Part shown: positions 1-64,000 of the stretch, one piece after another | Layout of the letters: every line of letters starts with the position of its first letter | How positions within the stretch are numbered: position 1 is the first letter of the stretch | NCBI RefSeq assembly: GCF_017833255.1 | Contig: NZ_JAFIBU010000001.1 | Span: 3,508,001-3,572,000 of the forward strand | Reading direction: 5' to 3' | DNA: 64,000 nucleotides | DNA from: Paenibacillus sp. PvR098 | GTDB taxonomy: Bacteria; Bacillota; Bacilli; Paenibacillales; NBRC-103111 | Notes under the pieces: generated by a model | Database searches by the model: none | Seen by the model: the letters and a program-made list of their open reading frames with translations, nothing else | Told to the model about the DNA's origin: nothing | Position numbers and translations under genes: made by a program

Positions 1-831
1 CGTCATTCAGATATTGGGGTGGTCACGCCCTTCCGCAATCAGGCGGATAAGGCATCCAAGCAGTTTCATTCGTTAGTAGAGAGCGATACCATACATAAGT
101 ATCAAGGGCGCGAGAAGCCGACAATGATTATGTCCACTGTGTTAGACCAGACCCGATCAGGAAAAATAGGAATGAAATTTGTAAATGATCCCTGTAAGAT
201 CAATGTGGCGGTATCCCGTGCTCAGAACCAATTTATTCTGGTAACGGACCGAAAAGCCTTCAAGAAATACGGAAACGAAATTAGCGATTTAATGCGATAT
301 ATGGAATATAGTACACTGGACCCTAATGTTGTGGAAAGCGAGATTGTCTCAATCTTCGACCTGCTGTATCAAGAATATTCGGATAAGCTTAGACGTTTTC
401 GGGAAAAAGTTGGACAATATAATAGCTCGCGACATAAGAGCGAAAACATTATGCATACTTTGTTGGATATGATTTTGCAAGAATCACGCTATAAGGATTT
501 TCAGCTGGCTAATCAGGTGCTGTTATTGAATTTATTCCCCAATCTGACCATATTAGATGAAGGGGAGCAGCGATTCGTGCGGCATCGGGCATCCGTTGAT
601 TTTGTCATCTATCATAAGTTTGATAACTCTCCCGCCCTTGCCATCGAAGTGGATGGATTTGCCTTTCATGAGAATAACCCGAAGCAGCTAGAACGGGATA
701 AGAAGAAAGAGAAGATTTTTGAGAAATATGGGATTGCTTTGCACCGCTTCCCAACAACAGGAAGCGGGGAGGAAACCAAGCTCAGAGGACTGCTTGACAA
801 ACAAATGTCTGCAAAGATGGATTCACTTTGA
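1..831 (+). CDS. Superfamily 1 DNA/RNA helicase, C-terminal part, with DUF2726-like tail (5' end outside window)
   Basis: The reading frame is open from base 1, so only the last 277 or so residues are seen. The first 80 residues carry late SF1 helicase motifs: VVTPFRNQA, then HKYQGREKPTMI (motif V region) and NVAVSRAQNQFILVTD (motif VI, with the arginine finger). After a linker, residues about 140-265 resemble the DUF2726 nuclease-like domain, with VDFVIY, AIEVDGFAFH and a conserved block of Lys and Arg ahead of YGIALHRF. Helicases of this build occur in mobile and defence-type islands. The gene stops 10 bases before the first att-like repeat, so it appears to be the last cargo gene of a unit that begins upstream. 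The specific function is unknown. Confidence 0.85.
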   Translation, partial: RHSDIGVVTPFRNQADKASKQFHSLVESDTIHKYQGREKPTMIMSTVLDQTRSGKIGMKFVNDPCKINVAVSRAQNQFILVTDRKAFKKYGNEISDLMRYMEYSTLDPNVVESEIVSIFDLLYQEYSDKLRRFREKVGQYNSSRHKSENIMHTLLDMILQESRYKDFQLANQVLLLNLFPNLTILDEGEQRFVRHRASVDFVIYHKFDNSPALAIEVDGFAFHENNPKQLERDKKKEKIFEKYGIALHRFPTTGSGEETKLRGLLDKQMSAKMDSL

Positions 832-841
832 AGAGTTACGC

Positions 842-939
842 CACCTCCCCAAACAACCTCAGCATCACGCGGCGGCGGATTGTGGATTTGCCAAGCCACG
901 GTTCGCTTTCTGGAACTCTTGTCCATACAAAACCACAAT
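842..939 (+). repeat. att-like repeat type A, copy 1, with decayed core and inverted arm
   Basis: Bases 842-905 match copies at 2101 and 20231, including CACCTCCCCAAACA, ATCACGCGGCG and the arm ATTGTGGATTTGCCA followed by CCACGGTTCG. The core has decayed: after an interruption comes CTTGTCCATACAAAA (918-932), which resembles CGTCTCCATAAA. It overlaps CAAAACCACAAT (928-939), the arm motif in inverted orientation with one mismatch. An arm, a core and an inverted arm together are what a tyrosine-recombinase attachment site looks like. The att reading is inference. Confidence 0.6.
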
Positions 940-987
940 GGTTAATATGGAAAGGGGTTCTATACGTCCCTATATTATGTTTTAAAG

Positions 988-1033
988 AAATACCATCAGT
1001 TGCATCTAGGTGACGCTCTTGACGGTATTTTTT
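988..1033 (+). terminator. Terminator after att-like copy 1
   Basis: AAATACCATCA pairs with TGACGGTATTT across a 21-base loop, followed by a short T run. A hairpin follows nearly every att-like copy in this region. Confidence 0.5.
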
Positions 1034-1089
1034 GACATAGGACAATTTCTGCTAATCATAGCCTTTTATAAAAGCAATTTAAAAGGACG

Positions 1090-2082
1090 GTGGCGAAATT
1101 GTTTCTACCTATTAATAATATACTTATTGATATAAGAAAGCGGATTAATTTGGACACGATTTCACTTGAGAATGATATCAGACACCGGGGATTAATAATG
1201 CCCATTGATGTAGAAGGTCCAGATGAAAACAACAATTATTACTTAATAAACGGGGATCGTCGCCTTGAGGCTTGGAAAAATGTTAGGGTTAATGAGCCGA
1301 TTGAAGTTAATGTAGTGAGAGGATTTACTTCGAGGTTAGAACGAAATAAAGAGCGGCTTCAAATGCATCTGGATATAAAACCTATGCCGGGTGTCGATTT
1401 TCAAATTCTGATTGAGGACATTTTGAGAGAGAGTGGACTGTCTGATGCGGAACTTGCAAAAGAATTAAAACGAGATAAGAGGAAAATTCGGAAGTATAAA
1501 CCTGGGAGTGAGGTTCCAGAGAATGTAAGGGAGGAAGTTGCGAAAGTTCGAGGTAGTCAAGATATGCTTGAGGTGATTTATGCACTTAATATTGATATAA
1601 ATTTTAAGCAAAGGCTGTATAAGAGTCTGCTTTCAAGAAAACTTACTGGCGATCATGCCAAGGCTGTGAAGAGGCTTATTAATAATGATGTTTATGGTCG
1701 TCTGAACGAGCTTCAAAGAGTACGTGCCATAGAGGATGCCTTGCAACAAGCTACATTTACTAAATTAGATGCTGAGTTAGTGGTACTTAATGAATTAATG
1801 CGAACCAAGCCATCTGAACACCAAGACAAGTTTAATACATGGTTGTCGAATATATTAAATTCGATGGGAAAGGTTGCTGATTATTTACATCCTGATTTGG
1901 AATTTTTGGTAAGCCAACTTCAAAAGAAGCAATTAGCGAAAGCAGTAGGTGAAATAAACAAGGCTGTACGTTGGCTTTGGAAGGATAACAGGCAAACTGA
2001 ACAAACAACCTTGGAATCGGAATTGATAATTCAGCGAGAAAGTACGGATACTGGTTACCGTTACATATTTCGTTATCGATAA
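1090..2082 (+). CDS. ParB/Sulfiredoxin-domain protein with HTH
   Basis: This 330-residue protein starts at GTG, preceded by AAAGGACGG. Residues about 5-75 form a ParB N-terminal-type domain ending in NGDRRLEAWK, the counterpart of the ParB box II GERR motif. A helix-turn-helix follows at about 115-140 (LSDAELAKELKRDKRKIRKYK). The C-terminal half is helical and unrecognised. It is the only gene between att-like copies 1 and 2, and no ParA-type ATPase adjoins it. That argues against a normal partition pair and for an orphan island regulator or an accessory of a lost element. The family call is firm; the role is unknown. Confidence 0.75.
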   Translation: MAKLFLPINNILIDIRKRINLDTISLENDIRHRGLIMPIDVEGPDENNNYYLINGDRRLEAWKNVRVNEPIEVNVVRGFTSRLERNKERLQMHLDIKPMPGVDFQILIEDILRESGLSDAELAKELKRDKRKIRKYKPGSEVPENVREEVAKVRGSQDMLEVIYALNIDINFKQRLYKSLLSRKLTGDHAKAVKRLINNDVYGRLNELQRVRAIEDALQQATFTKLDAELVVLNELMRTKPSEHQDKFNTWLSNILNSMGKVADYLHPDLEFLVSQLQKKQLAKAVGEINKAVRWLWKDNRQTEQTTLESELIIQRESTDTGYRYIFRYR

Positions 2083-2100
2083 TCTTACGCGACAACTTGA

Positions 2101-2164
2101 AACATCCTCAGCATCACGCGTCGGCGAATTGTGGATTTGCCATGCCACGGCTCGTCTCCATAAA
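2101..2164 (+). repeat. att-like repeat type A, copy 2
   Basis: It has ATCACGCG, then the arm ATTGTGGATTTGCCA, a GTGG/CCAC stem, and the intact core CGTCTCCATAAA at 2153-2164. It lies 18 bases after the ParB-like gene. The same core ends the tmRNA-like copies further along. Confidence 0.7.
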
Positions 2165-2168
2165 AAGC

Positions 2169-2198
2169 GAGAGCATCAACCAATCGGTTGATGCTCTT
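2169..2198 (+). terminator. Terminator after att-like copy 2
   Basis: GAGCATCAACC and GGTTGATGCTC form a perfect stem with a short loop, followed by a weak T-rich tail. Confidence 0.65.
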
Positions 2199-2199
2199 G

Positions 2200-2600
2200 T
2201 GCGTTTACGGAGCGGAGTGAGCACGGCGGGCAATTTGGATCGAACAGATCCATACTCCCCTCGTCCCATACGCCAAATTGATAATGGGGATAGCGGCCGA
2301 TGAACTTCTTGGGTCTCAGGAATATCACGATTTGCCATAAGGGCCCAACCCGAGTTGTCGCAGAGTTTACAATGTGAAGGCAGCTTTAGGGCTGCACTTT
2401 TCCTGTATCAATCTTCTTTAAAAGATGATCCTGACTCATATTACAACTATGAGTCAGGATCATCTTTTTTGGGGAAAATACAAAGAACAGCTGTACATCC
2501 GTTTAACATCCGCTTACCACGGACCGTTCATTTTCATCGAAGCCTGCACATTTGTGAGTGAATTTCAGTATAACTTTGAATATGTTGCTCATGCTAGCGC
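2200..2600. other. Gene-free spacer before the fructose operon
   Basis: No convincing coding frame lies here. The short open frames have no ribosome binding site or family resemblance. The stretch holds one strong hairpin (2420-2470) and otherwise nothing recognised. Confidence 0.6.
2420..2470 (+). terminator. Strong hairpin, probable bidirectional terminator
   Basis: AAAGATGATCCTGACTCAT pairs with its exact complement across a short loop, with a T run after it and an A run before it. It isolates the fructose operon from upstream transcription. Confidence 0.8.
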
Positions 2601-2665
2601 TTTACAAATAAAATATGAGCATATATAATCATAAATAAGATCATATAGTCATAAATGATCATGAA
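2601..2665 (+). promoter_or_regulatory. Promoter and probable FruR operator of the fructose operon
   Basis: TTTACA (2601-2606), a 17-base spacer and TATAAT (2624-2629) form a good sigma-A promoter. Downstream, bases 2628-2665 repeat AATCATAAAT, GATCATA, AGTCATAAAT and GATCAT. This is repeated half-site architecture of the kind bound by DeoR-family repressors such as FruR. A weak cre-like sequence (CTAGCGCTTTACA) overlaps the -35. The promoter is seen directly; the operator assignment is inference. Confidence 0.6.
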
Positions 2666-2715
2666 ATAGCTTGATAATGGCCAAAAGTGGGCAGGGATTT
2701 TGAAGGGGATGGGCC

Positions 2716-3492
2716 GTGTTGTTTGAAGAGGAACGTAAACAAAAGATTGCTGAATATGTGATCAGTCGAAGCCGGGCATCGGTACAGGAACTTGCAGCTT
2801 GCTTTCAAGTATCGGAATCGACGGTCCGCCGGGATTTACGTGATCTTGAGGAAAACAAACCGCTGCGAAGAACACATGGTGGTGTGGTTGCCATTCAGCA
2901 TCAGGAGCCTTCTGAGCCTTCTTTCGAAGAGAAAGAGGATCGGTTACGTCCTCAGAAGGAAGCTGTCGCCAAAAAGGCTGTTTCCTTCATTGATGAGGGG
3001 GATACTATTTTTTTGGATTCGGGTACTACAACGTATTACCTAGCGAAGCAGTTAAAATCATTTAGGCAGCTCACAGTGGTTACGAATTCCGTCATGGTTG
3101 CGCACGAACTGAAGAGTGTAGATCATATCGATGTATTGTTAACCGGTGGAGCTTTAAGGCGGGAAACCCAGGCGATGGTGGGTCCGATTGCGAACCAATC
3201 CATACGCTCGATCCGCGTCGATAAATTATTTCTGGCCATCAATGGAATCGATCCGGAGGCCGGTTTGACCACACCAAACTTATTGGAGGCGGAAGCCAAA
3301 CGGTGGATGATCCGTTCAGCGAAACAGGTTATTCTGGTCACGGATCACAGCAAGTACGGGAGAGTGACCTTTGCCAAGGTAGCGGATCTTTCGGAAATCC
3401 ATCATTGTATTATCGATGATGACGCTTTAACGGAGCAGGCTGCGAAGGAAATGGAGCTAGAAGGCATCAAAGTCACATTGGCTAGGGGGTAA
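2716..3492 (+). CDS. fruR: DeoR-family transcriptional repressor of fructose utilisation
   Basis: This 258-residue protein starts at GTG with AAGGGGAT upstream. The N-terminal winged helix-turn-helix (residues about 5-60) contains VQELAACFQVSESTVRRDLRDLEE, the DeoR signature. The effector domain follows, with GDTIFLDSGTTTYYLAKQL and LFLAINGID typical of the phosphosugar-binding DeoR C-terminal domain. It is the first gene of the operon, 4 bases before fruK, which fits the usual fruR-fruK-fruA order. It probably senses fructose 1-phosphate and acts on the repeated half sites just upstream. Confidence 0.9.
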   Translation: MLFEEERKQKIAEYVISRSRASVQELAACFQVSESTVRRDLRDLEENKPLRRTHGGVVAIQHQEPSEPSFEEKEDRLRPQKEAVAKKAVSFIDEGDTIFLDSGTTTYYLAKQLKSFRQLTVVTNSVMVAHELKSVDHIDVLLTGGALRRETQAMVGPIANQSIRSIRVDKLFLAINGIDPEAGLTTPNLLEAEAKRWMIRSAKQVILVTDHSKYGRVTFAKVADLSEIHHCIIDDDALTEQAAKEMELEGIKVTLARG

Positions 3493-3496
3493 TAGA

Positions 3497-4441
3497 ATGA
3501 TAGGCTCAGTCCTTACGGTAACCATGAATCCGGCAGTAGATAAAACGGTTACAGTCGATAAATTTTCATTCGGTCAGTTAAACCGAATTACTTCGGTGCG
3601 ATTAGATGCAGGAGGTAAGGGAATTAATGTCGCTAAAGTATTAAAGCACTTTTCAGTCGATGTCAGCGCCTGGGGGTTGCAGTGCGGACCTGAGGGGCAA
3701 ATGTTAATGACGAAGCTTCGTGAGTACGGCATTCCTTCCCATTTCCTTGAGGCGGAAGGGCGAACTCGCGTAAACCTGAAGGTTGTAGATGAATTCACGA
3801 AGCAAACGACGGAATTGAATGAACCGGGATTCTCACCAAGTCCGAAATTACTGGATGAGTTCGTTCAACGGTTTAAGGCAGGATTGGAAGGGGTGTCCCT
3901 TGTTGTTCTAGGAGGAAGCCTGCCCCCAGGTACCCCGGGTGATTTTTACAAGCAGTTGATTCAGACCGCGAACGGCCAAGGAGTACGTACCATCCTGGAT
4001 GCGGACGGTGAGGCGCTGGCGAAGGGAATTGAAGCGGCTCCGTATGCGATCAAGCCGAACATACATGAGCTCGAGACGCTCATTGGCGCACCTTTGACTT
4101 CGGATGAAGCTATTGCTATTGCAGGAAGAAAGCTGGTTCGGAGTGGCATTGCCAATGTCATTGTATCCATGGGTGGAAGCGGTTCGATTATAGTGAACAG
4201 CGAGCAGGCGTTTCGCGTCAAACCGTTTCCGATTGAACCTAAGAGCACCGTAGGGGCGGGAGATTCCATGGTGGCCGCGATGGTATATTGTTACTTGCAT
4301 AACAAGTCTTTAGAAGAAACGGCTAGGTGGACGTCCGCGGCGGGAACCGTGACGGCTTCAAAACAAGGTACTGAGGTATGCACGTTAAACGAAGTGCAGG
4401 AGAAGCTTGAACTTGTCGATATTTGCCCACTAACAGTTTGA
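3497..4441 (+). CDS. fruK: 1-phosphofructokinase
   Basis: This 314-residue PfkB-family kinase phosphorylates fructose 1-phosphate, the PTS product, to fructose 1,6-bisphosphate in the cytoplasm. Visible signatures are MNPAVDKTV at the N-terminus, GGKGINVAKVLK (substrate binding, about residue 37), GGSLPPGTP (about 138), and VGAGDSMVAAMV near residue 252 with the catalytic Asp. Length is normal for the family. It follows fruR by 4 bases and precedes the membrane component by 31 bases. Confidence 0.95.
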   Translation: MIGSVLTVTMNPAVDKTVTVDKFSFGQLNRITSVRLDAGGKGINVAKVLKHFSVDVSAWGLQCGPEGQMLMTKLREYGIPSHFLEAEGRTRVNLKVVDEFTKQTTELNEPGFSPSPKLLDEFVQRFKAGLEGVSLVVLGGSLPPGTPGDFYKQLIQTANGQGVRTILDADGEALAKGIEAAPYAIKPNIHELETLIGAPLTSDEAIAIAGRKLVRSGIANVIVSMGGSGSIIVNSEQAFRVKPFPIEPKSTVGAGDSMVAAMVYCYLHNKSLEETARWTSAAGTVTASKQGTEVCTLNEVQEKLELVDICPLTV

Positions 4442-4472
4442 GAAAGTCTTACATCAAGGGAGGGGTTCAATT

Positions 4473-5849
4473 ATGAAAAAGATTTATGCGGTGACGGCTT
4501 GTCCGACAGGGGTAGCTCATACTTACATGGCTGCGGAATCTCTTCTTAAAGCAGCGAAAGAGAAGAATATCGACCTAAAGGTCGAAACCCGTGGTGCCGT
4601 TGGAGTGGAAAATGAGATCACGCCTGAGGAGATTGCAGGGGCGCATGCCATCATTGTAGCCGCGGAAATCGATGTACAGGAATCCCGGTTCATAGGAAAA
4701 CCGGTGGTAAGGGTTCCTGTAGCTCAAGCGATTAAAGATCCAAATGGGTTACTTGAAGAGGCATTGAATAAGGAGGCGGCAGCTCCCGCAGACTTGATTC
4801 AAGAAGTGGAAAAATCAAAGGCTGAAAGAGGCGCATCAAGAAAGGGCGCCTACAAGCATCTGATGACCGGTGTTTCGACAATGCTTCCTCTAGTCGTCGC
4901 GGGCGGGTTGCTGATTGCCATTTCTTTTATTTTTGGTATTGAAGCTTTTAAAGAAGAGGGTACTCTGGCAGCTGCTTTAATGAGTATCGGCGGTGGTGCG
5001 GCCTTTGCTTTGATGGTTCCTGTCCTTGCCGGTTTCATTGCGTTCTCTATAGCGGAGAAGCCTGGTCTTGCTCCGGGCTTGATCGGAGGAATGCTGGCGT
5101 CGCAAACCGGTGCTGGTTTCTTGGGCGGTATTGTAGCGGGATTTCTGGCTGGTTACACGGCCAAATGGTTAAAAGAAAATATTAAGCTTCCGAGAAATTT
5201 GGAAGGACTAAAACCGATTCTTTTAATTCCGTTGATTGCCTCGGCGGTCACAGGCCTTGCCATGGTGTATGTTATTGGTGAACCTGTAAAATATATAATG
5301 GACAGTCTTACGATGTGGCTGCAAAATATCGGCTCTGCAAACGCGATTTTGCTTGGTGTGCTGCTTGGCGCGATGATGGCGTTCGATATGGGAGGACCAT
5401 TTAACAAAACAGCTTATACATTCGCGATCGGCCTTTTGTCCAGCGGTGTGTATGGTCCGATGGCTGTGGTCATGGCGGCGGGAATGACGCCTCCACTAGG
5501 ATTGTGGCTTGCTACGCTGTTAGCACCGAAGAAATTCACGAAAGAGGAGCGGGAAGCGGGGAAATCTTCCGGTGTGCTTGGTCTTGCTTTTATTACGGAA
5601 GGAGCCATTCCTTTCGCTGCAAGCGATCCTTTCCGTGTCATTCCATCGATTATGGTCGGTTCGGCGGTAACAGGCGCACTTTCGATGGTGTTTGGGGCTA
5701 CGCTTAGGGCTCCTCATGGCGGAGCATTCGTTTTAGCCATACCTAATGCTGTAGGACAAGTAGGGCTATACGCATTAGCTATTGTAATCGGAACACTGGT
5801 CACAGCGCTCATGCTATCGATACTGAAAAAACCAGTCTCACAATCATAA
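4473..5849 (+). CDS. fruA: PTS fructose-specific transporter, EIIBC component
   Basis: This 458-residue membrane protein imports and phosphorylates fructose. Residues 1-100 are the EIIB domain, with VTACPTGVAHTYMAAESL and the phosphorylated Cys at position 10. A charged linker follows, then the EIIC domain (about 130-455) with multiple hydrophobic segments, the GGPFNKTAY substrate loop and ITEGAIPFAASDP. The EIIA domain, fused in many FruA proteins, is absent and is encoded separately just downstream. AAGGGAGGGG precedes the ATG. Confidence 0.95.
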   Translation: MKKIYAVTACPTGVAHTYMAAESLLKAAKEKNIDLKVETRGAVGVENEITPEEIAGAHAIIVAAEIDVQESRFIGKPVVRVPVAQAIKDPNGLLEEALNKEAAAPADLIQEVEKSKAERGASRKGAYKHLMTGVSTMLPLVVAGGLLIAISFIFGIEAFKEEGTLAAALMSIGGGAAFALMVPVLAGFIAFSIAEKPGLAPGLIGGMLASQTGAGFLGGIVAGFLAGYTAKWLKENIKLPRNLEGLKPILLIPLIASAVTGLAMVYVIGEPVKYIMDSLTMWLQNIGSANAILLGVLLGAMMAFDMGGPFNKTAYTFAIGLLSSGVYGPMAVVMAAGMTPPLGLWLATLLAPKKFTKEEREAGKSSGVLGLAFITEGAIPFAASDPFRVIPSIMVGSAVTGALSMVFGATLRAPHGGAFVLAIPNAVGQVGLYALAIVIGTLVTALMLSILKKPVSQS

Positions 5850-5863
5850 GGAGGATTTTACAA

Positions 5864-6316
5864 ATGGACGTAAGCGCACTTTTACAAGAACAATCAATCA
5901 TTATCCCAATGGATGCTTCCGATAAAGCCGCATGCATGAGGGCATTGGTCGATCAATTGGATGCAGGTGGAGTTTTGTCTGACAAGGCTGCGTATCTTGA
6001 AGCCGTGATGAAGCGGGAAGAGACCGGATCTACGGGAATCGGCTTTGGGGTTGCGATCCCTCATGGTAAATCTTCCGGTGTCAAAAAGCCTAGCTTGGCT
6101 TTTGCGAAATTATCCAAGCCATTAGATTGGGAGTCGCTTGACGGAGCGCCAGTGTCAGCTGTATTCATGATTGCCGTACCTGAAGAAGCAGCAGCCAATG
6201 AGCACCTGAAAATTTTGATTGGTATTTCCCGCAAGCTCATCGATGAAGATTTCCGTAACCAACTGCTAGCTGTCGAAGAACCAAAGCAATTAATTAGTTT
6301 ACTGCAAACCATCTAA
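5864..6316 (+). CDS. PTS fructose-family EIIA component
   Basis: This 150-residue soluble phosphotransfer protein passes phosphate from HPr to the EIIB Cys of the preceding gene. The active-site His is at about residue 67 in GVAIPHGKS, after the family block REETGSTGIGFGVA. It starts 14 bases after fruA behind a strong AAGGAGG. Together with the EIIBC protein it completes the fructose permease. Confidence 0.93.
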   Translation: MDVSALLQEQSIIIPMDASDKAACMRALVDQLDAGGVLSDKAAYLEAVMKREETGSTGIGFGVAIPHGKSSGVKKPSLAFAKLSKPLDWESLDGAPVSAVFMIAVPEEAAANEHLKILIGISRKLIDEDFRNQLLAVEEPKQLISLLQTI

Positions 6317-6339
6317 CAATAGAGTTGGGAGAATAGAGT

Positions 6340-6612
6340 ATGTATACCAAAGAAACGGCGATTCGCAATGAGTCAGGTTTTCATGTCAGACCTGCACAAT
6401 TATTTACGGAACAAGCGATTAAGTTTGAATCTCAAATAACTATTCAAGTGAAAGAACCGCATGCGGAAACAGACGGCAAAAGCATTTTGGGATTAATGGC
6501 TTTAGGATTAGAAAAGGGAAGTATGATTTCCATTTCGGCGGAAGGTCCTGATGAGAAAGAAGCCGTAGAAGCATTAGTAGCATTGGTTGAGAGCGGATTT
6601 GGTGAAGCGTAA
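6340..6612 (+). CDS. ptsH: Phosphocarrier HPr
   Basis: This 90-residue protein has the phosphorylated His15 in NESGFHVRPAQL. It also has the regulatory Ser in GKSILGLMALG (Ser48 here, equivalent to Ser46 of Bacillus HPr). It can therefore in principle serve both EI-dependent transport and HprK/CcpA-dependent catabolite control, unlike Crh, which lacks the His. It lies inside the fructose operon, so it may be a fructose-induced HPr additional to a housekeeping copy elsewhere; the window cannot show which. Confidence 0.92.
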   Translation: MYTKETAIRNESGFHVRPAQLFTEQAIKFESQITIQVKEPHAETDGKSILGLMALGLEKGSMISISAEGPDEKEAVEALVALVESGFGEA

Positions 6613-6652
6613 AAAGGAAGTCAACAGGGAGTAAGAGAAGGGAGTGGAGTCT

Positions 6653-8377
6653 ATGACGACGGGTTTAAATATCCAAGGTTTAGGCGTTTCTGAGGGTATA
6701 CAGATGGGGAAGGCATTCGTCTACACCCCCGTTTCCCTGGATACAGTCGAAGACCGCAAAACCGATCATTCGGATCATGAAGCGGCTTTGCTTCGAACGG
6801 CTAAGGAGCAATGCCTGAAGGATTTGGATGCACTTATCGAACGTGCCCAGAAAGTTCTGGGGGAGGAGAAGGCGGTCATCCTCAAGGGACAAGTCAGTAT
6901 GCTGAATGACCCTTCCTTCTTTCCTCCTATGGAAAAGTTGATCATTCAAGAGCAATGGTCTGCTGAAACAGCTATCCGTATGATTGTAAAAAAGACGGCC
7001 GGTTTATTCGAAAGCATGGCGAATGAATATATGCGTGAGCGGGCGGCGGATGTTCGTGATGTGGGCGGGCGGTTGCTGATGCATGTAAGAGGACGTCAGC
7101 AAAGCTCCTTATCGGATATTCAGGAAGAAGTCATCATCGTGGCAGATGACTTAACTCCTTCAGATACCGTTCAATTGGATACTCGTTTTGTAAAAGGCTT
7201 CATTACCCGTGTCGGGGGAAAGACGTCGCATACAGCGATCTTGGCGAATTCACTTGGGATCGCGGCCATTCTTGGTGCGGGGAAAGCGATCGAAACGATT
7301 CAAGACGGTGATTATCTCGTCATTGACGGTTCAACGGGCAGTTGTGTCGTCAATCCCGATGAAGAGACGCTAGCGGCTATACGCGAAAAAATGCGGCATC
7401 AAGAGGAAAGCCGGAATGAGCTGCAGGCTTATGCGAATGCGGAGGCGGTCACCTCAGATGGCTTCCGTATTGAAGTGGCAGCGAATATCGGTACCCCGGA
7501 AGAGGCGCGCGACCTGATAGAAAAGGGCGCCGAAGGCGTCGGTCTTTACCGCACCGAATTTTTATTCATGAGCCGCAGCTCAATGCCGGATGAAGAGATA
7601 CAATATAATGCTTATAAATCTGTGGCCGAGGCCATGCAGGGACGTCCTGTCGTGATTCGGACGCTTGATATCGGTGGAGATAAAGAGCTGCCGTATCTGG
7701 AGCTTGAGCAAGAAATGAACCCGTTTCTTGGATATCGGGCGATTCGACTCTGCTTGGATCGTCAAGAATTGCTGGTCACCCAGCTTCGGGCCATTTTGCG
7801 GGCGAGTGTTCATGGCAATCTTAAAATCATGTTTCCGATGATCTCCGGCTTGGAAGAGTGGAGAAAGGCGAAGGCGATCTATGAGGATGTACGGGCGCAG
7901 CTGCAGCAAGAAGGTATTCCAACTGCAGATACGCTTGAGATCGGAATCATGATTGAAATTCCTTCCGCAGCACTTCAAGCGGATCGCTTTGCCAAAGAGG
8001 TTGATTTCTTTAGTATCGGAACGAATGACTTGGTGCAATATACGGTAGCCGTAGACCGGATGAATGAACGTGTATCGGATCTGTATGACTATTTCCATCC
8101 GGCGGTTATTCGCTTGATTAAACAAGTGATTGACGCCTCCAACCGTCAAAACATATGGACAGGTATGTGTGGAAGCATGGCGGGTGATCCCCTGGCAGCT
8201 CCGCTGCTAGTCGGACTAGGGCTGCATGAGTGGAGCATGGCTCCATCCTCCATGCAGAAGGTAAAACGCGTGGTGACCCAGTTGAATCGTGAGTCATGCA
8301 GCAAACTTGCCGAGCGGATCTTAGATATGGATACGCCGACGGAGGTACGGGCAGCATTAGAGTCATTCCAAGCCTAA
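6653..8377 (+). CDS. ptsI: PTS enzyme I (phosphoenolpyruvate-protein phosphotransferase)
   Basis: This protein of about 574 residues uses phosphoenolpyruvate to phosphorylate HPr. The N-terminal HPr-binding region is followed by the swivelling His domain with GGKTSHTAILANSLGI (active His about 193). The TIM-barrel PEP site has GVGLYRTEFLFM, KIMFPMISG and TNDLVQYT, and the C-terminal catalytic Cys is in GMCGSMAGDP (about 506). I prefer the ATG at 6653, 8 bases after GAAGGGAG, over the in-frame GTG at 6644 that overlaps it. It is the last gene of the operon and is followed at once by an att-like repeat. Confidence 0.95.
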   Translation: MTTGLNIQGLGVSEGIQMGKAFVYTPVSLDTVEDRKTDHSDHEAALLRTAKEQCLKDLDALIERAQKVLGEEKAVILKGQVSMLNDPSFFPPMEKLIIQEQWSAETAIRMIVKKTAGLFESMANEYMRERAADVRDVGGRLLMHVRGRQQSSLSDIQEEVIIVADDLTPSDTVQLDTRFVKGFITRVGGKTSHTAILANSLGIAAILGAGKAIETIQDGDYLVIDGSTGSCVVNPDEETLAAIREKMRHQEESRNELQAYANAEAVTSDGFRIEVAANIGTPEEARDLIEKGAEGVGLYRTEFLFMSRSSMPDEEIQYNAYKSVAEAMQGRPVVIRTLDIGGDKELPYLELEQEMNPFLGYRAIRLCLDRQELLVTQLRAILRASVHGNLKIMFPMISGLEEWRKAKAIYEDVRAQLQQEGIPTADTLEIGIMIEIPSAALQADRFAKEVDFFSIGTNDLVQYTVAVDRMNERVSDLYDYFHPAVIRLIKQVIDASNRQNIWTGMCGSMAGDPLAAPLLVGLGLHEWSMAPSSMQKVKRVVTQLNRESCSKLAERILDMDTPTEVRAALESFQA

Positions 8378-8419
8378 TACGAATTACCTATGTATTCCTC
8401 AACTAGAGGTCAGCTTAAA

Positions 8420-8463
8420 CCGGCGTATTGTGGATTTACTCAACCACGCTTCGTCTCCATAAA
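8420..8463 (+). repeat. att-like repeat type A, copy 3
   Basis: CGGCGTATTGTGGATTTACT, a GTGG/CCAC stem, then CTTCGTCTCCATAAA with the intact core at 8452-8463. Upstream similarity to the other type A copies is weaker. It ends the fructose module. Confidence 0.65.
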
Positions 8464-8471
8464 TTACTTTG

Positions 8472-8506
8472 AAGGTCATGACAGCAAGAAGTCATGGCCT
8501 TTTTTG
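8472..8506 (+). terminator. Terminator after att-like copy 3
   Basis: AAGGTCATGAC and GTCATGGCCTT form a stem (one G-T mismatch position) followed by TTTTTT. Confidence 0.75.
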
Positions 8507-8700
8507 ACTTTAGATGATTGAAGCCGTTGATATATGGCTATTCGTGAATACGAAATACAATAAATAATACGTAAGAATTACTGACATATGTTGAATTAAT
8601 CAAGATGAAAACATGTGAAGGTTGAAAATTAATCAACAAAAAGCAACTATATGTCATATAATATTACTCATGCATGGCTGTTTAACGGGGGGGATTTGCC
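8507..8700 (+). promoter_or_regulatory. Promoter region of the exporter-ACT gene
   Basis: An AT-rich spacer with a clear TATAAT-like element (GTCATATAATATT near 8650-8662) about 40 bases before the gene, and no good -35. A GGGGGGGATT ribosome binding site directly precedes the ATG. Nothing else is recognised. Confidence 0.4.
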
Positions 8701-9891
8701 ATGATTGGTGCGAGAGTAATAAAGACTTGTCTGGCTGTTGCCATATCCATTCTTATTGCTAAAAGCTTGGATTTGTATGCATATCATTTTGCTGGAATCA
8801 TTGCTGTTTTATCTGTGCAACCGTCACTATATCGCTCATTACGTAATGGTGTTCAACAAACAGCCAGCGCTGTAATAGGAGCTGTTCTCGGGGCTATAGC
8901 CTTATTTACCCTAGGGGAATCTTTTTTAGCCATGGGGTTCATTACATTCCTGTTGATGGCACTCCATGTCTACATTAAGTGGACGAATTCCCTTTTAGTA
9001 TCCGTCGTCATCGCCATTAATACCATGGGAACGATAGGGCTTAATTTTTGGGAAGCGGCATACAATCAAATCGTCTTAGTATTCATTGGAACAGGTGTCG
9101 GAGCCCTAATCAATTTAGTACACAAGCCTGTTCATCAAGAAAGAGCGGAAGTCATCCTGAATCAGGCGGAAGGAATGCTTCGGGCGCTTCTTCATTATAT
9201 TTTTCTTGACTTGGAAAAAAATCGAATGACGCCGTATTCATCCATGAAAAATCAATTCGATGAAATTAGAATGTATATAAAAAAAGGTAAGGAGATTTCA
9301 GGTCTTATTAATGAAGATCGAAAGTTTCGTAAAAGCAATTTTAAAAATACATCTAAAATCTTCAAATCATTTGAAACGATGCTGGAACGAATTCATGACA
9401 TGTCCAAAGTTCTTACGAAAGTAGAATTAGTAGAGGATGAACTCATATTTTCGAAAAAAACAATTCATATTCTTATTACAATGCAAGAAAAGATCATTCA
9501 AGGGAAAAAGTTGAATCTGAAATTACTTAAGCGTGTATTAGATAAAAAAAGAAACCAATTGTGGAAGAATTCGATCGATTCGGAGGGGTTTTACAATTTT
9601 TATGGATATATAAAAGAATATCTTAATGAGCTGGAACATTTCCTAGTCGAAAACTCAGGTCAGATAAAAAAACAATTATCCTATTCTTCGATTGATCGTC
9701 CGGGACTTTTAGCGCAAATCTCTAAAATATTGGTAAAGTATAACTTAAATATTACGGACGTTTCCATACGCGTTAACGGTGAATTTGCAACTACAACAAT
9801 TGAGGGCACTTGTAAATTCGACTTTGAGGGTGACCAGATGCTCCAAGAAATTCTAAAGATCGATCATGTACTTTCGGTCGAATTTAGATAA
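8701..9891 (+). CDS. Aromatic-acid-exporter/FUSC-like membrane protein with C-terminal ACT domain
   Basis: This 396-residue protein has an N-terminal half (residues 1-145) with about five hydrophobic segments and the block VLSVQPSLYRSLRNGVQQT, typical of the aromatic acid exporter/DUF939 family. Residues 150-320 form a charged helical cytoplasmic domain. Residues about 325-396 read as an ACT domain (SSIDRPGLLAQISKILVKY, then LNITDVSIRV), the amino-acid-sensing fold. A paralogue at 59501 lacks the ACT part. The fusion suggests efflux gated by an amino acid or aromatic ligand; that is inference. It is the only gene between att-like copies at 8420 and 9914. Confidence 0.8.
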   Translation: MIGARVIKTCLAVAISILIAKSLDLYAYHFAGIIAVLSVQPSLYRSLRNGVQQTASAVIGAVLGAIALFTLGESFLAMGFITFLLMALHVYIKWTNSLLVSVVIAINTMGTIGLNFWEAAYNQIVLVFIGTGVGALINLVHKPVHQERAEVILNQAEGMLRALLHYIFLDLEKNRMTPYSSMKNQFDEIRMYIKKGKEISGLINEDRKFRKSNFKNTSKIFKSFETMLERIHDMSKVLTKVELVEDELIFSKKTIHILITMQEKIIQGKKLNLKLLKRVLDKKRNQLWKNSIDSEGFYNFYGYIKEYLNELEHFLVENSGQIKKQLSYSSIDRPGLLAQISKILVKYNLNITDVSIRVNGEFATTTIEGTCKFDFEGDQMLQEILKIDHVLSVEFR

Positions 9892-9913
9892 TCCGATGCT
9901 AAGTTGTTGAGGT

Positions 9914-9989
9914 GCTCGGGTGACAGCAAAACGGTGACTACACCCGTTGAAGCCTGTGTGCCATTCTTTTATTTCCGAGTTTTCATAAA
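9914..9989 (+). repeat. tmRNA (ssrA) 3'-end fragment, copy 1, decayed
   Basis: GCTCGGGTGACAGCAAAACG, then GTGACTACACCCGTTGAAGC and CTGTGTG, match the copies at 10423 and 18887. The T-arm is lost, leaving only TTTCATAAA of the core at 9981-9989. TACACCCGTAGA-like sequence 40-50 bases before the T-arm is typical of Bacillus-type tmRNA 3' ends. It is a remnant, not a functional RNA. Confidence 0.6.
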
Positions 9990-10016
9990 GGGGATGCGCG
10001 CGAGGGCATCCCCTTT
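9987..10016 (+). terminator. Terminator after tmRNA-like copy 1
   Basis: AAAGGGGATGC and GCATCCCCTTT form a perfect stem overlapping the last bases of the core. Confidence 0.75.
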
Positions 10017-10053
10017 GTCTGAGATATTGTCGATAGTTGTTCAAATTGGGGTT

Positions 10054-10082
10054 TAGGTAAAAACTTATATTTGTGATATAAT
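10054..10082 (+). promoter_or_regulatory. Extended -10 promoter of the small HTH gene, copy 1
   Basis: TGATATAAT (TATAAT at 10077-10082, TG at 10074) is an extended -10; the -35 is poor. The sequence from about 10050 to the gene is nearly identical at 18520, so promoter and gene were copied together. Confidence 0.65.
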
Positions 10083-10137
10083 AAAAGTATTCAGCCAAGA
10101 AAAGTTATTGGCTAAGAATAAGAAAGGTTGCAGATCT

Positions 10138-10365
10138 ATGCGTGCATTCAAAGACTGGAATCTAAAAGTGAAGAAAACTTTTAATGCGACAAGTAACGAA
10201 GTTGTATTAACTGTTACCGAAGCAGGGAGTTTATTAGGTCTTTCTAAAGATCAAATGAAAACCTATGTAGATAAAAGCGGGCTAACCAAAGTTCCGATCA
10301 TGAGAAGTGTTCATAGGTACCTTTTATTGAAAAGTGAAATAGATGAGATAATAAAAAAATCATAG
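10138..10365 (+). CDS. Small excisionase-like HTH protein, copy 1
   Basis: This 75-residue protein contains VVLTVTEAGSLLGLSKDQMK, a MerR/excisionase-type helix-turn-helix, and the wing-like region VHRYLLLKSEIDEIIKK. I chose the ATG behind AGAAAGG; an in-frame TTG at 10108 is an alternative. A second copy at 18603 differs at only a few residues. Both copies sit directly upstream of a tmRNA 3'-end fragment, the position expected of a recombination directionality factor. It could also be a simple regulator. No integrase is nearby. Confidence 0.7.
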   Translation: MRAFKDWNLKVKKTFNATSNEVVLTVTEAGSLLGLSKDQMKTYVDKSGLTKVPIMRSVHRYLLLKSEIDEIIKKS

Positions 10366-10384
10366 CTGTTACACATATAGGGCT

Positions 10385-10407
10385 AACACCGGTGAGGTGT
10401 TTTTTAT
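10385..10407 (+). terminator. Terminator of small HTH gene, copy 1
   Basis: AACACC and GGTGTT with a 5-base loop, then TTTTATT. The same hairpin occurs after copy 2. Confidence 0.6.
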
Positions 10408-10422
10408 TATAACGGGGCGCAG

Positions 10423-10508
10423 CTCGGGTGACATCAAAACGGTGACTACACCCGTAGAGGCTTGCGTGGCGTTATCTTCGGACAGGGGTTCGGATCCTCG
10501 CGTCTCCG
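10423..10508 (+). repeat. tmRNA (ssrA) 3'-end fragment, copy 2
   Basis: Reads like the last 85 bases of a tmRNA: CTCGGGTGACATCAAAACGG, GACTACACCCGTAGAGGC, then GGACAGGGGTTCGGATCCTC, which folds as a T-arm, and the acceptor strand CGCGTCTCC. The usual loop TTCGACT is TTCGGAT here and the final CCATAAA is CCGCAAA, so this copy has drifted. No 5' half of tmRNA is present within several kilobases. It marks the left edge of the trehalose module. Confidence 0.75.
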
Positions 10509-10510
10509 CA

Positions 10511-10554
10511 AAAAGCAAGAGTATCGACCCAATCGGTCGATACTCTTGCTTTTT
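10511..10554 (+). terminator. Terminator after tmRNA-like copy 2
   Basis: AAAAGCAAGAGTATCGACC and GGTCGATACTCTTGCTTTT form a perfect 19-bp stem. It serves the + strand and may also stop the convergent kinase gene. Confidence 0.8.
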
Positions 10555-10721
10555 GCGTTTATGGAGCGGTAAGGATAGGTGAAGCCAATTTTCGTAGATG
10601 AATACCTATGCCACATAGCTGCCGATGAAATTTTTGATTTTATCATGAAAAGGTCGCTTCCGTCACACCGTCGCTCGTTCCGTTCTGGTCAGTTGTGCTA
10701 AGCGGAGTGTATGGAATGTTC

Positions 10722-12034
10722 CTAATGTAACGGAAGTGAGACTTTTACCCGTGTTCCGTGGTTCAAACGACTCTCTACATGAATGGTGCCTTCAAAATGA
10801 TCCACTAGCTTATTTACCATAAATAAACCGATGCCTTGGCCGGCCTTTTCATCATTCATTTTTCCATATTTGCGGAAAAGTTTCCCCAATTGCTCCTCTG
10901 TCATTCCAATTCCCCAATCTTCCACTATGATGTCTAGAAAACCGTGGTTTGTACTAACGGAAACGGAAACGGTATTCCTCTCGAAGCTATATTTGATAGC
11001 ATTACTAATGAGATTGGACACAATTAACTTAAAGCCTTTGACATTGCTTAGAATCATCTCTGAGCCAGTCAATCGAATATCTGACTCCAATTTGATGTTT
11101 TGTGTTCTGCCCTTTATTTCCATGATTTCTAATACCTCGCCAATAATTTGCTGGGCTGCACCAATTTTCGGCGCCAGAGGGATTCGGTAGACAACATTTG
11201 TTCAGTCATAATGATATGTGATATTTCGTTATCGATAAGGTCTACATAGTCGCCAATAGCCTTTAGCTTATTCCTATCGTCCGTGTGGTCAAGACGGCTG
11301 TGGACTAGAGATGCATAGGCTTTAATGACTGTCAGTGGGTTTCGAACCTCATGGGAAACAACATGGACAAAATCAAGCTTTTGTTTATATAAGTCGATTT
11401 CGGATTCAAACTGGGTCTGAGCAGATAAGGTAGGGAAGGCCGTTCCCGATTTGCTGGGTTTACATTTTCGATATAAGTTTGAAAGAATGAATTCTTCATC
11501 GGTCAATAAATATTCGTGAGACCTCATCATTTCCAACTGTATGGCTGCGGGAACGGTGTTGGCATCATATGCGCATACGGTCAAAAATCCCAAACCAGCT
11601 ACAGTAACGTCACATTCACATTCGTAAGTATGCAATTTGTCCAGGATGTTATCTTGCTCACGCCAATCGACATGTCCCCAGAGTCGGACTTCTTTATTTA
11701 CTTTGAGGTGACGCTCTACAACTTCACTTAAATGATGTAGAACTCTGTTAAAATGGAAATCTTCATATATCCGATAAAATTCGACATTATCTATATAATG
11801 AATAGCCTTTTGTTGGTGTTCTGTTAGCTTCATTTCTTCCAACTTAGCGAGAATTAGCTTAAACCGTTCGGAACTATCTATGAAAATAACGTGCTGATTC
11901 AGATCAATACCGGCTTTAATAAAAGACACAGCGTTTTCGACATAGGTTTGTCGTGCTTGATAGAAGTAAAGGACGTGGGAACCGCTGTTTACATTGATAT
12001 GCTGGGTCAGTGAGATGCTATGGGTAATGGCCAA
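10722..12034 (-). pseudogene. MEDS-domain sensor histidine kinase, frameshifted
   Basis: Read from 12034 leftwards, residues 1-175 form a MEDS sensory domain (HVLYFYQARQTYVENAVSFI). A HisKA box follows with the phospho-His in FVHVVSHEVRNPLTVIKAY. That frame ends at 11129, while HATPase sequence (NLISNAIKYSF, VEDWGIGM, GQGIGLFMV) continues in another frame to 10722. The frames join as LAPKIGAAQQIIGEVLEIMEIKG if one base is restored near 11176-11184, so this is a one-base deletion. It is either a recent pseudogene or a sequencing error. It is divergent from treA and has no adjacent response regulator. Confidence 0.8.
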
Positions 12035-12084
12035 GCTATATCCCTCCTTTCTCCGTCTTTTTTACTCTAGCCGCCCCTTCCTGA

Positions 12085-12164
12085 ACATGTATATACAAAT
12101 TTATTTTTTCTGTTGACCGTTATATCTTCATCAGTTATACTAATAAAAACTTGTATATACAAGT
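12085..12164 (+). promoter_or_regulatory. Promoter of the trehalose operon with two TreR-type operators
   Basis: TTGACC (12113-12118), a 17-base spacer and TATACT (12136-12141) form a strong sigma-A promoter. ACTTGTATATACAAGT (12149-12164) is a perfect 16-base palindrome at the expected start of transcription. ACATGTATATACAAAT (12085-12100) lies just upstream of the -35. TTGTATATACAA is the core of the known Bacillus TreR operator, and the operon encodes a TreR-like regulator. Confidence 0.85.
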
Positions 12165-12231
12165 ATATATATCTACTTGTATTTGCTTCATCAAGGTGGA
12201 TATAGATCATAGTGGCTTTAAAAAGGATGAG

Positions 12232-13926
12232 ATGGTAGTGAAGAGTAACACAAACATAGAGAATGATTGGTGGAAAAAAAGCGTCATTTACCAAATATAT
12301 CCGAAAAGCTTTATGGATTCTGATGGAGATGGTGTTGGTGATTTAAAGGGGATTATTAGAAAGCTGGATTATCTCGCTCAATTAGGCGTAGATGTCATAT
12401 GGCTGACTCCTGTATATGAATCTCCGCAAAAAGATAATGGATATGATATCAGTGATTATTATCGGATCGACGAGACATACGGGACTCTAGAAGATTTTGA
12501 TGTTCTCATTCAGCAAGCTCGCGAAAGAAATATAAAAATCATTATGGATCTGGTTGTCAATCATACCTCAACCGAGCATGAATGGTTTAAACAATCAAGA
12601 AGCTCCAAAGATAATGAAAAAAGAAGTTATTACATATGGAAAGAATCGAAGGATGGGAAAGAACCGAATAATTGGGTTTCTAAGTTTGGCGGGTCCGCTT
12701 GGAAGTTTGACGAGATAACGGATGAATTCTTTTTGCACCTATTTGATCAAACTCAGGCGGATCTCAATTGGGAAAACGAGGAAATGAGAAAGCAAGTTTA
12801 CGAAATCATGCATTTTTGGCTTCAAAGAGGTGTAGAGGGTTTTAGATTGGATGTCATTAATCTCATTTCCAAAAATCAATGTTTTCCAAGCGATGAATCG
12901 GGGGACGGTCGTAAATATTATACAGACGGCCCAAAAGTACACGAGCTGATTCATGAAATGAACAGAGAAGTATTCTCCAAGTATCGGATGATAACGGTCG
13001 GAGAAATGTCGTCCACTACGATAGACCATTGTATTCGATACACCAACCCTGACCATCAGGAACTGGATATGGTTTTTAACTTTCATCACTTGAAGGTTGA
13101 TTATCTTGACGGTAACAAATGGGAGTTGGGAAGCTTTGATCTCGTAGCTCTAAAAAGGATTTTGAGCGAATGGCAGGTCGAAATGCATAAAGGCGGGGGA
13201 TGGAATGCACTGTTTTGGTGCAATCATGACCAACCAAGAATCGTAGGCAGATATGGAGACGATGATCAGTATCGCGAAGAATCCGCCAAAATGCTTGCGA
13301 CTACAATCCACATGATGCAAGGCACTCCCTATATTTATCAGGGTGAAGAAATAGGCATGACGGACCCGAAATTTGATAGCATCCATGACTACCGTGATGT
13401 TGAAAGCCTTAACATGTTTAAGATCATGCAGGATCAGGGACGAGATGTTAAGGAGATCATGGATGTTATTCAAAGAAGATCCAGGGATAATTCGAGGACC
13501 CCTATGCAGTGGGATTCGAGCCAAAACGCCGGATTTACCGAAGGAGATCCATGGATAAAAACAGCGCCAAACTGCAAGGTCATCAATGTGGAATCGGCTT
13601 TAGAGAATCCTGATTCTGTGTTCTATCATTATCAACATTTGATTAAACTCCGAAAGGAATTAGAGATTATCACTTCCGGAGATTATCAGTTGATTTTGGA
13701 AGATCATCAAGAGATCTTTTCATATCTGAGAAATGGAGAAAATGAAAAGGTGTTAGTGGTTAATAATTTTTCGCGGCATGAATCCGTATTTGAACTGCCG
13801 GAGGAAATCAATCTGCATGGGTATCAAAGCCGCATTTTAATATCGAATTATGAGGCGTCAAACACGGATGTTTACCGAATGGTATTGCGGCCTTATGAAT
13901 CCATCGTGTACCATTTTGAAAAATAA
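12232..13926 (+). CDS. treA: Trehalose-6-phosphate hydrolase-type GH13 alpha-glucosidase
   Basis: This protein of about 564 residues closely follows Bacillus TreA: WWKKSVIYQIYPKSFMDSDG, NGYDISDYY, the DLVVNHTSTEHEWF block, catalytic Asp in GFRLDVINL, acid/base Glu in TVGEMSSTT, and CNHDQPR. Start is ATG 12232 or GTG 12238 behind AAAGGATGAG; the longer frame from 12151 reads through the operator and is rejected. TreA enzymes normally cleave trehalose 6-phosphate made by a PTS. Here the neighbours encode an ABC importer, which delivers unphosphorylated sugar, so the true substrate may be trehalose itself or another alpha-glucoside. Confidence 0.9.
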   Translation: MVVKSNTNIENDWWKKSVIYQIYPKSFMDSDGDGVGDLKGIIRKLDYLAQLGVDVIWLTPVYESPQKDNGYDISDYYRIDETYGTLEDFDVLIQQARERNIKIIMDLVVNHTSTEHEWFKQSRSSKDNEKRSYYIWKESKDGKEPNNWVSKFGGSAWKFDEITDEFFLHLFDQTQADLNWENEEMRKQVYEIMHFWLQRGVEGFRLDVINLISKNQCFPSDESGDGRKYYTDGPKVHELIHEMNREVFSKYRMITVGEMSSTTIDHCIRYTNPDHQELDMVFNFHHLKVDYLDGNKWELGSFDLVALKRILSEWQVEMHKGGGWNALFWCNHDQPRIVGRYGDDDQYREESAKMLATTIHMMQGTPYIYQGEEIGMTDPKFDSIHDYRDVESLNMFKIMQDQGRDVKEIMDVIQRRSRDNSRTPMQWDSSQNAGFTEGDPWIKTAPNCKVINVESALENPDSVFYHYQHLIKLRKELEIITSGDYQLILEDHQEIFSYLRNGENEKVLVVNNFSRHESVFELPEEINLHGYQSRILISNYEASNTDVYRMVLRPYESIVYHFEK

Positions 13927-13946
13927 TGGCCGATAGGGGCGTTACA

Positions 13947-14666
13947 ATGAAAAATAAGTATACGGCGATCTACAATGATGTCGTCAGTAAAATAGAAAAT
14001 GGCGAGATCGAAGCCAATACCTTACTTTCTTCTGAAAACGAACTGGTTCTTCAATATGAAACATCAAGAGAGACGGTAAGAAAAGCACTGAATTTACTGT
14101 CCCAGAATGGCTATATTCAGAAAATTAGGGGTAAGGGTTCCGTTGTATTGGAAACAAAGAGATTTAATTTTCCTATATCAGGCTTAGTGAGTTTTAAAGA
14201 GCTTGCGCAGAAATTAGGCGGAACATCTAAAACGATCGTTGAGGAGCTAAAGGTCGTTAAGCCTGACATGTTTATCTCGACGCATTTAGAAACAGACGAA
14301 GATGATGAAATATGGAAGATTATGCGGGTGAGGCAGATTGGAAATGAAAAAATTATTTTGGATAAGGATTTTTTCAAAAAGAAATATATCCCTGACTTGA
14401 CCATCAAAATATGCGAGGACTCCATTTATGAGTACATCGAAAGCGAACTGGGTCTTAAGATCGGATACGCGAAAAAGGTCATTTCCGTTCAGGAGGCTTC
14501 GGAAGAAGATAAAACCTATTTGCATTTGGACAATTACACGATGGTTGTAGTAGTGGAAAATTACGTGTACTTGAATGATACGACTTTATTTCAATATACG
14601 GAATCCAGACATAGGCCGGATAAATTTAAGTTCGTGGATTTTGCAAGAAGGAATAATAATCTGTAG
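13947..14666 (+). CDS. treR: GntR-family repressor, TreR type
   Basis: This 239-residue protein starts at ATG 13947, 8 bases after AGGGG. The N-terminal winged helix (residues 3-72) has YTAIYNDVVSKIENGEIE, LLSSENELVLQYETSRETVR and IRGKGSVVL. A UTRA effector domain follows to the end (HLDNYTMVVVVENYVYL). Size and layout match TreR. It lies 20 bases after treA and is the obvious ligand of the two TTGTATATACAA palindromes upstream of treA. The effector in B. subtilis is trehalose 6-phosphate; with ABC import it may differ here. Confidence 0.85.
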   Translation: MKNKYTAIYNDVVSKIENGEIEANTLLSSENELVLQYETSRETVRKALNLLSQNGYIQKIRGKGSVVLETKRFNFPISGLVSFKELAQKLGGTSKTIVEELKVVKPDMFISTHLETDEDDEIWKIMRVRQIGNEKIILDKDFFKKKYIPDLTIKICEDSIYEYIESELGLKIGYAKKVISVQEASEEDKTYLHLDNYTMVVVVENYVYLNDTTLFQYTESRHRPDKFKFVDFARRNNNL

Positions 14667-14688
14667 ATGGCTGCGAGGGAATTCATCG

Positions 14689-15549
14689 ATGCTAAATTAT
14701 TTGAAAAAGTACAATTTGGAAATATTATTTTTGCTCCCCCTCTCTCTATATATTTTAGGGTTTACGATGATCCCGATAACGAAGAGTATCATGATGGGGT
14801 TTCAAGATAATATTACGGGTCAGTGGACTTTATCCGTATATGAATATCTGTTTAGTAAACCTGATTTCATGAGATCCATTTGGAATACCATCGGGGTCAC
14901 GATCATTGGCCTAACGATTCAAATTAGCCTGGGGCTTTTCGTTGCCATCGTGCTCAAACAAACCTTTAAAGGCAAAAGTATCATAAGAGCCCTTGTGTTG
15001 ATGCCGATGGGTATACCTACCCTGGTATCAGGTGTAACGCTGCTGTACGTATTCGGAACACAGGGTTATTTAAATGAATTGTTATATCGAATAGGTTTGA
15101 TCGAAGTGCCAATCAATTGGACTAGCGGAAATATCCAGAGTTTGTTTGTCATCGCTATTGCGGATACATGGAAGGTATTGCCCATCGTGGTGCTTCTTTT
15201 ATTAGCTGGATTGGAATCGATTTCAAAAGATGTTTATGAAGCTAGCAGCATTGATGGTGCGTCCAAATGGCATGATTTCAGGTATGTTACCCTTCCGCTG
15301 CTGAAGCCTGCCATTACGATGACAGTGATTCTACGGGCTGTTGATTCGTTTAGAATTTTTGAATTGCCGCAAATTTTAGTCGGTAAATCCGTTCCGTTCC
15401 TATCCACGTATGCCTACGAGGAGTATGCCTATAATAACTTGAGTGCATCTGGAGCTGCCTCCACCGTACTACTGGTTCTCATATTAATATTTGTCATGCT
15501 ATACATCAAGTTTGTAGACAAAGGGGAGGGGCTAAGCAGTGGCAAGTAA
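14689..15549 (+). CDS. Sugar ABC transporter permease, MalF/UgpA type
   Basis: This 286-residue inner-membrane protein has about six hydrophobic segments. Its cytoplasmic EAA loop reads EASSIDGASKWHDFRYVTLPLLKP, which contacts the ATPase. I chose ATG 14689 behind GCGAGGGA; longer frames overlap treR. It pairs with the next gene as the heterodimeric channel. No ATPase gene is in the operon, so a shared MsmX-type ATPase encoded elsewhere is likely. Confidence 0.9.
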   Translation: MLNYLKKYNLEILFLLPLSLYILGFTMIPITKSIMMGFQDNITGQWTLSVYEYLFSKPDFMRSIWNTIGVTIIGLTIQISLGLFVAIVLKQTFKGKSIIRALVLMPMGIPTLVSGVTLLYVFGTQGYLNELLYRIGLIEVPINWTSGNIQSLFVIAIADTWKVLPIVVLLLLAGLESISKDVYEASSIDGASKWHDFRYVTLPLLKPAITMTVILRAVDSFRIFELPQILVGKSVPFLSTYAYEEYAYNNLSASGAASTVLLVLILIFVMLYIKFVDKGEGLSSGK

Positions 15550-16360
15550 ATCGGCTAATACGAAAATATGGATATACCTCTCGGTTCTTATCATCAGCTT
15601 TTGTATGATTGCGCCGGTATATATATTGATAAAAATATCTTTCAGCGAGCCTCATGAAGTGTTGACGCAGCACCCTACGTTTTTAATTCATGACGTAACG
15701 TTTAAACATTGGAAACAGGTTTTTGAATCAGGTAATTTGTGGGAACCCTTAAGGAAAAGCTTTACAGTGGCATCGCTAACCATGCTTCTGGCTCTTGCGA
15801 TTGTAACACCTGCCTCCTATGCCATTTCCAGACTGAATAAAAAAGCGAAGTACATTTTTATTTTAACGCTGTTTTTTACAAAAATGTTTCCTGTTGTGGG
15901 GATTGCGCTTCCGATCTCGGTCACTTTTTTGAAATGGAATTTACTCGATACGGATATTGGACTGGTGCTGGCGCATTTAATCGGACAACTGCCCTTTATG
16001 GCGTGGATTCTTGTGGCTACCTTTTCGGCCATTCCCTTCGATTTGGAGGAGTCTGCAGCCATCGACGGGGCTAGCCGCATGCAGACCCTATCTAAAGTGA
16101 TCCTTCCTGTTGCAATGCAAGGGATTGCTGTTGCGGCTTTATATGTATGGCTTAATTCATGGAATGAATTTACGTATGCCCTATATTTGTCCCTTTCCAC
16201 AAAAACGATGCCGCTTCAAATTTATTACTATGTCGAAAGAGGCGGGTTCTTCCAACAGGCAGCCTATGCAACCATACTGGCCATTCCTGTAGTACTGATC
16301 ACTTTTATTCTTCAAAGATACCTGAAATCCGATTATCTCGGTGGGGCGGTAAAAGGGTAA
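15539..16360 (+). CDS. Sugar ABC transporter permease, MalG/UgpE type
   Basis: This 273-residue permease starts at a GTG overlapping the end of the previous gene by 11 bases, which implies translational coupling. It has about six membrane segments and the EAA loop EESAAIDGASRMQTLSKVILP. The C-terminus ends DYLGGAVKG, as is usual for this permease class. It forms the second half of the trehalose/alpha-glucoside channel. Confidence 0.9.
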   Translation: MASKSANTKIWIYLSVLIISFCMIAPVYILIKISFSEPHEVLTQHPTFLIHDVTFKHWKQVFESGNLWEPLRKSFTVASLTMLLALAIVTPASYAISRLNKKAKYIFILTLFFTKMFPVVGIALPISVTFLKWNLLDTDIGLVLAHLIGQLPFMAWILVATFSAIPFDLEESAAIDGASRMQTLSKVILPVAMQGIAVAALYVWLNSWNEFTYALYLSLSTKTMPLQIYYYVERGGFFQQAAYATILAIPVVLITFILQRYLKSDYLGGAVKG

Positions 16361-16376
16361 GTCGCCCTTTTATCGG
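16347..16376 (+). terminator. Intercistronic hairpin before the binding-protein gene
   Basis: Sequence around GTAAAAGGGT and CCCTTTTATCGG can pair across the end of the permease gene. It has no T run. It may stabilise or attenuate the message so that the binding protein is made in different amount from the permeases. Confidence 0.35.
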
Positions 16377-16421
16377 TTATACATGCAGGCAAGGCTAAAA
16401 AAATTTTTGGGGGAATCCATC

Positions 16422-17675
16422 ATGAACACATCGATGAAAAAGCTAGTAACCGTAGGACTTTCAACCGTAATGGTGTCGGGAATCATTGCAGGCTGCGCCA
16501 AGAGCGACGATTCCGGCAATACTGCATCCTCGGAGTCCAAAACGTTGCGAGTGACTATGGCTTTAAGTGAAGAGGAATGGGCAGTGATGAGGAAAGAAAT
16601 CATTCCTCAATTTGAACAGGCCAATAATGCCAAGGTTGAAGCTATTCAGGTTGAAGCCAAGGATGTAGTTAAAAAGCTGGAAGCGATGAAGCAGGCAGGT
16701 AAGATGGAGATTGACCTCATTGCGCAGGATGTAAACAATACCGCGTCACTCGTTTCCAAGGGATTGGTTGAAGACCTATCTGCCTATAAAAGCAAAATTC
16801 CAAGCGAATCGATTGGGAAATTGGTGGATGCCGGCGATTTTGAAGGTAAAACCTACTTCTTGCCATACCGACCTAATGTCGAGATTAACTATTATAACGA
16901 AAAGAAATTTAATCAATACGGCCTGACCCCCCCTACAACATGGGATGAGCTATTGCACGTGGCGAAAACATTGAAAGAAAAAGAGCAAATCGGAAGACTC
17001 GCTTTGAAAATTAAATTATCCGGCGATGTCATCGAAATTGTTGAGTTTATTAGACAGGCTGGCGGAGATCCGCTTGTTTTAAATGATGAAGGCACCATCA
17101 AAGCATACACGTTCCTGCAGGAGCTGTGGCCGTATCTGTCTGAAGATACATTAAAAGCAAGCTTTAGTTCGACGAACGGTTTCTTGGCTCAGGAATCTGT
17201 TTATTACGCTCCAAATTGGCCCTTTGGCGTTAATATTATCGTAAAAGAAGGCGGCAAGACAGAGATTAAAGCGAACTCAGGCTACAGTGGACCTGCTGGC
17301 GCCGTCAAAACCTTGGGTGGAGAAGTTGTAGGTATACCGGTAGGCTCTCCAAACAAGGAATTAGCTGTTTCGTTTATGGAATATTTAATGTCCAAAGAAG
17401 TTCAAGAAACAATGGTTACCAAGCTGGGTTGGCCATCCTTTAGAAGCGACGTTTACGGTCAAGTGGAAGATTGGCAAAAGCCATACTTTGAAGCCACTCA
17501 AAAAGGCTTAGAAGTGGCTGTACCCCTTTCTAACGTTCCCTATTGGGCTGATGTAAATAAAGCGATCAATGAGTCGTTGAAAGAGGTCGTTATCGATAGA
17601 AAAGATGTTAAAACGACATTAGATAAGTATGCAGCAGTGATCCAAAAAGCTAAGAGTGATTATGAAAATAAGTAA
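16422..17675 (+). CDS. Extracellular solute-binding lipoprotein for the trehalose-type ABC transporter
   Basis: This 417-residue protein starts at ATG 16422 behind GGGGGA. The signal peptide ends in a lipobox SGIIAGC (Cys about 24), so it is anchored to the outer face of the membrane. The rest is a family 1 sugar-binding fold, with YYNEKKFNQYGLTPPTTWDEL and a C-terminal helical region. The position next to treA, treR and two permeases makes trehalose or a related alpha-glucoside the likely ligand; the sequence alone does not fix it. Confidence 0.9.
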   Translation: MNTSMKKLVTVGLSTVMVSGIIAGCAKSDDSGNTASSESKTLRVTMALSEEEWAVMRKEIIPQFEQANNAKVEAIQVEAKDVVKKLEAMKQAGKMEIDLIAQDVNNTASLVSKGLVEDLSAYKSKIPSESIGKLVDAGDFEGKTYFLPYRPNVEINYYNEKKFNQYGLTPPTTWDELLHVAKTLKEKEQIGRLALKIKLSGDVIEIVEFIRQAGGDPLVLNDEGTIKAYTFLQELWPYLSEDTLKASFSSTNGFLAQESVYYAPNWPFGVNIIVKEGGKTEIKANSGYSGPAGAVKTLGGEVVGIPVGSPNKELAVSFMEYLMSKEVQETMVTKLGWPSFRSDVYGQVEDWQKPYFEATQKGLEVAVPLSNVPYWADVNKAINESLKEVVIDRKDVKTTLDKYAAVIQKAKSDYENK

Positions 17676-17735
17676 AGGTTAATATGGGAGAAGGGTTCCC
17701 CCATATTAATCTGATCTTATGGGGGAGACTTTTAA

Positions 17736-18422
17736 TTGGATTTTTATGATTTTCTGATCAAGTTTATGGCGGCGATGCTGCTCGGGTTATTGATCGGTAT
17801 TGACCGGCAGCTTAAGCATAAGCCTCTTGGGATCAAGACAAGCATGGTGATTTCTGTAGCCAGCTGTCTCGTAACGATTGTTTCGATTGAGTCCGTGGAA
17901 ATATACTCCATTCCGGGGCATACGGTTATGGATCCCATGCGACTTACTGCACAAATTGTTAGCGGGGTAGGCTTTATCGGAGCGGGAGTTATTTTGCGCC
18001 GTAACAATGATGTGATTTCAGGCTTGACGACGGCGGCGATGATCTGGGCTGCATCGGGTCTTGGTATTGCAGCGGGGGCCGGTTTCTATAAAGAAGCGGT
18101 TTGTGCGGTTATACTGATCATTGTGGCCATCAATTTCGTGCCGCTGCTTTTCAAGCTGCTCGGTCCGAATAAGCTGAGGGAACGGGATCTTTCTATTCAA
18201 ATCACGGTTAAAAACAATTGCGAGATGTCAGCGTTGATCGATGAAATCCAGCAAAATTCTATGACAGTAAAACGAACCAAGATAAAAGATATGACCGATG
18301 GCAAACAGCAAATGCAGTTAGTCGTATCCGCATCGTACAAGCTGCGGACAACGACGGTGTACTATACTTTAAAAAGGCTGAGGCACGTCATTGCTGTCGA
18401 GGTTGAGACGATTTCGTCCTAA
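17736..18422 (+). CDS. MgtC/SapB family membrane protein
   Basis: This 228-residue protein starts at TTG behind GGGGGAG. The N-terminal 130 residues carry four to five hydrophobic segments with LLGLLIGIDRQ, SMVISVASCLVTIVS and GVGFIGAGVILR, the MgtC core, followed by TTAAMIWAASGLGIAAGAG. A small cytoplasmic C-terminal domain follows. MgtC proteins adjust magnesium homeostasis or membrane energetics in low Mg. It has no evident link to trehalose use and appears to be a passenger in this module. Confidence 0.9.
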   Translation: MDFYDFLIKFMAAMLLGLLIGIDRQLKHKPLGIKTSMVISVASCLVTIVSIESVEIYSIPGHTVMDPMRLTAQIVSGVGFIGAGVILRRNNDVISGLTTAAMIWAASGLGIAAGAGFYKEAVCAVILIIVAINFVPLLFKLLGPNKLRERDLSIQITVKNNCEMSALIDEIQQNSMTVKRTKIKDMTDGKQQMQLVVSASYKLRTTTVYYTLKRLRHVIAVEVETISS

Positions 18423-18434
18423 TCATCCGTTGGG

Positions 18435-18463
18435 AAATACACCTTAAATGGTGTATTTTTTTT
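18435..18463 (+). terminator. Terminator after mgtC-like gene
   Basis: AAATACACC and GGTGTATTT with a short loop, then TTTTT. Confidence 0.75.
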
Positions 18464-18602
18464 CATTTACCTAAGAATCTCGCTATACTTTACAGTTATG
18501 TACTCGCACAGATCGGTTTAGGCAAAAACTTATATTTATGATATAATAGAAGTATTCAGTTAAGAAAAGTTATTGGTTAACAATAAGAAAGGTTGCAGAT
18601 CT

Positions 18603-18830
18603 ATGCATGTATTCGAAGACTGGAATCAAAAAGTGAAAAAAACTTTTAATGCTACGAGTAACGAAGTTGTATTAACTGTTACAGAAGCAGGGAGTTTGTT
18701 GGGTCTTTCTAAAGATCAAATGAAAACCTATGTAGATAAAAACAGGTTAACCAAAGTTCCGATCATGAGAAGTGTTCATAGGTACCTTTTATTGAAAAGT
18801 GAAGTAGATGAGATAGTAAAAAAATCATAA
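18603..18830 (+). CDS. Small excisionase-like HTH protein, copy 2
   Basis: This 75-residue near-duplicate of the protein at 10138 has the same VVLTVTEAGSLLGLSKDQMK helix-turn-helix. Differences are few (for example SGL to NRL, and SEI to SEV). Its extended -10 promoter (TGATATAAT near 18537-18545), ribosome binding site (AGAAAGG) and terminator are also copied. A tmRNA 3'-end fragment again follows 56 bases after the stop. The duplicated unit spans roughly 18.51-18.97 kb here and 10.04-10.51 kb in the first copy. Confidence 0.7.
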   Translation: MHVFEDWNQKVKKTFNATSNEVVLTVTEAGSLLGLSKDQMKTYVDKNRLTKVPIMRSVHRYLLLKSEVDEIVKKS

Positions 18831-18847
18831 CGGTTACACATATAGGG

Positions 18848-18872
18848 CTAACACCGATGAGGTGTTTTTTAT
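18848..18872 (+). terminator. Terminator of small HTH gene, copy 2
   Basis: AACACC and GGTGTT with a 5-base loop, followed by TTTTATT. It is a duplicate of the hairpin at 10385. Confidence 0.6.
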
Positions 18873-18886
18873 TGTTACCGGGCGCT

Positions 18887-18973
18887 GTTCGGGTGACAAC
18901 CAAACGGGAACTACACCCATAGAAGCCTGTGTCGCGTTATTTTTGGACAGGGGTTCGACTCCTCTGGTCTCCA
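18887..18973 (+). repeat. tmRNA (ssrA) 3'-end fragment, copy 3 (best preserved)
   Basis: This copy has the clearest tmRNA 3' end. TTCGGGTGACAACCAAACGG is followed by GAACTACACCCATAGAAGCC and a linker, then TTTTTGGACAGGGGTTCGAC, TCCTCT, and GGTCTCCA. The AGGGG-TTCGACT-CCTCT element is a canonical T-arm. The upstream part aligns by eye with the last 80 bases of B. subtilis tmRNA. Only the 3' domain is present, so this is an attachment-site scar or att copy, not ssrA itself. It is followed by ATTGTAAATCCACAA, an inverted copy of the type A arm. Confidence 0.8.
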
Positions 18974-18990
18974 TATTGTAAATCCACAAA

Positions 18991-19032
18991 CGAAAAGGAG
19001 CTAGGCCAATCAAATTGGCTTAGCTCCTTTCG
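18991..19032 (+). terminator. Terminator after tmRNA-like copy 3
   Basis: CGAAAAGGAGCTAGGCCAAT and ATTGGCTTAGCTCCTTTCG form a long stem with a 3-base loop. Confidence 0.75.
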
Positions 19033-19052
19033 TATTTATTCCAAAATTATTT

Positions 19053-19445
19053 TTATTGTAAGCCATTTTCGCTTCTATGCTGAAGAACTAAATTTAAAAG
19101 ATCCTTCAGAGCAACAGAAACAACATCATGCCTTCCTTTGGGATATTCCAACAATTCAAGATTATAAGTTGACTTAATTGCTTTTTTTATAGAGTCATTC
19201 CTGTTGTTATCTACCAAGGCATAATGTGGTCTGCTACATTTTGCTGAAATATTTGCATTTTCCAAGAGCAAATTAATATCTGGGTCAGAAAGGCCGCTCC
19301 CAATAAATAATAATGTATTTACAAGAAATTATGAATCTAATACCCGATAAAATGATGAATGCTTATCTCTAGCATCGAAATAATCTCCTCGTGTCAGAAT
19401 TGTTTGTTTAGTGTTACTTACACAACCGTTAAGCTTATAGCCATG
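19053..19445 (-). pseudogene. SIR2-like domain protein, C-terminal remnant with in-frame stop
   Basis: Read leftwards from 19445, the frame gives HGYKLNGCVSNTKQTILTR, then GDYFDARDKHSSFYRVLDS, a TAA stop (19329-19331), and then FLVNTLLFIGSGLSDPDINL with LLENANISAK before the final stop at 19053. The pattern of KLNG, DYFDA, LLFIGSGLSDPDINLLLE and HYALVD is that of SIR2-like domains found in NAD-depleting defence proteins. The N-terminal NAD-binding half is missing and one nonsense codon interrupts the rest. It is a dead defence-gene fragment between two att-like sites. Confidence 0.7.
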
Positions 19446-19780
19446 GAGCCTCTCCTTTTGGAAGATAAGTAATTATAAACATTGTAAACCAGTATATGGT
19501 ATATTAGTAGTGGCAATAGAGTATTTTCTGTATATATAACGCGGAGTCCGATTCTAAATCTAAGGTAAATATTGTATTTAACTGAAAGTCGTAAATCGAT
19601 GAATGACTCGTACGTGAGCAAAAGAAGGACTACTCGAAACCTGCTCAAAAAGCGGTTCTCTAAACCCTTGTCCCAATAAAACCACAGATTTGTTTTGATA
19701 CGGGGTCTTCCTGCTATATTTAATTCTGCAGGTATTCAAATCAGAACTACAAAAAGTGCTTTAGATATAATTACTGTACA
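19446..19780. other. Gene-free AT-rich stretch with a possible decayed att site
   Basis: No coding frame is convincing. Near 19655-19685, GGTTCTCTAAACCC is followed by CTTGTCCCAATAAAA and CCACAG. This resembles the decayed core and inverted arm seen at 918-939, and suggests a further, very degraded attachment site between the SIR2 remnant and the toxin-antitoxin remnant. Confidence 0.35.
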
Positions 19781-19804
19781 AATTATAACGTATTCGTTAT
19801 AATT
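19775..19804 (+). promoter_or_regulatory. Promoter and palindromic operator of the toxin-antitoxin relic
   Basis: AATTATAACG (19781-19790) and CGTTATAATT (19795-19804) are perfect inverted arms around TATT. The right arm contains a TATAAT -10 (19798-19803), with TGTACA 17 bases upstream as a fair -35. A palindrome over the -10 is the usual autoregulatory operator of toxin-antitoxin operons. Confidence 0.7.
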
Positions 19805-19849
19805 TTATGTTACTCTGACTAAGATAGAGAATGTAAGGGAGTCGTTCCA

Positions 19850-20152
19850 GTGTATAAATACGAATTCGTCAGTTTACCCGAAGTTGATGAATTCATTAAA
19901 GAAATCGAAGAGAGGAAAAACCGGGGCGACAAGGATGCAAAAATTATGTTCGATAAGATTATTTATTGCATGGAACGTGTTCGCTTACAAGGAACTCGTG
20001 CCGGTGCTATTGCTCGTTTCGAGGGTGATACGACCGTTCCGCGCATCGATACGATTATCCGTGTCGCGATGGCACTAGGCGTAGACCTAACCTTAGTCCC
20101 TTCCGAACATTCCGGACATCATCAAGCTGCAGCAACAGCCGTATATGCTTGA
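19850..20152 (+). pseudogene. In-frame fusion of HigB-like toxin start and XRE antitoxin end
   Basis: The 100-residue frame starts at GTG. Residues 1-53 (YEFVSLPEVDEFIKEIEE, GDKDAKIMFDKI, LQGTRAG) match the beginning of Gp49/HigB-like toxins. Residues 54-95 (AIARFEGDTTVPRIDTII, then RVAMALGVDLTLVPSE) match the end of XRE-type antitoxins, after the HTH. An internal deletion that removed the toxin end and antitoxin start would give exactly this. The product should be neither toxin nor complete antitoxin. The operator upstream is intact. Confidence 0.65.
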
Positions 20153-20230
20153 ACGTTTTATACTAAAGATAGGGATTTACTTGTTTTATTATGAATCAAA
20201 GTTAATGTATCAGCCGGAAGCTTTATCACA

Positions 20231-20302
20231 CCTCCCCAAACATCCTAAGAATCACGCGGCGTCGAATTGTGGATTTACCACACCACGGTTCGTCTCCATA
20301 AA
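20231..20302 (+). repeat. att-like repeat type A, copy 4 (right edge of the island)
   Basis: CACCTCCCCAAACATCCTAA and ATCACGCGGCGTCG match copy 1. The arm ATTGTGGATTTACCA and the intact core CGTCTCCATAAA (20291-20302) follow. Ordinary chromosomal genes begin after this point, so it may be the outer right end of the whole array. Confidence 0.7.
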
Positions 20303-20305
20303 TAA

Positions 20306-20340
20306 CGAGAGCTTCGACCGTTTGCGCTCGAGGCTCTTTT
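20306..20340 (+). terminator. Terminator-like hairpin after att-like copy 4
   Basis: AGAGC and GCTCT with inner CGA/TCG pairs, followed by TTTTCTGTTTTT. The stem is imperfect. Confidence 0.45.
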
Positions 20341-20436
20341 CTGTTTTTAAGACATTACTTTTAACTAAACAGCTAAGAGTACTGAATTATTACGACTAGC
20401 GACCTTCATCCTCAATAAGTTAACGTTCCCAAAAAC

Positions 20437-20467
20437 AACAAGCCTTCGGGAAACCCGAAAGCTTGTT
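20437..20467 (-). terminator. Terminator of the yjlC-ndh operon
   Basis: AACAAGC pairs with GCTTGTT, with an inner CGGG/CCCG stem. It lies 17 bases beyond the ndh stop and can act in both directions. Confidence 0.65.
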
Positions 20468-20483
20468 CTCAGAAAAACTAATT

Positions 20484-21662
20484 TTAATAAGCAAGGGCAA
20501 ACAAGCCGTTAATGTGGGAAAGGTAGCGGGCGTTGCTCGCTTTTTTCATAAGGGAAGCCGGTGTGCCTTTCAATTCAATACCGCTTTCGCCGATAGAGCC
20601 GATACCGTCTTTACGGCCCAGGCTGGCGAGCGTTCCTGAAAAGACAGGGGAGAAGGCATCCATTTTGCCGCCTTTGAAGGAAGCCGCGATATTCGCGCCG
20701 GCGAGCTCACCCATCTGCCATGCCAACTGTGCAGTTGGAGGATATGGACGGCCTTCAGGACCGAAGACGACCGCACAGTCGCCCGCGAGGAATACTTCAG
20801 GGTGGGATACGGATTGCAGGAATTCATTAACCGTTGCACGACCGCGATTGACTTCAATGCCGCAGTTGGCTACAAGCGAGCTGCCTTGTACGCCGCCAGT
20901 CCAAACCAGCGTGTTGGTATCGATGGTTCTGCCGTCCTTCAGGCTTACCGTTGAGCCGTTCACTTCTGTAATCGCCAAACCGGTCAAGAACTGCACGCCG
21001 CGTTTTTCCAGACTCACTGTCGCGCGCTCGATCAAATCTGCAGAGAAAATCGGCAGAATGGTTGGCATGGCTTCAACAAGGTAGAGTGATATATCTGCGA
21101 AATCCACACCATTTTTGCGGCAGATGCCTGGCAGCTCATCCGCGAGCTCGCCGACTAACTCTACGCCTGTGAGGCCGCCGCCACCGATGACGAATGTAGC
21201 GTCCGCTTTATTTTTAGTTTTGCTGTATTCACGGATACGTTCTTCAACATGCTTATAAATGCGGTTGGCATCGGCTACGGATTTCAATGTAAAGCTGTTT
21301 TCTTGAAGACCTGGAATACCAAAATAGTTGGTTTCGCTGCCCAATGCTAAAACTAATGTATCGTAATGGTGTGTTGTGCCGTCAGCCACTAACACTTTGC
21401 GCGCTTCCAAATCAATATGTTCAACTGCGCCGACTTTTATGTTGATATCCTTGCCCTTAAGCAATTTTTGCAATGGCAATGCAATAGCCTTCTCTGCAAC
21501 GTTACCTGCTGCCAGACGGTGCAGTTCCGTAATAATTTGGTGCGATCCCACGCGATTAATGACAGTAATCGAAGCTTCTTCTGCTGACAAATGTGCACGT
21601 GCGGAAATCGCGCTTAACAAGCCGCCATAGCCGCCACCTAATATCAAAATTTGTTTTTTCAC
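20484..21662 (-). CDS. ndh: NADH dehydrogenase type II (non-proton-pumping)
   Basis: This 392-residue flavoprotein oxidises NADH and reduces menaquinone at the membrane face without pumping protons. It has an N-terminal FAD-binding GGGYGGL, a second dinucleotide motif FVIGGGGLTGVELVGELAD for NADH, TLVWTGGVQGSSLV, and the late FAD block VFLAGDCAVVFGPEGRPYPP. GTG start behind GGAGGA. It is downstream of the yjlC homologue by 26 bases, the same operon as yjlC-ndh in B. subtilis, and shares its Rex-type operator. Confidence 0.93.
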   Translation of the reverse strand: MKKQILILGGGYGGLLSAISARAHLSAEEASITVINRVGSHQIITELHRLAAGNVAEKAIALPLQKLLKGKDINIKVGAVEHIDLEARKVLVADGTTHHYDTLVLALGSETNYFGIPGLQENSFTLKSVADANRIYKHVEERIREYSKTKNKADATFVIGGGGLTGVELVGELADELPGICRKNGVDFADISLYLVEAMPTILPIFSADLIERATVSLEKRGVQFLTGLAITEVNGSTVSLKDGRTIDTNTLVWTGGVQGSSLVANCGIEVNRGRATVNEFLQSVSHPEVFLAGDCAVVFGPEGRPYPPTAQLAWQMGELAGANIAASFKGGKMDAFSPVFSGTLASLGRKDGIGSIGESGIELKGTPASLMKKASNARYLSHINGLFALAY

Positions 21663-21688
21663 GTTTATCCTCCGTTCTGTGACATCAA

Positions 21689-22129
21689 TTAGTCTTGTTG
21701 TTTTCTTTCGTTCATAATATCCAGGTATGCTTGTGCAAAACGAAGCATTTTTTGAAGCTCAGGATCTTTCAGCAATTTCAGCATGCCAAATACGCCGATG
21801 GTAGCATCACTTTGCTCAGCACGATCATTGGCTTCGATAGCCGCAGACGCATACCCCTTCACCTTTTCTTCAAGCGGCTTCACCACTTCTTGGATGCCGC
21901 CTACCATGTCCTGAATAAGCACGCGGTCTGTAGCTACCTTTTGTGCCAAATCATACGTCTTCGTCAGCAGTGTCATCATTTCGGTGAGCTTCGGAAGTTG
22001 GTCTACCAGCACAGTCAAGGATTCTTGTACTTCGGGCTTTAACAATTGATCCAGCACATCCGGCCTAGAGATCCCGTGTTCCGCGGAAGTTTCTTGCTCC
22101 TCTGACTTTTGAATGGTTGTTTCTAACAT
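21689..22129 (-). CDS. yjlC: DUF1641 protein, YjlC-like
   Basis: This 146-residue helical protein has the DUF1641 pattern PDVLDQLLKPEVQESLTVLV, then a C-terminal GVFGMLKLLKDPELQKMLRF. No catalytic residues are evident. It precedes ndh, as yjlC does in B. subtilis, and is read from the Rex-controlled promoter. A role accessory to NDH-2 is plausible from context only. ATG behind a strong AAGGAGG. Confidence 0.85.
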   Translation of the reverse strand: MLETTIQKSEEQETSAEHGISRPDVLDQLLKPEVQESLTVLVDQLPKLTEMMTLLTKTYDLAQKVATDRVLIQDMVGGIQEVVKPLEEKVKGYASAAIEANDRAEQSDATIGVFGMLKLLKDPELQKMLRFAQAYLDIMNERKQQD

Positions 22130-22214
22130 TGCTACATTCCTCCTTAATTCGTCTAAATAGTACCCGCTCGCTGCTGCAGATCATAAGATGTATATATAAT
22201 AAACGTAATTTATT

Positions 22215-22247
22215 TATTATATCTTACCCTTGTGAAAATCTTCACAT
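22215..22247 (-). promoter_or_regulatory. Promoter of yjlC-ndh with Rex-type operator
   Basis: On the minus strand, TATAAT (complement of 22216-22221) follows a palindromic TTGTGAA-AATC-TTCACAT at 22230-22247. This matches the Rex consensus TTGTGAANNNNTTCACAA except for the final base. It covers the -35 zone. Rex represses yjlC-ndh in B. subtilis when the NADH/NAD ratio is low. Confidence 0.8.
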
Positions 22248-22540
22248 TAAATCCATTGAGTATGCATACATCCGAGCTGCTTATTCTATTGTACACCTAA
22301 TCTGCAATTTTTGCATGATTCTTTGCCATTTTTTTAGTTGTAAATTTCTTGCCAGCTCGTCACACGGAATGGAACAAGCTTATTCATGATCTGCTGATTT
22401 GGCCGCGAATTATTTCTCCATCCGGTTTCTGTAACGTGAGTTTGCTTCATAAGCCTAGGCTTGGGGTAATGAAGTGTCAAGCTGCAGCTTGACTCAACAA
22501 TGGGGACCATAACAACTCTACTCAGGAGGTGCACGGAACC

Positions 22541-22912
22541 ATGAATGAAGAAAAGGCAACGGTTAGGGCAGAGACCGAGGAGATTTCGGCACAAAAGCTT
22601 GGAACCAGCTATATACTCCGTGGAATAAACGGTACGGTGGGAGAGATTACGTACCAGCTTGTTGATGTGGACACCTGGATTATCGATCACACTTATATCG
22701 ATTCCCGTTACCGTGGGCATAATTTAGGACGGCTGCTGCTTGATTTTGTAGTTGAAGAGGCGAGAGAGAAAGGGAGAAAAATCATTCCCTCCTGTTCTTA
22801 CGCGCTTGAACAATTCAAGCGCAATCCCGAATACGCAGACGTTTGGGAAAGAGGGGAAAACAGGTATTCCGACCCCTACAGCTCGAATAGTGCTGCTTTA
22901 TCAAAGGACTAA
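22541..22912 (+). CDS. GNAT-fold N-acetyltransferase, YjdJ-like
   Basis: This 123-residue protein has a GNAT-like core: GEITYQLVDVDTWIIDHTYI, then the acetyl-CoA loop YRGHNLGRLLLDFVVEEARE and the C-terminal KIIPSCSYALEQFKRNPEYADV typical of the short YjdJ/YidJ group. ATG 22541 is preferred, 11 bases after AGGAGG; an in-frame GTG at 22529 overlaps the ribosome binding site. The substrate is unknown. Confidence 0.85.
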   Translation: MNEEKATVRAETEEISAQKLGTSYILRGINGTVGEITYQLVDVDTWIIDHTYIDSRYRGHNLGRLLLDFVVEEAREKGRKIIPSCSYALEQFKRNPEYADVWERGENRYSDPYSSNSAALSKD

Positions 22913-22948
22913 CATATCCCAAGCGGCTCTCAAATACCTAAACGAATA

Positions 22949-22989
22949 CAATCAAAAGACACTGGCCATAGGTCGGTGCTTTTGATTGT
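22949..22989 (+). terminator. Hairpin after the acetyltransferase gene
   Basis: CAATCAAAAG and CTTTTGATTG form a stem with further inner pairs. The T run is weak. Confidence 0.55.
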
Positions 22990-23019
22990 GTACATTTTCT
23001 CTACTCAAAACTATTGATA

Positions 23020-23033
23020 TGTAAGCGCTTATA
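23020..23033 (+). promoter_or_regulatory. cre site upstream of iolB
   Basis: TGTAAGCGCTTATA matches the CcpA-binding consensus TGWAARCGYTWNCW at 13 of 14 positions. It lies about 70 bases before iolB, so carbon catabolite control of this gene is likely. Confidence 0.65.
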
Positions 23034-23101
23034 ACATATGATTAGGAATGATTCATATATGGTGCACACATTGATTTCCATAGAAAAAAGGAGTGGCAGC
23101 A

Positions 23102-23884
23102 TTGGCTTATCTGTTCAAAGCGCAGGAAGTAGTAGGTTATCAAGACATTATCAAAGAGGATCACGATTTAAAATATCTTGCGTTCGGCAAAATTTCATTA
23201 AATGAAGGCAAAGAATATGCAAGCCAAACAGGTGACTATGAAACGGCCTTAGTGATTTTGACAGGTAAGGTGACGGTTGCTTGTGAACATGAGAAATGGA
23301 CTGACCTGGGAGAACGGAACAATGTATTTGAAGGAAAAGCAACCACAGTTTACATACCTTGTCAATCTGAATATTATGTAACCGCACAAACGAATGATGT
23401 TCAAATCGCGGTTTGTAAAGTGAAAGCAGAGAAAAAGTGTAAACCTTTTGTTGTCAGACCGAACGATGTTGCAGTTCATCCTCGGGGCAAGGAAACATGG
23501 CAGCGGGAAGTCAATGATATCATCGGCGACAACGGAGAAGGTCGTGTCCATCGTATGCTATTAGGGGAGACCTATCTTCAGGCCGGGCATTGGTCAAGCT
23601 ATCCTCCTCATAAATTTTCTTCCGATGAGCGGCATCTTGAGGCGTTCTTTCTTTATTATTTCAACCCTGAGCAAGGGTATGGTATCCAAATGCATTACAC
23701 GGAGGATCAAAGTATTGATCAAGCCTATGTCGTAAGAAGCGGGGATAGCTTCGCAGTGGATAAGGGGTATCATCCTCTTAGTGCAGCGGGCGGATACCAA
23801 ATCTATTATTTATGGATTATGGCTGGAGATCAAGGCAGAACATTAGTGCCTTATTTTGATCCTGCCCATACATGGCTTAAGTAA
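23102..23884 (+). CDS. iolB: 5-deoxy-glucuronate isomerase
   Basis: This 260-residue cupin-fold enzyme of myo-inositol catabolism converts 5-deoxy-glucuronate to 2-deoxy-5-keto-gluconate. Visible family blocks are ALVILTGKVTV, KPFVVRPNDVAVHPRGKETW, GHWSSYPPHKFSSDERHLEA and the metal-ligand region YHPLSAAGGYQIYYLW. TTG 23102 sits 8 bases after AAAAAAGGAG; the GTG at 23093 abuts it. No other iol gene is nearby, which is unusual since iolB normally sits in a large iol operon. Confidence 0.9.
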   Translation: MAYLFKAQEVVGYQDIIKEDHDLKYLAFGKISLNEGKEYASQTGDYETALVILTGKVTVACEHEKWTDLGERNNVFEGKATTVYIPCQSEYYVTAQTNDVQIAVCKVKAEKKCKPFVVRPNDVAVHPRGKETWQREVNDIIGDNGEGRVHRMLLGETYLQAGHWSSYPPHKFSSDERHLEAFFLYYFNPEQGYGIQMHYTEDQSIDQAYVVRSGDSFAVDKGYHPLSAAGGYQIYYLWIMAGDQGRTLVPYFDPAHTWLK

Positions 23885-23896
23885 ATAAATGTATTA

Positions 23897-23935
23897 TGAC
23901 CTAATTGCAAATCAAGGCTTGCAGTTAGGTTTCTT
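23897..23935 (+). terminator. Terminator of iolB
   Basis: CCTAATTGCAA and TTGCAGTTAGG form a stem with one G-T pair, followed by TTTCTTTATT. Confidence 0.7.
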
Positions 23936-24257
23936 TATTCCCCGCGGGGAATAATGGGGTTCCAAAGTCACCCATTTTCCCATAAAATGCCGGGATGGAA
24001 AATGATTTTTTGGGAATCCTGTGGAGGAGCTTACAATGAGAAACTTGACATATGAGATATTTATTTGTAAATATTATAGTGGAGGTGGGTAAGTTTATGG
24101 ACGACCTATCGGGGGACAATTATCATTGTATCCGTGTAATGAGTAGTCATTTGAATAGACGACGTGAATAAAGGCAAGAGACTCTCAATTATGATTTGAA
24201 GGGTTCTTTTGTCTTTTTATGGTTATATGGATTCAATTAAATGGAGGATGAGCAAGC
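23936..24257. other. Intergenic stretch without a recognised gene
   Basis: It holds a small perfect hairpin CCCCGCGGGG (23940-23949) and, near 24172-24220, an imperfect stem followed by TTTTTAT that may be another terminator. Short open frames on either strand lack a convincing start. Confidence 0.4.
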
Positions 24258-25550
24258 TTGGAAATTATCATACTTATTGTTCTTATATTATTGAACGCCT
24301 TCTTCGCCGCGTCTGAAATCGCTCTGATTTCTCTAAACGACAACAAAGTGAAACTTATGGCCGAGGAAGGCAACAAAAAGGCCGTTATGCTCTACAAACT
24401 GTTAAAAGAGCCAAGCCGGTTTTTGGCTACTATACAAATCGGGATCACTTTAGCCGGATTCATGGCGAGCGCCTTTGCTGCCGAAAGCTTTGCGGGGAGC
24501 TTAGCCCGCGTCATTTACGAAACTGGAGTACCGATCCCGCAAGCCACACTAGAGACGATATCCGTGATCTTTATTACCCTGATATTGTCCTACTTCACGT
24601 TAGTATTCGGTGAATTAGTGCCAAAGCGGCTGGCCATGAAAAAGGCAGAAGCCATCTCCATGATCGCGGTGCGGCCTTTGACCCTATTGTCGGTCATTAC
24701 ATCTCCGTTTGTTAAGCTGCTTACGGGTTCTACCAACGTAATTGTTCGTCTGTTCGGCGTGGATCCCCATGCGAACGATGAGCAGGTAACCGAAGAGGAA
24801 ATCCGCATGATGGTGGATGTGGGCAAGGAGCGAGGAACGATTCAGGAAAATGAAAAAATGATGATCGACAATATTTTTGAGTTCGATAATAAAGTGGTTT
24901 CTGATATTATGACTCACCGAACCAATATCGTGGCTATTCCGATCACGGCGTCGCTGAAAGAAGTCATTCAATTGATCCATATGGAGAAGTATACAAGATT
25001 CCCGGTTTTTGAGAAGGGAATTGACAATATTGTCGGTATCCTGCATGTAAAGGACATTATCCTGTGTCTGGAAGGCAATCATGAGCAGGTTCTTGATATC
25101 AAGGACGTGATACGTAAGCCGTATCTTATTCCGGCTGCAAAGCGGATTGATGAGCTGTTCAAGGATCTGCAGAGGGACAATGTCCATATGGCGATTGCTA
25201 TTGATGAATATGGGGGAACGGCCGGCATTGTGACGATAGAGGATTTACTTGAGGAAATCGTCGGCAATATTTTTGACGAGCATGATGAGGAAGAGAAGGA
25301 AATTATCGTGATCGATGACAATACATTTATGGTGCAAGGCACAACGAACTTAGATGATGTGGAAAAATTCCTTAACGTGGAGCTGGAGACGGATGAATAC
25401 GAAACGTTAAGCGGCTTCCTGATCGGACAGCTGGGCAGGATTCCCGACCAAGGCGAAAATCCGGTTCTGGAGTGGAACGGTATCGTCTTTAAGGTGGAAG
25501 AAGCGGATGAAAAGCGGATACTGAAGGTAAAAGTGTGCAGAGCGGTGTAA
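24258..25550 (+). CDS. CNNM/HlyC-CorC family membrane protein with CBS pair
   Basis: This 430-residue protein starts at TTG, 9 bases after GGAGGATGAG. Residues 1-190 form the DUF21/CNNM membrane domain (NAFFAASEIALISLNDNKVK, IQIGITLAGFMASAFAAESF, FGELVPKRLAMKKAE). Residues 210-340 carry two CBS modules (SDIMTHRTNIVAIP, GILHVKDIILCL, IDEYGGTAGIVTIEDLLEEI). Residues 350-430 are the CorC_HlyC domain. Members such as B. subtilis MpfA act in magnesium efflux; transport of Mg is inferred from family. Confidence 0.92.
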   Translation: MEIIILIVLILLNAFFAASEIALISLNDNKVKLMAEEGNKKAVMLYKLLKEPSRFLATIQIGITLAGFMASAFAAESFAGSLARVIYETGVPIPQATLETISVIFITLILSYFTLVFGELVPKRLAMKKAEAISMIAVRPLTLLSVITSPFVKLLTGSTNVIVRLFGVDPHANDEQVTEEEIRMMVDVGKERGTIQENEKMMIDNIFEFDNKVVSDIMTHRTNIVAIPITASLKEVIQLIHMEKYTRFPVFEKGIDNIVGILHVKDIILCLEGNHEQVLDIKDVIRKPYLIPAAKRIDELFKDLQRDNVHMAIAIDEYGGTAGIVTIEDLLEEIVGNIFDEHDEEEKEIIVIDDNTFMVQGTTNLDDVEKFLNVELETDEYETLSGFLIGQLGRIPDQGENPVLEWNGIVFKVEEADEKRILKVKVCRAV

Positions 25551-25591
25551 TACGCGAATCACGATTCACCAGCCTACAATTAGAATAGATA

Positions 25592-25630
25592 CAGCAAAAT
25601 CCACGGACCCTCGGGTCGGTGGATTTTGCT
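25592..25630 (+). terminator. Terminator after the CBS-domain gene
   Basis: AGCAAAATCCAC and GTGGATTTTGCT form a perfect stem with inner GGACC-type pairs. Confidence 0.75.
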
Positions 25631-25763
25631 TTGTAATGAAGGGGTTTAGATGAAAAGAGTGTTGAGTGGATGGCAGGGGGAACATGGCATACATCCATTT
25701 TTATGAATTTGAATATATTAGGGAATAAACAAAGAAAATGTCGAAATAGAGAGACATTTATTA

Positions 25764-25792
25764 TTGACACTCTGTTAATAAATTTGTTACAT
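25764..25792 (+). promoter_or_regulatory. Possible promoter of the branched-chain amino acid operon
   Basis: A perfect -35 TTGACA (25764-25769) stands 17 bases before TTACAT, a poor -10. It is placed about 40 bases before the first gene. Confidence 0.35.
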
Positions 25793-25831
25793 TCTTCTTT
25801 ATTAATACTTTTCTAAAAAGGGAGATGTATC

Positions 25832-27001
25832 ATGAGACAGAGAAAACGTATGGGTACCGTGCTTTCAGCGGTTCTTAGCTTAGCGCTGCTGGCAGGGTGC
25901 GGCGGGCAACCTGCGGCAACGGACAGCGGGTCTGGGGCAGCTGCCGGTAATGGCGAGCAAGTGGCCAAAATCGGTTATATCGGTTTTATTTCCGGAAGCG
26001 GGGCAGCTTATGGTGAAGCCCAAAAGCAAGGTTTAGAGATTGCTCTAACCGAGTTGAACGAAGCAAACAAAGGAAAATTAAAAATCGAACTGCTGACTGA
26101 AGATTCGGGAGGTAAGAAAGAAAGCGCTATCAACGCTGCCAATAAATTGATTAACCAAGATAAAGTCGTTGCAATCATCGGACCGACCCTGTCTGGCGAA
26201 ATGTTTGCTGTTGGACCGCTGGCGAGCGAATCAGAAACCCCGATTCTCGGAATTTCCAATACAGCTGAAGGCATTAACGATATTGGCGAATACGTATTCC
26301 GCAATTCCTTGCCGGAATCCGTCGCGATTCCCGCGGCTATGGAAGTGGCTGTGAAGAAGCATGACATTAAGAAAGCGGCGTTCATTTATGCGAAAAACGA
26401 CGATTTCTCCGTGTCCGGGTTTAAAACGATGAAGGCAACGGCTGAAAAAATGGGATTGGAGAACCTAGGTGAAGAATCGTTCTCGAATGGGGATGTCGAT
26501 TTCGCCGCACAGCTGACCAAGATTAAAGCGACCAATCCGGATGCTTTGTTCGTATCGTCCTTATATAAGGAAGGTTCTCTAGTTGTGAAAAAAGCGCGTG
26601 AAATTGGTCTGAACGTACCGATTATCGGCGGCAACGGCTTCAATAACCCGCAAGTGCTGGAGATTGCCGGCCAAAGCGCGGAAGGGCTTATCGTAGCAAC
26701 TCCGTTCAGTACAGACAATAAAGAAGAGCATGTACAAAATTTTGTGAAAAAATTTGAAGAGAAATATGGTAAAAAACCGGATCAGTTTGCGGCTCAGGCG
26801 TACGACGGACTGCACATTGTTGCTCAATCGTTGTTGAAAACAAATAAAGCCGACGACCGCAATGCGCTGCGTGAGGAATTGGCCATACTGAAGGACTTCA
26901 ATGGCGTATCAGGCAAGCTTTCCTTCGATGAAAATCGTAATCCGATCAGTGTGCCGTTAGTCGTTACAGTTGAAGGCGGCAAGTTTGTGACGTTTGAATA
27001 G
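25832..27001 (+). CDS. Branched-chain amino acid ABC transporter, substrate-binding lipoprotein
   Basis: This 389-residue LivJ/LivK-type protein has a signal peptide ending in lipobox LALLAGC (Cys about 23) and then a linker rich in Gly, Ala and Ser. The periplasmic-binding type 1 fold follows: KIGYIGFISGSGAAYGEAQ, VVAIIGPTLSGEMFAVGPLA, AAFIYAKNDDFSVSGF, and the C-terminal DQFAAQAYDGLHIV. It feeds Leu, Ile or Val, or a related substrate, to the permeases encoded next. Confidence 0.92.
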   Translation: MRQRKRMGTVLSAVLSLALLAGCGGQPAATDSGSGAAAGNGEQVAKIGYIGFISGSGAAYGEAQKQGLEIALTELNEANKGKLKIELLTEDSGGKKESAINAANKLINQDKVVAIIGPTLSGEMFAVGPLASESETPILGISNTAEGINDIGEYVFRNSLPESVAIPAAMEVAVKKHDIKKAAFIYAKNDDFSVSGFKTMKATAEKMGLENLGEESFSNGDVDFAAQLTKIKATNPDALFVSSLYKEGSLVVKKAREIGLNVPIIGGNGFNNPQVLEIAGQSAEGLIVATPFSTDNKEEHVQNFVKKFEEKYGKKPDQFAAQAYDGLHIVAQSLLKTNKADDRNALREELAILKDFNGVSGKLSFDENRNPISVPLVVTVEGGKFVTFE

Positions 27002-27060
27002 GCAAGCTTTCGTGTAGCACTTGTTGGAGATAGAAAAAGTTGAATAGTAGGGAAACTAAC

Positions 27061-27094
27061 CAAGTTACCCGGGTGCTGCCCGGGTAGCTTGTTT
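27061..27094 (+). terminator. Attenuator-like hairpin between binding protein and permease genes
   Basis: CAAGTTACCCGGG and CCCGGGTAGCTTG form a strong stem followed by GTTTCG. It probably lets the binding protein be made in excess of the membrane components. Confidence 0.7.
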
Positions 27095-27128
27095 CGTAAG
27101 CCCATTTTGCAAAAAAGGAGGAGAACGC

Positions 27129-27992
27129 ATGATTTGGCAGCAGCTTTTCAACGGATTAACCGTCGGAAGCACTTATTCATTGATCGCTATTGGCTATACG
27201 CTTATTTTCGGTGTACTGCGTATTATCAACATGGCACATGGTCAGATCTTTATTTTCGGGTCGCTTGTGGGACTAAGTCTCACAGTTAATTCCGGATTGC
27301 CGTTCATGGTTGCATTTCCCGTTGCGATAATTGTATCGGGGATATTGGGGCTCGTGCTTGAATTCACCGCGCTTCGGCCTCTTAGGAAAAAGAACGTGCC
27401 GCACTTGGCGCCTTTAATCAGCACGATTGGTTTCGCCATCCTAATAGAAGAATTGACTCATGTTTTCTTTGGAGCGGACTCCCGATCGGTGCCGGCTGTT
27501 GGAGCGACGGTTTTTCATGTAGGGCCCTTACAGATGCGTGTGGCGGATCTGATCATCATTGGGATCTCACTGTTTTTAATGGTTGTTCTGAATTACTGGA
27601 TTCAAAAGACCAAAATGGGCAAAGCGCTTAGAGCGACAGCGGAGAATACGGAAACTGCAGGGATTCTGGGCATCAACACCAACGCTGTCATTATAATGAC
27701 CGTTGTGGTTGCTTCGGCTCTTGGCGGTATAGCCGGAATGCTGATCGGTATTGCTTATTCCGCACTGATACCCACTATGGGTCTTACACTGGGCTTCAAA
27801 GGCTTGGCAGCACTTATCCTTGGCGGAGTAGGCAGCATTCCCGGGGCGATGGTGTGTGGCGTGCTTATCGGCATGGCAGAAGTATTAGCCGTTGCCTATG
27901 GCGATTCCTCTTACAGGGATGCTGTTGCCTTCGGTATGATTATTGTCATTCTGCTCATTCGGCCGCAGGGCCTGTTTGGGAAAAAGGCGTAA
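27129..27992 (+). CDS. livH: Branched-chain amino acid ABC transporter permease LivH
   Basis: This 287-residue membrane protein has about eight hydrophobic segments. Family blocks seen are NGLTVGSTYSLIAIGYTLIF, FGVLRIINMAHGQIFIFGSL near the N-terminus, and TMGLTLGFKGLAALILGGVGSIPGA in the cytoplasmic loop. ATG behind AAAGGAGG. It forms the channel with LivM. Confidence 0.95.
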   Translation: MIWQQLFNGLTVGSTYSLIAIGYTLIFGVLRIINMAHGQIFIFGSLVGLSLTVNSGLPFMVAFPVAIIVSGILGLVLEFTALRPLRKKNVPHLAPLISTIGFAILIEELTHVFFGADSRSVPAVGATVFHVGPLQMRVADLIIIGISLFLMVVLNYWIQKTKMGKALRATAENTETAGILGINTNAVIIMTVVVASALGGIAGMLIGIAYSALIPTMGLTLGFKGLAALILGGVGSIPGAMVCGVLIGMAEVLAVAYGDSSYRDAVAFGMIIVILLIRPQGLFGKKA

Positions 27993-28011
27993 AGGGGGAT
28001 AATGAGAAGAA

Positions 28012-28962
28012 ATGGACTTTTTAAATCCTTATACGCTGCAGGTATTCACGTTTTTGTTCCTGAATTTAATTTTGGCAATTAGTATTTATATTACCTTGTC
28101 TACGGGACAGCTTTCGCTTGGACATGCAGGGTTTATGAGTATTGGCGCGTATACCGCATCCATTGCTACCAAATCGGCCGATTTGCCGTTGATTGTTGCA
28201 TTGATCCTCGCGGTTATCATTACCGGAATTGTAGCTTTAATTATTGGTTATCCCACATTAAGGCTTCATGGGTTGTATCTGGCTATTGCTACCCTTGGTT
28301 TTGGTGAAGTTGTCCGGGTCATTATGCTGAACTTAAATATCACTAACGGTGCCCTGGGCATGACCGGATTGCAATCGATCGGAACACGGCTATACGATCT
28401 GGAGAAGTTAATCGGTCTGGATGCATCCGCACTGGGTATTTCCGTAGCTCAAATGAAAGCATTATCGACCTTAATTGCGATGATACTGTTGTTTATTATC
28501 ATTTTGTTATGCCAAGTTCGTTTGGACCGCTCCCGGGTTGGCCGTGCGTTTAGCGCCATTCGTGCGGATGAAACAGCAGCCCGTGCAATGGGCATCAATA
28601 TTACGTATTACAAGATGCTGGCTTATTTGATCGGTTCCATGCTCGCGGGCCTTGGCGGCGGACTCTATGCCCATATTACGACAAGCATTACTCCTGACGA
28701 TTTCAATTACCACCGGGTTGTGGAAATCCTATCGTTCGCCGTTATCGGCGGTTCGGAGGTCATTATCGGTCCGCTCTTTGGGGCGGCGCTGCTAACAGGA
28801 TTACCTGAGTATTTGCGCGTCTTGGCCGAATACAAAATGATTTTCTACGGCAGCTTATTGATTCTCGTTATGGCTTTCCGTCCGCATGGCTTGATTACGG
28901 CCAGCACATTTGCCAAATGGAAAAAACGTAAAAGTAAATCTTCCGGCAAGGGAGGCCAGTAA
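28012..28962 (+). CDS. livM: Branched-chain amino acid ABC transporter permease LivM
   Basis: This 316-residue membrane protein has the LivM signatures LSTGQLSLGHAGFMSIGAYT, GRAFSAIRADETAARAMGIN (the ATPase-contact loop) and LAYLIGSMLAGLGGGLYAH. It follows livH by 19 bases. The last residues are a Lys/Ser-rich cytoplasmic tail. Confidence 0.95.
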   Translation: MDFLNPYTLQVFTFLFLNLILAISIYITLSTGQLSLGHAGFMSIGAYTASIATKSADLPLIVALILAVIITGIVALIIGYPTLRLHGLYLAIATLGFGEVVRVIMLNLNITNGALGMTGLQSIGTRLYDLEKLIGLDASALGISVAQMKALSTLIAMILLFIIILLCQVRLDRSRVGRAFSAIRADETAARAMGINITYYKMLAYLIGSMLAGLGGGLYAHITTSITPDDFNYHRVVEILSFAVIGGSEVIIGPLFGAALLTGLPEYLRVLAEYKMIFYGSLLILVMAFRPHGLITASTFAKWKKRKSKSSGKGGQ

Positions 28963-28963
28963 C

Positions 28964-29725
28964 ATGCTGCTCGAATTAAAACAAATCGGTAAAACATTCG
29001 GCGGGATTAAGGCCCTGTCGGACGTGAATTTTACCTTAGATAAAGGTCAGATTCTTGGTTTGATCGGACCTAACGGGGCTGGGAAAACCACAATTTTCAA
29101 CATGATTACAGGCATTTTTCCGCCGACTAAAGGAAGCATTGTTTTTGACGGAACGAATTTGCTGCAGCTGCCTCCACATAAAATTACGGAGCTGGGCATC
29201 GCTCGTACTTTTCAAAACATCCGTTTGTTCGGTCATATGAGCGCTTTGGAAAACATCAAGGTCGGGATGCATACGGTAACCAAATCCGGTTACTGGGCTT
29301 CTCTTCTGCATCTGCCGGGTCAAAAGAAAGAAGAGGCTCATGTACAGGAACGTTCGATAGAGCTGCTCGAATTCGTTGGCCTGAAGGACGTTGCCGATAT
29401 CCGGTCCGATACGCTGGCGTATGGGCAGCAGCGCAGACTTGAAATCGCTCGGGCGCTTGCGACGAATCCGAAGCTGCTTTTACTGGATGAACCGGCAGCG
29501 GGAATGATCGAGAGTGAGACGCACGAGCTGATGGATCTGATCCGCAAAATTCGCGACAACGGTACGACGGTGCTGCTTGTAGAGCACGATATGCCACTGG
29601 TAATGAACCTGTGCGATCGAGTGGTATGCATCAATTTCGGCGTAAAAATTGCTGAGGGCGCACCTGAGGAAATCCAAAACCATCCTGATGTCATCGAGGC
29701 TTACCTCGGGAAGGAGGATGACTGA
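28964..29725 (+). CDS. livG: Branched-chain amino acid ABC transporter ATPase LivG
   Basis: This 253-residue ATPase has Walker A GPNGAGKTT, signature LAYGQQRRLEIARALA, Walker B LLLLDEPAAG and the switch His in LVEHDM. The usual Asn-Pro after the Walker B glycine-methionine is replaced by Ile-Glu-Ser here. I chose the ATG at 28964 behind GGGAGG, one base after livM; an upstream frame overlapping livM is less likely. It pairs with LivF. Confidence 0.95.
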   Translation: MLLELKQIGKTFGGIKALSDVNFTLDKGQILGLIGPNGAGKTTIFNMITGIFPPTKGSIVFDGTNLLQLPPHKITELGIARTFQNIRLFGHMSALENIKVGMHTVTKSGYWASLLHLPGQKKEEAHVQERSIELLEFVGLKDVADIRSDTLAYGQQRRLEIARALATNPKLLLLDEPAAGMIESETHELMDLIRKIRDNGTTVLLVEHDMPLVMNLCDRVVCINFGVKIAEGAPEEIQNHPDVIEAYLGKEDD

Positions 29726-30441
29726 TGCTTACGATACAAAATCTCGAAACGTATTATGGCAACATTCGTGCATTAAAGGGCATTTCGCTTGAAGTGCCCG
29801 AAGGGAAAATCGTTTCTCTGATCGGCGCTAACGGGGCCGGGAAGACGACGATGATGAAGACGGTGGCCGGTGTGCTTACGCCGCGGAACGGTTCCATCAC
29901 CCTTAACGGTAAGCAGGTACAGGGAATGAAGCCGCACCAATTGGTCAAGGAAGGACTTGCTTTGGTGCCAGAAGGGCGGCAGGTGCTTGCTCCGATGACC
30001 GTGCTTGAGAACCTTGAGCTTGGCGCCTACCAGCGTAACGATCGTCAAGGCATACAGCAAGACATTGAGAAGATGTTCGCTTGGTTCCCGATTCTGAAAG
30101 AGCGGGTGGACCAACTGGCTGGAACGATGTCCGGCGGACAGCAGCAAATGCTTGCGATCGCCCGTGCGCTGATGTCCCGTCCGAAGCTGCTGCTGCTTGA
30201 TGAGCCTTCGATGGGTCTTGCTCCGATCATTGTTTCGGATATTTTTAAAGTCATCCAGCAGATCAATCAAGAAGGAACAACGGTGTTGATCGTGGAGCAG
30301 AACGTTCGACAAGTGCTTAAGATTGCAGACTACGGATACGTTCTCGAATCCGGACAAATTGTCCTCAGCGGCGAGGCGAAAGATTTGCTGCACAATGACC
30401 GGGTGAAAGAAGCGTATCTCGGCGGCAAGAAGCATGCATGA
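29725..30441 (+). CDS. livF: Branched-chain amino acid ABC transporter ATPase LivF
   Basis: This 238-residue ATPase has Walker A GANGAGKTT, LivF-type VPEGRQVLAPMTVLENLELG, signature MSGGQQQMLAIARALM, Walker B LLLLDEPSMGLAP and IVEQNV. The start ATG overlaps the livG stop by one base (TGATG), so the two subunits are translationally coupled. It is the last gene of the operon. Confidence 0.95.
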   Translation: MLTIQNLETYYGNIRALKGISLEVPEGKIVSLIGANGAGKTTMMKTVAGVLTPRNGSITLNGKQVQGMKPHQLVKEGLALVPEGRQVLAPMTVLENLELGAYQRNDRQGIQQDIEKMFAWFPILKERVDQLAGTMSGGQQQMLAIARALMSRPKLLLLDEPSMGLAPIIVSDIFKVIQQINQEGTTVLIVEQNVRQVLKIADYGYVLESGQIVLSGEAKDLLHNDRVKEAYLGGKKHA

Positions 30442-30460
30442 GGAGTTATATATCACATAG

Positions 30461-30502
30461 AAGGACAGACGAATGATGAATTCATTCGTCTGTCCTTTCT
30501 TT
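30461..30502 (+). terminator. Terminator of the liv operon
   Basis: AAGGACAGACGAATGA and TTCATTCGTCTGTCCTT form a long perfect stem followed by a T-rich tail. Confidence 0.85.
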
Positions 30503-30616
30503 ATTATTTAGTATGCAGCATCGTCTTTGCTAGAAGCTGATCCGTTTTTAGTTTCTATTCATCTTCTTTTCAGCTTTTTGTGCTATGTTCGGAAAAAAAG
30601 TAAGTAGGGAAGGTGG

Positions 30617-31426
30617 ATGGGGAGTACGATGAGAGAGAGATCGATTCATTGGCTTATGGTCGTATCGGCCATATCTTGTCTGATCTGGATGGGCGGTCTG
30701 GCTTGGACGCTCCAGCATTACTTAAGCGATGCGGCGGCAGCTCCTGCGGAGAGGGCTCCTGTCTCCGAGGAGAGTTCGCCTGCACCAGTGCTGGAGAATG
30801 ATGATGGGAGCTTTCGGCTGCTTGCGCTTGGCGATTCTTTAACTAGAGGCAGCGGGGATCCGGAAGGAAGGGGCTATGTCGGTTATTTGTTGGATCACCT
30901 GAAGGAGAAGTCGGAGCAAAAAGTTATAATGGAAAATTATGGGGTAGATGGGCAAACCTCTAGTCAGCTGGCCTTGCTCCTTCAAGAAAGAGAGCTGCTG
31001 GCTCAAGTGAAAGCCGCTGACGTCATCGTCATCAGTATAGGCGGGAATGATTTGTTCCGGGGTGGGGAAACGCTGGGGCATCTGGATCCGGTGAAAATTC
31101 AAGAAATCGAGGATACCTATTTGCGCGAGCTTGATGGGATTCTGAAGCAGCTTCGGGAGGAAAACGCCGCAGCGAGGATTTTTCTGATCGGCTTGTACAA
31201 TCCGTTCATCGAACTGCAGGATACGGAAACCACAAGCAAGATCGTAAGAGACTGGAACTATAAAGCTGCCGAGGTCGCGGCCCAACATCCGCAAACCATT
31301 TTGGTTCCGACCTTCGACTTGTTTCAATTGAAAGTCCAAGATTATTTGGCGAGCGACTTGTTTCATCCTAATGCAGCCGGGTACCGTTTAATCGGGGACA
31401 GGGTAGCTTCGTTAATTACTTGGTAG
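30617..31426 (+). CDS. SGNH/GDSL-family hydrolase, membrane-anchored or secreted
   Basis: This protein of up to 269 residues (ATG 30617; ATG 30629 also possible) has an N-terminal hydrophobic segment (residues 13-35) and a low-complexity Ala/Pro/Glu linker. The SGNH hydrolase domain has block I LALGDSLTRGSGDPEGRGYV (nucleophile Ser), block III IGGNDLF and block V DLFHPNAAGY with the catalytic Asp and His. YpmR-like proteins have this build. It overlaps slightly with the region just before the next ABC gene, so the three genes probably form an operon. The ester substrate is unknown. Confidence 0.88.
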   Translation: MGSTMRERSIHWLMVVSAISCLIWMGGLAWTLQHYLSDAAAAPAERAPVSEESSPAPVLENDDGSFRLLALGDSLTRGSGDPEGRGYVGYLLDHLKEKSEQKVIMENYGVDGQTSSQLALLLQERELLAQVKAADVIVISIGGNDLFRGGETLGHLDPVKIQEIEDTYLRELDGILKQLREENAAARIFLIGLYNPFIELQDTETTSKIVRDWNYKAAEVAAQHPQTILVPTFDLFQLKVQDYLASDLFHPNAAGYRLIGDRVASLITW

Positions 31427-31437
31427 GAGGTGGGCGT

Positions 31438-32349
31438 ATGAGCGAGATTACACTGTCGGTGCAAGGCCTGAGAAAGGTCATTGGGAAGCGGGAGATCATT
31501 CAAGGTCTCGATTTTGAGTTAAAGCGCGGCGAGGTGTTTGGTTTTCTCGGACCTAATGGCGCGGGAAAAACCACAACCATTCGAATGCTGGTGGGGCTCA
31601 TTAAGCCTACGGCCGGCACCATTCGAATATGCGGCTATGATATAGATAAGCAGTTCCCAGAGGCGATGAGGAATCTGGGATGTATCGTTGAAAATCCCGA
31701 GCTATACTCCTACTTGAGCGGATGGAGCAATCTGCAGTATTTTGCCCGAATGATGGAGGGGATAGACGAGGCACGGATCACGGAAGTGGTGAAGCTGGTC
31801 GGCTTGAGCGCGAGAATTCACGATAAGGTAAAGACCTATTCGCTGGGCATGCGCCAAAGGCTCGGCATCGCGCAAGCATTGCTGGGGAGCCCGAAGGTTC
31901 TGATTCTGGATGAGCCAACCAATGGGCTGGATCCCTCTGGCATTCGGGAGATGCGGGAATTCATACGCTATTTGGCTGAAAAAGAAGGCTTAAGCGTACT
32001 GGTGTCCAGTCACTTGCTCAGTGAAATTCAGCTGATGTGTGACCGGGTCGCGATTATTTCGAAAGGACGAGTCGTTCAAGTGGGCGCGGTGCACAGCCTT
32101 CTCGCTCATCAAGAACGGGTCATTTGGCGGTTATCCCCCCTGTCGAAAGGGATTCGGGTTTTGCAGGAGCGAACGGGTTCGTTACAGATGGAAGGGGACA
32201 CCTTGATTACCCCCTATATCGAGCAGGAGGTCGGGCAATGGAATCAAGCTCTGGTGGAAGCGGGAGTGACCGTGACGGAAATGAGCCGCAGGCTTCCCTC
32301 ACTGGAGGATCTGTTCATTGAGCTGACGGGAGGGCAAAGCATTGATTAA
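31438..32349 (+). CDS. ABC transporter ATPase, BcrA/CcmA type
   Basis: This 303-residue ATPase has Walker A GPNGAGKTT, signature YSLGMRQRLGIAQAL, Walker B VLILDEPTNGLDP and VSSHLLSE. The C-terminal about 80 residues are the extension usual in drug or peptide exporter ATPases. ATG 31438 lies behind GGAGGTGGG. It works with the membrane partner encoded next, overlapping by 8 bases. Confidence 0.92.
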   Translation: MSEITLSVQGLRKVIGKREIIQGLDFELKRGEVFGFLGPNGAGKTTTIRMLVGLIKPTAGTIRICGYDIDKQFPEAMRNLGCIVENPELYSYLSGWSNLQYFARMMEGIDEARITEVVKLVGLSARIHDKVKTYSLGMRQRLGIAQALLGSPKVLILDEPTNGLDPSGIREMREFIRYLAEKEGLSVLVSSHLLSEIQLMCDRVAIISKGRVVQVGAVHSLLAHQERVIWRLSPLSKGIRVLQERTGSLQMEGDTLITPYIEQEVGQWNQALVEAGVTVTEMSRRLPSLEDLFIELTGGQSID

Positions 32350-33322
32350 CCTGGTCTATAACGAAATGGTGAAGCTGACCGGAAAGAGAAGACTGCTGAT
32401 CGTGACGCTGATTATTGGGATCCTGATCTCCTTGTTTACTTATGCGCAGTATCGGCAGGCGGAAGAAAACCGCAAGCGATTTGGAGATATCGATTGGCGT
32501 ATGGCTTTGGAGCAGCGAATTGCGAATTGGGAGAACCGATTAACGAATCCCCGGACGACGGAGGAATCGCGGCAAAGTCTGGAGATTCGCATCGCTCAGC
32601 AGCGATACTATTTAGAGCATGACATTAATCCGGCTGAGCCCGGTGCTCCGACATTCGTGAGAGGTTTTGTGGAGAATAGCATCAATCTGCTCCTGCCCTT
32701 AATGGTGATGGTCATCGCGGCAGATTTGGTATCTTCTGAGCATAGCGGAGGCACCATGAAGGTACTGCTGACGCGGCCTGTAAGAAGATGGCGAATTTTA
32801 CTCAGCAAATATTTGGCGCTGCTGTTTTCGGTGTCGTTCATTATTACGCTATTTGGCTTGCTATCGGCTCTCATATCCGGGATGGTGTTCGGCTTTCAGG
32901 GCTGGTCAGCGCCGGTTCTTACAGGATTCTCAGTAAGTGAGGGACAGTTGGATTCATCGGGTGTGACGATGGTGCCTCAGTGGCAGTTTATCCTGATGGC
33001 GCTGGGACTGGCATGGTTTGTTTCGGTCGTGGTCGCTACGATAACATTCATGCTCTCAGTCCTCGTTCGAAGCACTGCTGCGGTCATGGGGATTATGCTG
33101 GCCTGCCTCATTGCCGGGACGATTCTGAATGCGATGGTCGCCTCTTGGGAATCGGCAAAGTATCTGTTTATGGTCAATCTGCAGCTTATTGATTACCTGG
33201 AGGACGCTGCTCCGCCAATCGCGGGCATGTCGCTGGGCTCCTCGCTGTTAGTGCTTCTGGTCTGGGGTGCTGCGGCGCTGATCATTTCCTTTGTATCGTT
33301 TACCAGGCGGGATGTGTATTAG
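32342..33322 (+). CDS. ABC-2 type transporter permease
   Basis: This 326-residue membrane protein starts at TTG behind GGGAGGG, overlapping the ATPase gene. It has an N-terminal membrane segment (residues 18-35), a long extracytoplasmic helical loop (about 38-105) and then five hydrophobic segments. GTMKVLLTRPVRRWRILLSK is the usual cytoplasmic coupling helix of ABC-2 permeases. The substrate is unknown; antimicrobial-peptide or stress export is typical of this pairing. Confidence 0.9.
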   Translation: MINLVYNEMVKLTGKRRLLIVTLIIGILISLFTYAQYRQAEENRKRFGDIDWRMALEQRIANWENRLTNPRTTEESRQSLEIRIAQQRYYLEHDINPAEPGAPTFVRGFVENSINLLLPLMVMVIAADLVSSEHSGGTMKVLLTRPVRRWRILLSKYLALLFSVSFIITLFGLLSALISGMVFGFQGWSAPVLTGFSVSEGQLDSSGVTMVPQWQFILMALGLAWFVSVVVATITFMLSVLVRSTAAVMGIMLACLIAGTILNAMVASWESAKYLFMVNLQLIDYLEDAAPPIAGMSLGSSLLVLLVWGAAALIISFVSFTRRDVY

Positions 33323-33439
33323 TTGATAAAAAAGGCAGTGACCCTGCAAGGACCCATGCGGTGGTGGTTCTTTGCAGGCGATTTCAGCGTACGTCCCCGC
33401 TCCGTAAATTTGACGGCAAGAACATCAGTTCTGAATGTA

Positions 33440-33850
33440 TTAACCGGGTGTGTCCTGAGGAACGAAGATCATGCTGCGGTTTCCATGTGTAAACTTAACC
33501 TCTGTAAGCGCCGCTGTCAGGCTTCGGAAGCTGGGACTTGTCCGTCGAGATAAGAACGGAACGGCTGTCTCCGTCCCATTCGATCTTTTCCCCGAGAGCT
33601 TCACCGACGAAGCGCAGCGGCACCATGGTCGAACCGTTGACGATTTCCGGGGCTACTCAAGGTCTGTTTGAGTTTGACCGATCCACGCGCCCTTCCAACC
33701 GATTTGCAAGCGTATAGCTTTATCGCCTTTGTTCGCATCGATGATCTGATTCTCTCCATCCCACTCAACGGTTGCGTAGAGCCTTTTGGCTGCAGCCTTG
33801 TTTGAAACGACGGTTAGATTGATCTGCTCCAAGCCGGCGTATGATTTTGA
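33440..33850 (-). pseudogene. Copper-amine-oxidase-like N-terminal domain protein, degraded
   Basis: Read leftwards, one frame gives YATVEWDGENQIIDANKGDK, then AIRLQIGWKGAWIGQ and a stop near 33653. A second frame continues with PEIVNGSTMVPLRFVGEALG and EKIEWDGDSRSVLIS. A third gives VKFTHGNRSMIFVPQDTPG and a stop at 33440. WDG, MVPLRFVGEALG and WDG in this order are the signature of the Cu_amine_oxidN1 domain common in secreted Paenibacillus proteins. At least two frameshifts interrupt it and no 5' end or signal peptide is seen. The small + strand frames here are shadows. Confidence 0.7.
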
Positions 33851-33934
33851 TGGTTGGGTAAGGAAAAATATTGGTTTAACGCGTTTTGTTGGGGTAAGAA
33901 TATCAAGGTTGGCATGTTGAAGGAGATGGTGAAA

Positions 33935-34834
33935 ATGTCTAAACATAACAGTGAACAAATTCAATATATAAATAATGCTAATGCTGAACACCAGGTTCAA
34001 CTTTCAGACGGAACCTTATTGCCAAGACTGGGTCAGGGAACCTGGTATATCGGGGATGAGCCGTCGAAGAGAAAAGAGGAGATTCAAACCTTAAGACTCG
34101 GTGTGGAGCTAGGAATGCACCTGATCGACACGGCTGAAATGTATGGTGACGGAAGAGCGGAGTCTCTGGTTGGAGAGGCCATCGAAGGAATCAGAGATGA
34201 CGTCTTTTTGGTATCCAAGGTGTATCCGCACAATGCGGGACTAGGACGTATAGCCAAAAGCTGTGAGGATAGCCTGAAAAGACTAAAGACGGACAGACTC
34301 GACCTTTATCTGCTTCATTGGAGAGGGATCGTTCCTTTAAGCGAAACGATAGAAGGTATGGAACGCTTGGTTGAAGCGGGAAAGATTTTGAGATGGGGTG
34401 TCTCGAATCTGGATACGGATGATATGAAAGAATTGTTCCGTTTGGATAAAGGGGCCCATTGTGTAACCAATCAAGTGCTCTATCATTTGGGATCCCGCGG
34501 CATAGAATATGATTTGCTGCCTTGGCAAAGAGAGTTTCGCATGCCGATTATGGCATACTGTCCTATGGCGCAGGCAGGTTCTTTAAGAAAAGGTCTAATA
34601 GGGAACCCGGTGGTTAAGGATATCTCCGAAAGGCGTGGGATTACACCTTTCCAGCTCCTTTTAGCATGGTGCATAAGAAACGGAGATGTCATAGCCATAC
34701 CTAAAGCCTCAACAGAAGACCATGTGCTGGAGAATGCCGCGGCAGGCTGCATTGAATGGACTGAAGAAGAGTTAAGAAGACTGGATGAAGTATTTCCGAA
34801 GCCTTCTAGAAAAGTTCCTCTCGATATCGTATGA
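33935..34834 (+). CDS. Aldo/keto reductase
   Basis: This 299-residue NADPH-dependent oxidoreductase has a full catalytic tetrad: Asp and Tyr in LIDTAEMYGDGRAE, Lys in FLVSKVYP and His in LYLLHWRG. Cofactor residues IAIPKAS lie near the C-terminus. ATG 33935 follows AAGGAGA by 8 bases; the longer frame from 33854 has no better start. It overlaps or abuts the LytTR regulator gene downstream. The substrate is unknown. Confidence 0.92.
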   Translation: MSKHNSEQIQYINNANAEHQVQLSDGTLLPRLGQGTWYIGDEPSKRKEEIQTLRLGVELGMHLIDTAEMYGDGRAESLVGEAIEGIRDDVFLVSKVYPHNAGLGRIAKSCEDSLKRLKTDRLDLYLLHWRGIVPLSETIEGMERLVEAGKILRWGVSNLDTDDMKELFRLDKGAHCVTNQVLYHLGSRGIEYDLLPWQREFRMPIMAYCPMAQAGSLRKGLIGNPVVKDISERRGITPFQLLLAWCIRNGDVIAIPKASTEDHVLENAAAGCIEWTEEELRRLDEVFPKPSRKVPLDIV

Positions 34835-34857
34835 TGGTTTTGAAGAAGGTGCGTGAC

Positions 34858-35502
34858 ATGGAGCATTTTACAATGGATTCAATATTTAGTGCGATAGGGG
34901 AACTGTTCTCTGATGAAACCTCTATTGCTGTTTCAAATACAACGGAATATATATATTACCGTCCAAGCAAACGGATTGATCTGAAAATAAAGTCAGGTGA
35001 TCCCATTAAAGAGGGGACCATTACGCATAAAGCGTTAGCCGGTAAACAAAAAATCTCCGAGTTTATTGACCGTGACATCTTCGGAGTGCCCTATTACGGC
35101 ATGGCGGTTCCTTTGCTCCAAGAGGGCCTGATTACGGGGTGCGTTTCTGCGATTTTTCCTACCCTGACGACCGGGAAATCCGTCGTAACCGTGAAATATC
35201 ATGACGGTTGGGTCCCGATTCCTTATCCAGAAGTGATGTATCTGGAAGCCAGCGACCGCAAAACGTATGTGGTAACTGAAAAGCTGTCCGGCACCCATAA
35301 ATATACCTTGAACGAATTTGACTTCCTTTTGCCGAAGGATTACTTTGTGCGATGCCATCGTTCTTATATTGTGAATGTAAACCATATCAAGGAAATTTAC
35401 CCCGATACCCATTCAACCCTTGTGCTCATTATGAAAAACCAAACCAAGATCACAGTCAGTCAATCGTACACCAGTTACTTCCGGAAATTGCTTGGCTTTT
35501 GA
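34858..35502 (+). CDS. LytTR-domain transcriptional regulator with N-terminal sensor region
   Basis: In this 214-residue protein, residues 1-110 resemble a small PAS-like or GAF-like sensor (SIAVSNTTEYIYYRPSKRID, then LKIKSGDPIKEGTITHKALA), as in some enhancer-type regulators. Residues 118-214 are the LytTR DNA-binding domain (VMYLEASDRKTYVVTE, FVRCHRSYIVNVNHIKEIYP). There is no receiver domain, so it is not a classical response regulator. ATG 34858 follows GAAGAAGG. It directly precedes the acetyl-CoA hydrolase gene and probably controls it. Confidence 0.88.
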   Translation: MEHFTMDSIFSAIGELFSDETSIAVSNTTEYIYYRPSKRIDLKIKSGDPIKEGTITHKALAGKQKISEFIDRDIFGVPYYGMAVPLLQEGLITGCVSAIFPTLTTGKSVVTVKYHDGWVPIPYPEVMYLEASDRKTYVVTEKLSGTHKYTLNEFDFLLPKDYFVRCHRSYIVNVNHIKEIYPDTHSTLVLIMKNQTKITVSQSYTSYFRKLLGF

Positions 35503-35635
35503 AGATAAAACTGTGCCTCAGTCGACAATATTCGTGTTCTGTCCCGTTTTTCATCCATCTCATCCAAAAATCTCTCCCCCTTGATGGCCATCGTTTAAAA
35601 TGATGAAAAAGACATGTCGATAGGGGGAGAGCCTT

Positions 35636-37150
35636 TTGGAAAGCGTTTATAATCGAATCAGAAATCAACATTTACAACACAAGGTCGTTTCTGCGGAAGA
35701 AGCTGCTTCTTGGATTACAAACGGTATGACACTGGGTTTAAGCGGCTTTACTCGTGCGGGAGATGCGAAAGCGGTTCCCATGGCGCTGGCAGAGCGTGCC
35801 AAAACCGAAAAAATGAAAGTGAATGTGTATACCGGTGCTTCGCTTGGGTCGGATATTGATAAATTATTCGCTGAAGTAGGCTTGCTGCACAAACGTCTTC
35901 CTTTCCAGGCCGACCCTGCCATGCGCAAAAAAATTAACCAAGGCGAATTTTACTTTATAGATCAGCATCTGTCGAAAACCTCGGAAATGGTACGCGGGAA
36001 TGTGCTGGACCCGATTGATTTTGCCATTGTGGAAGCGATTGCAATAACCGAAGACGGCATGATTATCCCGTCGACCTCTGTAGGAAATTCGATGGTCTTC
36101 GCGCAGCACGCGAAGTCCGTTATCGTTGAAATTAACCTGGCCCAGCCACAATCGCTAGAGGGACTTCACGATTTGTACGAGCCAGGCAAGCAGGGAGAAC
36201 GTTCCCCCATTCCATTAACGAGGCCGGATGACCGGATTGGGTCTCTAGGTATACCGGTGGACATGAATAAGATTCGAGGGATCGTCTTCACGAACCAGGC
36301 CGATTCTCCGTCTACCATCGTAGCGCCGGACAAGGAAACGGAAATGATCGCGCAGCATCTCATCTCCTTTTTGCGTCAGGAGGTCCGGGAAGGACGCTTA
36401 ACGAATCGTCTCGCTCCTCTCCAGTCCGGAATCGGCTCGGTCTCCAATGCCGTCTTCCATGGCTTCCTGCAATCGGAATTTACGGATCTGGAGGTATATT
36501 CCGAAGTGCTCCAGGATGCCGTGTTCGATTTAATGGATGCGGACAAGGTCCGCTTCGCCTCCTGTTGTTCTATTACGCTGTCGGGTTCGAAGATGGAAGA
36601 AGTGTTCCCTAATCTCGAGAAATACCGCGACCGTCTCATGTTAAGGCCGCAAGAGATTTCCAATCACCCCGAGGTGATTCGCCGAATGGGATTAATCGCG
36701 ATTAATACGGCGCTCGAATTCGATATTTACGGCAACGTGAACTCAACGCATGTTATGGGGACGAACATGATGAATGGCATAGGAGGCTCGGGGGATTTTG
36801 CACGGAACGCCCGCTTGGCGATTTTTGTCACCAAATCGATCGCAAAAGACGGGAATATATCCAGTATCGTGCCATTTGTTTCTCATGTGGATCATACGGA
36901 GCACGATGTGGACATCGTTGTCACCGAGCAGGGATATGCAGATTTACGAGGGCTGGCTCCGAGAGAGCGTGCAGAGCTCATCATTCAACGCTGCGCTCAT
37001 CCGATGTATCGGGAGCCCTTAATGGAATACTATAAGGAAGCCCTCACTAGAGGCGGGCAAACTCCTCATGTCTTGGAAAAAGCGCTGTCATGGCATACGA
37101 ATTATGCGCAGTCCGGGACGATGCTTCAGAAAGTTTTGCAAAGAGGATAA
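35636..37150 (+). CDS. Acetyl-CoA hydrolase/transferase (succinate CoA-transferase type)
   Basis: This 504-residue protein of the Ach1/Cat1 family moves CoA between acetyl-CoA and an acid, or hydrolyses it. N-terminal ITNGMTLGLSGFTRAGDAKA, GIGSVSNAVFHGFLQSEFTD, and C-terminal GGSGDFARNARLAIFVTKS with VVTEQGYADLRGLAPRERAE are family blocks. TTG start behind GGGGGAGAG. Together with the acetate-type symporter at 45.5 kb it suggests active acetate handling, but they are not in one operon. Confidence 0.9.
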   Translation: MESVYNRIRNQHLQHKVVSAEEAASWITNGMTLGLSGFTRAGDAKAVPMALAERAKTEKMKVNVYTGASLGSDIDKLFAEVGLLHKRLPFQADPAMRKKINQGEFYFIDQHLSKTSEMVRGNVLDPIDFAIVEAIAITEDGMIIPSTSVGNSMVFAQHAKSVIVEINLAQPQSLEGLHDLYEPGKQGERSPIPLTRPDDRIGSLGIPVDMNKIRGIVFTNQADSPSTIVAPDKETEMIAQHLISFLRQEVREGRLTNRLAPLQSGIGSVSNAVFHGFLQSEFTDLEVYSEVLQDAVFDLMDADKVRFASCCSITLSGSKMEEVFPNLEKYRDRLMLRPQEISNHPEVIRRMGLIAINTALEFDIYGNVNSTHVMGTNMMNGIGGSGDFARNARLAIFVTKSIAKDGNISSIVPFVSHVDHTEHDVDIVVTEQGYADLRGLAPRERAELIIQRCAHPMYREPLMEYYKEALTRGGQTPHVLEKALSWHTNYAQSGTMLQKVLQRG

Positions 37151-37161
37151 TAAGACATAAG

Positions 37162-37187
37162 AAAGCACCTGAAAGGGTGCTTTTTCG
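37162..37187 (+). terminator. Terminator of the CoA-transferase gene
   Basis: AAAGCACC and GGGTGCTTT with a short loop, followed by TT. Confidence 0.75.
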
Positions 37188-37294
37188 TGATATCATGCGA
37201 CACTCATTTTGTAAAAAACAAACCCTGAGCAGGAAAGTAAAGACGTTTAAGCTAAACAAGCTGTTTTTATTATTATTATGCGGTTTAATGTAAA

Positions 37295-37430
37295 ATAGAG
37301 AGAGCGGAGGTCTCTTCTCCTGCATACAGCAAGCGGGAACTATGATACCGCGGTAGCACATGCAGGCAAACGGACGGAAACAATCACAGTTGCGGTGTAA
37401 AGATAAGAGCGTCTTTATCATAACGGAGGG
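37295..37430 (+). promoter_or_regulatory. Structured leader of the DUF1232 gene
   Basis: CCTGCAT and ATGCAGG (about 37319-37367) enclose GCGGGAACTATGATACCGCG, which can fold on itself, giving a two-tier stem between a TAAAAT -10-like element (near 37291) and the gene. AACTATGATACCGCGG slightly recalls a T-box motif, but no specifier region fits. I do not recognise a known riboswitch. Confidence 0.3.
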
Positions 37431-37439
37431 AATTCATGA

Positions 37440-37859
37440 ATGGACAATTCAAAGTATGAAAAGCATTACTCGGAGACGAGATTATGGTCAAAGCTGGGCA
37501 AATATGCCAAGGATGCGGGGATGAAAGTAGTATACAGCGGCTTGCTGCTTTATTACGCGCTGGAGAGTCCCCGTATACCGCTGAAGGCAAAGATTCAGAT
37601 ATACGGCGCTTTGGGCTACTTGATATTGCCGTTGGATATCGTTCCTGACATTCTTCCCGTAGTTGGATATGTAGATGATTTAGGAGCGCTGATGTTAGCT
37701 GTAGGCGCGGTTGCAATGAATATGGATCATGACGTGAAGCAAAAAGCAAAAAATAAATTAAAGGATTTTTTTGGGGAAGATGCGGCCCAGCATCAAGATA
37801 TCATTGACGTCGATGCGCAGATCGTTGATGATGGCGATTCGTCTCTAACCAAGCCATGA
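37440..37859 (+). CDS. DUF1232 (YkvA family) membrane protein
   Basis: This 139-residue protein has the DUF1232 core ESPRIPLKAKIQIYGALGYL followed by ILPLDIVPDILPVVGYVDDL, the family signature, with two hydrophobic segments (residues 35-85). The tail is charged and acidic (about 95-139). ATG behind GGAGGG. The function of the family is unknown. Confidence 0.85.
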   Translation: MDNSKYEKHYSETRLWSKLGKYAKDAGMKVVYSGLLLYYALESPRIPLKAKIQIYGALGYLILPLDIVPDILPVVGYVDDLGALMLAVGAVAMNMDHDVKQKAKNKLKDFFGEDAAQHQDIIDVDAQIVDDGDSSLTKP

Positions 37860-37980
37860 CGGTCACGGAACCGGCCTAAGAATCGGCGCGAAATGCGGTA
37901 GATTTGTCGTTGTTACGCCGGGAATAAACGTAGTAGAACGCCAGAGTGTTGCGGCGGTGATCATGTTTTCTAAAGAGCTA

Positions 37981-38019
37981 GAGGCTGCCCCTCGGTTATA
38001 ACGACTTCTGGGACAGCTT
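37981..38019 (-). terminator. Probable terminator for the GH18 gene
   Basis: GAGGCTG-CCC and GGG-CAGCTTC form an imperfect stem just beyond the minus-strand stop at 38041. Confidence 0.45.
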
Positions 38020-38040
38020 CAAATTTTGTACAGAAACAGG

Positions 38041-39555
38041 TTAAGTGACACTTTTTGCTACTACAAACTCCTTATCCAGCATAGTCCACATATCGGGGTC
38101 CTCCATTCCTAAGCGCCAGAGGGCGATTCCCCGGATGCCCATACGATAGGCCAGCTGCAGCTTTGCGCGAATACTCGCCGCATTTTCAAACCATACCTCA
38201 TGTTCATTTCCCGATTCATCCGTGTAAGCAAACATAGGTGTCTGCGTCCTTTGATCGAAAATGACAGCCTTGTTGTATTTTTTTGCACGCTCCATCGCCA
38301 TATCGTAAGTCACATACGTGTTCCTTTTCGTGGTTAAGTTGAAATCAAAGCCGAATACAGAAACAGCAGCCGTTATTTTCCTGCCGGGCATTTTGGTTAA
38401 GGCATACTTGACTACACTCTCCATCCATCCGATGGAAACGACGGGTCCGGGCCCGCTTCCCGGCCACCCGTGTTCATTATAAAGCATGACCACGAATTCA
38501 TCGACGGCTTCCCCAATCACCGCATAATTGAAGGGAGCGGAAAAAGGGTTAGTCGGAGCGTCTGAAGTTCGTGACGGAGTGGCAACGGAATAATAATATC
38601 CCGTTTTTCTCAGTTCTTGACCTAATTCTCTGTAAAATGCGGAAAGCAGCTCCCTATCCTCATAATGAACATCCTCAAAGTCGATATTTACACCGTCAAA
38701 GTTATACGTCTGCAGGAGCTTGATCGTGTTTTGAATAAAGGCTTTGCGGGTATCGGAGGTGGCCAGCGTTCGCCGTACCACTTCTTTGTTGGCTTCCTGG
38801 TTTCCCCGCTCATAAAGCAGGTTATGGATGGTGGCCAGCATTTTCACGTTATGATGGTGGCCGAATTCCACGACTTTACGCATATAAGCATCATCAAAGA
38901 CAGGAAATTTCTCCACTTGAGTCGGATTTTCCCGGTCTATTCGGAAATGAAACATTCCGGTATTCGATTGCAGGGCGGTATTTGCGGCAAAATCCTGGTA
39001 GGAACTGGGTAATGTCGGGCCTTCTTCTTCCGTATAATAAGTGAATATTTCCTGGATCGGACGCACTCCGTCATGCGGAACCAGGTTCACGATATCGCGG
39101 AAAATCCAGCCCGCCTTTCCATTATAGAGGCGAACGCGAACCCAGTCTCCCGCAATGCCGGTAACGGGAAGGCGGGCGCCGCGTTCCATCCGGGCGATCA
39201 CCGGAAACCCTGTTCCCGCGTAGCTGCGTATATTGGCCGTATCTACGCTGACAATGACCTCCGTGTAGATGGGAATACGCAGTTTTTGCCCTACTTGCAG
39301 CGAGGCTGTTGTCAACTTGTTGAGCATCATCAACGCTTCTACCGTCGTATTAAATCTCGTTGCAATCGAATAGAGCGAATCGCCTGGCTGCACTACATAC
39401 ATGAAGGGCACGGAGACCGGGATGGTTAACGGTTGCCCAATGTATAATGCTGGAGAGGTAAGATTGTTCGCTTTCATTAGCGCCTCAACGGTAATCCCAA
39501 ACCGTCTGGAAATCTGATAAAGAGTATCCCCTCGTTGAACAACATAAGTCAGCAT
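38041..39555 (-). CDS. LysM-SH3-GH18 protein, spore-cortex-lytic type (YaaH/SleL-like)
   Basis: In this 504-residue protein, two LysM domains (residues 2-46 YVVQRGDTLYQISRRFGITV, and 51-96 YVVQPGDSLYSIATRFNTTV) bind peptidoglycan. A short SH3-like segment follows (about 103-160, TANIRSYAGTGFPVIARME). A GH18 barrel covers 185-495, with catalytic Glu in FDGVNIDFEDVHYE. There is no signal peptide, as in SleL and YaaH, which enter the spore coat or cortex from the mother cell. SleL-type enzymes act as N-acetylglucosaminidases on cortex fragments in germination. The extra SH3 segment is less usual. ATG behind AAAGGAGGAG. Confidence 0.9.
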   Translation of the reverse strand: MLTYVVQRGDTLYQISRRFGITVEALMKANNLTSPALYIGQPLTIPVSVPFMYVVQPGDSLYSIATRFNTTVEALMMLNKLTTASLQVGQKLRIPIYTEVIVSVDTANIRSYAGTGFPVIARMERGARLPVTGIAGDWVRVRLYNGKAGWIFRDIVNLVPHDGVRPIQEIFTYYTEEEGPTLPSSYQDFAANTALQSNTGMFHFRIDRENPTQVEKFPVFDDAYMRKVVEFGHHHNVKMLATIHNLLYERGNQEANKEVVRRTLATSDTRKAFIQNTIKLLQTYNFDGVNIDFEDVHYEDRELLSAFYRELGQELRKTGYYYSVATPSRTSDAPTNPFSAPFNYAVIGEAVDEFVVMLYNEHGWPGSGPGPVVSIGWMESVVKYALTKMPGRKITAAVSVFGFDFNLTTKRNTYVTYDMAMERAKKYNKAVIFDQRTQTPMFAYTDESGNEHEVWFENAASIRAKLQLAYRMGIRGIALWRLGMEDPDMWTMLDKEFVVAKSVT

Positions 39556-39665
39556 GGGCTCTCCTCCTTTACCGTTTTATCGTTTCACCGTATCATGCTA
39601 TGCAAAAAGCCCATACAAGGAGACTTCTTATTTTTGGAGATAGACGGTGTTGTTTGGCTCAGTGG

Positions 39666-40100
39666 CTATTCAACCGATATTTTGGTTTCTCTGTAGGGAG
39701 GGAGAGGAAATCGAAGGATGAGCATACCCTCTGCCAATTTGGCGGATACGGTGCTCAATTGTACCGGATAAGGGAGACGGACACTTCGTTCGAAGGTGCC
39801 AGTATAGCGTTCAGACAAGATAGAATCCTCTATGCTAATCCGGTTATTTTTCATTCCCTTAATATGAAGCGAATCGCCTATGATCGTAAGATCCAGTTCT
39901 TCCTTCCGAATGCCGGGCAGCTCCACAAGAATGAAGGTTTCCTCATTCGTATTGAACATATCAACAGGCGGGTTCCAACCCTGGCTTGCGGTTTGCGGAG
40001 AGTTGTCTTTTTCGTTAGCATCCATCATCGTATCCCAGAAGTCGCCGTTCGCACATTGGTTTGCAAATTCCATCCATTCCTTTACTCTTTTCATATTCAT
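39666..40100 (-). CDS. Hsp20/alpha-crystallin family protein, spore-coat type
   Basis: In this protein of about 144 residues, the N-terminal 45 residues are variable. The crystallin domain follows: NPPVDMFNTNEETFILVELP, GIRKEELDLTIIGDSLHIKG, FERSVRLPYPV, and AEGMLILRFPL. ATG 40100 lies behind GGGAGTG; a GTG at 40109 overlaps that site. CotM/CotP-type small heat-shock proteins of spore formers look like this, and the flanking genes are sporulation related. Confidence 0.85.
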   Translation of the reverse strand: MNMKRVKEWMEFANQCANGDFWDTMMDANEKDNSPQTASQGWNPPVDMFNTNEETFILVELPGIRKEELDLTIIGDSLHIKGMKNNRISIEDSILSERYTGTFERSVRLPYPVQLSTVSAKLAEGMLILRFPLPPYRETKISVE

Positions 40101-40124
40101 TCCGCTCACTCCCGTAGGAAGTAC

Positions 40125-40367
40125 TTAAAACTGATTGGTTACAGGAGCCGAAGGGTTGGCAATTTGGTCCTGATCGCTAATATCCGGGTCTAAGGCAACA
40201 TTAAACATGTTCGAAAATGTTGGGGATAAGTCTCCCAAAGCAAAATTGGATCCCACCAATTTGGTGTTGGCGGTATGGCTGTTATGAACTGTGGCGCCAT
40301 TGTTAATATTTCCATTCTGCGTTACACCGTTTGTTTTCATTTTGGCGATATTTATGAGAAAAGGCAT
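40125..40367 (-). CDS. GerPA/GerPF-like spore germination protein
   Basis: This 80-residue protein has the family pattern of an N-terminal NGNINNGATVHNSHTANTK followed by a Gly/Asn-rich middle and a C-terminal DPDISDQDQIANP. GerP proteins help germinants cross the spore coat. It lies 13 bases downstream of a paralogue and next to the Hsp20 gene. Confidence 0.85.
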   Translation of the reverse strand: MPFLINIAKMKTNGVTQNGNINNGATVHNSHTANTKLVGSNFALGDLSPTFSNMFNVALDPDISDQDQIANPSAPVTNQF

Positions 40368-40380
40368 GCATAAAATCCTC

Positions 40381-40629
40381 CTAAATTTGATTGGCGTTCA
40401 CATTATCTACGTTCCCGACTTCATTCTGGTCATTGACATCGGGATCAATATAAATATTTTTCATCGTCGCAGTGGGCGGTGCATGGTCTCCATACGAGGA
40501 ATTTTCGCCTGTTGTTTTTGAGTTGGCCGTATGGCTGTTGTGGAACGACTCACCGATATTGACGGATCCGTTGTTGGAGATGCTGTTGATTTTCATGGAG
40601 AAAATGTTAATGACCGTAGACAATGGCAT
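40381..40629 (-). CDS. GerPA/GerPF-like spore germination protein, second copy
   Basis: This 82-residue protein has MKINSISNNGSVNIGESFHN followed by SHTANSKTTGENSSYGD and a C-terminal DPDVNDQNEVGNVDN. I placed the start at ATG 40629 behind GGGGAGGGGG; an extension to 40665 lacks a ribosome binding site. It is paralogous to the gene at 40125. The order suggests a transcript with the Hsp20 gene. Confidence 0.85.
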   Translation of the reverse strand: MPLSTVINIFSMKINSISNNGSVNIGESFHNSHTANSKTTGENSSYGDHAPPTATMKNIYIDPDVNDQNEVGNVDNVNANQI

Positions 40630-40762
40630 CCCCCTCCCCGTCACCCGACTTGAGTTCCTTAACATTATATGCGGGTGTTGGCCCAGAGATTAAGATTTTT
40701 TCGAGAACGTCAGTATGCTATGATTATGAAATAAAACGTACCAGTTTAAGGAGCCGCTTTGG

Positions 40763-42274
40763 ATGAATAAGAAATTTAAAGTGCCTGTGAATAAGAAGAC
40801 TCTCTTCTTATATACTTTGATCGTGGTTCTGCCCTTGTGCATATATAGTTTGATTTATTTGCATTTTAAATCTAAGCAAGCTTACTCACTCCTGGAGGAA
40901 ACGGCTCATAGGTACTCAAGCTTCCATGCCTTGTACATCGAAAATTTTATCGGAGAAACGATTGGCAGATTAGGGAGTTTGGCTGTGGTTCTGAACCAGC
41001 AGGAGGATCATGATGATTTGCTCCAAAATGTGTTAATGGAAACGCATGAAAAAGATCGTCGTTTCTCAGGGTTTTATTGGGTAAATACGAATGGGGAAAT
41101 TATCAATGCTTCTAATCCGCTTACAGATCCGGTCAACGTATCGGATAGAAGCTATTTTCAACAGGCCATACGTACAGGGAAGACTCAAATTTCTGAAGCG
41201 CATATGGGAAGGGTTACGGCAAGATATGTTTTTTCTATTGCTACACCAGTTATTAATCATGCCGGTCAAATAAAGGGTGTCTTGGTTGGAAGTATTCAAC
41301 TGCATGTCATGGAAGAGATTATCCGAGAATTGGTCAGGGATGAGACGATCCAGCTTCTAGATAAGAACGGACAAATCTTATTTCAGACCGGGGATTTTCC
41401 TGCCGGCAATCATTGGGTAGATTCTTCCATCAATCTTGAAGTGGTACCTTGGAAAGTCAATTCGATGATGGAGCTGGATTACAAAAATTCGATCTTGAAA
41501 CCGTTTTTGCATAATCTGATTATGGCCTTCTTAGTGGCCCATGTCTTTTTTATGCTGGTTCAGTCGTTTCTGTTAAAGCGGCAAATGGCAAGAGAGCTAA
41601 GCCAGAATGAAGCGGATAAGCTTAAATTAATAGGAACCATCGCAGCAAGCACGGCACATGAGATTCGCAATCCTCTTACAGGGATTAAGGGGTTTATCTC
41701 ATTACTTAGCAGGAAGTATACGGACGAGCAGGATCAATACTATCTCTCATTAATCCAAACCGAAGTGGACCGAATAAATACGATTGTAAGCGAACTGCTC
41801 ATTGTTGGAAAACCGACGATAGCTTCGAAGGAGGTCAATCATGTCAATGAAATCCTTACGGAAATCATCCCTCTGATTGAATCAGAAGCGCATTTGCACA
41901 ATGTTCAGTTATTCATTAACCTGACGAATGAACCGATTCATATTATGGTTTCTAAGGACCATCTTAAACAAATTGTACTGAATCTGACCAAAAATGCTTT
42001 AGAGTCCATGGAATCAGGTGGTCAGCTGTTCATTTCTTCAGGAAGGACAGAGGAGCATGTGTGGGTGAAGATTAAGGATACAGGCAAAGGGATGCCGCCA
42101 GAGGTTCTAAAAAATATATTTGTCCCTTTCTTTACGATGAAGGAGGATGGGACGGGGCTTGGACTCGTTGTGTGCAAGCGGATTCTGGATAGCTACGGAG
42201 GCACCCTGCTGTTAGACAGTCATGAAGGTGAAGGTACGGAGGCAACGATTCAGCTCCCGCTGGTCAATAAATAA
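40763..42274 (+). CDS. Sensor histidine kinase with extracytoplasmic Cache domain (sporulation-kinase type)
   Basis: This 503-residue protein has a membrane segment at residues 13-33, then an extracytoplasmic Cache domain (about 40-245; FSGFYWVNTNGEIINASNPL, SDRSYFQQAIRTGKTQIS). A second membrane segment lies near 250-272. HisKA has the phospho-His in TAHEIRNPLTGIKGFISLLS, and HATPase has NLTKNALESM, KDTGKGMPPE and GTGLGLVVCKRI. No response regulator gene adjoins, as with orphan kinases feeding the Spo0A phosphorelay. That role is suggested also by the spore genes next to it, but remains inference. Confidence 0.9.
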   Translation: MNKKFKVPVNKKTLFLYTLIVVLPLCIYSLIYLHFKSKQAYSLLEETAHRYSSFHALYIENFIGETIGRLGSLAVVLNQQEDHDDLLQNVLMETHEKDRRFSGFYWVNTNGEIINASNPLTDPVNVSDRSYFQQAIRTGKTQISEAHMGRVTARYVFSIATPVINHAGQIKGVLVGSIQLHVMEEIIRELVRDETIQLLDKNGQILFQTGDFPAGNHWVDSSINLEVVPWKVNSMMELDYKNSILKPFLHNLIMAFLVAHVFFMLVQSFLLKRQMARELSQNEADKLKLIGTIAASTAHEIRNPLTGIKGFISLLSRKYTDEQDQYYLSLIQTEVDRINTIVSELLIVGKPTIASKEVNHVNEILTEIIPLIESEAHLHNVQLFINLTNEPIHIMVSKDHLKQIVLNLTKNALESMESGGQLFISSGRTEEHVWVKIKDTGKGMPPEVLKNIFVPFFTMKEDGTGLGLVVCKRILDSYGGTLLLDSHEGEGTEATIQLPLVNK

Positions 42275-42455
42275 AGGAAAGACACGGCATGGGGGTGTAT
42301 GAATGGAAAAGGGGCAGTAGAGAGCTTGGCGCGAGCATCAAAATTGGATATACCGACTGCGTGAATGAAAACAAAAGATGATCCTCAAGGTGTGAGATCG
42401 ATTGTTAACGCTTAACATAAAGGGGCTTTCTGTCTGAGCAACGGGAGGAATGCTT

Positions 42456-44210
42456 TTGGAACAGCTCTTACTGGTATTGTTCGAACGAATGGGGATGCTT
42501 CTGATCCTGATGTTTACCTTGACCCGAATTCCCCTCTTTCGGAATATACTGGATCGGGATATCGATGTACGAACGGGTACTGTGTTTGCTCTACTGTTTG
42601 GCTTGATCGGCATTGCGGGGACGTATTCGGGAGTCGTGGTGAGCCCGGGGGTGATCGATTCAACGTTTTGGGTGTCCGCGCTCGCATCAGATGAGATCAT
42701 GGCTCATTCCGCGCTCATCGGCGTTGTGATGGCCGGCTTACTTGGAGGTGCTTACGTTGGTGCCGGAGCAGGACTGCTGGCTGGCCTCCATGCTTATTTG
42801 CTTGGAGGTCTTGCGGGTCCTTCCTATGCGGTTTCTACCCCTTTGATCGGGCTTCTGGCTGGCCTTGTTGCCCGGTTCTTTCATGAAGAGAGAATCATCG
42901 CTCCCATTAAGGCGATGTTTATCGGGGTGTTTGCCCCCATTCTGCAGATGGGTATTCTGTTGGTGTTTACCACCTCCTCACAAACCGCTATTGAGCTTGT
43001 CAATCAGATCGGCGTTCCGATGGTGATCGCCAATAGTATTGGGATCGCTATTTTCGTCGCGATGATCCAGGTCGCGCTCAATGAGGAGGAACGCGCGGCA
43101 GCGTTTGAGACGCAGCGGGCATTGACCATTGCGGAGATGGTTCTTCCCCATCTGAAGGAAGGTTTGACCTACACAACGGCAGAGGCGACTGCATCCATAC
43201 TGATGCGGGAATTGCAAGCCGATGCGGTTGCCGTGACGGATACGCAGCGGATCCTTGCTCACGCGGGTATCGGCACATCCCGGCACGTTCCCGGGGAACC
43301 CTTGGCAACCGAGCTGTCCAAACGGGCTATCCGAACCGGTGAAATTCAAATGGCGATGCATCGGGATGAACTTCAGCCTCATCATGAAGCTTTGGGGGCG
43401 GCCCTCATCGTGCCGTTCAACCAATCGGGCCAGACGGCGGGATTGATCAAAATATATTTTCGCAGCTCCAAGCAGATTCGCAAGGTGGAGGAGGAGTTTG
43501 CGCACGGTTTTAGCAGGCTGATCTCCAGTCAGCTCACGATCGCGCTGGCGGAGAAGCTCGAGGCGCTGATGAAGGATGCTGAGCTGAGGGCTTTGCAGGC
43601 GCAAATTAATCCGCATTTTCTGTTCAACACGCTGAATTCGATCGTGACGCTCATCCGGATCGATCCGGACAATGCACGCCACGTCACAGTGCAGCTAGGG
43701 CAGTTTATGCGGACGAGCCTCAAGATTACCCAGTCGCCGCTCATTCCGCTCTATCAGGAAGTGGAGCATTTGAACACGTATTTGGCAATCATTCGGATTC
43801 GATTTGCCGATCAGCTCAAGGTGGAATGCTCAGCGGAACCGGGTCTGGAAATGGTGCAGATCCCGCCGTCAACGCTGCAGCCGCTCGTGGAGAACAGTAT
43901 CCAGCACGGACTGAAGAAGAAGGCCAGCGGCGGCTGGGTAAGGATTGAACTGAAACGGGAAGGGGAAATGGTGCGGATCGTTGTCGAGGACAACGGCTCA
44001 GGGATTCGGGAGGATTTCCTGGACAAGCTGGGTACAGCGCCGATGAGCGGGAGTGGAAGCACCGGTCTTGGCGTGCACAATGTGAATCAACGTTTAATCA
44101 GCTTGCTCGGCCCTGACTCTTCGCTTACGTTTGGGAACCGGTCGGAGGGCGGGGTGCGAGTCACGTTAGCGATACCTTATCGGAACGGGAAAGGAGGGAC
44201 ACACGAATGA
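42456..44210 (+). CDS. lytS: LytS-type sensor histidine kinase (5TM-GAF-His kinase)
   Basis: In this protein of about 584 residues, the first 190 form the 5TMR-LYT membrane sensor (LFERMGMLLILMFTLTRIPL, NRDID-like NILDRDIDVRTGTVFA). A GAF domain follows (about 220-360), then the short His-kinase domain LQAQINPHFLFNTLNSIVTL with the phospho-His near 385. HATPase contains PLVENSIQHGL and VEDNGSGI. TTG 42456 lies 8 bases after GGGAGGA; ATG 42450 is too close to it. The start of the response regulator gene overlaps the stop. Confidence 0.92.
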   Translation: MEQLLLVLFERMGMLLILMFTLTRIPLFRNILDRDIDVRTGTVFALLFGLIGIAGTYSGVVVSPGVIDSTFWVSALASDEIMAHSALIGVVMAGLLGGAYVGAGAGLLAGLHAYLLGGLAGPSYAVSTPLIGLLAGLVARFFHEERIIAPIKAMFIGVFAPILQMGILLVFTTSSQTAIELVNQIGVPMVIANSIGIAIFVAMIQVALNEEERAAAFETQRALTIAEMVLPHLKEGLTYTTAEATASILMRELQADAVAVTDTQRILAHAGIGTSRHVPGEPLATELSKRAIRTGEIQMAMHRDELQPHHEALGAALIVPFNQSGQTAGLIKIYFRSSKQIRKVEEEFAHGFSRLISSQLTIALAEKLEALMKDAELRALQAQINPHFLFNTLNSIVTLIRIDPDNARHVTVQLGQFMRTSLKITQSPLIPLYQEVEHLNTYLAIIRIRFADQLKVECSAEPGLEMVQIPPSTLQPLVENSIQHGLKKKASGGWVRIELKREGEMVRIVVEDNGSGIREDFLDKLGTAPMSGSGSTGLGVHNVNQRLISLLGPDSSLTFGNRSEGGVRVTLAIPYRNGKGGTHE

Positions 44211-44968
44211 AGCTTCGCATCATGATCGCGGAAGATGAACGGCTGGCAAGAGAAGAACTCATCTATTTGCTGTCCAAAGAGCCGGACATTGCGCTGCTCC
44301 CATCGGCCGCAAGCGGAGTCGAGGCCGTGGAGATGGCACAAAAGCATAAACCAGACGCTGTCTTTCTGGATATCGAAATGCCGGAAATGAATGGCATCCA
44401 AGCGGCTCATCTTCTGCATGAGATGGACCCGCGTCCGTTTATTATATTTACGACGGCCTATGATCAATACGCGCTGGAGGCGTTTCAGCTGGAGGCGGTG
44501 GATTATCTGCTCAAGCCTTATGATGAGGAGCGTTTTAGGCGGACGCTGGACCGCGTCCGTGCGAGAAATGCTGAATCCGGGGGCAATTCGGGAGTCCATA
44601 AGCAGACAGAAGCGCCGGCAGCTCCAGCTCATAAAAAGAACAAGCTTCTGGTAGATGACGGCGACCGTATGGTCGTGCTGGAGGCGGACCTTTTCCTGTA
44701 TGCGGTTAAGGAAGAGAAGGTAACCCACATTCATATGGCGGACGGCCGCTCCTATGCAACGAAGCAGACGCTGCAGGAGCTTGAGGAGAGGCTTGGGGCC
44801 ATGTTCTTTCGGCCTCACCGGAGCTATCTGGTGAATCTGGATTATATTCAAGAAATCGAGCCTTGGTTTAACGGCGCCTACAACGTCATTCTGAAGGATA
44901 CAAACCGAACGAATGTTCCGGTTTCCCGGACTGCGGCGAAAGATTTGCTTCGGCTATTGCAGGGGTAA
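44207..44968 (+). CDS. lytR: LytR/AlgR-type response regulator
   Basis: In this 253-residue protein, the receiver domain (residues 1-120) has acidic residues EDE and the phospho-Asp about 54 in AVFLDIEMPEMNGI. The LytTR DNA-binding domain (about 145-250) has FRPHRSYLVNLDYIQEIEPW. ATGA overlap with lytS couples translation. The genes downstream (DUF485 protein and acetate-type symporter) are the probable target, as in other LytS/LytR-transporter modules that sense small organic acids. Confidence 0.93.
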   Translation: MKLRIMIAEDERLAREELIYLLSKEPDIALLPSAASGVEAVEMAQKHKPDAVFLDIEMPEMNGIQAAHLLHEMDPRPFIIFTTAYDQYALEAFQLEAVDYLLKPYDEERFRRTLDRVRARNAESGGNSGVHKQTEAPAAPAHKKNKLLVDDGDRMVVLEADLFLYAVKEEKVTHIHMADGRSYATKQTLQELEERLGAMFFRPHRSYLVNLDYIQEIEPWFNGAYNVILKDTNRTNVPVSRTAAKDLLRLLQG

Positions 44969-44987
44969 TAAGAGCATCAACCTGATG

Positions 44988-45013
44988 AACAGTCCGCTCA
45001 GGACTGTTTTTCT
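44988..45013 (+). terminator. Terminator of lytS-lytR
   Basis: AACAGTCC and GGACTGTT with a 6-base loop, then TTTCTG. Confidence 0.75.
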
Positions 45014-45029
45014 GCAATTAAGGAGCGGA

Positions 45030-45099
45030 TTTCGACGTTTCACACCGAAATCGGACTGGATCTAAGAAGAGACGCTATAATAGAATTGAAGCGCTTACA
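45030..45099 (+). promoter_or_regulatory. Promoter region of the symporter operon with cre-like site
   Basis: TATAAT (45076-45081) lies 75 bases before the DUF485 gene, with no good -35, as expected for an activated promoter. TTGAAGCGCTTACA (45086-45099) fits the cre consensus at 12 of 14 positions. Upstream, TTTCGACGTTTCACACCGAAATCG-type sequence (split by eye at 45031-45054) could hold LytTR sites. Regulator assignments are inference. Confidence 0.5.
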
Positions 45100-45155
45100 A
45101 AAACTTGCTGTACCTGATTTCATTAGGTGCGGCGCATAATGTGGAGGGATTCGCG

Positions 45156-45479
45156 ATGAAAAAGAACCAGTTAACGTACAGCGATATTGCCCGTTCTGAG
45201 CTTTTTCGCAAGCTGATGAATAAGAAGAAACGGTTTATCATTCCGATGACGCTCTTCTTTCTTGCTTTTTATTTTACCCTTCCGGTTCTTACCTCTTTCT
45301 CCAACGTGTTGAATACACCTGCCGTCGGCTCGATTACTTGGGCGTGGGTGTTTGCTTTTGCCCAGTTCATTATGACGTGGGTTTTGTGCTCCCTCTATTC
45401 CAAGCAATCTGTAACCTTCGACGCGATTTGTGAAGAAATTAAAAAGCAAGTGCATTCTGTGGAAAGAAGGGCGGGATAA
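45156..45479 (+). CDS. DUF485 membrane protein, symporter partner (YwcB/YjcH-like)
   Basis: This 107-residue protein has two hydrophobic segments (about 30-50 and 65-88) with KRFIIPMTLFFLAFYFTLPV and the typical WAWVFAFAQFIMTWVLCSLY. DUF485 genes regularly precede acetate/cation symporters, as here by 3 bases. ATG 45156 follows GGAGGG; a longer frame to 45105 has no ribosome binding site. Confidence 0.88.
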   Translation: MKKNQLTYSDIARSELFRKLMNKKKRFIIPMTLFFLAFYFTLPVLTSFSNVLNTPAVGSITWAWVFAFAQFIMTWVLCSLYSKQSVTFDAICEEIKKQVHSVERRAG

Positions 45480-45482
45480 TCC

Positions 45483-47027
45483 ATGAATACAGCCTTCTTG
45501 CTGTTTCTCGTTATCGTTCTCGGCACGCTCGTGATTACTTATTACGCCTCCAAAAAAACAAAAACAACAAGCGAGTTTTATACGGCCGGCGGAGGCTTGA
45601 CCGGCTGGCAGAACGGGCTTGCCATAGCGGGTGACTACATGTCCGCCGCCTCCTTCCTGGGTATTGCGGGAATGGTTGCGCTGTTCGGCTTTGACGGATT
45701 TTTCTACAGCATCGGGTTCCTGGTTGCTTATCTGGTTGTGCTGTATCTCGTAGCCGAGCCGCTTCGAAATTTAGGGAAGTATACGATGGCCGATATGATT
45801 GCCGCCCGTTTCGATCATAAGAAGATTCGTGGCGTAGCTGCGATCAATTCCATCGTCATTTCCATCTTCTACATGATCGCACAGCTGGTCGGTGCCGGCG
45901 GCCTTATCGCTCTTCTGATCCCAAGCCTCGATTACACAACCTCAGTGCTCATCGTGGGTGTCCTCATGACCGTGTATGTTGTTTTCGGCGGTATGACGGC
46001 AACGAGCTGGGTGCAAATTATCAAATGCGTATTGCTTGTCGCCGGTACGTTTATTATTTCGCTCATTGTTTTCGCCAAATTCAATTTCAGCATCGGGCAT
46101 ATGTTCGACGAGATGCGAAATGCTACCGCGCTGAAAGAAGCTTTTTTGAATCCCGGCAACAAATTCGGGAATGGACTCGATACGATTTCTCTAAACCTTG
46201 CCCTCGTGTTGGGGACGGCCGGACTGCCGCATATATTGATCCGTTTCTTCACGGTTAAAGACGCGCCTACGGCACGCAAATCGGTAGTCGTCGCCACTTG
46301 GGTTATAGGCCTGTTCTACGTGATGACCGTGTTCCTCGGCTTCGGCGCAGCGGCTTTCGTAGGTAAGGATGCCATTGTGAGCGCAAATGCCGCAGGCAAT
46401 ATGGCTGCTCCTCTCCTGGCTAGAGCCCTTGGCGGAGAATTTTTGTTCGCCTTTGTATCGGCCGTAGCTTTTGCAACGATTCTGGCTGTTGTCGCTGGTC
46501 TTGTGCTTTCTGCCGCTTCCGCCTTCGCCCACGATTTCTACAATCATATTGTTCGCAATGGAAAGGCGAACGAGAAGGAGCAAATCAAAGCGGCGAAACT
46601 AGCTTCCGTCGGCGTAGCGATCATATCGATCATTCTTGCACTGTTTGCGCAGAAGCTGAATGTCGCGTTCCTTGTAGCCTTAGCTTTTGCTGTGGCAGCC
46701 AGTGCCAATCTGCCGGTTCTTTTGTTCACGGTATACTGGAAAAGGTTCAATACAGCGGGAGCGGTTACAGGCATGATTGTCGGCGTACTCAGCGCACTCA
46801 TTCTGGTAGGCATCAGTCCTAACGTCTGGGATCCGGTAGAAGGTAAAGCGATTTTCGTCGGCACACCGCTCATTTCGCTTACGAATCCGGGGATCATCTC
46901 GATTCCGCTAGGTTTTTTGGCCGCTTTCCTCGGAACCTTCCTTTCCGCGAAGCGGGATGATGTGAAGTACGATGAGATATTGGTCAAAGCGAATACGGGA
47001 ATACAGGATTTGGCTCAGGCCAAATAA
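45483..47027 (+). CDS. Sodium:solute symporter, acetate-permease (ActP/YwcA) type
   Basis: This 514-residue protein has about thirteen hydrophobic segments. Family blocks are EFYTAGGGLTGWQNGLAIAG, DYMSAASFLGIAGMVALFGF, the sodium-site region GTAGLPHILIRFFTVKDAPT and FATILAVVAGLVLSAASAFA. ActP-like members take up acetate or other short monocarboxylates with sodium. Its position after lytS-lytR suggests control by an external organic acid. Confidence 0.92.
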   Translation: MNTAFLLFLVIVLGTLVITYYASKKTKTTSEFYTAGGGLTGWQNGLAIAGDYMSAASFLGIAGMVALFGFDGFFYSIGFLVAYLVVLYLVAEPLRNLGKYTMADMIAARFDHKKIRGVAAINSIVISIFYMIAQLVGAGGLIALLIPSLDYTTSVLIVGVLMTVYVVFGGMTATSWVQIIKCVLLVAGTFIISLIVFAKFNFSIGHMFDEMRNATALKEAFLNPGNKFGNGLDTISLNLALVLGTAGLPHILIRFFTVKDAPTARKSVVVATWVIGLFYVMTVFLGFGAAAFVGKDAIVSANAAGNMAAPLLARALGGEFLFAFVSAVAFATILAVVAGLVLSAASAFAHDFYNHIVRNGKANEKEQIKAAKLASVGVAIISIILALFAQKLNVAFLVALAFAVAASANLPVLLFTVYWKRFNTAGAVTGMIVGVLSALILVGISPNVWDPVEGKAIFVGTPLISLTNPGIISIPLGFLAAFLGTFLSAKRDDVKYDEILVKANTGIQDLAQAK

Positions 47028-47068
47028 GGGTTGAGTTTTAGCAAGTTCTGTTCAAATACAGCAGCTTT

Positions 47069-47112
47069 GAGCAGCCATTGCCGTTCGATTGAACGGTGAT
47101 GGCTGCTTTTTC
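47069..47112 (+). terminator. Terminator of the symporter operon
   Basis: AGCAGCCATTGCCGTTC and GAACGGTGATGGCTGCT form a long stem followed by TTTTCTTTT. Confidence 0.8.
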
Positions 47113-47291
47113 TTTTCTTATCTTCAGTAACCTATGAGAGAGCCCCGACTCCCTGTTCCAACCTTGACTATTTTTCAAAAGAAAAAATATAGGACAACGG
47201 ACGGGTATCGAATTTTAACGGCGTATTTACTAATTATATGGATATATAAAGTTAGTCCTATATTCCTGTTTTTATGATGGGGGGCAATGAT

Positions 47292-47684
47292 ATGCTGTCA
47301 AAGATTAAGGAGTGGATAGGTAATAAGGATCATCGAGAGACAAGGGGAATCCGGAAATATGTCCTGCCGCAAATCGACAAGCATGTTCAATGGATTCAAC
47401 ATACAAGCGATTTGAATAAAGTAAGCAGCGAACTGCAGATGAGGGTTCAGCAAGGCCAGGATGATACGATGATGATTGCCGTACTTCAAATGGAATTGGT
47501 TGCAGATGGCGAGGTCTATAGTGATAACTCGGACATTTCTGAATGGGCAAAGGCTGTAGTTTCTACCGCTACTTCAGCAGGACTAATGAATGGTTATGAG
47601 GACGGTACACTAAAGCCAAAAGGGAATACAACCCGTGCCGAAACCGTAACCGTAATGCTTAGAGCATTGAAGTTTAAAATATAG
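47292..47684 (+). CDS. Chimeric small protein: SecA N-terminus-like segment joined to an SLH domain
   Basis: The 130-residue frame starts at ATG behind GGGGGG. Residues 1-65 (MLSKIKEWIGNKDHRETRGI, then SDLNKVSSELQMRVQQGQDD) resemble the first residues of SecA, without its Walker motifs. Residues 70-130 (YSDNSDISEWAKAVVSTATS, AGLMNGYEDGTLKPKGNTTR) are a good SLH domain. There is no signal peptide, so the SLH part would stay inside the cell. It reads as the two ends of different genes fused by deletion, next to a true SLH protein. Whether it is expressed is unknown. Confidence 0.6.
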   Translation: MLSKIKEWIGNKDHRETRGIRKYVLPQIDKHVQWIQHTSDLNKVSSELQMRVQQGQDDTMMIAVLQMELVADGEVYSDNSDISEWAKAVVSTATSAGLMNGYEDGTLKPKGNTTRAETVTVMLRALKFKI

Positions 47685-47692
47685 TGTAAAAT

Positions 47693-47719
47693 CAGCCGGC
47701 CCCTCTAGGTCGGCTTTTT
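47693..47719 (+). terminator. Terminator after the SecA-SLH chimera
   Basis: AGCCG and CGGCT around a CCCCTCTAGG loop, followed by TTTTTG. Confidence 0.65.
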
Positions 47720-47759
47720 GCATAACCGCCTAATCGACATTTCAAAAAAATGTCGACAC

Positions 47760-47787
47760 TTGTCAGATAACGGAAAACTGTTATAAT
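47760..47787 (+). promoter_or_regulatory. Promoter of the S-layer-like gene
   Basis: TTGTCA (47760-47765), a 16-base spacer and TATAAT (47782-47787). Transcription would start near 47794, just ahead of the riboswitch. Confidence 0.7.
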
Positions 47788-47817
47788 GAGCTTGAAGCTA
47801 TTTTTATAAAAAAACTT

Positions 47818-47898
47818 GATAAAGGCAAAATCATTGAAAGGTGATGACGCAAAGCTACAGGGGCTAAGGTTTTGAACTATGCCAGCCAGTTGCCGAGA
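47818..47898 (+). ncRNA. Cyclic di-GMP-I (GEMM) riboswitch
   Basis: GATAAAGGCAAAATCATTGA, AAGGTGATGACGCAAAGC, TACAGGGGCTAAGG, ATGCCAGCCAGTTGCCG: these are the conserved class I elements in order. They include the P2 hairpin closed by a GAAA tetraloop, GACGCAAAGC, and the 3' GCCAG-TTGCC strand. It sits between a good promoter and a terminator hairpin ahead of an SLH protein, so it likely controls termination in response to c-di-GMP. Confidence 0.9.
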
Positions 47899-47915
47899 AA
47901 GCTAGTAAAACACAC

Positions 47916-47951
47916 AAGCTTATCTTTGCGCAGCGCAGATAAGCTTTTTTT
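47916..47951 (+). terminator. Riboswitch expression-platform terminator
   Basis: AAGCTTATCT and AGATAAGCTT with a GC-rich inner loop, followed by TTTTTTG. It lies 18 bases after the aptamer. Confidence 0.85.
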
Positions 47952-47986
47952 GTGTTTTATAAGAGGTGTTTAGTCCAAGGAGGCGT

Positions 47987-49765
47987 ATGATGAGAAAGCT
48001 TCGTTATGTAATGCAGGTATTCATGATTTCATTATTGGTGTTGAGTTTGGCAGGACAAAGCTTTGCGGCTGAACCGGAAACAACGGATTCAAGTGCAAAT
48101 CGTAGTGCATTAAACCTTGGTTTTAATGACTCGGCAGAAGCAGCCTGGGCAGCGGAATCTATTGGGAAGATGAAATCCAAGAATGTATTGTCCGGTTATG
48201 AAGACGGCACTTTTCGTCCTAATCAGCCTGTTAGTCGTATTGAAGCCGTAGTTACGGCTGTTCGGCTCATGGGACTGGAAGAGCAGGCCAAAGCAAAGCC
48301 GGGTGATAGCAAGCTCCACTTCAAAGATGCTTCGATCATCGATAGCAATTACAGCTGGGCCAAAGGATACGTTATCATCGCTTTGGAGCAAGGCCTTTTC
48401 GATACTTCAGAAGAAAGGCTTCAACCGAATACACCAGCAAGCCGGGTTTGGGTAGCGGGCCTACTAGTAAAAGCTCTGGGGCTACAAAAAGAGGCGCTTA
48501 GTCAAATGACGGCCGTTCCGGATTTTAAAGATGCTGGAGATATTCCGGCCGGAGCGGTTGGATATGTAAACATAGCTGTTCAACAAGGCATTGTTAGCGG
48601 TTATCCTGATGAGACGTTCAAGCCCAATAATAACGTTACACGCGCTGAGATGGCTGCACTGCTCGTAAGAACCAATGACAACTTACTTGAGCAATCCGGA
48701 GCGGTCACCATCAAAGGAACAATAACTGCGTTGAATTTTGACCGTAATGTGACGGACAGTGTCTATTCCAGTACGTATGGTTCCATCGCAGTTCAAAGCT
48801 TTAATCAAGATTCATTTACCTATAAAATTTCGCCGGACCTTGCAGTTCCGTACAATCAGCGGTTTATTCCGGCATCCCAGCTCCTTGTAGGCGATGTGGT
48901 GTCACTGACCGTTGAGAATGATGTCGTGCTGGAAGCAAGCTTCATCAATAAAGAGACGGTTGATGAGAAGACAGCCGGAATCAACGAATTTAAAACGGAT
49001 ATCGAATTAACGTCAGGCAGTGAGATTGAATTAAAGTATAAGAATAACGATGGAAAGATACGTGCCGAGGTTGAAAAGAAAACCAAAGGTGAAAAAGGCA
49101 AGGAAAAACTGAAGGGAGACGAAGCGGTTCAAGCCGTAGAAGATTTCCTTAAACAGGCTGCGTTTACACCTCAAATGACGAAGCAAGAGATCGTCAATCA
49201 AATCTTAACAGCGCTGGAAGCGGAGATTAGCGAGGTTAAAGAGCTGGAAATCGAAATCAAGTTCTCGAACGGCAGTAAAGTTGAAATTGAATGGGAAAAT
49301 GAAGACGAGAAGTCTGAAGAAAAGTCTCGCAAAGACAACAGAGATAACAGAGATAACAGAGATAATAGAGACAATAGAGACAATAGAGACAAGGAGCAAC
49401 GGCCAGAAAAAGAAGCCAATGCTCACGGGATCGAAAAGTTTGAGTTAGAGATCGAGCTGTCCGATAAGCAGAAATTAAAACTCGAATATAAAGATGATGA
49501 TGGAAAAGTCGAAGCTAAAGTGGAAAAAGATAAAGAGAAAGTATCCGGAGATAAAGCAATCCAAGCAGTAAATGAGCTTTTCGAACAAATGAAACTGTCT
49601 GAAACTATGGACAGAAGCGAAATTCAAAAAAGCATATTCACTTACCTTCAAACAGAGGAAAGTGATGTGGAAAAATTCGAATTGGAAATCGAGTTTTCAA
49701 GCGGTAAAAAAGTTAAAGTAGAATTTGAAAACGACAATGACGATGACGACAACGACGAAGATTAA
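47987..49765 (+). CDS. S-layer-homology protein with repeated YusW-like domains
   Basis: This protein of about 592 residues has a signal peptide at 1-27 (ending SFAAEP). Three SLH domains lie at about 40-230 (SGYEDGTFRPNQPVSRIEAV, SGYPDETFKPNNNVTRAEMA) and would anchor it to cell-wall polymer. A short beta domain follows (235-320). Two related acidic, Lys-rich YusW-like domains (about 333-440 and 477-592) share ELEIE-FSNG-KVEIEWEN patterns. They are separated by about seven Asp-Asn-Arg triplets (nucleotides near 49336-49395). Control is by the upstream c-di-GMP riboswitch. The very acidic tail ends in an Asp run. Confidence 0.88.
   Translation: MMRKLRYVMQVFMISLLVLSLAGQSFAAEPETTDSSANRSALNLGFNDSAEAAWAAESIGKMKSKNVLSGYEDGTFRPNQPVSRIEAVVTAVRLMGLEEQAKAKPGDSKLHFKDASIIDSNYSWAKGYVIIALEQGLFDTSEERLQPNTPASRVWVAGLLVKALGLQKEALSQMTAVPDFKDAGDIPAGAVGYVNIAVQQGIVSGYPDETFKPNNNVTRAEMAALLVRTNDNLLEQSGAVTIKGTITALNFDRNVTDSVYSSTYGSIAVQSFNQDSFTYKISPDLAVPYNQRFIPASQLLVGDVVSLTVENDVVLEASFINKETVDEKTAGINEFKTDIELTSGSEIELKYKNNDGKIRAEVEKKTKGEKGKEKLKGDEAVQAVEDFLKQAAFTPQMTKQEIVNQILTALEAEISEVKELEIEIKFSNGSKVEIEWENEDEKSEEKSRKDNRDNRDNRDNRDNRDNRDKEQRPEKEANAHGIEKFELEIELSDKQKLKLEYKDDDGKVEAKVEKDKEKVSGDKAIQAVNELFEQMKLSETMDRSEIQKSIFTYLQTEESDVEKFELEIEFSSGKKVKVEFENDNDDDDNDED
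49336..49395 (+). repeat. Nine-base tandem repeat inside the S-layer-like gene
   Basis: The unit GACAACAGA or GATAACAGA repeats about seven times and encodes Asp-Asn-Arg. It forms a flexible charged linker and could vary in number by slippage without breaking the frame. Confidence 0.85.
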
Positions 49766-49785
49766 GAACGATTCTCCCTAATACA

Positions 49786-49826
49786 AAGCACCTTAATCCA
49801 TTTTGGTGGGTTGAGGTGCTTTTTTA
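49786..49826 (+). terminator. Terminator of the S-layer-like gene
   Basis: AAGCACCTTAATCCA and TGGGTTGAGGTGCTT form a stem with G-T pairs, followed by TTTTTAT. Confidence 0.8.
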
Positions 49827-49950
49827 TTTGTATCCCATTCTTTGGTTAAATTTGATTGACGGATATACCAGGTTGAGCTAAAATGAGCACATAACCTATA
49901 AAACATACCAAAATAGTTGGATATAATTCAGGGAGAAATGTGGGATTACC

Positions 49951-51039
49951 TTGTCGATTTTAATTGTGGCTATAGCGATTGCATTGTTTTTTGCAATGAA
50001 CATTGGGGCAAGTGGTGCGGCGGCTACGATGGGAGTAGCTTACGGCAGTGGCGCGATCAAGCGGAAATACCTCGCGCTTAGTTTGGTTGCCGTCGGCGTA
50101 TTCCTCGGTGCGTATCTCGGCGGTGGAGAAGTCGTGAAGACGTTGGGCTCGGGAATTATTCCATCGGATTTACTGAATGTACATTTGGTCATTATCATTT
50201 TACTGGCAGCTACCGTTACTTTATTTAGCGCAAACCTGATGGGGATTCCGTTATCTACAAGCGAGGTAACCGTGGGTTCGGTCGTAGGAGTGGGTGTTGC
50301 CTACGAGGTCTTGTATGTTAAGAACATTTTAGTCATTGTTTCGTTCTGGATCATTATTCCGATTGTAGCCTTTCTCTTGGCCTGGGGCCTGGGGTATGTC
50401 ATTCGGGGACTGGAGCGCCGCGATGCCAGGTGGAAAGGCGAAGGGGATGGCTGGTGGAGGAAGGGCCTGATAGTGCTTGTTCTAGCCGCCGGATTCATTG
50501 AGGCTTTTTCTGCCGGTATGAACAATGTCGCGAATGCGGTAGGTCCTCTTGTAGGCGCAGGCTTGATGAGCGTAGGTAATGGGGTATTCTGGGGAGGCCT
50601 ATTCGTTGCGGCAGGAGCGCTTCTTCTCGGAGGAAAAGTGCTGGAAACCAACGGGAAAAAGATCACGAAGATGTCCTTGCTTCAAGGAACGGTCATTTCT
50701 GGAACGGGTGGCACGCTGGTTATTATCGCATCTCTTTTTGGCCTTCCCGTACCGCTCACACAAATTACAACAACGGCCATTCTGGGCATTGGTACGGCTG
50801 ATCATGGCTTTAGTTTGTGGCAGAAGGGCATTGTCGTAAAAATATTAAAGGTATGGCTGGTCTCTCCGCTCCTTTCCCTAGTGGTCTCCTTTACTTTGGT
50901 AAAGTTGTTTATGGAGCCGGAACCGTTTTTGTTAGTGGTCATGGTTGCCGTATTTATTTCCATGCTGGGAATCAAAAGCCTTTACGATACCATGCAGGCC
51001 GAAAGACGTGCGATGAATGATGAAGGCGGAGGCATTTAA
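49951..51039 (+). CDS. Inorganic phosphate permease, PiT family
   Basis: This 362-residue protein has about ten hydrophobic segments. The duplicated PiT signature is seen as FAMNIGASGAAATMGVAYGS and AFSAGMNNVANAVGPLVGAG. The first repeat has Gly-Ala-Ser in place of the usual Ala-Asn-Asp, which is common in the divergent Bacillus-type members that may carry sulfate or other anions. TTG start, with GTGGGA 5 bases before it. It stands alone between terminators. Confidence 0.85.
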   Translation: MSILIVAIAIALFFAMNIGASGAAATMGVAYGSGAIKRKYLALSLVAVGVFLGAYLGGGEVVKTLGSGIIPSDLLNVHLVIIILLAATVTLFSANLMGIPLSTSEVTVGSVVGVGVAYEVLYVKNILVIVSFWIIIPIVAFLLAWGLGYVIRGLERRDARWKGEGDGWWRKGLIVLVLAAGFIEAFSAGMNNVANAVGPLVGAGLMSVGNGVFWGGLFVAAGALLLGGKVLETNGKKITKMSLLQGTVISGTGGTLVIIASLFGLPVPLTQITTTAILGIGTADHGFSLWQKGIVVKILKVWLVSPLLSLVVSFTLVKLFMEPEPFLLVVMVAVFISMLGIKSLYDTMQAERRAMNDEGGGI

Positions 51040-51053
51040 TAACGAGTCATAGG

Positions 51054-51086
51054 AAAGGAGCCTGGCCGATGTGGCAGGGCTCCTTT
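51054..51086 (+). terminator. Terminator of the phosphate permease gene
   Basis: AAAGGAGCC and GGCTCCTTT form a perfect stem with a 14-base loop. Confidence 0.75.
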
Positions 51087-51197
51087 CTGCATAGGGTCTG
51101 CTCTTTAACCGTTACTCCCTGCCTTCAATAGGCTAAAAGTTTAGTTTTTCTCTTAAGGCGATAGGATTATAATAAAGGTACATTCGTCGTCTAAGGA

Positions 51198-52193
51198 GTG
51201 ATTACTATTAAAGCGTTCAAGGCATTGGTTGTGGATCAATCGGGCAACGATGTAATAAGCGGCATACGTGAACTGACTTTTGAGGATTTGCCGTCAGGCG
51301 AACTATTGATTCAAGTCGTCTACTCCAGTGTAAACTATAAGGATGCATTGGCCTGCATTCCGAATGGAAACGTTATTAAAAGCTACCCCTTTATTCCCGG
51401 TATCGACCTTGCCGGGATTGTTAAGGCCAGCACAGATGATCAGTTTCAAGAGGGAGACGAGGTATTGATCACGGGATATGAGCTTGGCGTGAGCCATTTT
51501 GGCGGTTTTAGCGAATATGCCAGAGTCTCCTCCAAGTGGGCGGTCAAATTACCGCAGGGTCTTTCTGCAAAAGAAGCGATGATATTCGGGACCGCAGGAT
51601 TTACGGCGGCTTTATCGGTGCAGGAATTACAAGACGGTAATGTGTCCGCTGATCAAGGGCCGATTCTGGTGACAGGAGCTACAGGAGGAGTGGGAAGTAT
51701 GGCTGTGGCTATGCTTGCCAAATTGGGTTACGAAGTCGTGGCCAGTACAGGGAAAGCCGATCAGAAGGAACATTTGATGAAATTGGGAGCCGCGCGGGTT
51801 ATTTCCCGGGAAGAGCTTGTCCCTGAGAAGATCAGGTCTTTGGACAAACAACTATGGGCTGGCGCCATCGATTGTGTTGGCGGGAAATCGCTATCGTATA
51901 TTCTAAGCAGCACACGTTATGGCGGGGCGGTAGCCGTCAGCGGCTTAACGGGAGGCACAGAACTGGCTACGACCGTGTTTCCCTTTATTCTCCGCGGAAT
52001 ACGACTGGTAGGAATCGATTCTGTCATGGCTTCTATGGAAAAGCGGGTCCGGATATGGGGCCGGTTGGCCTCGGAATTAAAGCCTGTTATGTTAGACAGC
52101 ATGTACACGGAAATCGCTTTGGAGCAAATTCCTGACGTCGTTCAGAGCATCCTCAAAGGCCAGTCTCAAGGCAGAACACTAGTTAAGATATAG
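51198..52193 (+). CDS. NADPH-dependent acryloyl-CoA reductase / quinone oxidoreductase, AcuI/YhdH type
   Basis: In this protein of about 331 residues of the medium-chain dehydrogenase superfamily, N-terminal SSVNYKDALACIPNGNVIKS and PFIPGIDLAGIV are AcuI/YhdH blocks, and ILVTGATGGVGSMAVAMLAK binds NADPH. No zinc-ligand Cys are seen, as usual for this group. The only conventional start is GTG 51198, but AAGGAG (51193-51198) overlaps it. An ATT at 51207 lies at ideal spacing and would give a more typical N-terminus, IKAFKALVVD. Confidence 0.88.
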   Translation: MITIKAFKALVVDQSGNDVISGIRELTFEDLPSGELLIQVVYSSVNYKDALACIPNGNVIKSYPFIPGIDLAGIVKASTDDQFQEGDEVLITGYELGVSHFGGFSEYARVSSKWAVKLPQGLSAKEAMIFGTAGFTAALSVQELQDGNVSADQGPILVTGATGGVGSMAVAMLAKLGYEVVASTGKADQKEHLMKLGAARVISREELVPEKIRSLDKQLWAGAIDCVGGKSLSYILSSTRYGGAVAVSGLTGGTELATTVFPFILRGIRLVGIDSVMASMEKRVRIWGRLASELKPVMLDSMYTEIALEQIPDVVQSILKGQSQGRTLVKI

Positions 52194-52225
52194 TCTAGTG
52201 AGGATGCTAAAATCTACAACTATGT

Positions 52226-52268
52226 AAAGCAGTGATCGCAGAAAACGCTCTGTGATGACTGCTTTTTT
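52226..52268 (+). terminator. Terminator of the AcuI-type gene
   Basis: AAAGCAGT and ACTGCTTT, with inner CAGA/TCTG pairs, followed by TTTCTTTT. Confidence 0.75.
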
Positions 52269-52408
52269 CTTTTGCAGCTGAACCTATTTTTGGATCAAGT
52301 GTTAACTTAAATAAATAATAAGTAATACGATGAAATATTAATTTCAATTTATGTTATTTAAGAGTATGATATGGGTAGAAATGATTTTGTTTTGGGGGAT
52401 CTGCTGCT

Positions 52409-55400
52409 ATGACTAATATGCAACTGAGACACTACCTAACATTAAACGAAATCGATACTCGGTTTTTTTTAAAAGCAGCCATAAGGTTGACTACGCTGAT
52501 AGGTGAACTCCATCAACAAGGGATCAATCAACTCAACGTAAGTCCTGACAATATATCTTATGATCCTGAAAGCGGCCAGCTGGATTTCATCGATTTGAGT
52601 TCAACAAGCTCAGATGCTTATATGTCGCCAGAGCAGACGGGAAGGATCGGTCGTAACGTCGATCACCGGAGCGGGTTGTATAGATTAGGTATCACTTTCT
52701 ATGAGATGCTCGCAGGACATCTCCCTTTTGAAGCTGAGAACAATAATGAATGGGTATATTTTCATTTAGCCGTTCGCCCTAAGCCGCTGTGGGAACTGCG
52801 TCCTGAAATTCCGCGGGCAGTGTGTGAATTGGTGATGAAATTACTTTCCAAGAATGCGGAGGAGCGTTATCAGAGCGCATATAGTCTCCAATTTGATCTA
52901 GAACGATGCAGTAAGGAATGGGAAGAGTCTGAAGCCATTGGTCTTTTCACGCTAGGAGAATGGGACAAGAAAAGTCGGTTTCAACTGCCGCCGGCTTTGT
53001 ACGAAAGGGAGAAGGAGCTGAGGGTGCTTCTTGCCATGTTTGAGAGGACCTCCAACGGTTCTAAGGAATTGTTTTATATCAGCGGTCGATCCGGCAGCGG
53101 AAAAACGGCACTTATCAAGGAATTTCAATCTAGAATTGTCCATCATAAGGGCTATTTCATATCGGGCAAATTCGATCAGATGAAAAAAGAGATTCCATAT
53201 ACTCCAATTATTCAAGTGTTACGTGAATTGGTGCGGCACGTGTTAAGTGAAGATCCGAGACGGATCTCCATATGGAGAATGAAGCTGATAGAGACGCTGG
53301 GTCGAAGTGGAAGGGTCATTACAGAGGTTATTCCTGAAGCAGCTTTCCTGCTAGGCGAACAAAAACCGTTAGAGGCCTTGCCGTCCGCGGATGCGATTAA
53401 CCGGTTTAAATTTCTCTTTATGAGGTTTATCAAAGTATTCGTGGATAAGGAACGTCCGTTGGTGCTTTTCTTTGACGACGTTCAGTGGGCGGATCAAGCG
53501 TCGCTCGATTTCATTAAACTGCTGGCGGCAGACCCGACTAACCATTATATGGCCATTATTGGAGCTGGTCGGCTCAACGCTTGGGAAGAAGGTCCTCCAA
53601 TAGAGGAAGCGATATCCAAGTTTCAAAAGGAAATTCATTCCGATATTCAAACGCTGCATCTTGAACCGCTGCACTTATCCAGTATTGCCCAAATTTTGGC
53701 CGATAGCTTGCAGGAAAGCCGGGAAAGGGTAAAAGCTCTGGCGGAAATTATTTTTCAAAAAACGGGTGGAAACCCATTTTATATAAAGCAATATCTCCAT
53801 TCGATTCATAGCGAAAAGCTTCTTCGTTTCCATATGGAAACAGGGGAATGGGAATGGGATCTCGATCAGATTAAGGGACGGGAAGTGAGGAATGATGTCA
53901 TTGGGCTGATCTTGGAGAGGCTCAATAAACTGCCGGAAGACACGCTCTATGTGTTGAATGTGGCGGGAACGATAGGGAATACATTTGATTTGAAAACGCT
54001 ATCTATCGTGACTGCTCAAAAAACTGCACAGATAGCAGGTAATGTATTGCCGGCATTAAGGGAAGGATTGCTCTTGGCGTGCAAGGATCCCGGTCCATCC
54101 GGGCAAGAAACGGATAATCAAGCATGGGAAGAACCTGTCGAAACGTATACATTTCTGCACGATAAGGTACATGAGGCTGTGTATAACCTGATGCCTGAGG
54201 AGCAGCAAAAACAACTCCATTTGCATATCGGCCGCACGTTGTTGGAAAACTGGAGCACAGAGCAGAAAGCGGAGCGAATTTTCGAACTCGTGTATCATCT
54301 AAATAAGGGGAGCGGACTCATCCGCGATCCGGCGGAACAAGTTGATCTTGCGAAGCTCAACCTTCAGGCCGGCATCAAGGCCAAAGCCTCCATCGCCTTT
54401 GCTTCAGCGCTAGGTTATTTCAATATGGGCATTGAACTTATTCAAAGAGAATCTGTTTTATCCGACGATGCCTTATTTTTCCGGCTGTTGATTGAAAGAC
54501 CGGAATGCGAATACTTTTGCGGGTATTTGGAACAGGCGGATGCGACGATTGCCGAGCTTTTTGAACGGGCAGACGATCCTTTGGATCGGGCTAGAATAGC
54601 TCTGATTCAAGTCGAAATGTATGCGTACCTGAAGAATAAAAAAGCCTTATCGGTGGGCTTGAAAGCGATGAGGGAGCTTGGACTGCATATTCCAACCCGA
54701 GTGACCAAGCCCACTATGCTTTGGAAGGTCGTGCAATCGAATTTTATATTGAACAAGACATTGGACCAACTGCCTCACTTACATGAAAGCAGGGACCCCT
54801 ATGAGCAAGTATTAGCTGACATCACCATGGCTGTAGCAGCGTCAGCAGTGATTGAAGATCCAGAGTTGTCCGTCATGTTGTTTGCAACTTATGTCATGCA
54901 TGGATTAAAATACGGCAAAACACAAGCGTTCCCTTTTATCCTCGGCTCTTATGCTACCGTGCTCTGTCTTGGATTCGGGAGATATCGAACGGGCTTCCGG
55001 TTGGCGCAGATTGCGCTTCAGCTTGCCGAAAACTATGATAACCCTAAGATGAAAGGCAGAATTCATTTTATTTTCGGTCTGATTTTACAATATCAACACC
55101 CGAATGATTCTGTCGCCCATTTTCAGAAGTCCAGCCAATTCGGCTTACAGTCCGGTGATATGAATTATGTCGGGTTCTCCATGGCACTTCTAGCTAATAA
55201 CTCTACTGGAGATTTGAATCAATTAGATGTATTATGTAACGAATATTTTGAGGCGGCATCTCGGTTTCTGGATTCCATGATCATGAGGCATCTTCAAATC
55301 GTAGCCCAGTATATCGCGGCGCTGCGGGGGTTAACCCTGCATCGAGCGAGCTTTAGCAACGAAAACTTCGATGAAACGTCGTTATTTAAGGAAACGGAAA

Positions 55401-56623
55401 GCGTAACCCAAAAAAAGCAGTATTTTTATTACTATGCTTGCAAGATTGAGGTTTGCTATTTATTTGGCTATTACGAGGAAGCGCTGGCATGGGCCAAGGA
55501 AACGGAGACCAAGAGTGAACGAACGTATTCTCCCGTCATGGTTCATAAACACAGGCTCTATCATTACCTGAGTATCGTAGCTAAGTATCCTTCTGCTTCA
55601 TTAAAAGATAAACGTATTTATTTAAAGCTGCTTACAAAGCAGCTTCGTGAGATGAAACGATGGGCCCGCAGCTGCCCCCAAAGCGCATTGCACAAATATT
55701 ATTTGATGGATGCGGAAATGCAGCGCTTAAAAGGAAATGAGCCTAAGGCGCTTAATCAGTACAACCTTGCGATAGCCTCTGCCAAGGAGGAAAGCCTGAT
55801 TCAATATGAAGCGCTGGGCAATGAGCTCACGGCTGCGTATTATTTGGCGGCGGGCAATCCTACGCTTGCTAAAGCCTACATGATGGATGCTGCCCAGAAA
55901 TACCGTCTATGGGGTGCCACAGAGAAGGTTAAGGCTTTATGTGAAGCGTATCCTGATTTAGTGCCGGGAGCATACCTGGAGGATGAACCCGCTGAGCAAG
56001 TCATCCCCGCGGGAAGTGCCGCAGCTCCTTCTTTGAAGGAGCTCATCGAAACCAATGAATTAAGCGATACCTCCATCATGAATCGAAATTTCGATTTAAA
56101 CACGATTCTTCAAGCAAGAAATATTGCTCCGAATGCAAAGATCAGCATTCTGGAACAATTTTTGAATTTAGCTATCGTTCATGCGGGTGCTGAAAGAGGA
56201 TATATTGTTCAGGAAATCAACGGGGAAATGATCGTGGAGGCGGAGCTGGATAAGAAATTGGACAGGGAGGGACGAGCCCATGTTGTTACGGACTTTGACA
56301 AGGGGCGTCATTATTCCAAAGCCGTTGTTCAATATGTGATCCGAACACAAGAATCCGTGGTTCTCGGCGAATCGTCGTATGGTTTGTTTACGGCTGACCC
56401 ATATGTGGAAAGAAAACAACCGAAGTCCATACTGTGCATGCCTATCCATTATCCTGGAAATTTTAGGGGGGCGCTCTATTTGGAGAATAATTTGATTTCG
56501 GATGTTTTCACTGCCGACCAAACCGAAATATTAGATATTGTGCTAACCAGGATGCTCTATTTGAACACCGTCCGCATAGAAGCGGAGCATCAAGCACCGA
56601 AAGCAGGCAGAAGAGAGCGCTGA
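52409..56623 (+). CDS. Large signalling protein: truncated pseudokinase, AAA ATPase, TPR-like helices, GAF
   Basis: In this 1404-residue protein, residues 1-175 are a Ser/Thr-kinase C-lobe. It has no glycine loop or VAIK lysine; the catalytic loop reads INQLNVSPDNIS (HRD Asp is Asn) and DFG is DLS, while YMSPEQTGRIGRNVDHRSGL is kept. Residues 200-480 are an AAA_16 ATPase (Walker A ISGRSGSGKTAL, Walker B LVLFFDDVQWAD). Residues 500-1190 are helical, TPR-like. Residues about 1225-1395 are a GAF domain. Relatives in Paenibacillus and cyanobacteria end in a histidine kinase, which is absent here. The likely role is a signalling scaffold; its input is unknown. ATG behind GGGGGATC. Confidence 0.88.
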   Translation: MTNMQLRHYLTLNEIDTRFFLKAAIRLTTLIGELHQQGINQLNVSPDNISYDPESGQLDFIDLSSTSSDAYMSPEQTGRIGRNVDHRSGLYRLGITFYEMLAGHLPFEAENNNEWVYFHLAVRPKPLWELRPEIPRAVCELVMKLLSKNAEERYQSAYSLQFDLERCSKEWEESEAIGLFTLGEWDKKSRFQLPPALYEREKELRVLLAMFERTSNGSKELFYISGRSGSGKTALIKEFQSRIVHHKGYFISGKFDQMKKEIPYTPIIQVLRELVRHVLSEDPRRISIWRMKLIETLGRSGRVITEVIPEAAFLLGEQKPLEALPSADAINRFKFLFMRFIKVFVDKERPLVLFFDDVQWADQASLDFIKLLAADPTNHYMAIIGAGRLNAWEEGPPIEEAISKFQKEIHSDIQTLHLEPLHLSSIAQILADSLQESRERVKALAEIIFQKTGGNPFYIKQYLHSIHSEKLLRFHMETGEWEWDLDQIKGREVRNDVIGLILERLNKLPEDTLYVLNVAGTIGNTFDLKTLSIVTAQKTAQIAGNVLPALREGLLLACKDPGPSGQETDNQAWEEPVETYTFLHDKVHEAVYNLMPEEQQKQLHLHIGRTLLENWSTEQKAERIFELVYHLNKGSGLIRDPAEQVDLAKLNLQAGIKAKASIAFASALGYFNMGIELIQRESVLSDDALFFRLLIERPECEYFCGYLEQADATIAELFERADDPLDRARIALIQVEMYAYLKNKKALSVGLKAMRELGLHIPTRVTKPTMLWKVVQSNFILNKTLDQLPHLHESRDPYEQVLADITMAVAASAVIEDPELSVMLFATYVMHGLKYGKTQAFPFILGSYATVLCLGFGRYRTGFRLAQIALQLAENYDNPKMKGRIHFIFGLILQYQHPNDSVAHFQKSSQFGLQSGDMNYVGFSMALLANNSTGDLNQLDVLCNEYFEAASRFLDSMIMRHLQIVAQYIAALRGLTLHRASFSNENFDETSLFKETESVTQKKQYFYYYACKIEVCYLFGYYEEALAWAKETETKSERTYSPVMVHKHRLYHYLSIVAKYPSASLKDKRIYLKLLTKQLREMKRWARSCPQSALHKYYLMDAEMQRLKGNEPKALNQYNLAIASAKEESLIQYEALGNELTAAYYLAAGNPTLAKAYMMDAAQKYRLWGATEKVKALCEAYPDLVPGAYLEDEPAEQVIPAGSAAAPSLKELIETNELSDTSIMNRNFDLNTILQARNIAPNAKISILEQFLNLAIVHAGAERGYIVQEINGEMIVEAELDKKLDREGRAHVVTDFDKGRHYSKAVVQYVIRTQESVVLGESSYGLFTADPYVERKQPKSILCMPIHYPGNFRGALYLENNLISDVFTADQTEILDIVLTRMLYLNTVRIEAEHQAPKAGRRER

Positions 56624-56647
56624 CGATCGCGTGTTTTCATGATGTAA

Positions 56648-56935
56648 TTACTTTTCAAGAAGGTCCCCTTTCACTCTTCCTTCATCAGTGTCAAATTGAA
56701 CCTTAACCACGTCAAAGATCTCCTCCCAGCGATCTTTGACGCGGTTCCACTCCTGTAACGGCTCTGGTCGCCTGGTATTGATATGCCCGATAAATTTTAG
56801 ACTATAGCGTTTGCAGGCTCCGATAGAAGTCCGATGAGAGTACCACCTGCGGGTCATAAAATCGTTTTTTCCTTGAATAAATCCATAACCGGTCTCCCGT
56901 AATTTAGTCCAAGTTATGTTTACCAAATCCGTCAC
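56648..56935 (-). CDS. Small protein of unknown function
   Basis: The 95-residue frame is convergent with the large signalling gene and starts at GTG behind GAAGG. It is rich in Trp, Arg and charged residues (TWTKLRETGYGFIQGKNDF, then WNRVKDRWEEIFDVVKVQFD), with a plausible protein-like composition and no signal or membrane segment. I do not recognise a family. It could be real or a shadow; nothing else is encoded here. Confidence 0.5.
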   Translation of the reverse strand: MTDLVNITWTKLRETGYGFIQGKNDFMTRRWYSHRTSIGACKRYSLKFIGHINTRRPEPLQEWNRVKDRWEEIFDVVKVQFDTDEGRVKGDLLEK

Positions 56936-57075
56936 TTCTATACCTTCATTGGCAGCTGTTATCAGAAGGGAAACGAGTCATCATGTAGAATTAATATGGC
57001 ATAGCCTCAAATATCGAAGAGTTCAGCTGCTAACCGGGTAAAGTAGAAGTAGGGGTTGAGAGGAGAGATTCAAGG

Positions 57076-57984
57076 ATGAAGTCTGTAACAGTAAAAGATT
57101 TGGTGGATCGCTTCTCATTAGAAGTTCTTGCTGGGGAGTCACACATGCATCGGACGATACCCAAACCGCGGGCATACCGTCCGGGACTTGAATTTGTTGG
57201 ATACTTCGAATTCTTTTCTCATGCCCACGTGCAGGTACTGGGTAGAAAAGAAATCAATTATTTACATACGCTGAGTGAAGAAGAACGAAACCATCGCATC
57301 GGAAACATCGTGAAATACCATCCGCCTTGCTTTGTGGTCACCCGCAATCAGGAAGGGCTGAAGTATTTGCTGAAATATTGTGAGGAAGAGGGAATCCCTC
57401 TGCTGCGAACGCATGAACCCACCTTCAAATTTCTGGAGCTGGTGGACACTTATTTGGCCAAAGCCATGGCCCCGCAAATCGCTGTGCATGGGGTTTGTGT
57501 CAATGTATCCGGCATTGGGGTTTTGCTTCGCGGTAAATCCGGCGTCGGCAAAAGCGAGACCGCTCATACGCTGATTCGACGCGGGCACCGGCTGGTGGCC
57601 GATGACATCGTGGTTTTGCAAAAAATCGGTCCAGAGACCATACTGGGAACCCATGATGGCAAAACGAGAGAGCTTCTAGCGCTTCGGAGCATCGGACTGA
57701 TCAATGTTTCACGTCTTTACGGCAGGAAAGCGTTTCAGGATGAAACTCGTATTGTTCTTGATATCGAACTAACCAAATGGCAGGAGCATGCTTTGAATAA
57801 TGAGCTGGAGCTGGAGCCGAAATTTACCGAGTATATGGACATTAAAATTCCGCATATTGAAATTCAACTTCAGCCCGGAAGAGATGTGGCGGGACTGGTG
57901 GAGGCGGCAGCCAATAACTGGTACCTCCGTCAACAGGGGTACAGCGCGGCGGAGGAATTCATTAAACGGCTGGAAAAAGGATAG
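57076..57984 (+). CDS. hprK: HPr kinase/phosphorylase
   Basis: This 302-residue enzyme phosphorylates and dephosphorylates HPr on the regulatory Ser, controlling carbon catabolite repression. The N-terminal domain (1-125) is followed by the catalytic His in VHGVCVNVSGIGVLL (about 137), the P-loop GKSGVGKSETAHTLIRRGHR (about 153), VADDIVVL, and the HprK signature region RSIGLINVSRLYG and PGRDVAGLVEAAANNW. ATG behind GAGAGGAGAG. The usual downstream partner lgt is missing, so this may be a second or relocated copy. The HPr at 6340 has the Ser it needs. Confidence 0.9.
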   Translation: MKSVTVKDLVDRFSLEVLAGESHMHRTIPKPRAYRPGLEFVGYFEFFSHAHVQVLGRKEINYLHTLSEEERNHRIGNIVKYHPPCFVVTRNQEGLKYLLKYCEEEGIPLLRTHEPTFKFLELVDTYLAKAMAPQIAVHGVCVNVSGIGVLLRGKSGVGKSETAHTLIRRGHRLVADDIVVLQKIGPETILGTHDGKTRELLALRSIGLINVSRLYGRKAFQDETRIVLDIELTKWQEHALNNELELEPKFTEYMDIKIPHIEIQLQPGRDVAGLVEAAANNWYLRQQGYSAAEEFIKRLEKG

Positions 57985-58004
57985 GAAAGTTAAGTGTACC
58001 CAGA

Positions 58005-58046
58005 AAAAAACAGCTTCCAGGTTGTTCTCCTGGGAGCTGTTTTTTA
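58005..58046 (+). terminator. Terminator between hprK and the convergent YdjO-like gene
   Basis: AAAAACAGCTTCCAG and CTGGGAGCTGTTTTT form a stem with A and T runs on both sides, so it can serve both strands. Confidence 0.85.
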
Positions 58047-58049
58047 TTC

Positions 58050-58247
58050 TTACTTTTTATAGGTATTGACGAGGACCGGAAGCATCCTGGTATCGCGAAC
58101 CATAGAGGAAGCGCAAATTGGGCAAGCGGGCTGCTCCTCGAAGGAGAAATCATCTCTCATCCAACAACTGCAATCTTCTTTGCTGCAGGTCCAAACCGCC
58201 GTTTCATCCTGTTGTGGAGGCTCAGAGCCCCGTTTGGAAAAATACAT
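58050..58247 (-). CDS. YdjO-like cold-inducible small Cys protein
   Basis: This 65-residue protein has the pattern VWTCSKEDCSCWMRDDFSFE followed by ACPICASSM and TRMLPVLVN. The spaced Cys pairs resemble a zinc ribbon. This matches the YdjO family, annotated as cold-inducible in Bacillus. ATG behind a perfect AAGGAGG. Confidence 0.85.
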   Translation of the reverse strand: MYFSKRGSEPPQQDETAVWTCSKEDCSCWMRDDFSFEEQPACPICASSMVRDTRMLPVLVNTYKK

Positions 58248-58259
58248 GATCGTTCCTCC

Positions 58260-58516
58260 TTAGTTTTTCGGGCTTGAACTGAAAAGAACTGCCCTGCAGG
58301 ACAGTTCTCTATGAAGGGAATTCGTTTACACATATTTCACAAGTGAGGTTGCAGGATGGTCCTCGTTTCCTTTATTATAATATGAGATATAAAGTCATTT
58401 TATATACGAATATTTATTATATCATAAAAAAAGTGATGATAATAGAGGGTAGGACATCGTTGACAATGACTTTATAAGCAATTGCACGTCCATTTACGGA
58501 TGCATAGGAGGTTATT
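58260..58516. promoter_or_regulatory. AT-rich divergent control region ahead of the desaturase gene
   Basis: No gene is seen. A hairpin CTGTCCTGCAGG-type sequence lies near 58292-58310, and several TATAAT-like elements lie in the AT-rich stretch 58370-58430. TTGACA at about 58459 has no good -10 at the proper distance, so the promoter cannot be fixed. Confidence 0.3.
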
Positions 58517-59428
58517 ATGCCAGCAGAAAACTATACACTGAATGTGTTCGATCCAAAATTAGAACCTTATTTGTTGGACTTATACAAGCAGCATCGAGAG
58601 CGTGCAGCGTCTATCGATTGGAGCTATCACGAATATATTCCCTGGGAGCAAGGCCGCAGCTTCAAAGAGCTGCCGTGGTCCATTGAGCAAAGGAAGCTGC
58701 CAGACCCCATCTACACAGCAGTGGAGACCTCGCTTTTGACAGAAGTAAATCTGCCTTTTTTCTACCACCATCTGGCGGTTACATTTAGGGGCTCTTTACA
58801 GGTACTGCAGGATTTTGTACACACTTGGGTTTCGGAGGAAGACCAGCACTCATCCTTATTAGAAACCTATTTGATCATTACAAGAAACGCAGATCCGAAC
58901 GAACTGCACCGTTTGCGCAAAATGGTTGTTGAAGGCGGTTTCGTGCCTGATTTTGATACGGCTATGGAAACCATGGTCTATACGGCGGTTCAAGAGCTCG
59001 CAACGATGGTCTTTTATTATAATGTGGCCAAGGCGGCAAGCCCTTACGATAAGGATTTGGCTAGGCTTCTCCGAAGGATAGCTAAGGATGAGACACTTCA
59101 TTTTGCTTTTTATCGCGATGTGGTGAAAGCCTATTTGGGCGTAGACCATAACTTTGTGTATTATATCCATAAGGCGATGACCAGCTTTGCCATGCCGGGC
59201 AAGCATATGCCCTTATTTAAGGACCGGATGGATACGATTGCCCAGGACGCGGGTTATGGCCCCGTAGCTTACTTCAATCAAGTGTTCGATCATTTGATCC
59301 AAGTGTGGGGGATCGATCAACTGCAGCCAAGCCGAAGCGATGCGGAGAGAGCCAGGCAGGATTTGCTGGGATATCACGTGAAATTGAAACGAATCAGCGA
59401 ACGATTGGCGGCCAAAGGTTTTAATTAA
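58517..59428 (+). CDS. Soluble acyl-ACP desaturase-type diiron protein
   Basis: This 303-residue protein has the four-helix diiron ligand set: Glu in SLLTEVNLPFFYHH, EEDQH (EExxH), Glu in QELATMVFYYNV, and DETLHFAFYR (second ExxH-type pair). Order and spacing match the plant and mycobacterial DesA family rather than membrane desaturases. It would introduce a double bond into acyl-ACP chains using ferredoxin and oxygen. ATG behind AGGAGG. It stands alone before a terminator. True substrate and reductase partner are unknown. Confidence 0.88.
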   Translation: MPAENYTLNVFDPKLEPYLLDLYKQHRERAASIDWSYHEYIPWEQGRSFKELPWSIEQRKLPDPIYTAVETSLLTEVNLPFFYHHLAVTFRGSLQVLQDFVHTWVSEEDQHSSLLETYLIITRNADPNELHRLRKMVVEGGFVPDFDTAMETMVYTAVQELATMVFYYNVAKAASPYDKDLARLLRRIAKDETLHFAFYRDVVKAYLGVDHNFVYYIHKAMTSFAMPGKHMPLFKDRMDTIAQDAGYGPVAYFNQVFDHLIQVWGIDQLQPSRSDAERARQDLLGYHVKLKRISERLAAKGFN

Positions 59429-59443
59429 GCTGGTAACACATGA

Positions 59444-59474
59444 AAAGACACCCTGATGACAGGGTGTCTTTTTT
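59444..59474 (+). terminator. Terminator of the desaturase gene
   Basis: AAAGACACCCT and AGGGTGTCTTT form a perfect stem, followed by TTTG. It may also serve the convergent exporter gene. Confidence 0.85.
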
Positions 59475-59500
59475 GAACGATCAGGGCAAAGCTTGTAGTG

Positions 59501-60562
59501 CTACCTTTTGATCCAGCCGGTTAATGCCTCCAAAGGCTCCTTATCGTCCGTCCCCCGGTTATACTGCTCTACCAGCTTATTCAGCCTTCCCGTCTGATAG
59601 CCATAATCGTACATAGCTCCTGCCACAACGAACAATCGCAGCTTACCTTCCCAATGCTCCACGTAGCGCTCCAACAGCACATTCATAAAGCTATCGTTTT
59701 CTTCCTCGAACAGGCAGCCCTCAGAGCTTTCGGGCTTCAGCTTATCGTCGAACTTCAGCAGCACGTGCTCATGATATTTAGTCAGACGTTCCATATGCTG
59801 ATCGAAGGCTTGGTCGGTCTCCGCCGTGCGGGTAGCTGGAAAATAGTGCACTTCTACGGCATTCAATACTTCCATACCTTTATGTAGGGTATACAGCATC
59901 TGTTTGTAAATAACCAGATTGCGAGTCTGACTGTATTTTGCGCGCCGCAGTTTCTTCAGCTCTTCCTCAAACAGCTGATACTTGTCCGATAACGATTTCA
60001 TGGCTTTTTCCAGCTCTTGTTTCTCATCGCGGAACACATTCTCCTTGATCTCATCGGAGATGGCGGTTCGCAGAAGAAGCGACATTTTCGTAAATACAGA
60101 TTGAATTTGATTCAGGAACTGCTCTTTGGGCTTGGGCGGAAAAAACATGATATTGATCAATGAAGCCGAGCCGATTCCGATTAAGATAAGCAAGAACCGG
60201 TTGAGAGCGAAGTTCCACTGTCCTGAAGCCTCCATGACTGCGACGACGGTGACCAGGGTCAGCCCGATGGTTTCTTCCATTTTCATTTTTAAGCAAATCA
60301 TGATGACCAGGATGCAGACGAGTCCGATAGCAATCGGCTCGCTGGAGAAGAACATCCCTGCCATTAGGGCTAGTGCCGCTCCGAGCGTATTGGTCTGGAG
60401 CTGCTCCAATAAGTGGCGCCATGACCGATAGATAGAGGGCTGCATGGCAAAAATAGCCGCTACTGCGGCAATGACCGAAGGTGTAATTTCAAACAGACCG
60501 CTAAGAAATAAAGATAGGGTAACGGCGATACCCGTTTTTAAGACTCGAGCGCCGAAGGCCAC
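59501..60562 (-). CDS. Aromatic-acid-exporter/DUF939-like membrane protein
   Basis: This protein of about 353 residues has hydrophobic segments over 1-150, with AAIFAMQPSIYRSWRHLLEQ as in the paralogue at 8701, then a helical cytoplasmic C-terminal domain. GTG at 60562 lies 7 bases after GGAGGGG and aligns with the paralogue's start; a longer frame to 60631 is less likely. It lacks the ACT domain found in the paralogue. The substrate is unknown. Confidence 0.85.
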   Translation of the reverse strand: MAFGARVLKTGIAVTLSLFLSGLFEITPSVIAAVAAIFAMQPSIYRSWRHLLEQLQTNTLGAALALMAGMFFSSEPIAIGLVCILVIMICLKMKMEETIGLTLVTVVAVMEASGQWNFALNRFLLILIGIGSASLINIMFFPPKPKEQFLNQIQSVFTKMSLLLRTAISDEIKENVFRDEKQELEKAMKSLSDKYQLFEEELKKLRRAKYSQTRNLVIYKQMLYTLHKGMEVLNAVEVHYFPATRTAETDQAFDQHMERLTKYHEHVLLKFDDKLKPESSEGCLFEEENDSFMNVLLERYVEHWEGKLRLFVVAGAMYDYGYQTGRLNKLVEQYNRGTDDKEPLEALTGWIKR

Positions 60563-60696
60563 AGCAACCCCTCCAACAAGTAATGTACGTTCAAGATACT
60601 CTCCCATTTGAAGTTTATTCTGCCTTAACAAACTATGCTATACTGTAACCGGAAAGAATCGACTCGAAACTTTAAATGCTGACGGGGGACACCGTA

Positions 60697-61368
60697 ATGG
60701 AACAAAGATTAAAGCTGATAAACCAATTCAAAGAATTGTTCTTACCCTATAAATTTGCACTAGATTATTTAAGCACGACGATCGAGCACATTAATGAAGA
60801 GGCCATGCACGTTTATGATTATAATCCCATCGAACATATCAAGACAAGATTGAAGTCGCCGGAGAGCGTCATAAGCAAGCTGCAGCGCAAAGGACTGCCG
60901 ATTGAATTCGCCTCGGCCAAGCAGCATTTATCCGATATCGTAGGGGTTCGCATTATCTGTTCCTTTGTGAGCGATATTTATGATCTTTATGAGATCCTCC
61001 GATCTCGCCATGATATCAAGATTATAGAATGCAAGGATTATATAAAAAGTCCCAAGCCCAACGGATATCAAAGCCTGCATCTGATCGTCGAGGTTCCCAT
61101 TCTGCTGTCGAAGGGGACCGAGCGCGTGCTTGCGGAGATTCAGCTTCGCACATTGGGGATGGATTTTTGGGCCAGCCTGGAACATAAAATATTTTATAAG
61201 TATAACAAGGATATTCCCGAGAGGCTGAAGCGTGAATTATATGAAGCCGCTAATATGACAGTGCAGCTGGATGCCAAAATGAAAGCCATCAGCGATGAAG
61301 TCGGACACTTGTCGTCACCGTATGCCATGCGCACGGTGTCCATGAAACAGAATGTGAACAGGGGATAG
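60697..61368 (+). CDS. Small alarmone (p)ppGpp synthetase, RelA/SpoT-synthetase domain only
   Basis: This protein of about 223 residues has the RelA_SpoT synthetase core KQHLSDIVGVRIICSFVSDI, then KDYIKSPKPNGYQSLHLIVE (synthetase loop and pyrophosphate-transfer region) and AEIQLRTLGMDFWASLEHKI. There is no hydrolase, TGS or ACT domain, as in B. subtilis YjbM and YwaC. ATG 60697 follows GGGGGA; ATG 60676 has no ribosome binding site. It is divergent from the exporter gene. Confidence 0.92.
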   Translation: MEQRLKLINQFKELFLPYKFALDYLSTTIEHINEEAMHVYDYNPIEHIKTRLKSPESVISKLQRKGLPIEFASAKQHLSDIVGVRIICSFVSDIYDLYEILRSRHDIKIIECKDYIKSPKPNGYQSLHLIVEVPILLSKGTERVLAEIQLRTLGMDFWASLEHKIFYKYNKDIPERLKRELYEAANMTVQLDAKMKAISDEVGHLSSPYAMRTVSMKQNVNRG

Positions 61369-61372
61369 CGGC

Positions 61373-61410
61373 AAGCCGGCCGGGCACATCGTGCCTTAGG
61401 CCGGCTTGTT
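61373..61410 (+). terminator. Terminator between the synthetase and PAP2 genes
   Basis: AAGCCGGCC and GGCCGGCTT form a strong stem with inner GGCAC/GTGCC pairs. It overlaps the end of the convergent PAP2 gene. Confidence 0.75.
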
Positions 61411-62235
61411 CTGCTGTGATGGAGAGTACAACCACCGGTGCAAAATATAAAACAGGCTGAGGGTTAAACAGCTTCCAAAGAGGACGTCGGAAGCATAATG
61501 AGCCCCGATCACGATCCGGCTGTAGGCGGTCAGAACTCCCCAGGCTATCGCAAAAGTCAGCACGGCAGCCCTCCAACGCTTTTGATGCAGCGGAACAAAG
61601 AATAGGAGGGACAGCATAACCCATCCGTTGGCGGCATGCCCCGAGGGGAACGACCGGTGTCCCTCAGCGCCTTGCGGAGCATACCATGCCATGAAGTTCG
61701 AATAATCAGGGAGTAAATCCCGGAACCGGATTCGGCCCCACGAGAGCTTCAGCGTATGAACGAGAAGCAGCTCACATGCGATGAGCGCCAGGGTAACCCA
61801 GACGGCTTTGTGATGCTTCAGCAGTATTTGGTGCGGTACTTGCCGGAGCAGAAGCTGAATGACGGCAGCTATCAGACTGACAATAAGCAGAATCGTCAAG
61901 GATGAAAAAAAGGAGAGCTCCATTTCCATCCATCGATGAGCCGTCAAATAGGCGATCAGGTAACCCGCCAAGATGGCGGCTGCCACGCTGAAGCCCCGCA
62001 GAACGAACCGGATCGCAGGTGAATATATTCGGGCCGTTTGACATAAAACATTTGCTCCTATAAATACGAAGAACAGGGCGGGATGCTCACCGAACGCTTC
62101 GAAAAAATAAGCCCAGCCTGATCGCGGATCTACTAACGCTTTTGAAATCTCCAGATCGGTATAAGCGAACACGATCGCGAAAAGTCCCCAGCCCACAATA
62201 AACAGACTCACATATAACATTTCTCTTGAGGTCAT
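61396..62235 (-). CDS. PAP2-family membrane phosphatase
   Basis: This protein of about 279 residues has six or more hydrophobic segments. The PAP2 motifs are spread as K-x6-RP-like LSWGRIRFRDL, RSFPSGHAANGW (PSGH) and SRIVIGAHYASDVLFG (SRx5Hx3D), in order. Such enzymes dephosphorylate undecaprenyl diphosphate or phosphatidate. The start at 62235 is preferred (GTAGGA upstream); the frame is open to 62277. Confidence 0.88.
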   Translation of the reverse strand: MTSREMLYVSLFIVGWGLFAIVFAYTDLEISKALVDPRSGWAYFFEAFGEHPALFFVFIGANVLCQTARIYSPAIRFVLRGFSVAAAILAGYLIAYLTAHRWMEMELSFFSSLTILLIVSLIAAVIQLLLRQVPHQILLKHHKAVWVTLALIACELLLVHTLKLSWGRIRFRDLLPDYSNFMAWYAPQGAEGHRSFPSGHAANGWVMLSLLFFVPLHQKRWRAAVLTFAIAWGVLTAYSRIVIGAHYASDVLFGSCLTLSLFYILHRWLYSPSQQNKPA

Positions 62236-62383
62236 GGTATTCCTACTTTCAATAGCAATCTCCCATTCATTGTACACTATACGGCCATTCGGATGTATAG
62301 AGGAAAGGAAAGTAACCTCTCATAGTTCATGCAATAGAAGGAAATAGTAAAATCAATCAACCGGAGGGGAGGGGAGAGGCATC

Positions 62384-62557
62384 ATGTCTTCAAGCCGAAA
62401 TCATCAAGGTGCACACGGCATTGGGCAGACCGAAGAACAATTGAATAACCAGGCACAAGCGGCCGAGGCCATGCAGGGGCCAAGCGAATTGGATCGCAGC
62501 ATCATCGAAGCGGCGAATAGGGAAGATTCCGAATTGGATGAAATCATCGAGTCTTGA
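62384..62557 (+). CDS. Very small acidic protein of unknown function
   Basis: The 57-codon frame starts at ATG behind an exceptionally strong GGAGGGGAGGGGAG and stops at a TGA. It begins MSSSRNHQGAHGIGQTEEQL and ends DSELDEIIES. It is hydrophilic, rich in Gln, Glu and Ala, with no Cys or membrane segment, resembling small spore or stress proteins in composition. A clean terminator follows, supporting a real monocistronic gene. I do not recognise the family. Confidence 0.65.
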   Translation: MSSSRNHQGAHGIGQTEEQLNNQAQAAEAMQGPSELDRSIIEAANREDSELDEIIES

Positions 62558-62573
62558 TAAGCTCGGGCAAGCC

Positions 62574-62602
62574 AAAACACTGACTTCGGTCGGTGTTTTT
62601 TC
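62574..62602 (+). terminator. Terminator of the small acidic-protein gene
   Basis: AAAACACTGAC and GTCGGTGTTTT with a TTCG tetraloop, followed by TT. Confidence 0.8.
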
Positions 62603-62733
62603 TATGGGGGAACACATTGCTTAGCGAAGCCAATCTTTTAAGAATCTGCTATAATTAGCTCCAACGGATAACCTGTAGGATTCTACGGGCGATGACAATA
62701 ACAACTCCATTGTGGATTTGGGGAGCTTGAGGA

Positions 62734-63669
62734 ATGATAAGCAGGGTGATAGCGAAGCACTTATATACGTATGCATGCCATGAAGACGAACGGACGCTGT
62801 GCCGGATGGAGCTGAGTGCGCTGTTTGGTACGGAACTGCGGGAGGGGTGGCTTGAGAGTCCGCTAGACATTAACGTCAGCCGGAGCCCATTCGTCAAAGT
62901 GCGCATAAACATCCTTTACGAAGGTCACAGCCCCCAAGAGATTGCGGAGCGGGTAGGGGAGCTGGAGCTGAACGGAGCCACGTTCAAGATCATATTCGTC
63001 GAAACCGACGGTCGTTTGGAATACAGCGGGCGGCGTGCAGTGGAGCGGGAGGTAGGCGCAAGGGTTCGCGGTAGGGCTGATGTGCGCAACCCGGAGGTCG
63101 TGTTCGCTCTGGCGAATCCGGGCGGCCGCTGGCTGTTCGGGATATATGCCAAGAATGAAGCGGTTTGGCTTAAGCACAACGACAAGCCGCAGCATTACTC
63201 CACCGCGCTTAGCACCCGCGTAGCCAGAGCGGTTGCCAACATTGCGGTCCCGCATCCGGAAGGACGGAAGGCCATTGACCCTTGCTGCGGCATTGGAACG
63301 GTGCTGGTTGAGGCCCTATCGATGGGAATCGATATTGTTGGGTTCGATATCAACCCGCTTGCCGTCAGAGGCGCTCGTGTGAATCTAGCCCACTTCGGGA
63401 TGCCGAATATTGTAGGGCTGAGCGGCATTGGCGACGTGAGTGGCAGCTACGACGCGGCCATTGTCGATCTTCCTTATAATCTGTGCTCCCGCATCTCGGA
63501 GGAGGAGCAGCTTGCCCTGCTTGGGCATGCCCGAAGGCTTGCGGGCACAGCGGTGCTGATCACTACGGAGACAGTAGATCATCTGATCGGACAAGCAGGG
63601 TTTACGATCGCAGACCGGTGCTTCATAAAGAAAGGCTCCTTCGTAAGGCAGGTTATGGTGTGCCGTTGA
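62734..63669 (+). CDS. TRM11-like RNA N2-guanosine methyltransferase family protein
   Basis: In this 311-residue protein, the N-terminal half resembles a THUMP-like RNA-binding region. The C-terminal half is a class I SAM methyltransferase: KAIDPCCGIGTVLVEALSMG (SAM motif I), IVGFDINPLAVRGARVNL, and the catalytic DLPYN (the DPPY-type motif of UPF0020/TRM11 enzymes). It ends with KKGSFVRQVMVCR. These enzymes methylate guanines of tRNA or rRNA; the exact target is unknown. Confidence 0.88.
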   Translation: MISRVIAKHLYTYACHEDERTLCRMELSALFGTELREGWLESPLDINVSRSPFVKVRINILYEGHSPQEIAERVGELELNGATFKIIFVETDGRLEYSGRRAVEREVGARVRGRADVRNPEVVFALANPGGRWLFGIYAKNEAVWLKHNDKPQHYSTALSTRVARAVANIAVPHPEGRKAIDPCCGIGTVLVEALSMGIDIVGFDINPLAVRGARVNLAHFGMPNIVGLSGIGDVSGSYDAAIVDLPYNLCSRISEEEQLALLGHARRLAGTAVLITTETVDHLIGQAGFTIADRCFIKKGSFVRQVMVCR

Positions 63670-63750
63670 TGGGGTAAGAACGGATAGACCGGGAAGAGAA
63701 GACGCATTTCGTATGAACGGTATCATTCGGAATCGTGGAAGGAGTACATC

Positions 63751-64000
63751 ATGCTGGGGCTGGGCTACGTGAAACAGGTGTACCAAGCTTGGATTGATTA
63801 TCCGTGGAAGGAAGGCCTGCTGCTGGCGGATAGGTATAAAATTATTCACTATCTTGGGGAAGGAAGCTATGGGTTGACCTATCTGTGCTTGGATACTGCC
63901 TGCGGTGATAAAGTGGTTGTGAAGCAGGCGAAGCCGAGTAAAGGAAGGCTGAGCAGACGGCTCCTTGAGCGGGAGATGAATATACTGGAGCAGCTCCGTC
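63751..64000 (+). CDS. Ser/Thr protein kinase, N-terminal part (cut by window end)
   Basis: ATG behind GGAAGGAG opens a frame that runs out of the window. The first 83 residues include ADRYKIIHYLGEGSYGLTYL (glycine-rich loop) and KVVVKQAKP (the ATP-binding Lys), then a probable C-helix Glu in ERLLEREMNILEQL-type sequence. So this is the N-lobe of a Hanks-type kinase, with the parts that the pseudokinase at 52409 lacks. The catalytic loop lies beyond the window. Confidence 0.85.
   Translation, partial: MLGLGYVKQVYQAWIDYPWKEGLLLADRYKIIHYLGEGSYGLTYLCLDTACGDKVVVKQAKPSKGRLSRRLLEREMNILEQLR

Follow-up and report, generated by a model that had tools for sequence, protein, structure and literature searches.

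The window analysed here is a stretch of 64,000 nucleotides from Paenibacillus sp. PvR098, in which ARAGORN found no intact tRNA or tmRNA gene. The intact ssrA, sought in the flanking contig as the first-pass annotation had proposed, was located 27.4 kb upstream of the window (-27807..-27444 in window coordinates). Its 3' end is adjoined by the gene of a large serine recombinase (LSR) in which Resolvase, Recombinase and zinc-ribbon domains are found; next to it sits a small second serine recombinase of 145 aa, with only a Resolvase domain in Pfam. The chain of att-like sites reported in the window is real, but what the window shows is the tail end of a longer structure: upstream of 842 there are four further joints, at -6760, -4424, -3397 and -2210, with ssrA further upstream still. 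The chain probably makes up the distal portion of a stack of mobile islands, 47.7 kb long, at the ssrA 3' tip. A synteny search of the right flank against ssrA loci of relatives gave no clear result, which leaves the last element end as the sole marker of the outer chromosomal boundary. We denote the left and right halves of the element attachment site P and P', those of the ssrA target B and B', and the right half of a cassette site X. The features of the window are, from left to right:

1..831, +, 3' part of a gene for an SF1 helicase with a DUF2726/REase-type nuclease (ORF 19-831), body of the last-but-one cassette
831..968, +, cassette joint P/X (the site noted at 842), site HMM E 8e-42 with this site also in the training set; crossover dinucleotide presumably TC at 903-904
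990..1028, +, terminator-like hairpin near the cassette left end (sequence, HMM)
1090..2082, +, ParB-like protein of 330 aa, the last cassette's only gene (ParB_N match under the cut-off, E 0.002)
2081..2164, +, terminal half-site P/B' closing the array on the right, with TC at 2152-2153 and B' = GTCTCCATAAA (core match, site HMM)
2165..2230, +, hairpin terminator of ssrA, displaced, with the native 3' flank of the gene, resembling by eye the DNA downstream of relatives' ssrA
2251..2338, -, decayed left end (B/P'-like, TC about 2261-2262, by eye) with which an older element starts, and relic of the 3' end of an LSR gene
2716..8377, +, six ORFs (ORF list), cargo of the older element
8420..8463, +, terminal half-site P/B' of the older element, TC at 8451-8452 (core, arm, site HMM)
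8701..9891, +, aromatic-acid-exporter-like membrane protein with an ACT domain (Pfam)
9913..9970, +, decayed ssrA 3'-domain copy, tmRNA nt 274-331, 84% over 58 nt to own ssrA
10108..10365, +, HTH_17 (excisionase-like) gene, 85 aa (Pfam E 0.001, below cut-off)
10412..10507, +, ssrA 3'-domain copy, tmRNA nt 265-360, 91% over 96 nt to own ssrA, then a terminator
10589..10640, -, relic of an LSR gene 3' end, 85% over 52 nt to DNA 3' of ssrA
18573..18830, +, second copy of the HTH_17 gene, immediately 5' of an ssrA 3'-domain copy (ORF, sequence comparison)
18874..18989, +, ssrA 3' domain joined to TGTAAATCCACAA, i.e. B/P', element left end, 85% over 116 nt to own ssrA
19653..19714, +, decayed X half-site, cassette left end (site HMM E 3e-5, model positions 77-141)
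19850..20152, +, ORF of 100 aa lacking a Pfam match, small cassette cargo (ORF list, Pfam)
20226..20302, +, terminal half-site P/B', TC at 20290-20291, then a terminator (core, arm, site HMM); distal end of the stack as judged by sites

The arm ATTGTGGATTTRCC, described earlier as shared by four sites, is indeed exact at 879, 2128 and 20266 and has one mismatch at 8427, while the core CGTCTCCATAAA is exact at 2153, 8452 and 20291. The earlier picture of seven repeats ending in or decaying from one core does not hold for the site at 842, whose right half is another sequence, X. One could suppose that terminators and chance matches had simply been taken for att sites, and short cores do arise by chance: 5.6 matches to CGTCTCCATAAA with at most two mismatches are expected, against 16 found, a number reached in 0 of 100 shuffles. 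We regard this as a negligible prospect, because the complete 4.70-Mb genome contains seven copies of a longer form of the arm, every one of them at this locus and on the same strand (reversed control 0), and the longer joint pattern is present in 11 of the order's 392 genomes (reversed controls 0). Chance matches in other taxa, recognised by absent outer arms, made up 7 of the 19 matching genome stretches and were discarded.

The arm is one half, P, of the attachment site of the LSR; its partner, AAATCCACAA, is located immediately 3' of ssrA. At 2152, 8451 and 20290, right-hand ends of elements are joined to the displaced ssrA tip (P/B'), and the terminators after 2153 and 20291 look by eye like ssrA terminators of relatives. 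The site at 842 is the last of five cassette joints. The view of the sites as att remnants built on the ssrA 3' end stands, but the arm is half of a serine-recombinase attP and no part of tmRNA. The tmRNA 3' domains recognised at 9914, 10423 and 18887 are true copies by comparison with the genome's own ssrA (84%, 91% and 85%). The tmRNA model of Rfam finds only the copy at 18880, with 15.7 bits, under the 47-bit cut-off, and misses those at 9914 and 10423 even at E<=1, so that the model search proposed in the first-pass annotation fails for two of the three copies, probably because the model is insensitive to fragments. The 3'-domain copies probably represent a second insertion class, distinct from the arm-bearing sites; the recombinase behind the 3'-domain copies was not found. 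The two HTH_17 genes are identical in 240 of 258 bases and 76 of 85 aa. Remains of LSR genes also mark the stack, as positions 2290-2338 match LSR-gene DNA 3' of ssrA (86% over 49 nt).

Among 104 genomes of the family, full-length LSRs at least 40% identical to this one abut ssrA in 7 of 7 cases, the other 9 of 16 LSR matches, being fragments or at most 32% identical, having been omitted. Both products of one crossover, B/P' and P/B', are present, along with an attP with inverted-repeat arms (P/P'). The P or P' motif lies at +14 on both sides in all three P/P' joints tested, and in a fourth (G020) the right-side motif is at +14 with a one-base insertion. At ssrA junctions P' is at +14 in 5/5 with an LSR at least 77% identical and in 0/2 with LSRs at 57% and 40%; the G063 junction also has it, with no intact LSR in the stretch read. 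Since P' at ssrA matches the host's own version (ACCTCC or GTCTCC) in 8/8, the crossover of the LSR element is not fixed exactly within the shared 11-bp core. The terminal B' differs by genus, as ssrA does. Ends in genus 17 carry ACCTCC in 5/6, the sixth (G080) lacking B', whereas those in genera 1 and 21 that have a B' (the G024 end assigned by genus, its own ssrA not found) carry GTCTCC in 9/12, a version with one base changed in 3/12 and ACCTCC in 0/12. These counts exclude the array end of G095 (P/P'-like), G094's two additional ends (GTCTCC in one, decay in the other) and the end of G042 (GCCTCC; its own ssrA not seen).

In PvR098 the five P/X joints separate single-gene modules of 0.9-3 kb, with cargo comprising an OLD-like ATPase, the helicase-nuclease, the ParB-like protein and two proteins of no known function. 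Arrays of joints in the same orientation also exist in other Paenibacillaceae. At E<=0.01 the site HMM detects 68 sites, spread over 13 islands; in the eight islands fetched together with ssrA all 49 sites are directly seen to share one orientation, and all 16 minus-strand matches mirror a plus site. The array is distal to the ssrA-abutting LSR in 6/6 islands with an LSR at least 57% identical (G009, where the LSR abuts ssrA, is outside this check as its contig ends). Strict joints are found in 4/6 genomes whose LSR is intact and at least 57% identical, versus 6/98 others (Fisher p=6e-4, kinship uncorrected). The left-end hairpin follows 19 of 52 X-sites by HMM and 5 of 52 by a stricter pattern.

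Could such arrays be a dead accretion zone, where LSR islands inserted repeatedly at ssrA and the joints of about 140 bp shuffle cassettes by homologous recombination only? The zone does contain several LSR relics and decayed half-sites, the direct repeats are long enough for homologous exchange, and many joint-bearing genomes (6 of the 10 with strict joints, several of them drafts) lack an intact close LSR. Nor are the half-sites that should travel with a cassette clearly more similar to each other than those that should not. However, B/X and P/B' junctions break at TC, after GACTCCCC, against different sequences, and homologous recombination would not target TC. Spacer length is also kept, in 26 of 27 distinct joints and in 24/24 HMM sites, the latter picked by a pattern allowing spacers of 8-10; in P. 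curdlanolyticus (L126) the spacer is 7. Furthermore, G042 harbours a solitary cassette between B/X and P/B'. The B/X pattern gives five matches in 4 of 104 genomes (reversed controls 0), with an X half by HMM in four, G095 being among the genomes with such a junction; G061 has no X half and is scored as a miss. In one of these four good junctions the cassette is joined to a full-length ssrA copy, in another to the ssrA 3' domain, and in the remaining two to no more than the final 20-26 nt or so. We consider passive accretion unlikely.

The variation bounded by the cores that the first-pass annotation had proposed to look for between related strains is seen between species, in favour of an array. 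Cassettes 85-92% alike are directly observed between unrelated neighbours in different species: in P. rigui and P. abyssi the cassette body is 92% identical and the neighbours 20% and 22%, and in G059 and G079 the values are 85% for the body and 19% and 37% for the neighbours. Cassettes therefore appear to be swapped between species as units.

Our preferred explanation, a stack of LSR islands and a cassette array moved by the LSR at TC, has in our estimate a probability of about two in three; the comparison uses one genome per species. The LSR would recombine the ssrA tip (attB, ending in GACTCCCC-TC-GTCTCCATA) with a site on the element; in both halves of that site, P and P', AAATCCACAA lies 14 bp outward from the central TC. 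Its own element would leave B/P' at ssrA and P/B' at the far end, and as B/P' keeps GTCTCCATA, the tmRNA acceptor stem would be restored. The same recombination may also take up small circular cassettes with a P/X site, in which the P half is unchanged and the right half has an 8-bp variable spacer, an inverted T-arm mimic (GAACCCTTGTCC), the AAANCCACAA motif shifted outward by 11 bp, and a second T-arm mimic in direct orientation (GGACAGGGGTTC). One crossover at TC per event would yield B/X, P/X and P/B' joints and thus head-to-tail arrays of mostly one- or two-gene cassettes. We infer that such cassette circles exist and that P/X is acted on in trans by the LSR or by an enzyme closely related to it, perhaps together with the small second serine recombinase. 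The failure of X to rebuild the acceptor stem would account for arrays lying distal to the LSR element and not directly at ssrA, presumably through selection on tmRNA. In G038, however, a cassette sits directly on a full-length ssrA copy, which speaks against selection removing cassettes from ssrA unless this genome has a second ssrA.

With its 8-bp spacer and a motif shifted by 11 bp, P/X is clearly unlike P/P' in geometry, so the same LSR may not use it. Cassettes could instead be moved by another recombinase, such as the 145-aa protein beside the LSR, whose gene is conserved at 65-75% in G055, G067 and G079, or an enzyme from elsewhere. Yet this protein shows only a catalytic domain in Pfam, and in G059 and G100, which both have arrays, it was not found beside the LSR (the matches were the LSR itself). 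Another enzyme seems slightly less probable even than accretion.

The LSR-driven explanation resembles described systems in part. In the account excerpted from McMurdie et al. (2011; PMC3146451), ssrA-specific islands of Dehalococcoides (DsiB/DsiA) likewise have an LSR gene next to and running into ssrA, a small second serine recombinase, and tandem islands downstream of ssrA bounded by 3'-end repeats, some lacking an integration module; they differ in 20-bp ssrA repeats, a T-loop crossover (ssrA nt 333/334) and reductive-dehalogenase cargo. SCC and the Enterococcus cassette chromosome (ccrAB at rlmH), as far as the excerpted description extends (PMC6222049), similarly combine LSR islands at a conserved 3' end with att sites of about 50 bp with inverted repeats, extra attR copies and variable cargo. 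Clostridioides difficile and Clostridium perfringens also have LSR islands at ssrA, and Paenibacillus pinistramenti has composite ones at rlmH; these share with ours the Firmicute LSR, the use of ssrA, tandem composites and replication-type genes, and the part of the source available mentions no cassette array (PMC10061031). In our islands we find, as in SCC-like and ssrA islands, a three-domain LSR, its gene abutting the target, and attL/attR with an inverted-repeat attP. Unlike in Dehalococcoides, the junctions break at the acceptor-side TC and not in the T-loop, and there is an array of 0.7-3 kb cassettes with a composite P/X site. Unlike in SCC, the target is ssrA and the ordered arrays consist of mostly one- or two-gene cassettes that have no recombinase but their own left half-site.

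Integrons are arrays of small, mostly one-gene cassettes sharing a recombination site. A true relative, with P/X as a folded attC-like site for a tyrosine integrase, would fit the small cassettes, direct-repeat joints, mixed cargo and imperfect palindrome with a variable centre. We hold this to be very improbable: a search for the tyrosine integrase, also suggested by the first-pass annotation, left the islands fetched for G000, G017, G055, G063, G079 and G095 without a PF00589 match, and a serine recombinase is at ssrA instead. Breakpoints are near the palindrome centre, unlike in an attC hairpin with crossover at its base. The P-arm Y is C in 14/24 sites while X retains GAAC or AAAC, so that palindrome pair is not compensated and a folded site is discarded. 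The arrays here, directional and exchanged as units, work like integrons but are not members of them, and they differ also in having genes in both orientations. It is tempting, though with slightly less than even odds, to see the ssrA-resident LSR as an integron counterpart that captures, stacks and exchanges small, often defence-type cassettes of mostly one or two genes via P/X, with the P' half of the LSR element protecting the essential tmRNA as cassettes pile up behind it.

LSR islands at ssrA are already known from Dehalococcoides and Clostridium; the cassette array with a composite site looks like a new form of them. To our knowledge, gene-cassette arrays are generally credited to tyrosine-recombinase integrons, and a serine-recombinase system at a conserved RNA gene would, if true, be an independent origin of cassette capture. 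It would also explain how single defence genes move between Paenibacillaceae, and a test would take a single recombinase and a handful of short sites. Relatives of the LSR at E<=1e-60 are found in 4 plasmid and 15 phage records, with less than 60% identity throughout (for phages, among the 10 of 15 listed). Carriage of the joint by phages was discarded, the strict pattern occurring in 0 viral contigs.

The large-cassette array of metabolic modules proposed at first exists as an array, but lies mostly upstream of the window and has small, partly defence-like cassettes. The metabolic modules of the window (fructose PTS at 2716..8377, trehalose ABC, exporter; the first two names are those of the first reading and only the exporter was re-tested) look like stretches of older elements bounded by P/B' ends, outside the array. 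Lengths of 33 cassettes were taken between consecutive full sites, so partial sites in between are skipped (e.g. G055 36926-38489). Pfam was run on 47 cassette or element ORFs and three other window ORFs out of 104 listed, and PADLOC on 20 of the 47. Several cassettes appear to resemble anti-virus defence genes, and the 20 of 47 scanned proteins lacking a Pfam match would, if the cassette system is real, be a ready list of candidates. The full helicase-nuclease gene (964 aa, L011:2937-5831), starting about 2 kb upstream of the window, has AAA_11, AAA_12 and DUF2726 domains and is MkoA/MkoC-like in PADLOC, and DNA of the ParB-like cassette is 82-83% identical in G063 and G067.

The intact ssrA that the first-pass annotation had proposed to look for in the flanking contig lies upstream of the window (contig 3508001-3572000; upstream coordinates negative), as the only full-length copy in this single-contig, 4.70 Mb genome, whose genus is shared with two of the relatives (G024 and G003). 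The locus is best explained by islands of large serine recombinases (LSR) stacked at the 3' tip of ssrA and including an array of small cassettes.

-27807..-27444 (contig 3480194-3480557): full-length ssrA
immediately 3' of ssrA, strand opposite to ssrA: LSR, 519 aa, with Resolvase, Recombinase and zinc ribbon domains; its reading frame overlaps ssrA by about 40 bases
after the LSR: serine recombinase, 145 aa, catalytic domain only
after this recombinase: RadC and Prim-Pol genes
beyond RadC/Prim-Pol: Mrr, NaeI, C5-methylase, Vsr, GmrSD and HEPN genes
-6760, -4424, -3397, -2210 and 842: cassette joints
between the genome's joints: OLD-like ATPase; 220-aa unknown protein; 202-aa unknown protein; SF1 helicase-nuclease; ParB-like protein
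990-1028: terminator-like hairpin near a cassette left end (another at 16732-16766 of the fetched stretch L010)
2152, 8451 and 20290: TC of three right-hand element ends
18874-18989: left-hand element end
2290-2338 and 10589-10640: LSR 3'-end relics

A 343-aa protein without a Pfam match (L009:17449-18480, minus strand) recurs, with 57–71% conservation, in the LSR elements of G055, G067, G079 and G100.

The sites are combinations of a few half-sites: P and P' (left and right halves of the element), B and B' (the ssrA-side halves) and X (the right half of a cassette). The arm ATTGTGGATTTRCC recognised in the first reading is the inverted partner of TAAATCCACAA, which stands immediately 3' of ssrA. 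In all three P/P' joints tested, AAATCCACAA is found at position 14 outward from the TC in both halves, one copy having one base changed, and a fourth joint, in G020, has the motif at 14 on the right side, with a one-base insertion; because these joints were chosen for a visible motif, it is the constant position and not the presence of the motif that counts as evidence. P/P' has the layout of a 48-bp LSR attP. The att-like chain on the tmRNA 3' end that had been read from the sequence holds for 2152, 8451 and 20290, where P is joined to the ssrA tip GTCTCCATAAA (P/B'), but not for 842, where the right half is X; ssrA itself and 18874-18989 are B/P'. The terminal B' is ACCTCC in five of six genus-17 ends (the sixth, in G080, has no B'), and GTCTCC in 9/12 ends of genera 1 and 21, the other three (G007, G009, G022) having one base changed and none reading ACCTCC; these genus differences parallel those in ssrA.

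In the cassette joint, P/X, the X half consists of a variable spacer followed by GAACCCTTGTCC, AAANCCACAA and GGACAGGGGTTC. The spacer is 8 bp in 24/24 HMM sites and in 26 of 27 distinct joints (7 in the remaining one), and AAANCCACAA stands at position 25 in 20/24 sites. The 5' strand of the tmRNA T-arm occurs twice: inverted and with one mismatch as the first 12-mer, GAACCCTTGTCC, and directly as the last element, GGACAGGGGTTC. A terminator-like hairpin (AGTACCGTCAGTTGCGTC..GACGCTTTTGACGGTACT) follows 3–62 nt past the joint at 19 of 52 X-sites in relatives and perhaps insulates the cassettes against read-through.

An HMM built from 24 joints, which match it by construction, found 68 full or partial sites across 13 islands (E<=0.01). 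In the eight islands fetched together with ssrA all 49 sites are oriented in the ssrA sense, and six genomes (G000, G055, G059, G067, G079, G100) share the order ssrA, LSR, 17–28 kb, array, P/B', with a further P/P' joint and an LSR relic between the array and the last P/B' in G059. Spans between full joints are 674–3048 bp (median 1290, n=33). The strict joint is present in 10 of 104 genomes of the family and a longer joint pattern in 11/392 genomes of the order (two families, 5/49 genera; reversed controls 0). Cargo named by Pfam or PADLOC includes Mrr, DpnII/MboI-type, NucS, TnsA-like/WYL, DUF4365, DUF4145, DUF6791-ThiF with DUF6527, OLD-type ATPase, TPR, GNAT, sulfatase and 5'-nucleotidase; 20 of the 47 cassette or element ORFs scanned had no Pfam match (E<=0.01), and nine of the 20 run through PADLOC had matches at E<=0.001, several of them weak. 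Our impression is that the cargo is enriched for defence.

Sequence comparisons suggest that cassettes move as units between species. A cassette common to P. rigui and P. abyssi has a 92% identical body between unalignable neighbours (20% and 22%), and one common to G059 and G079 is 85% identical, with neighbours at 19% and 37%; in both comparisons every half-site is conserved, so that the identities do not tell halves that travel with a cassette from those that do not. The window's ParB-like cassette has 82–83% DNA identity to those of G063 and G067, which are 96–97% identical to each other over this and the preceding cassette.

If cassettes recombine by a single crossover at the TC, junctions of ssrA with X (B/X) must exist. 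One, in G095, was known before a pattern search set as a test of this prediction, which gave five matches in 4/104 genomes (reversed controls 0). The HMM confirmed X in four: one runs on from a full-length copy of ssrA, another from its 3' domain and the remaining two from no more than ~20–26 nt of it. G042 has a solitary cassette flanked by B/X and P/B', with no LSR found within the 35 kb read. P' starts with GTCTCCAT or ACCTCCAT, the same as the native tip, in 8/8 cases, and therefore an LSR element would leave the tmRNA acceptor stem whole; X would not restore it, which would account for the position of arrays behind the LSR. A possible counter-example is G038 (C128, L222, 9695-10114), where X sits directly on a full-length ssrA copy, the cassette left end taking the place of the native 3' tip, so that the acceptor stem of this copy looks broken.

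LSR islands are described in tandem at ssrA in Dehalococcoides (PMC3146451); C. difficile and C. perfringens also have them at this gene, and P. pinistramenti has a composite island at rlmH (both PMC10061031); ECC att sites are characterised in PMC6222049, and the excerpt of PMC12884075 adds nothing on arrays. None of the open-access matches listed reported arrays of single-gene cassettes at ssrA, though this does not prove that no such report exists.

Further along the window, the LSR relics and P/B' ends suggest three successive LSR-type elements, the second containing the fructose-PTS module. The copies of the ssrA 3' domain probably represent another class of insertion, a less secure one than the LSR class: among 25 partial matches (those not starting at nt 1), the 5' edge falls at tmRNA nt 262–277 in ten and is scattered from 53 to 334 in the others. 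Downstream of ssrA in G017 (L194), two modules of ~0.8–1.2 kb, with genes named by eye as Fic-like and as a REase-like and PIN-like pair, both have at their end a ~95-bp copy of the ssrA 3' domain followed, by eye, by a terminator, and may be another type of cassette array at ssrA.

A long inverted repeat at 2412-2478 (AAAAGATGATCCTGACTCAT...) is likely a bidirectional terminator; the Rfam listing of mir-4524 there is below its cut-off and surely an artefact. Near an LSR relic lies a protein with MEDS sensory and HisKA domains (11129-12034, minus strand), and a c-di-GMP-I riboswitch is found at 47814-47897 (78.8 bits).
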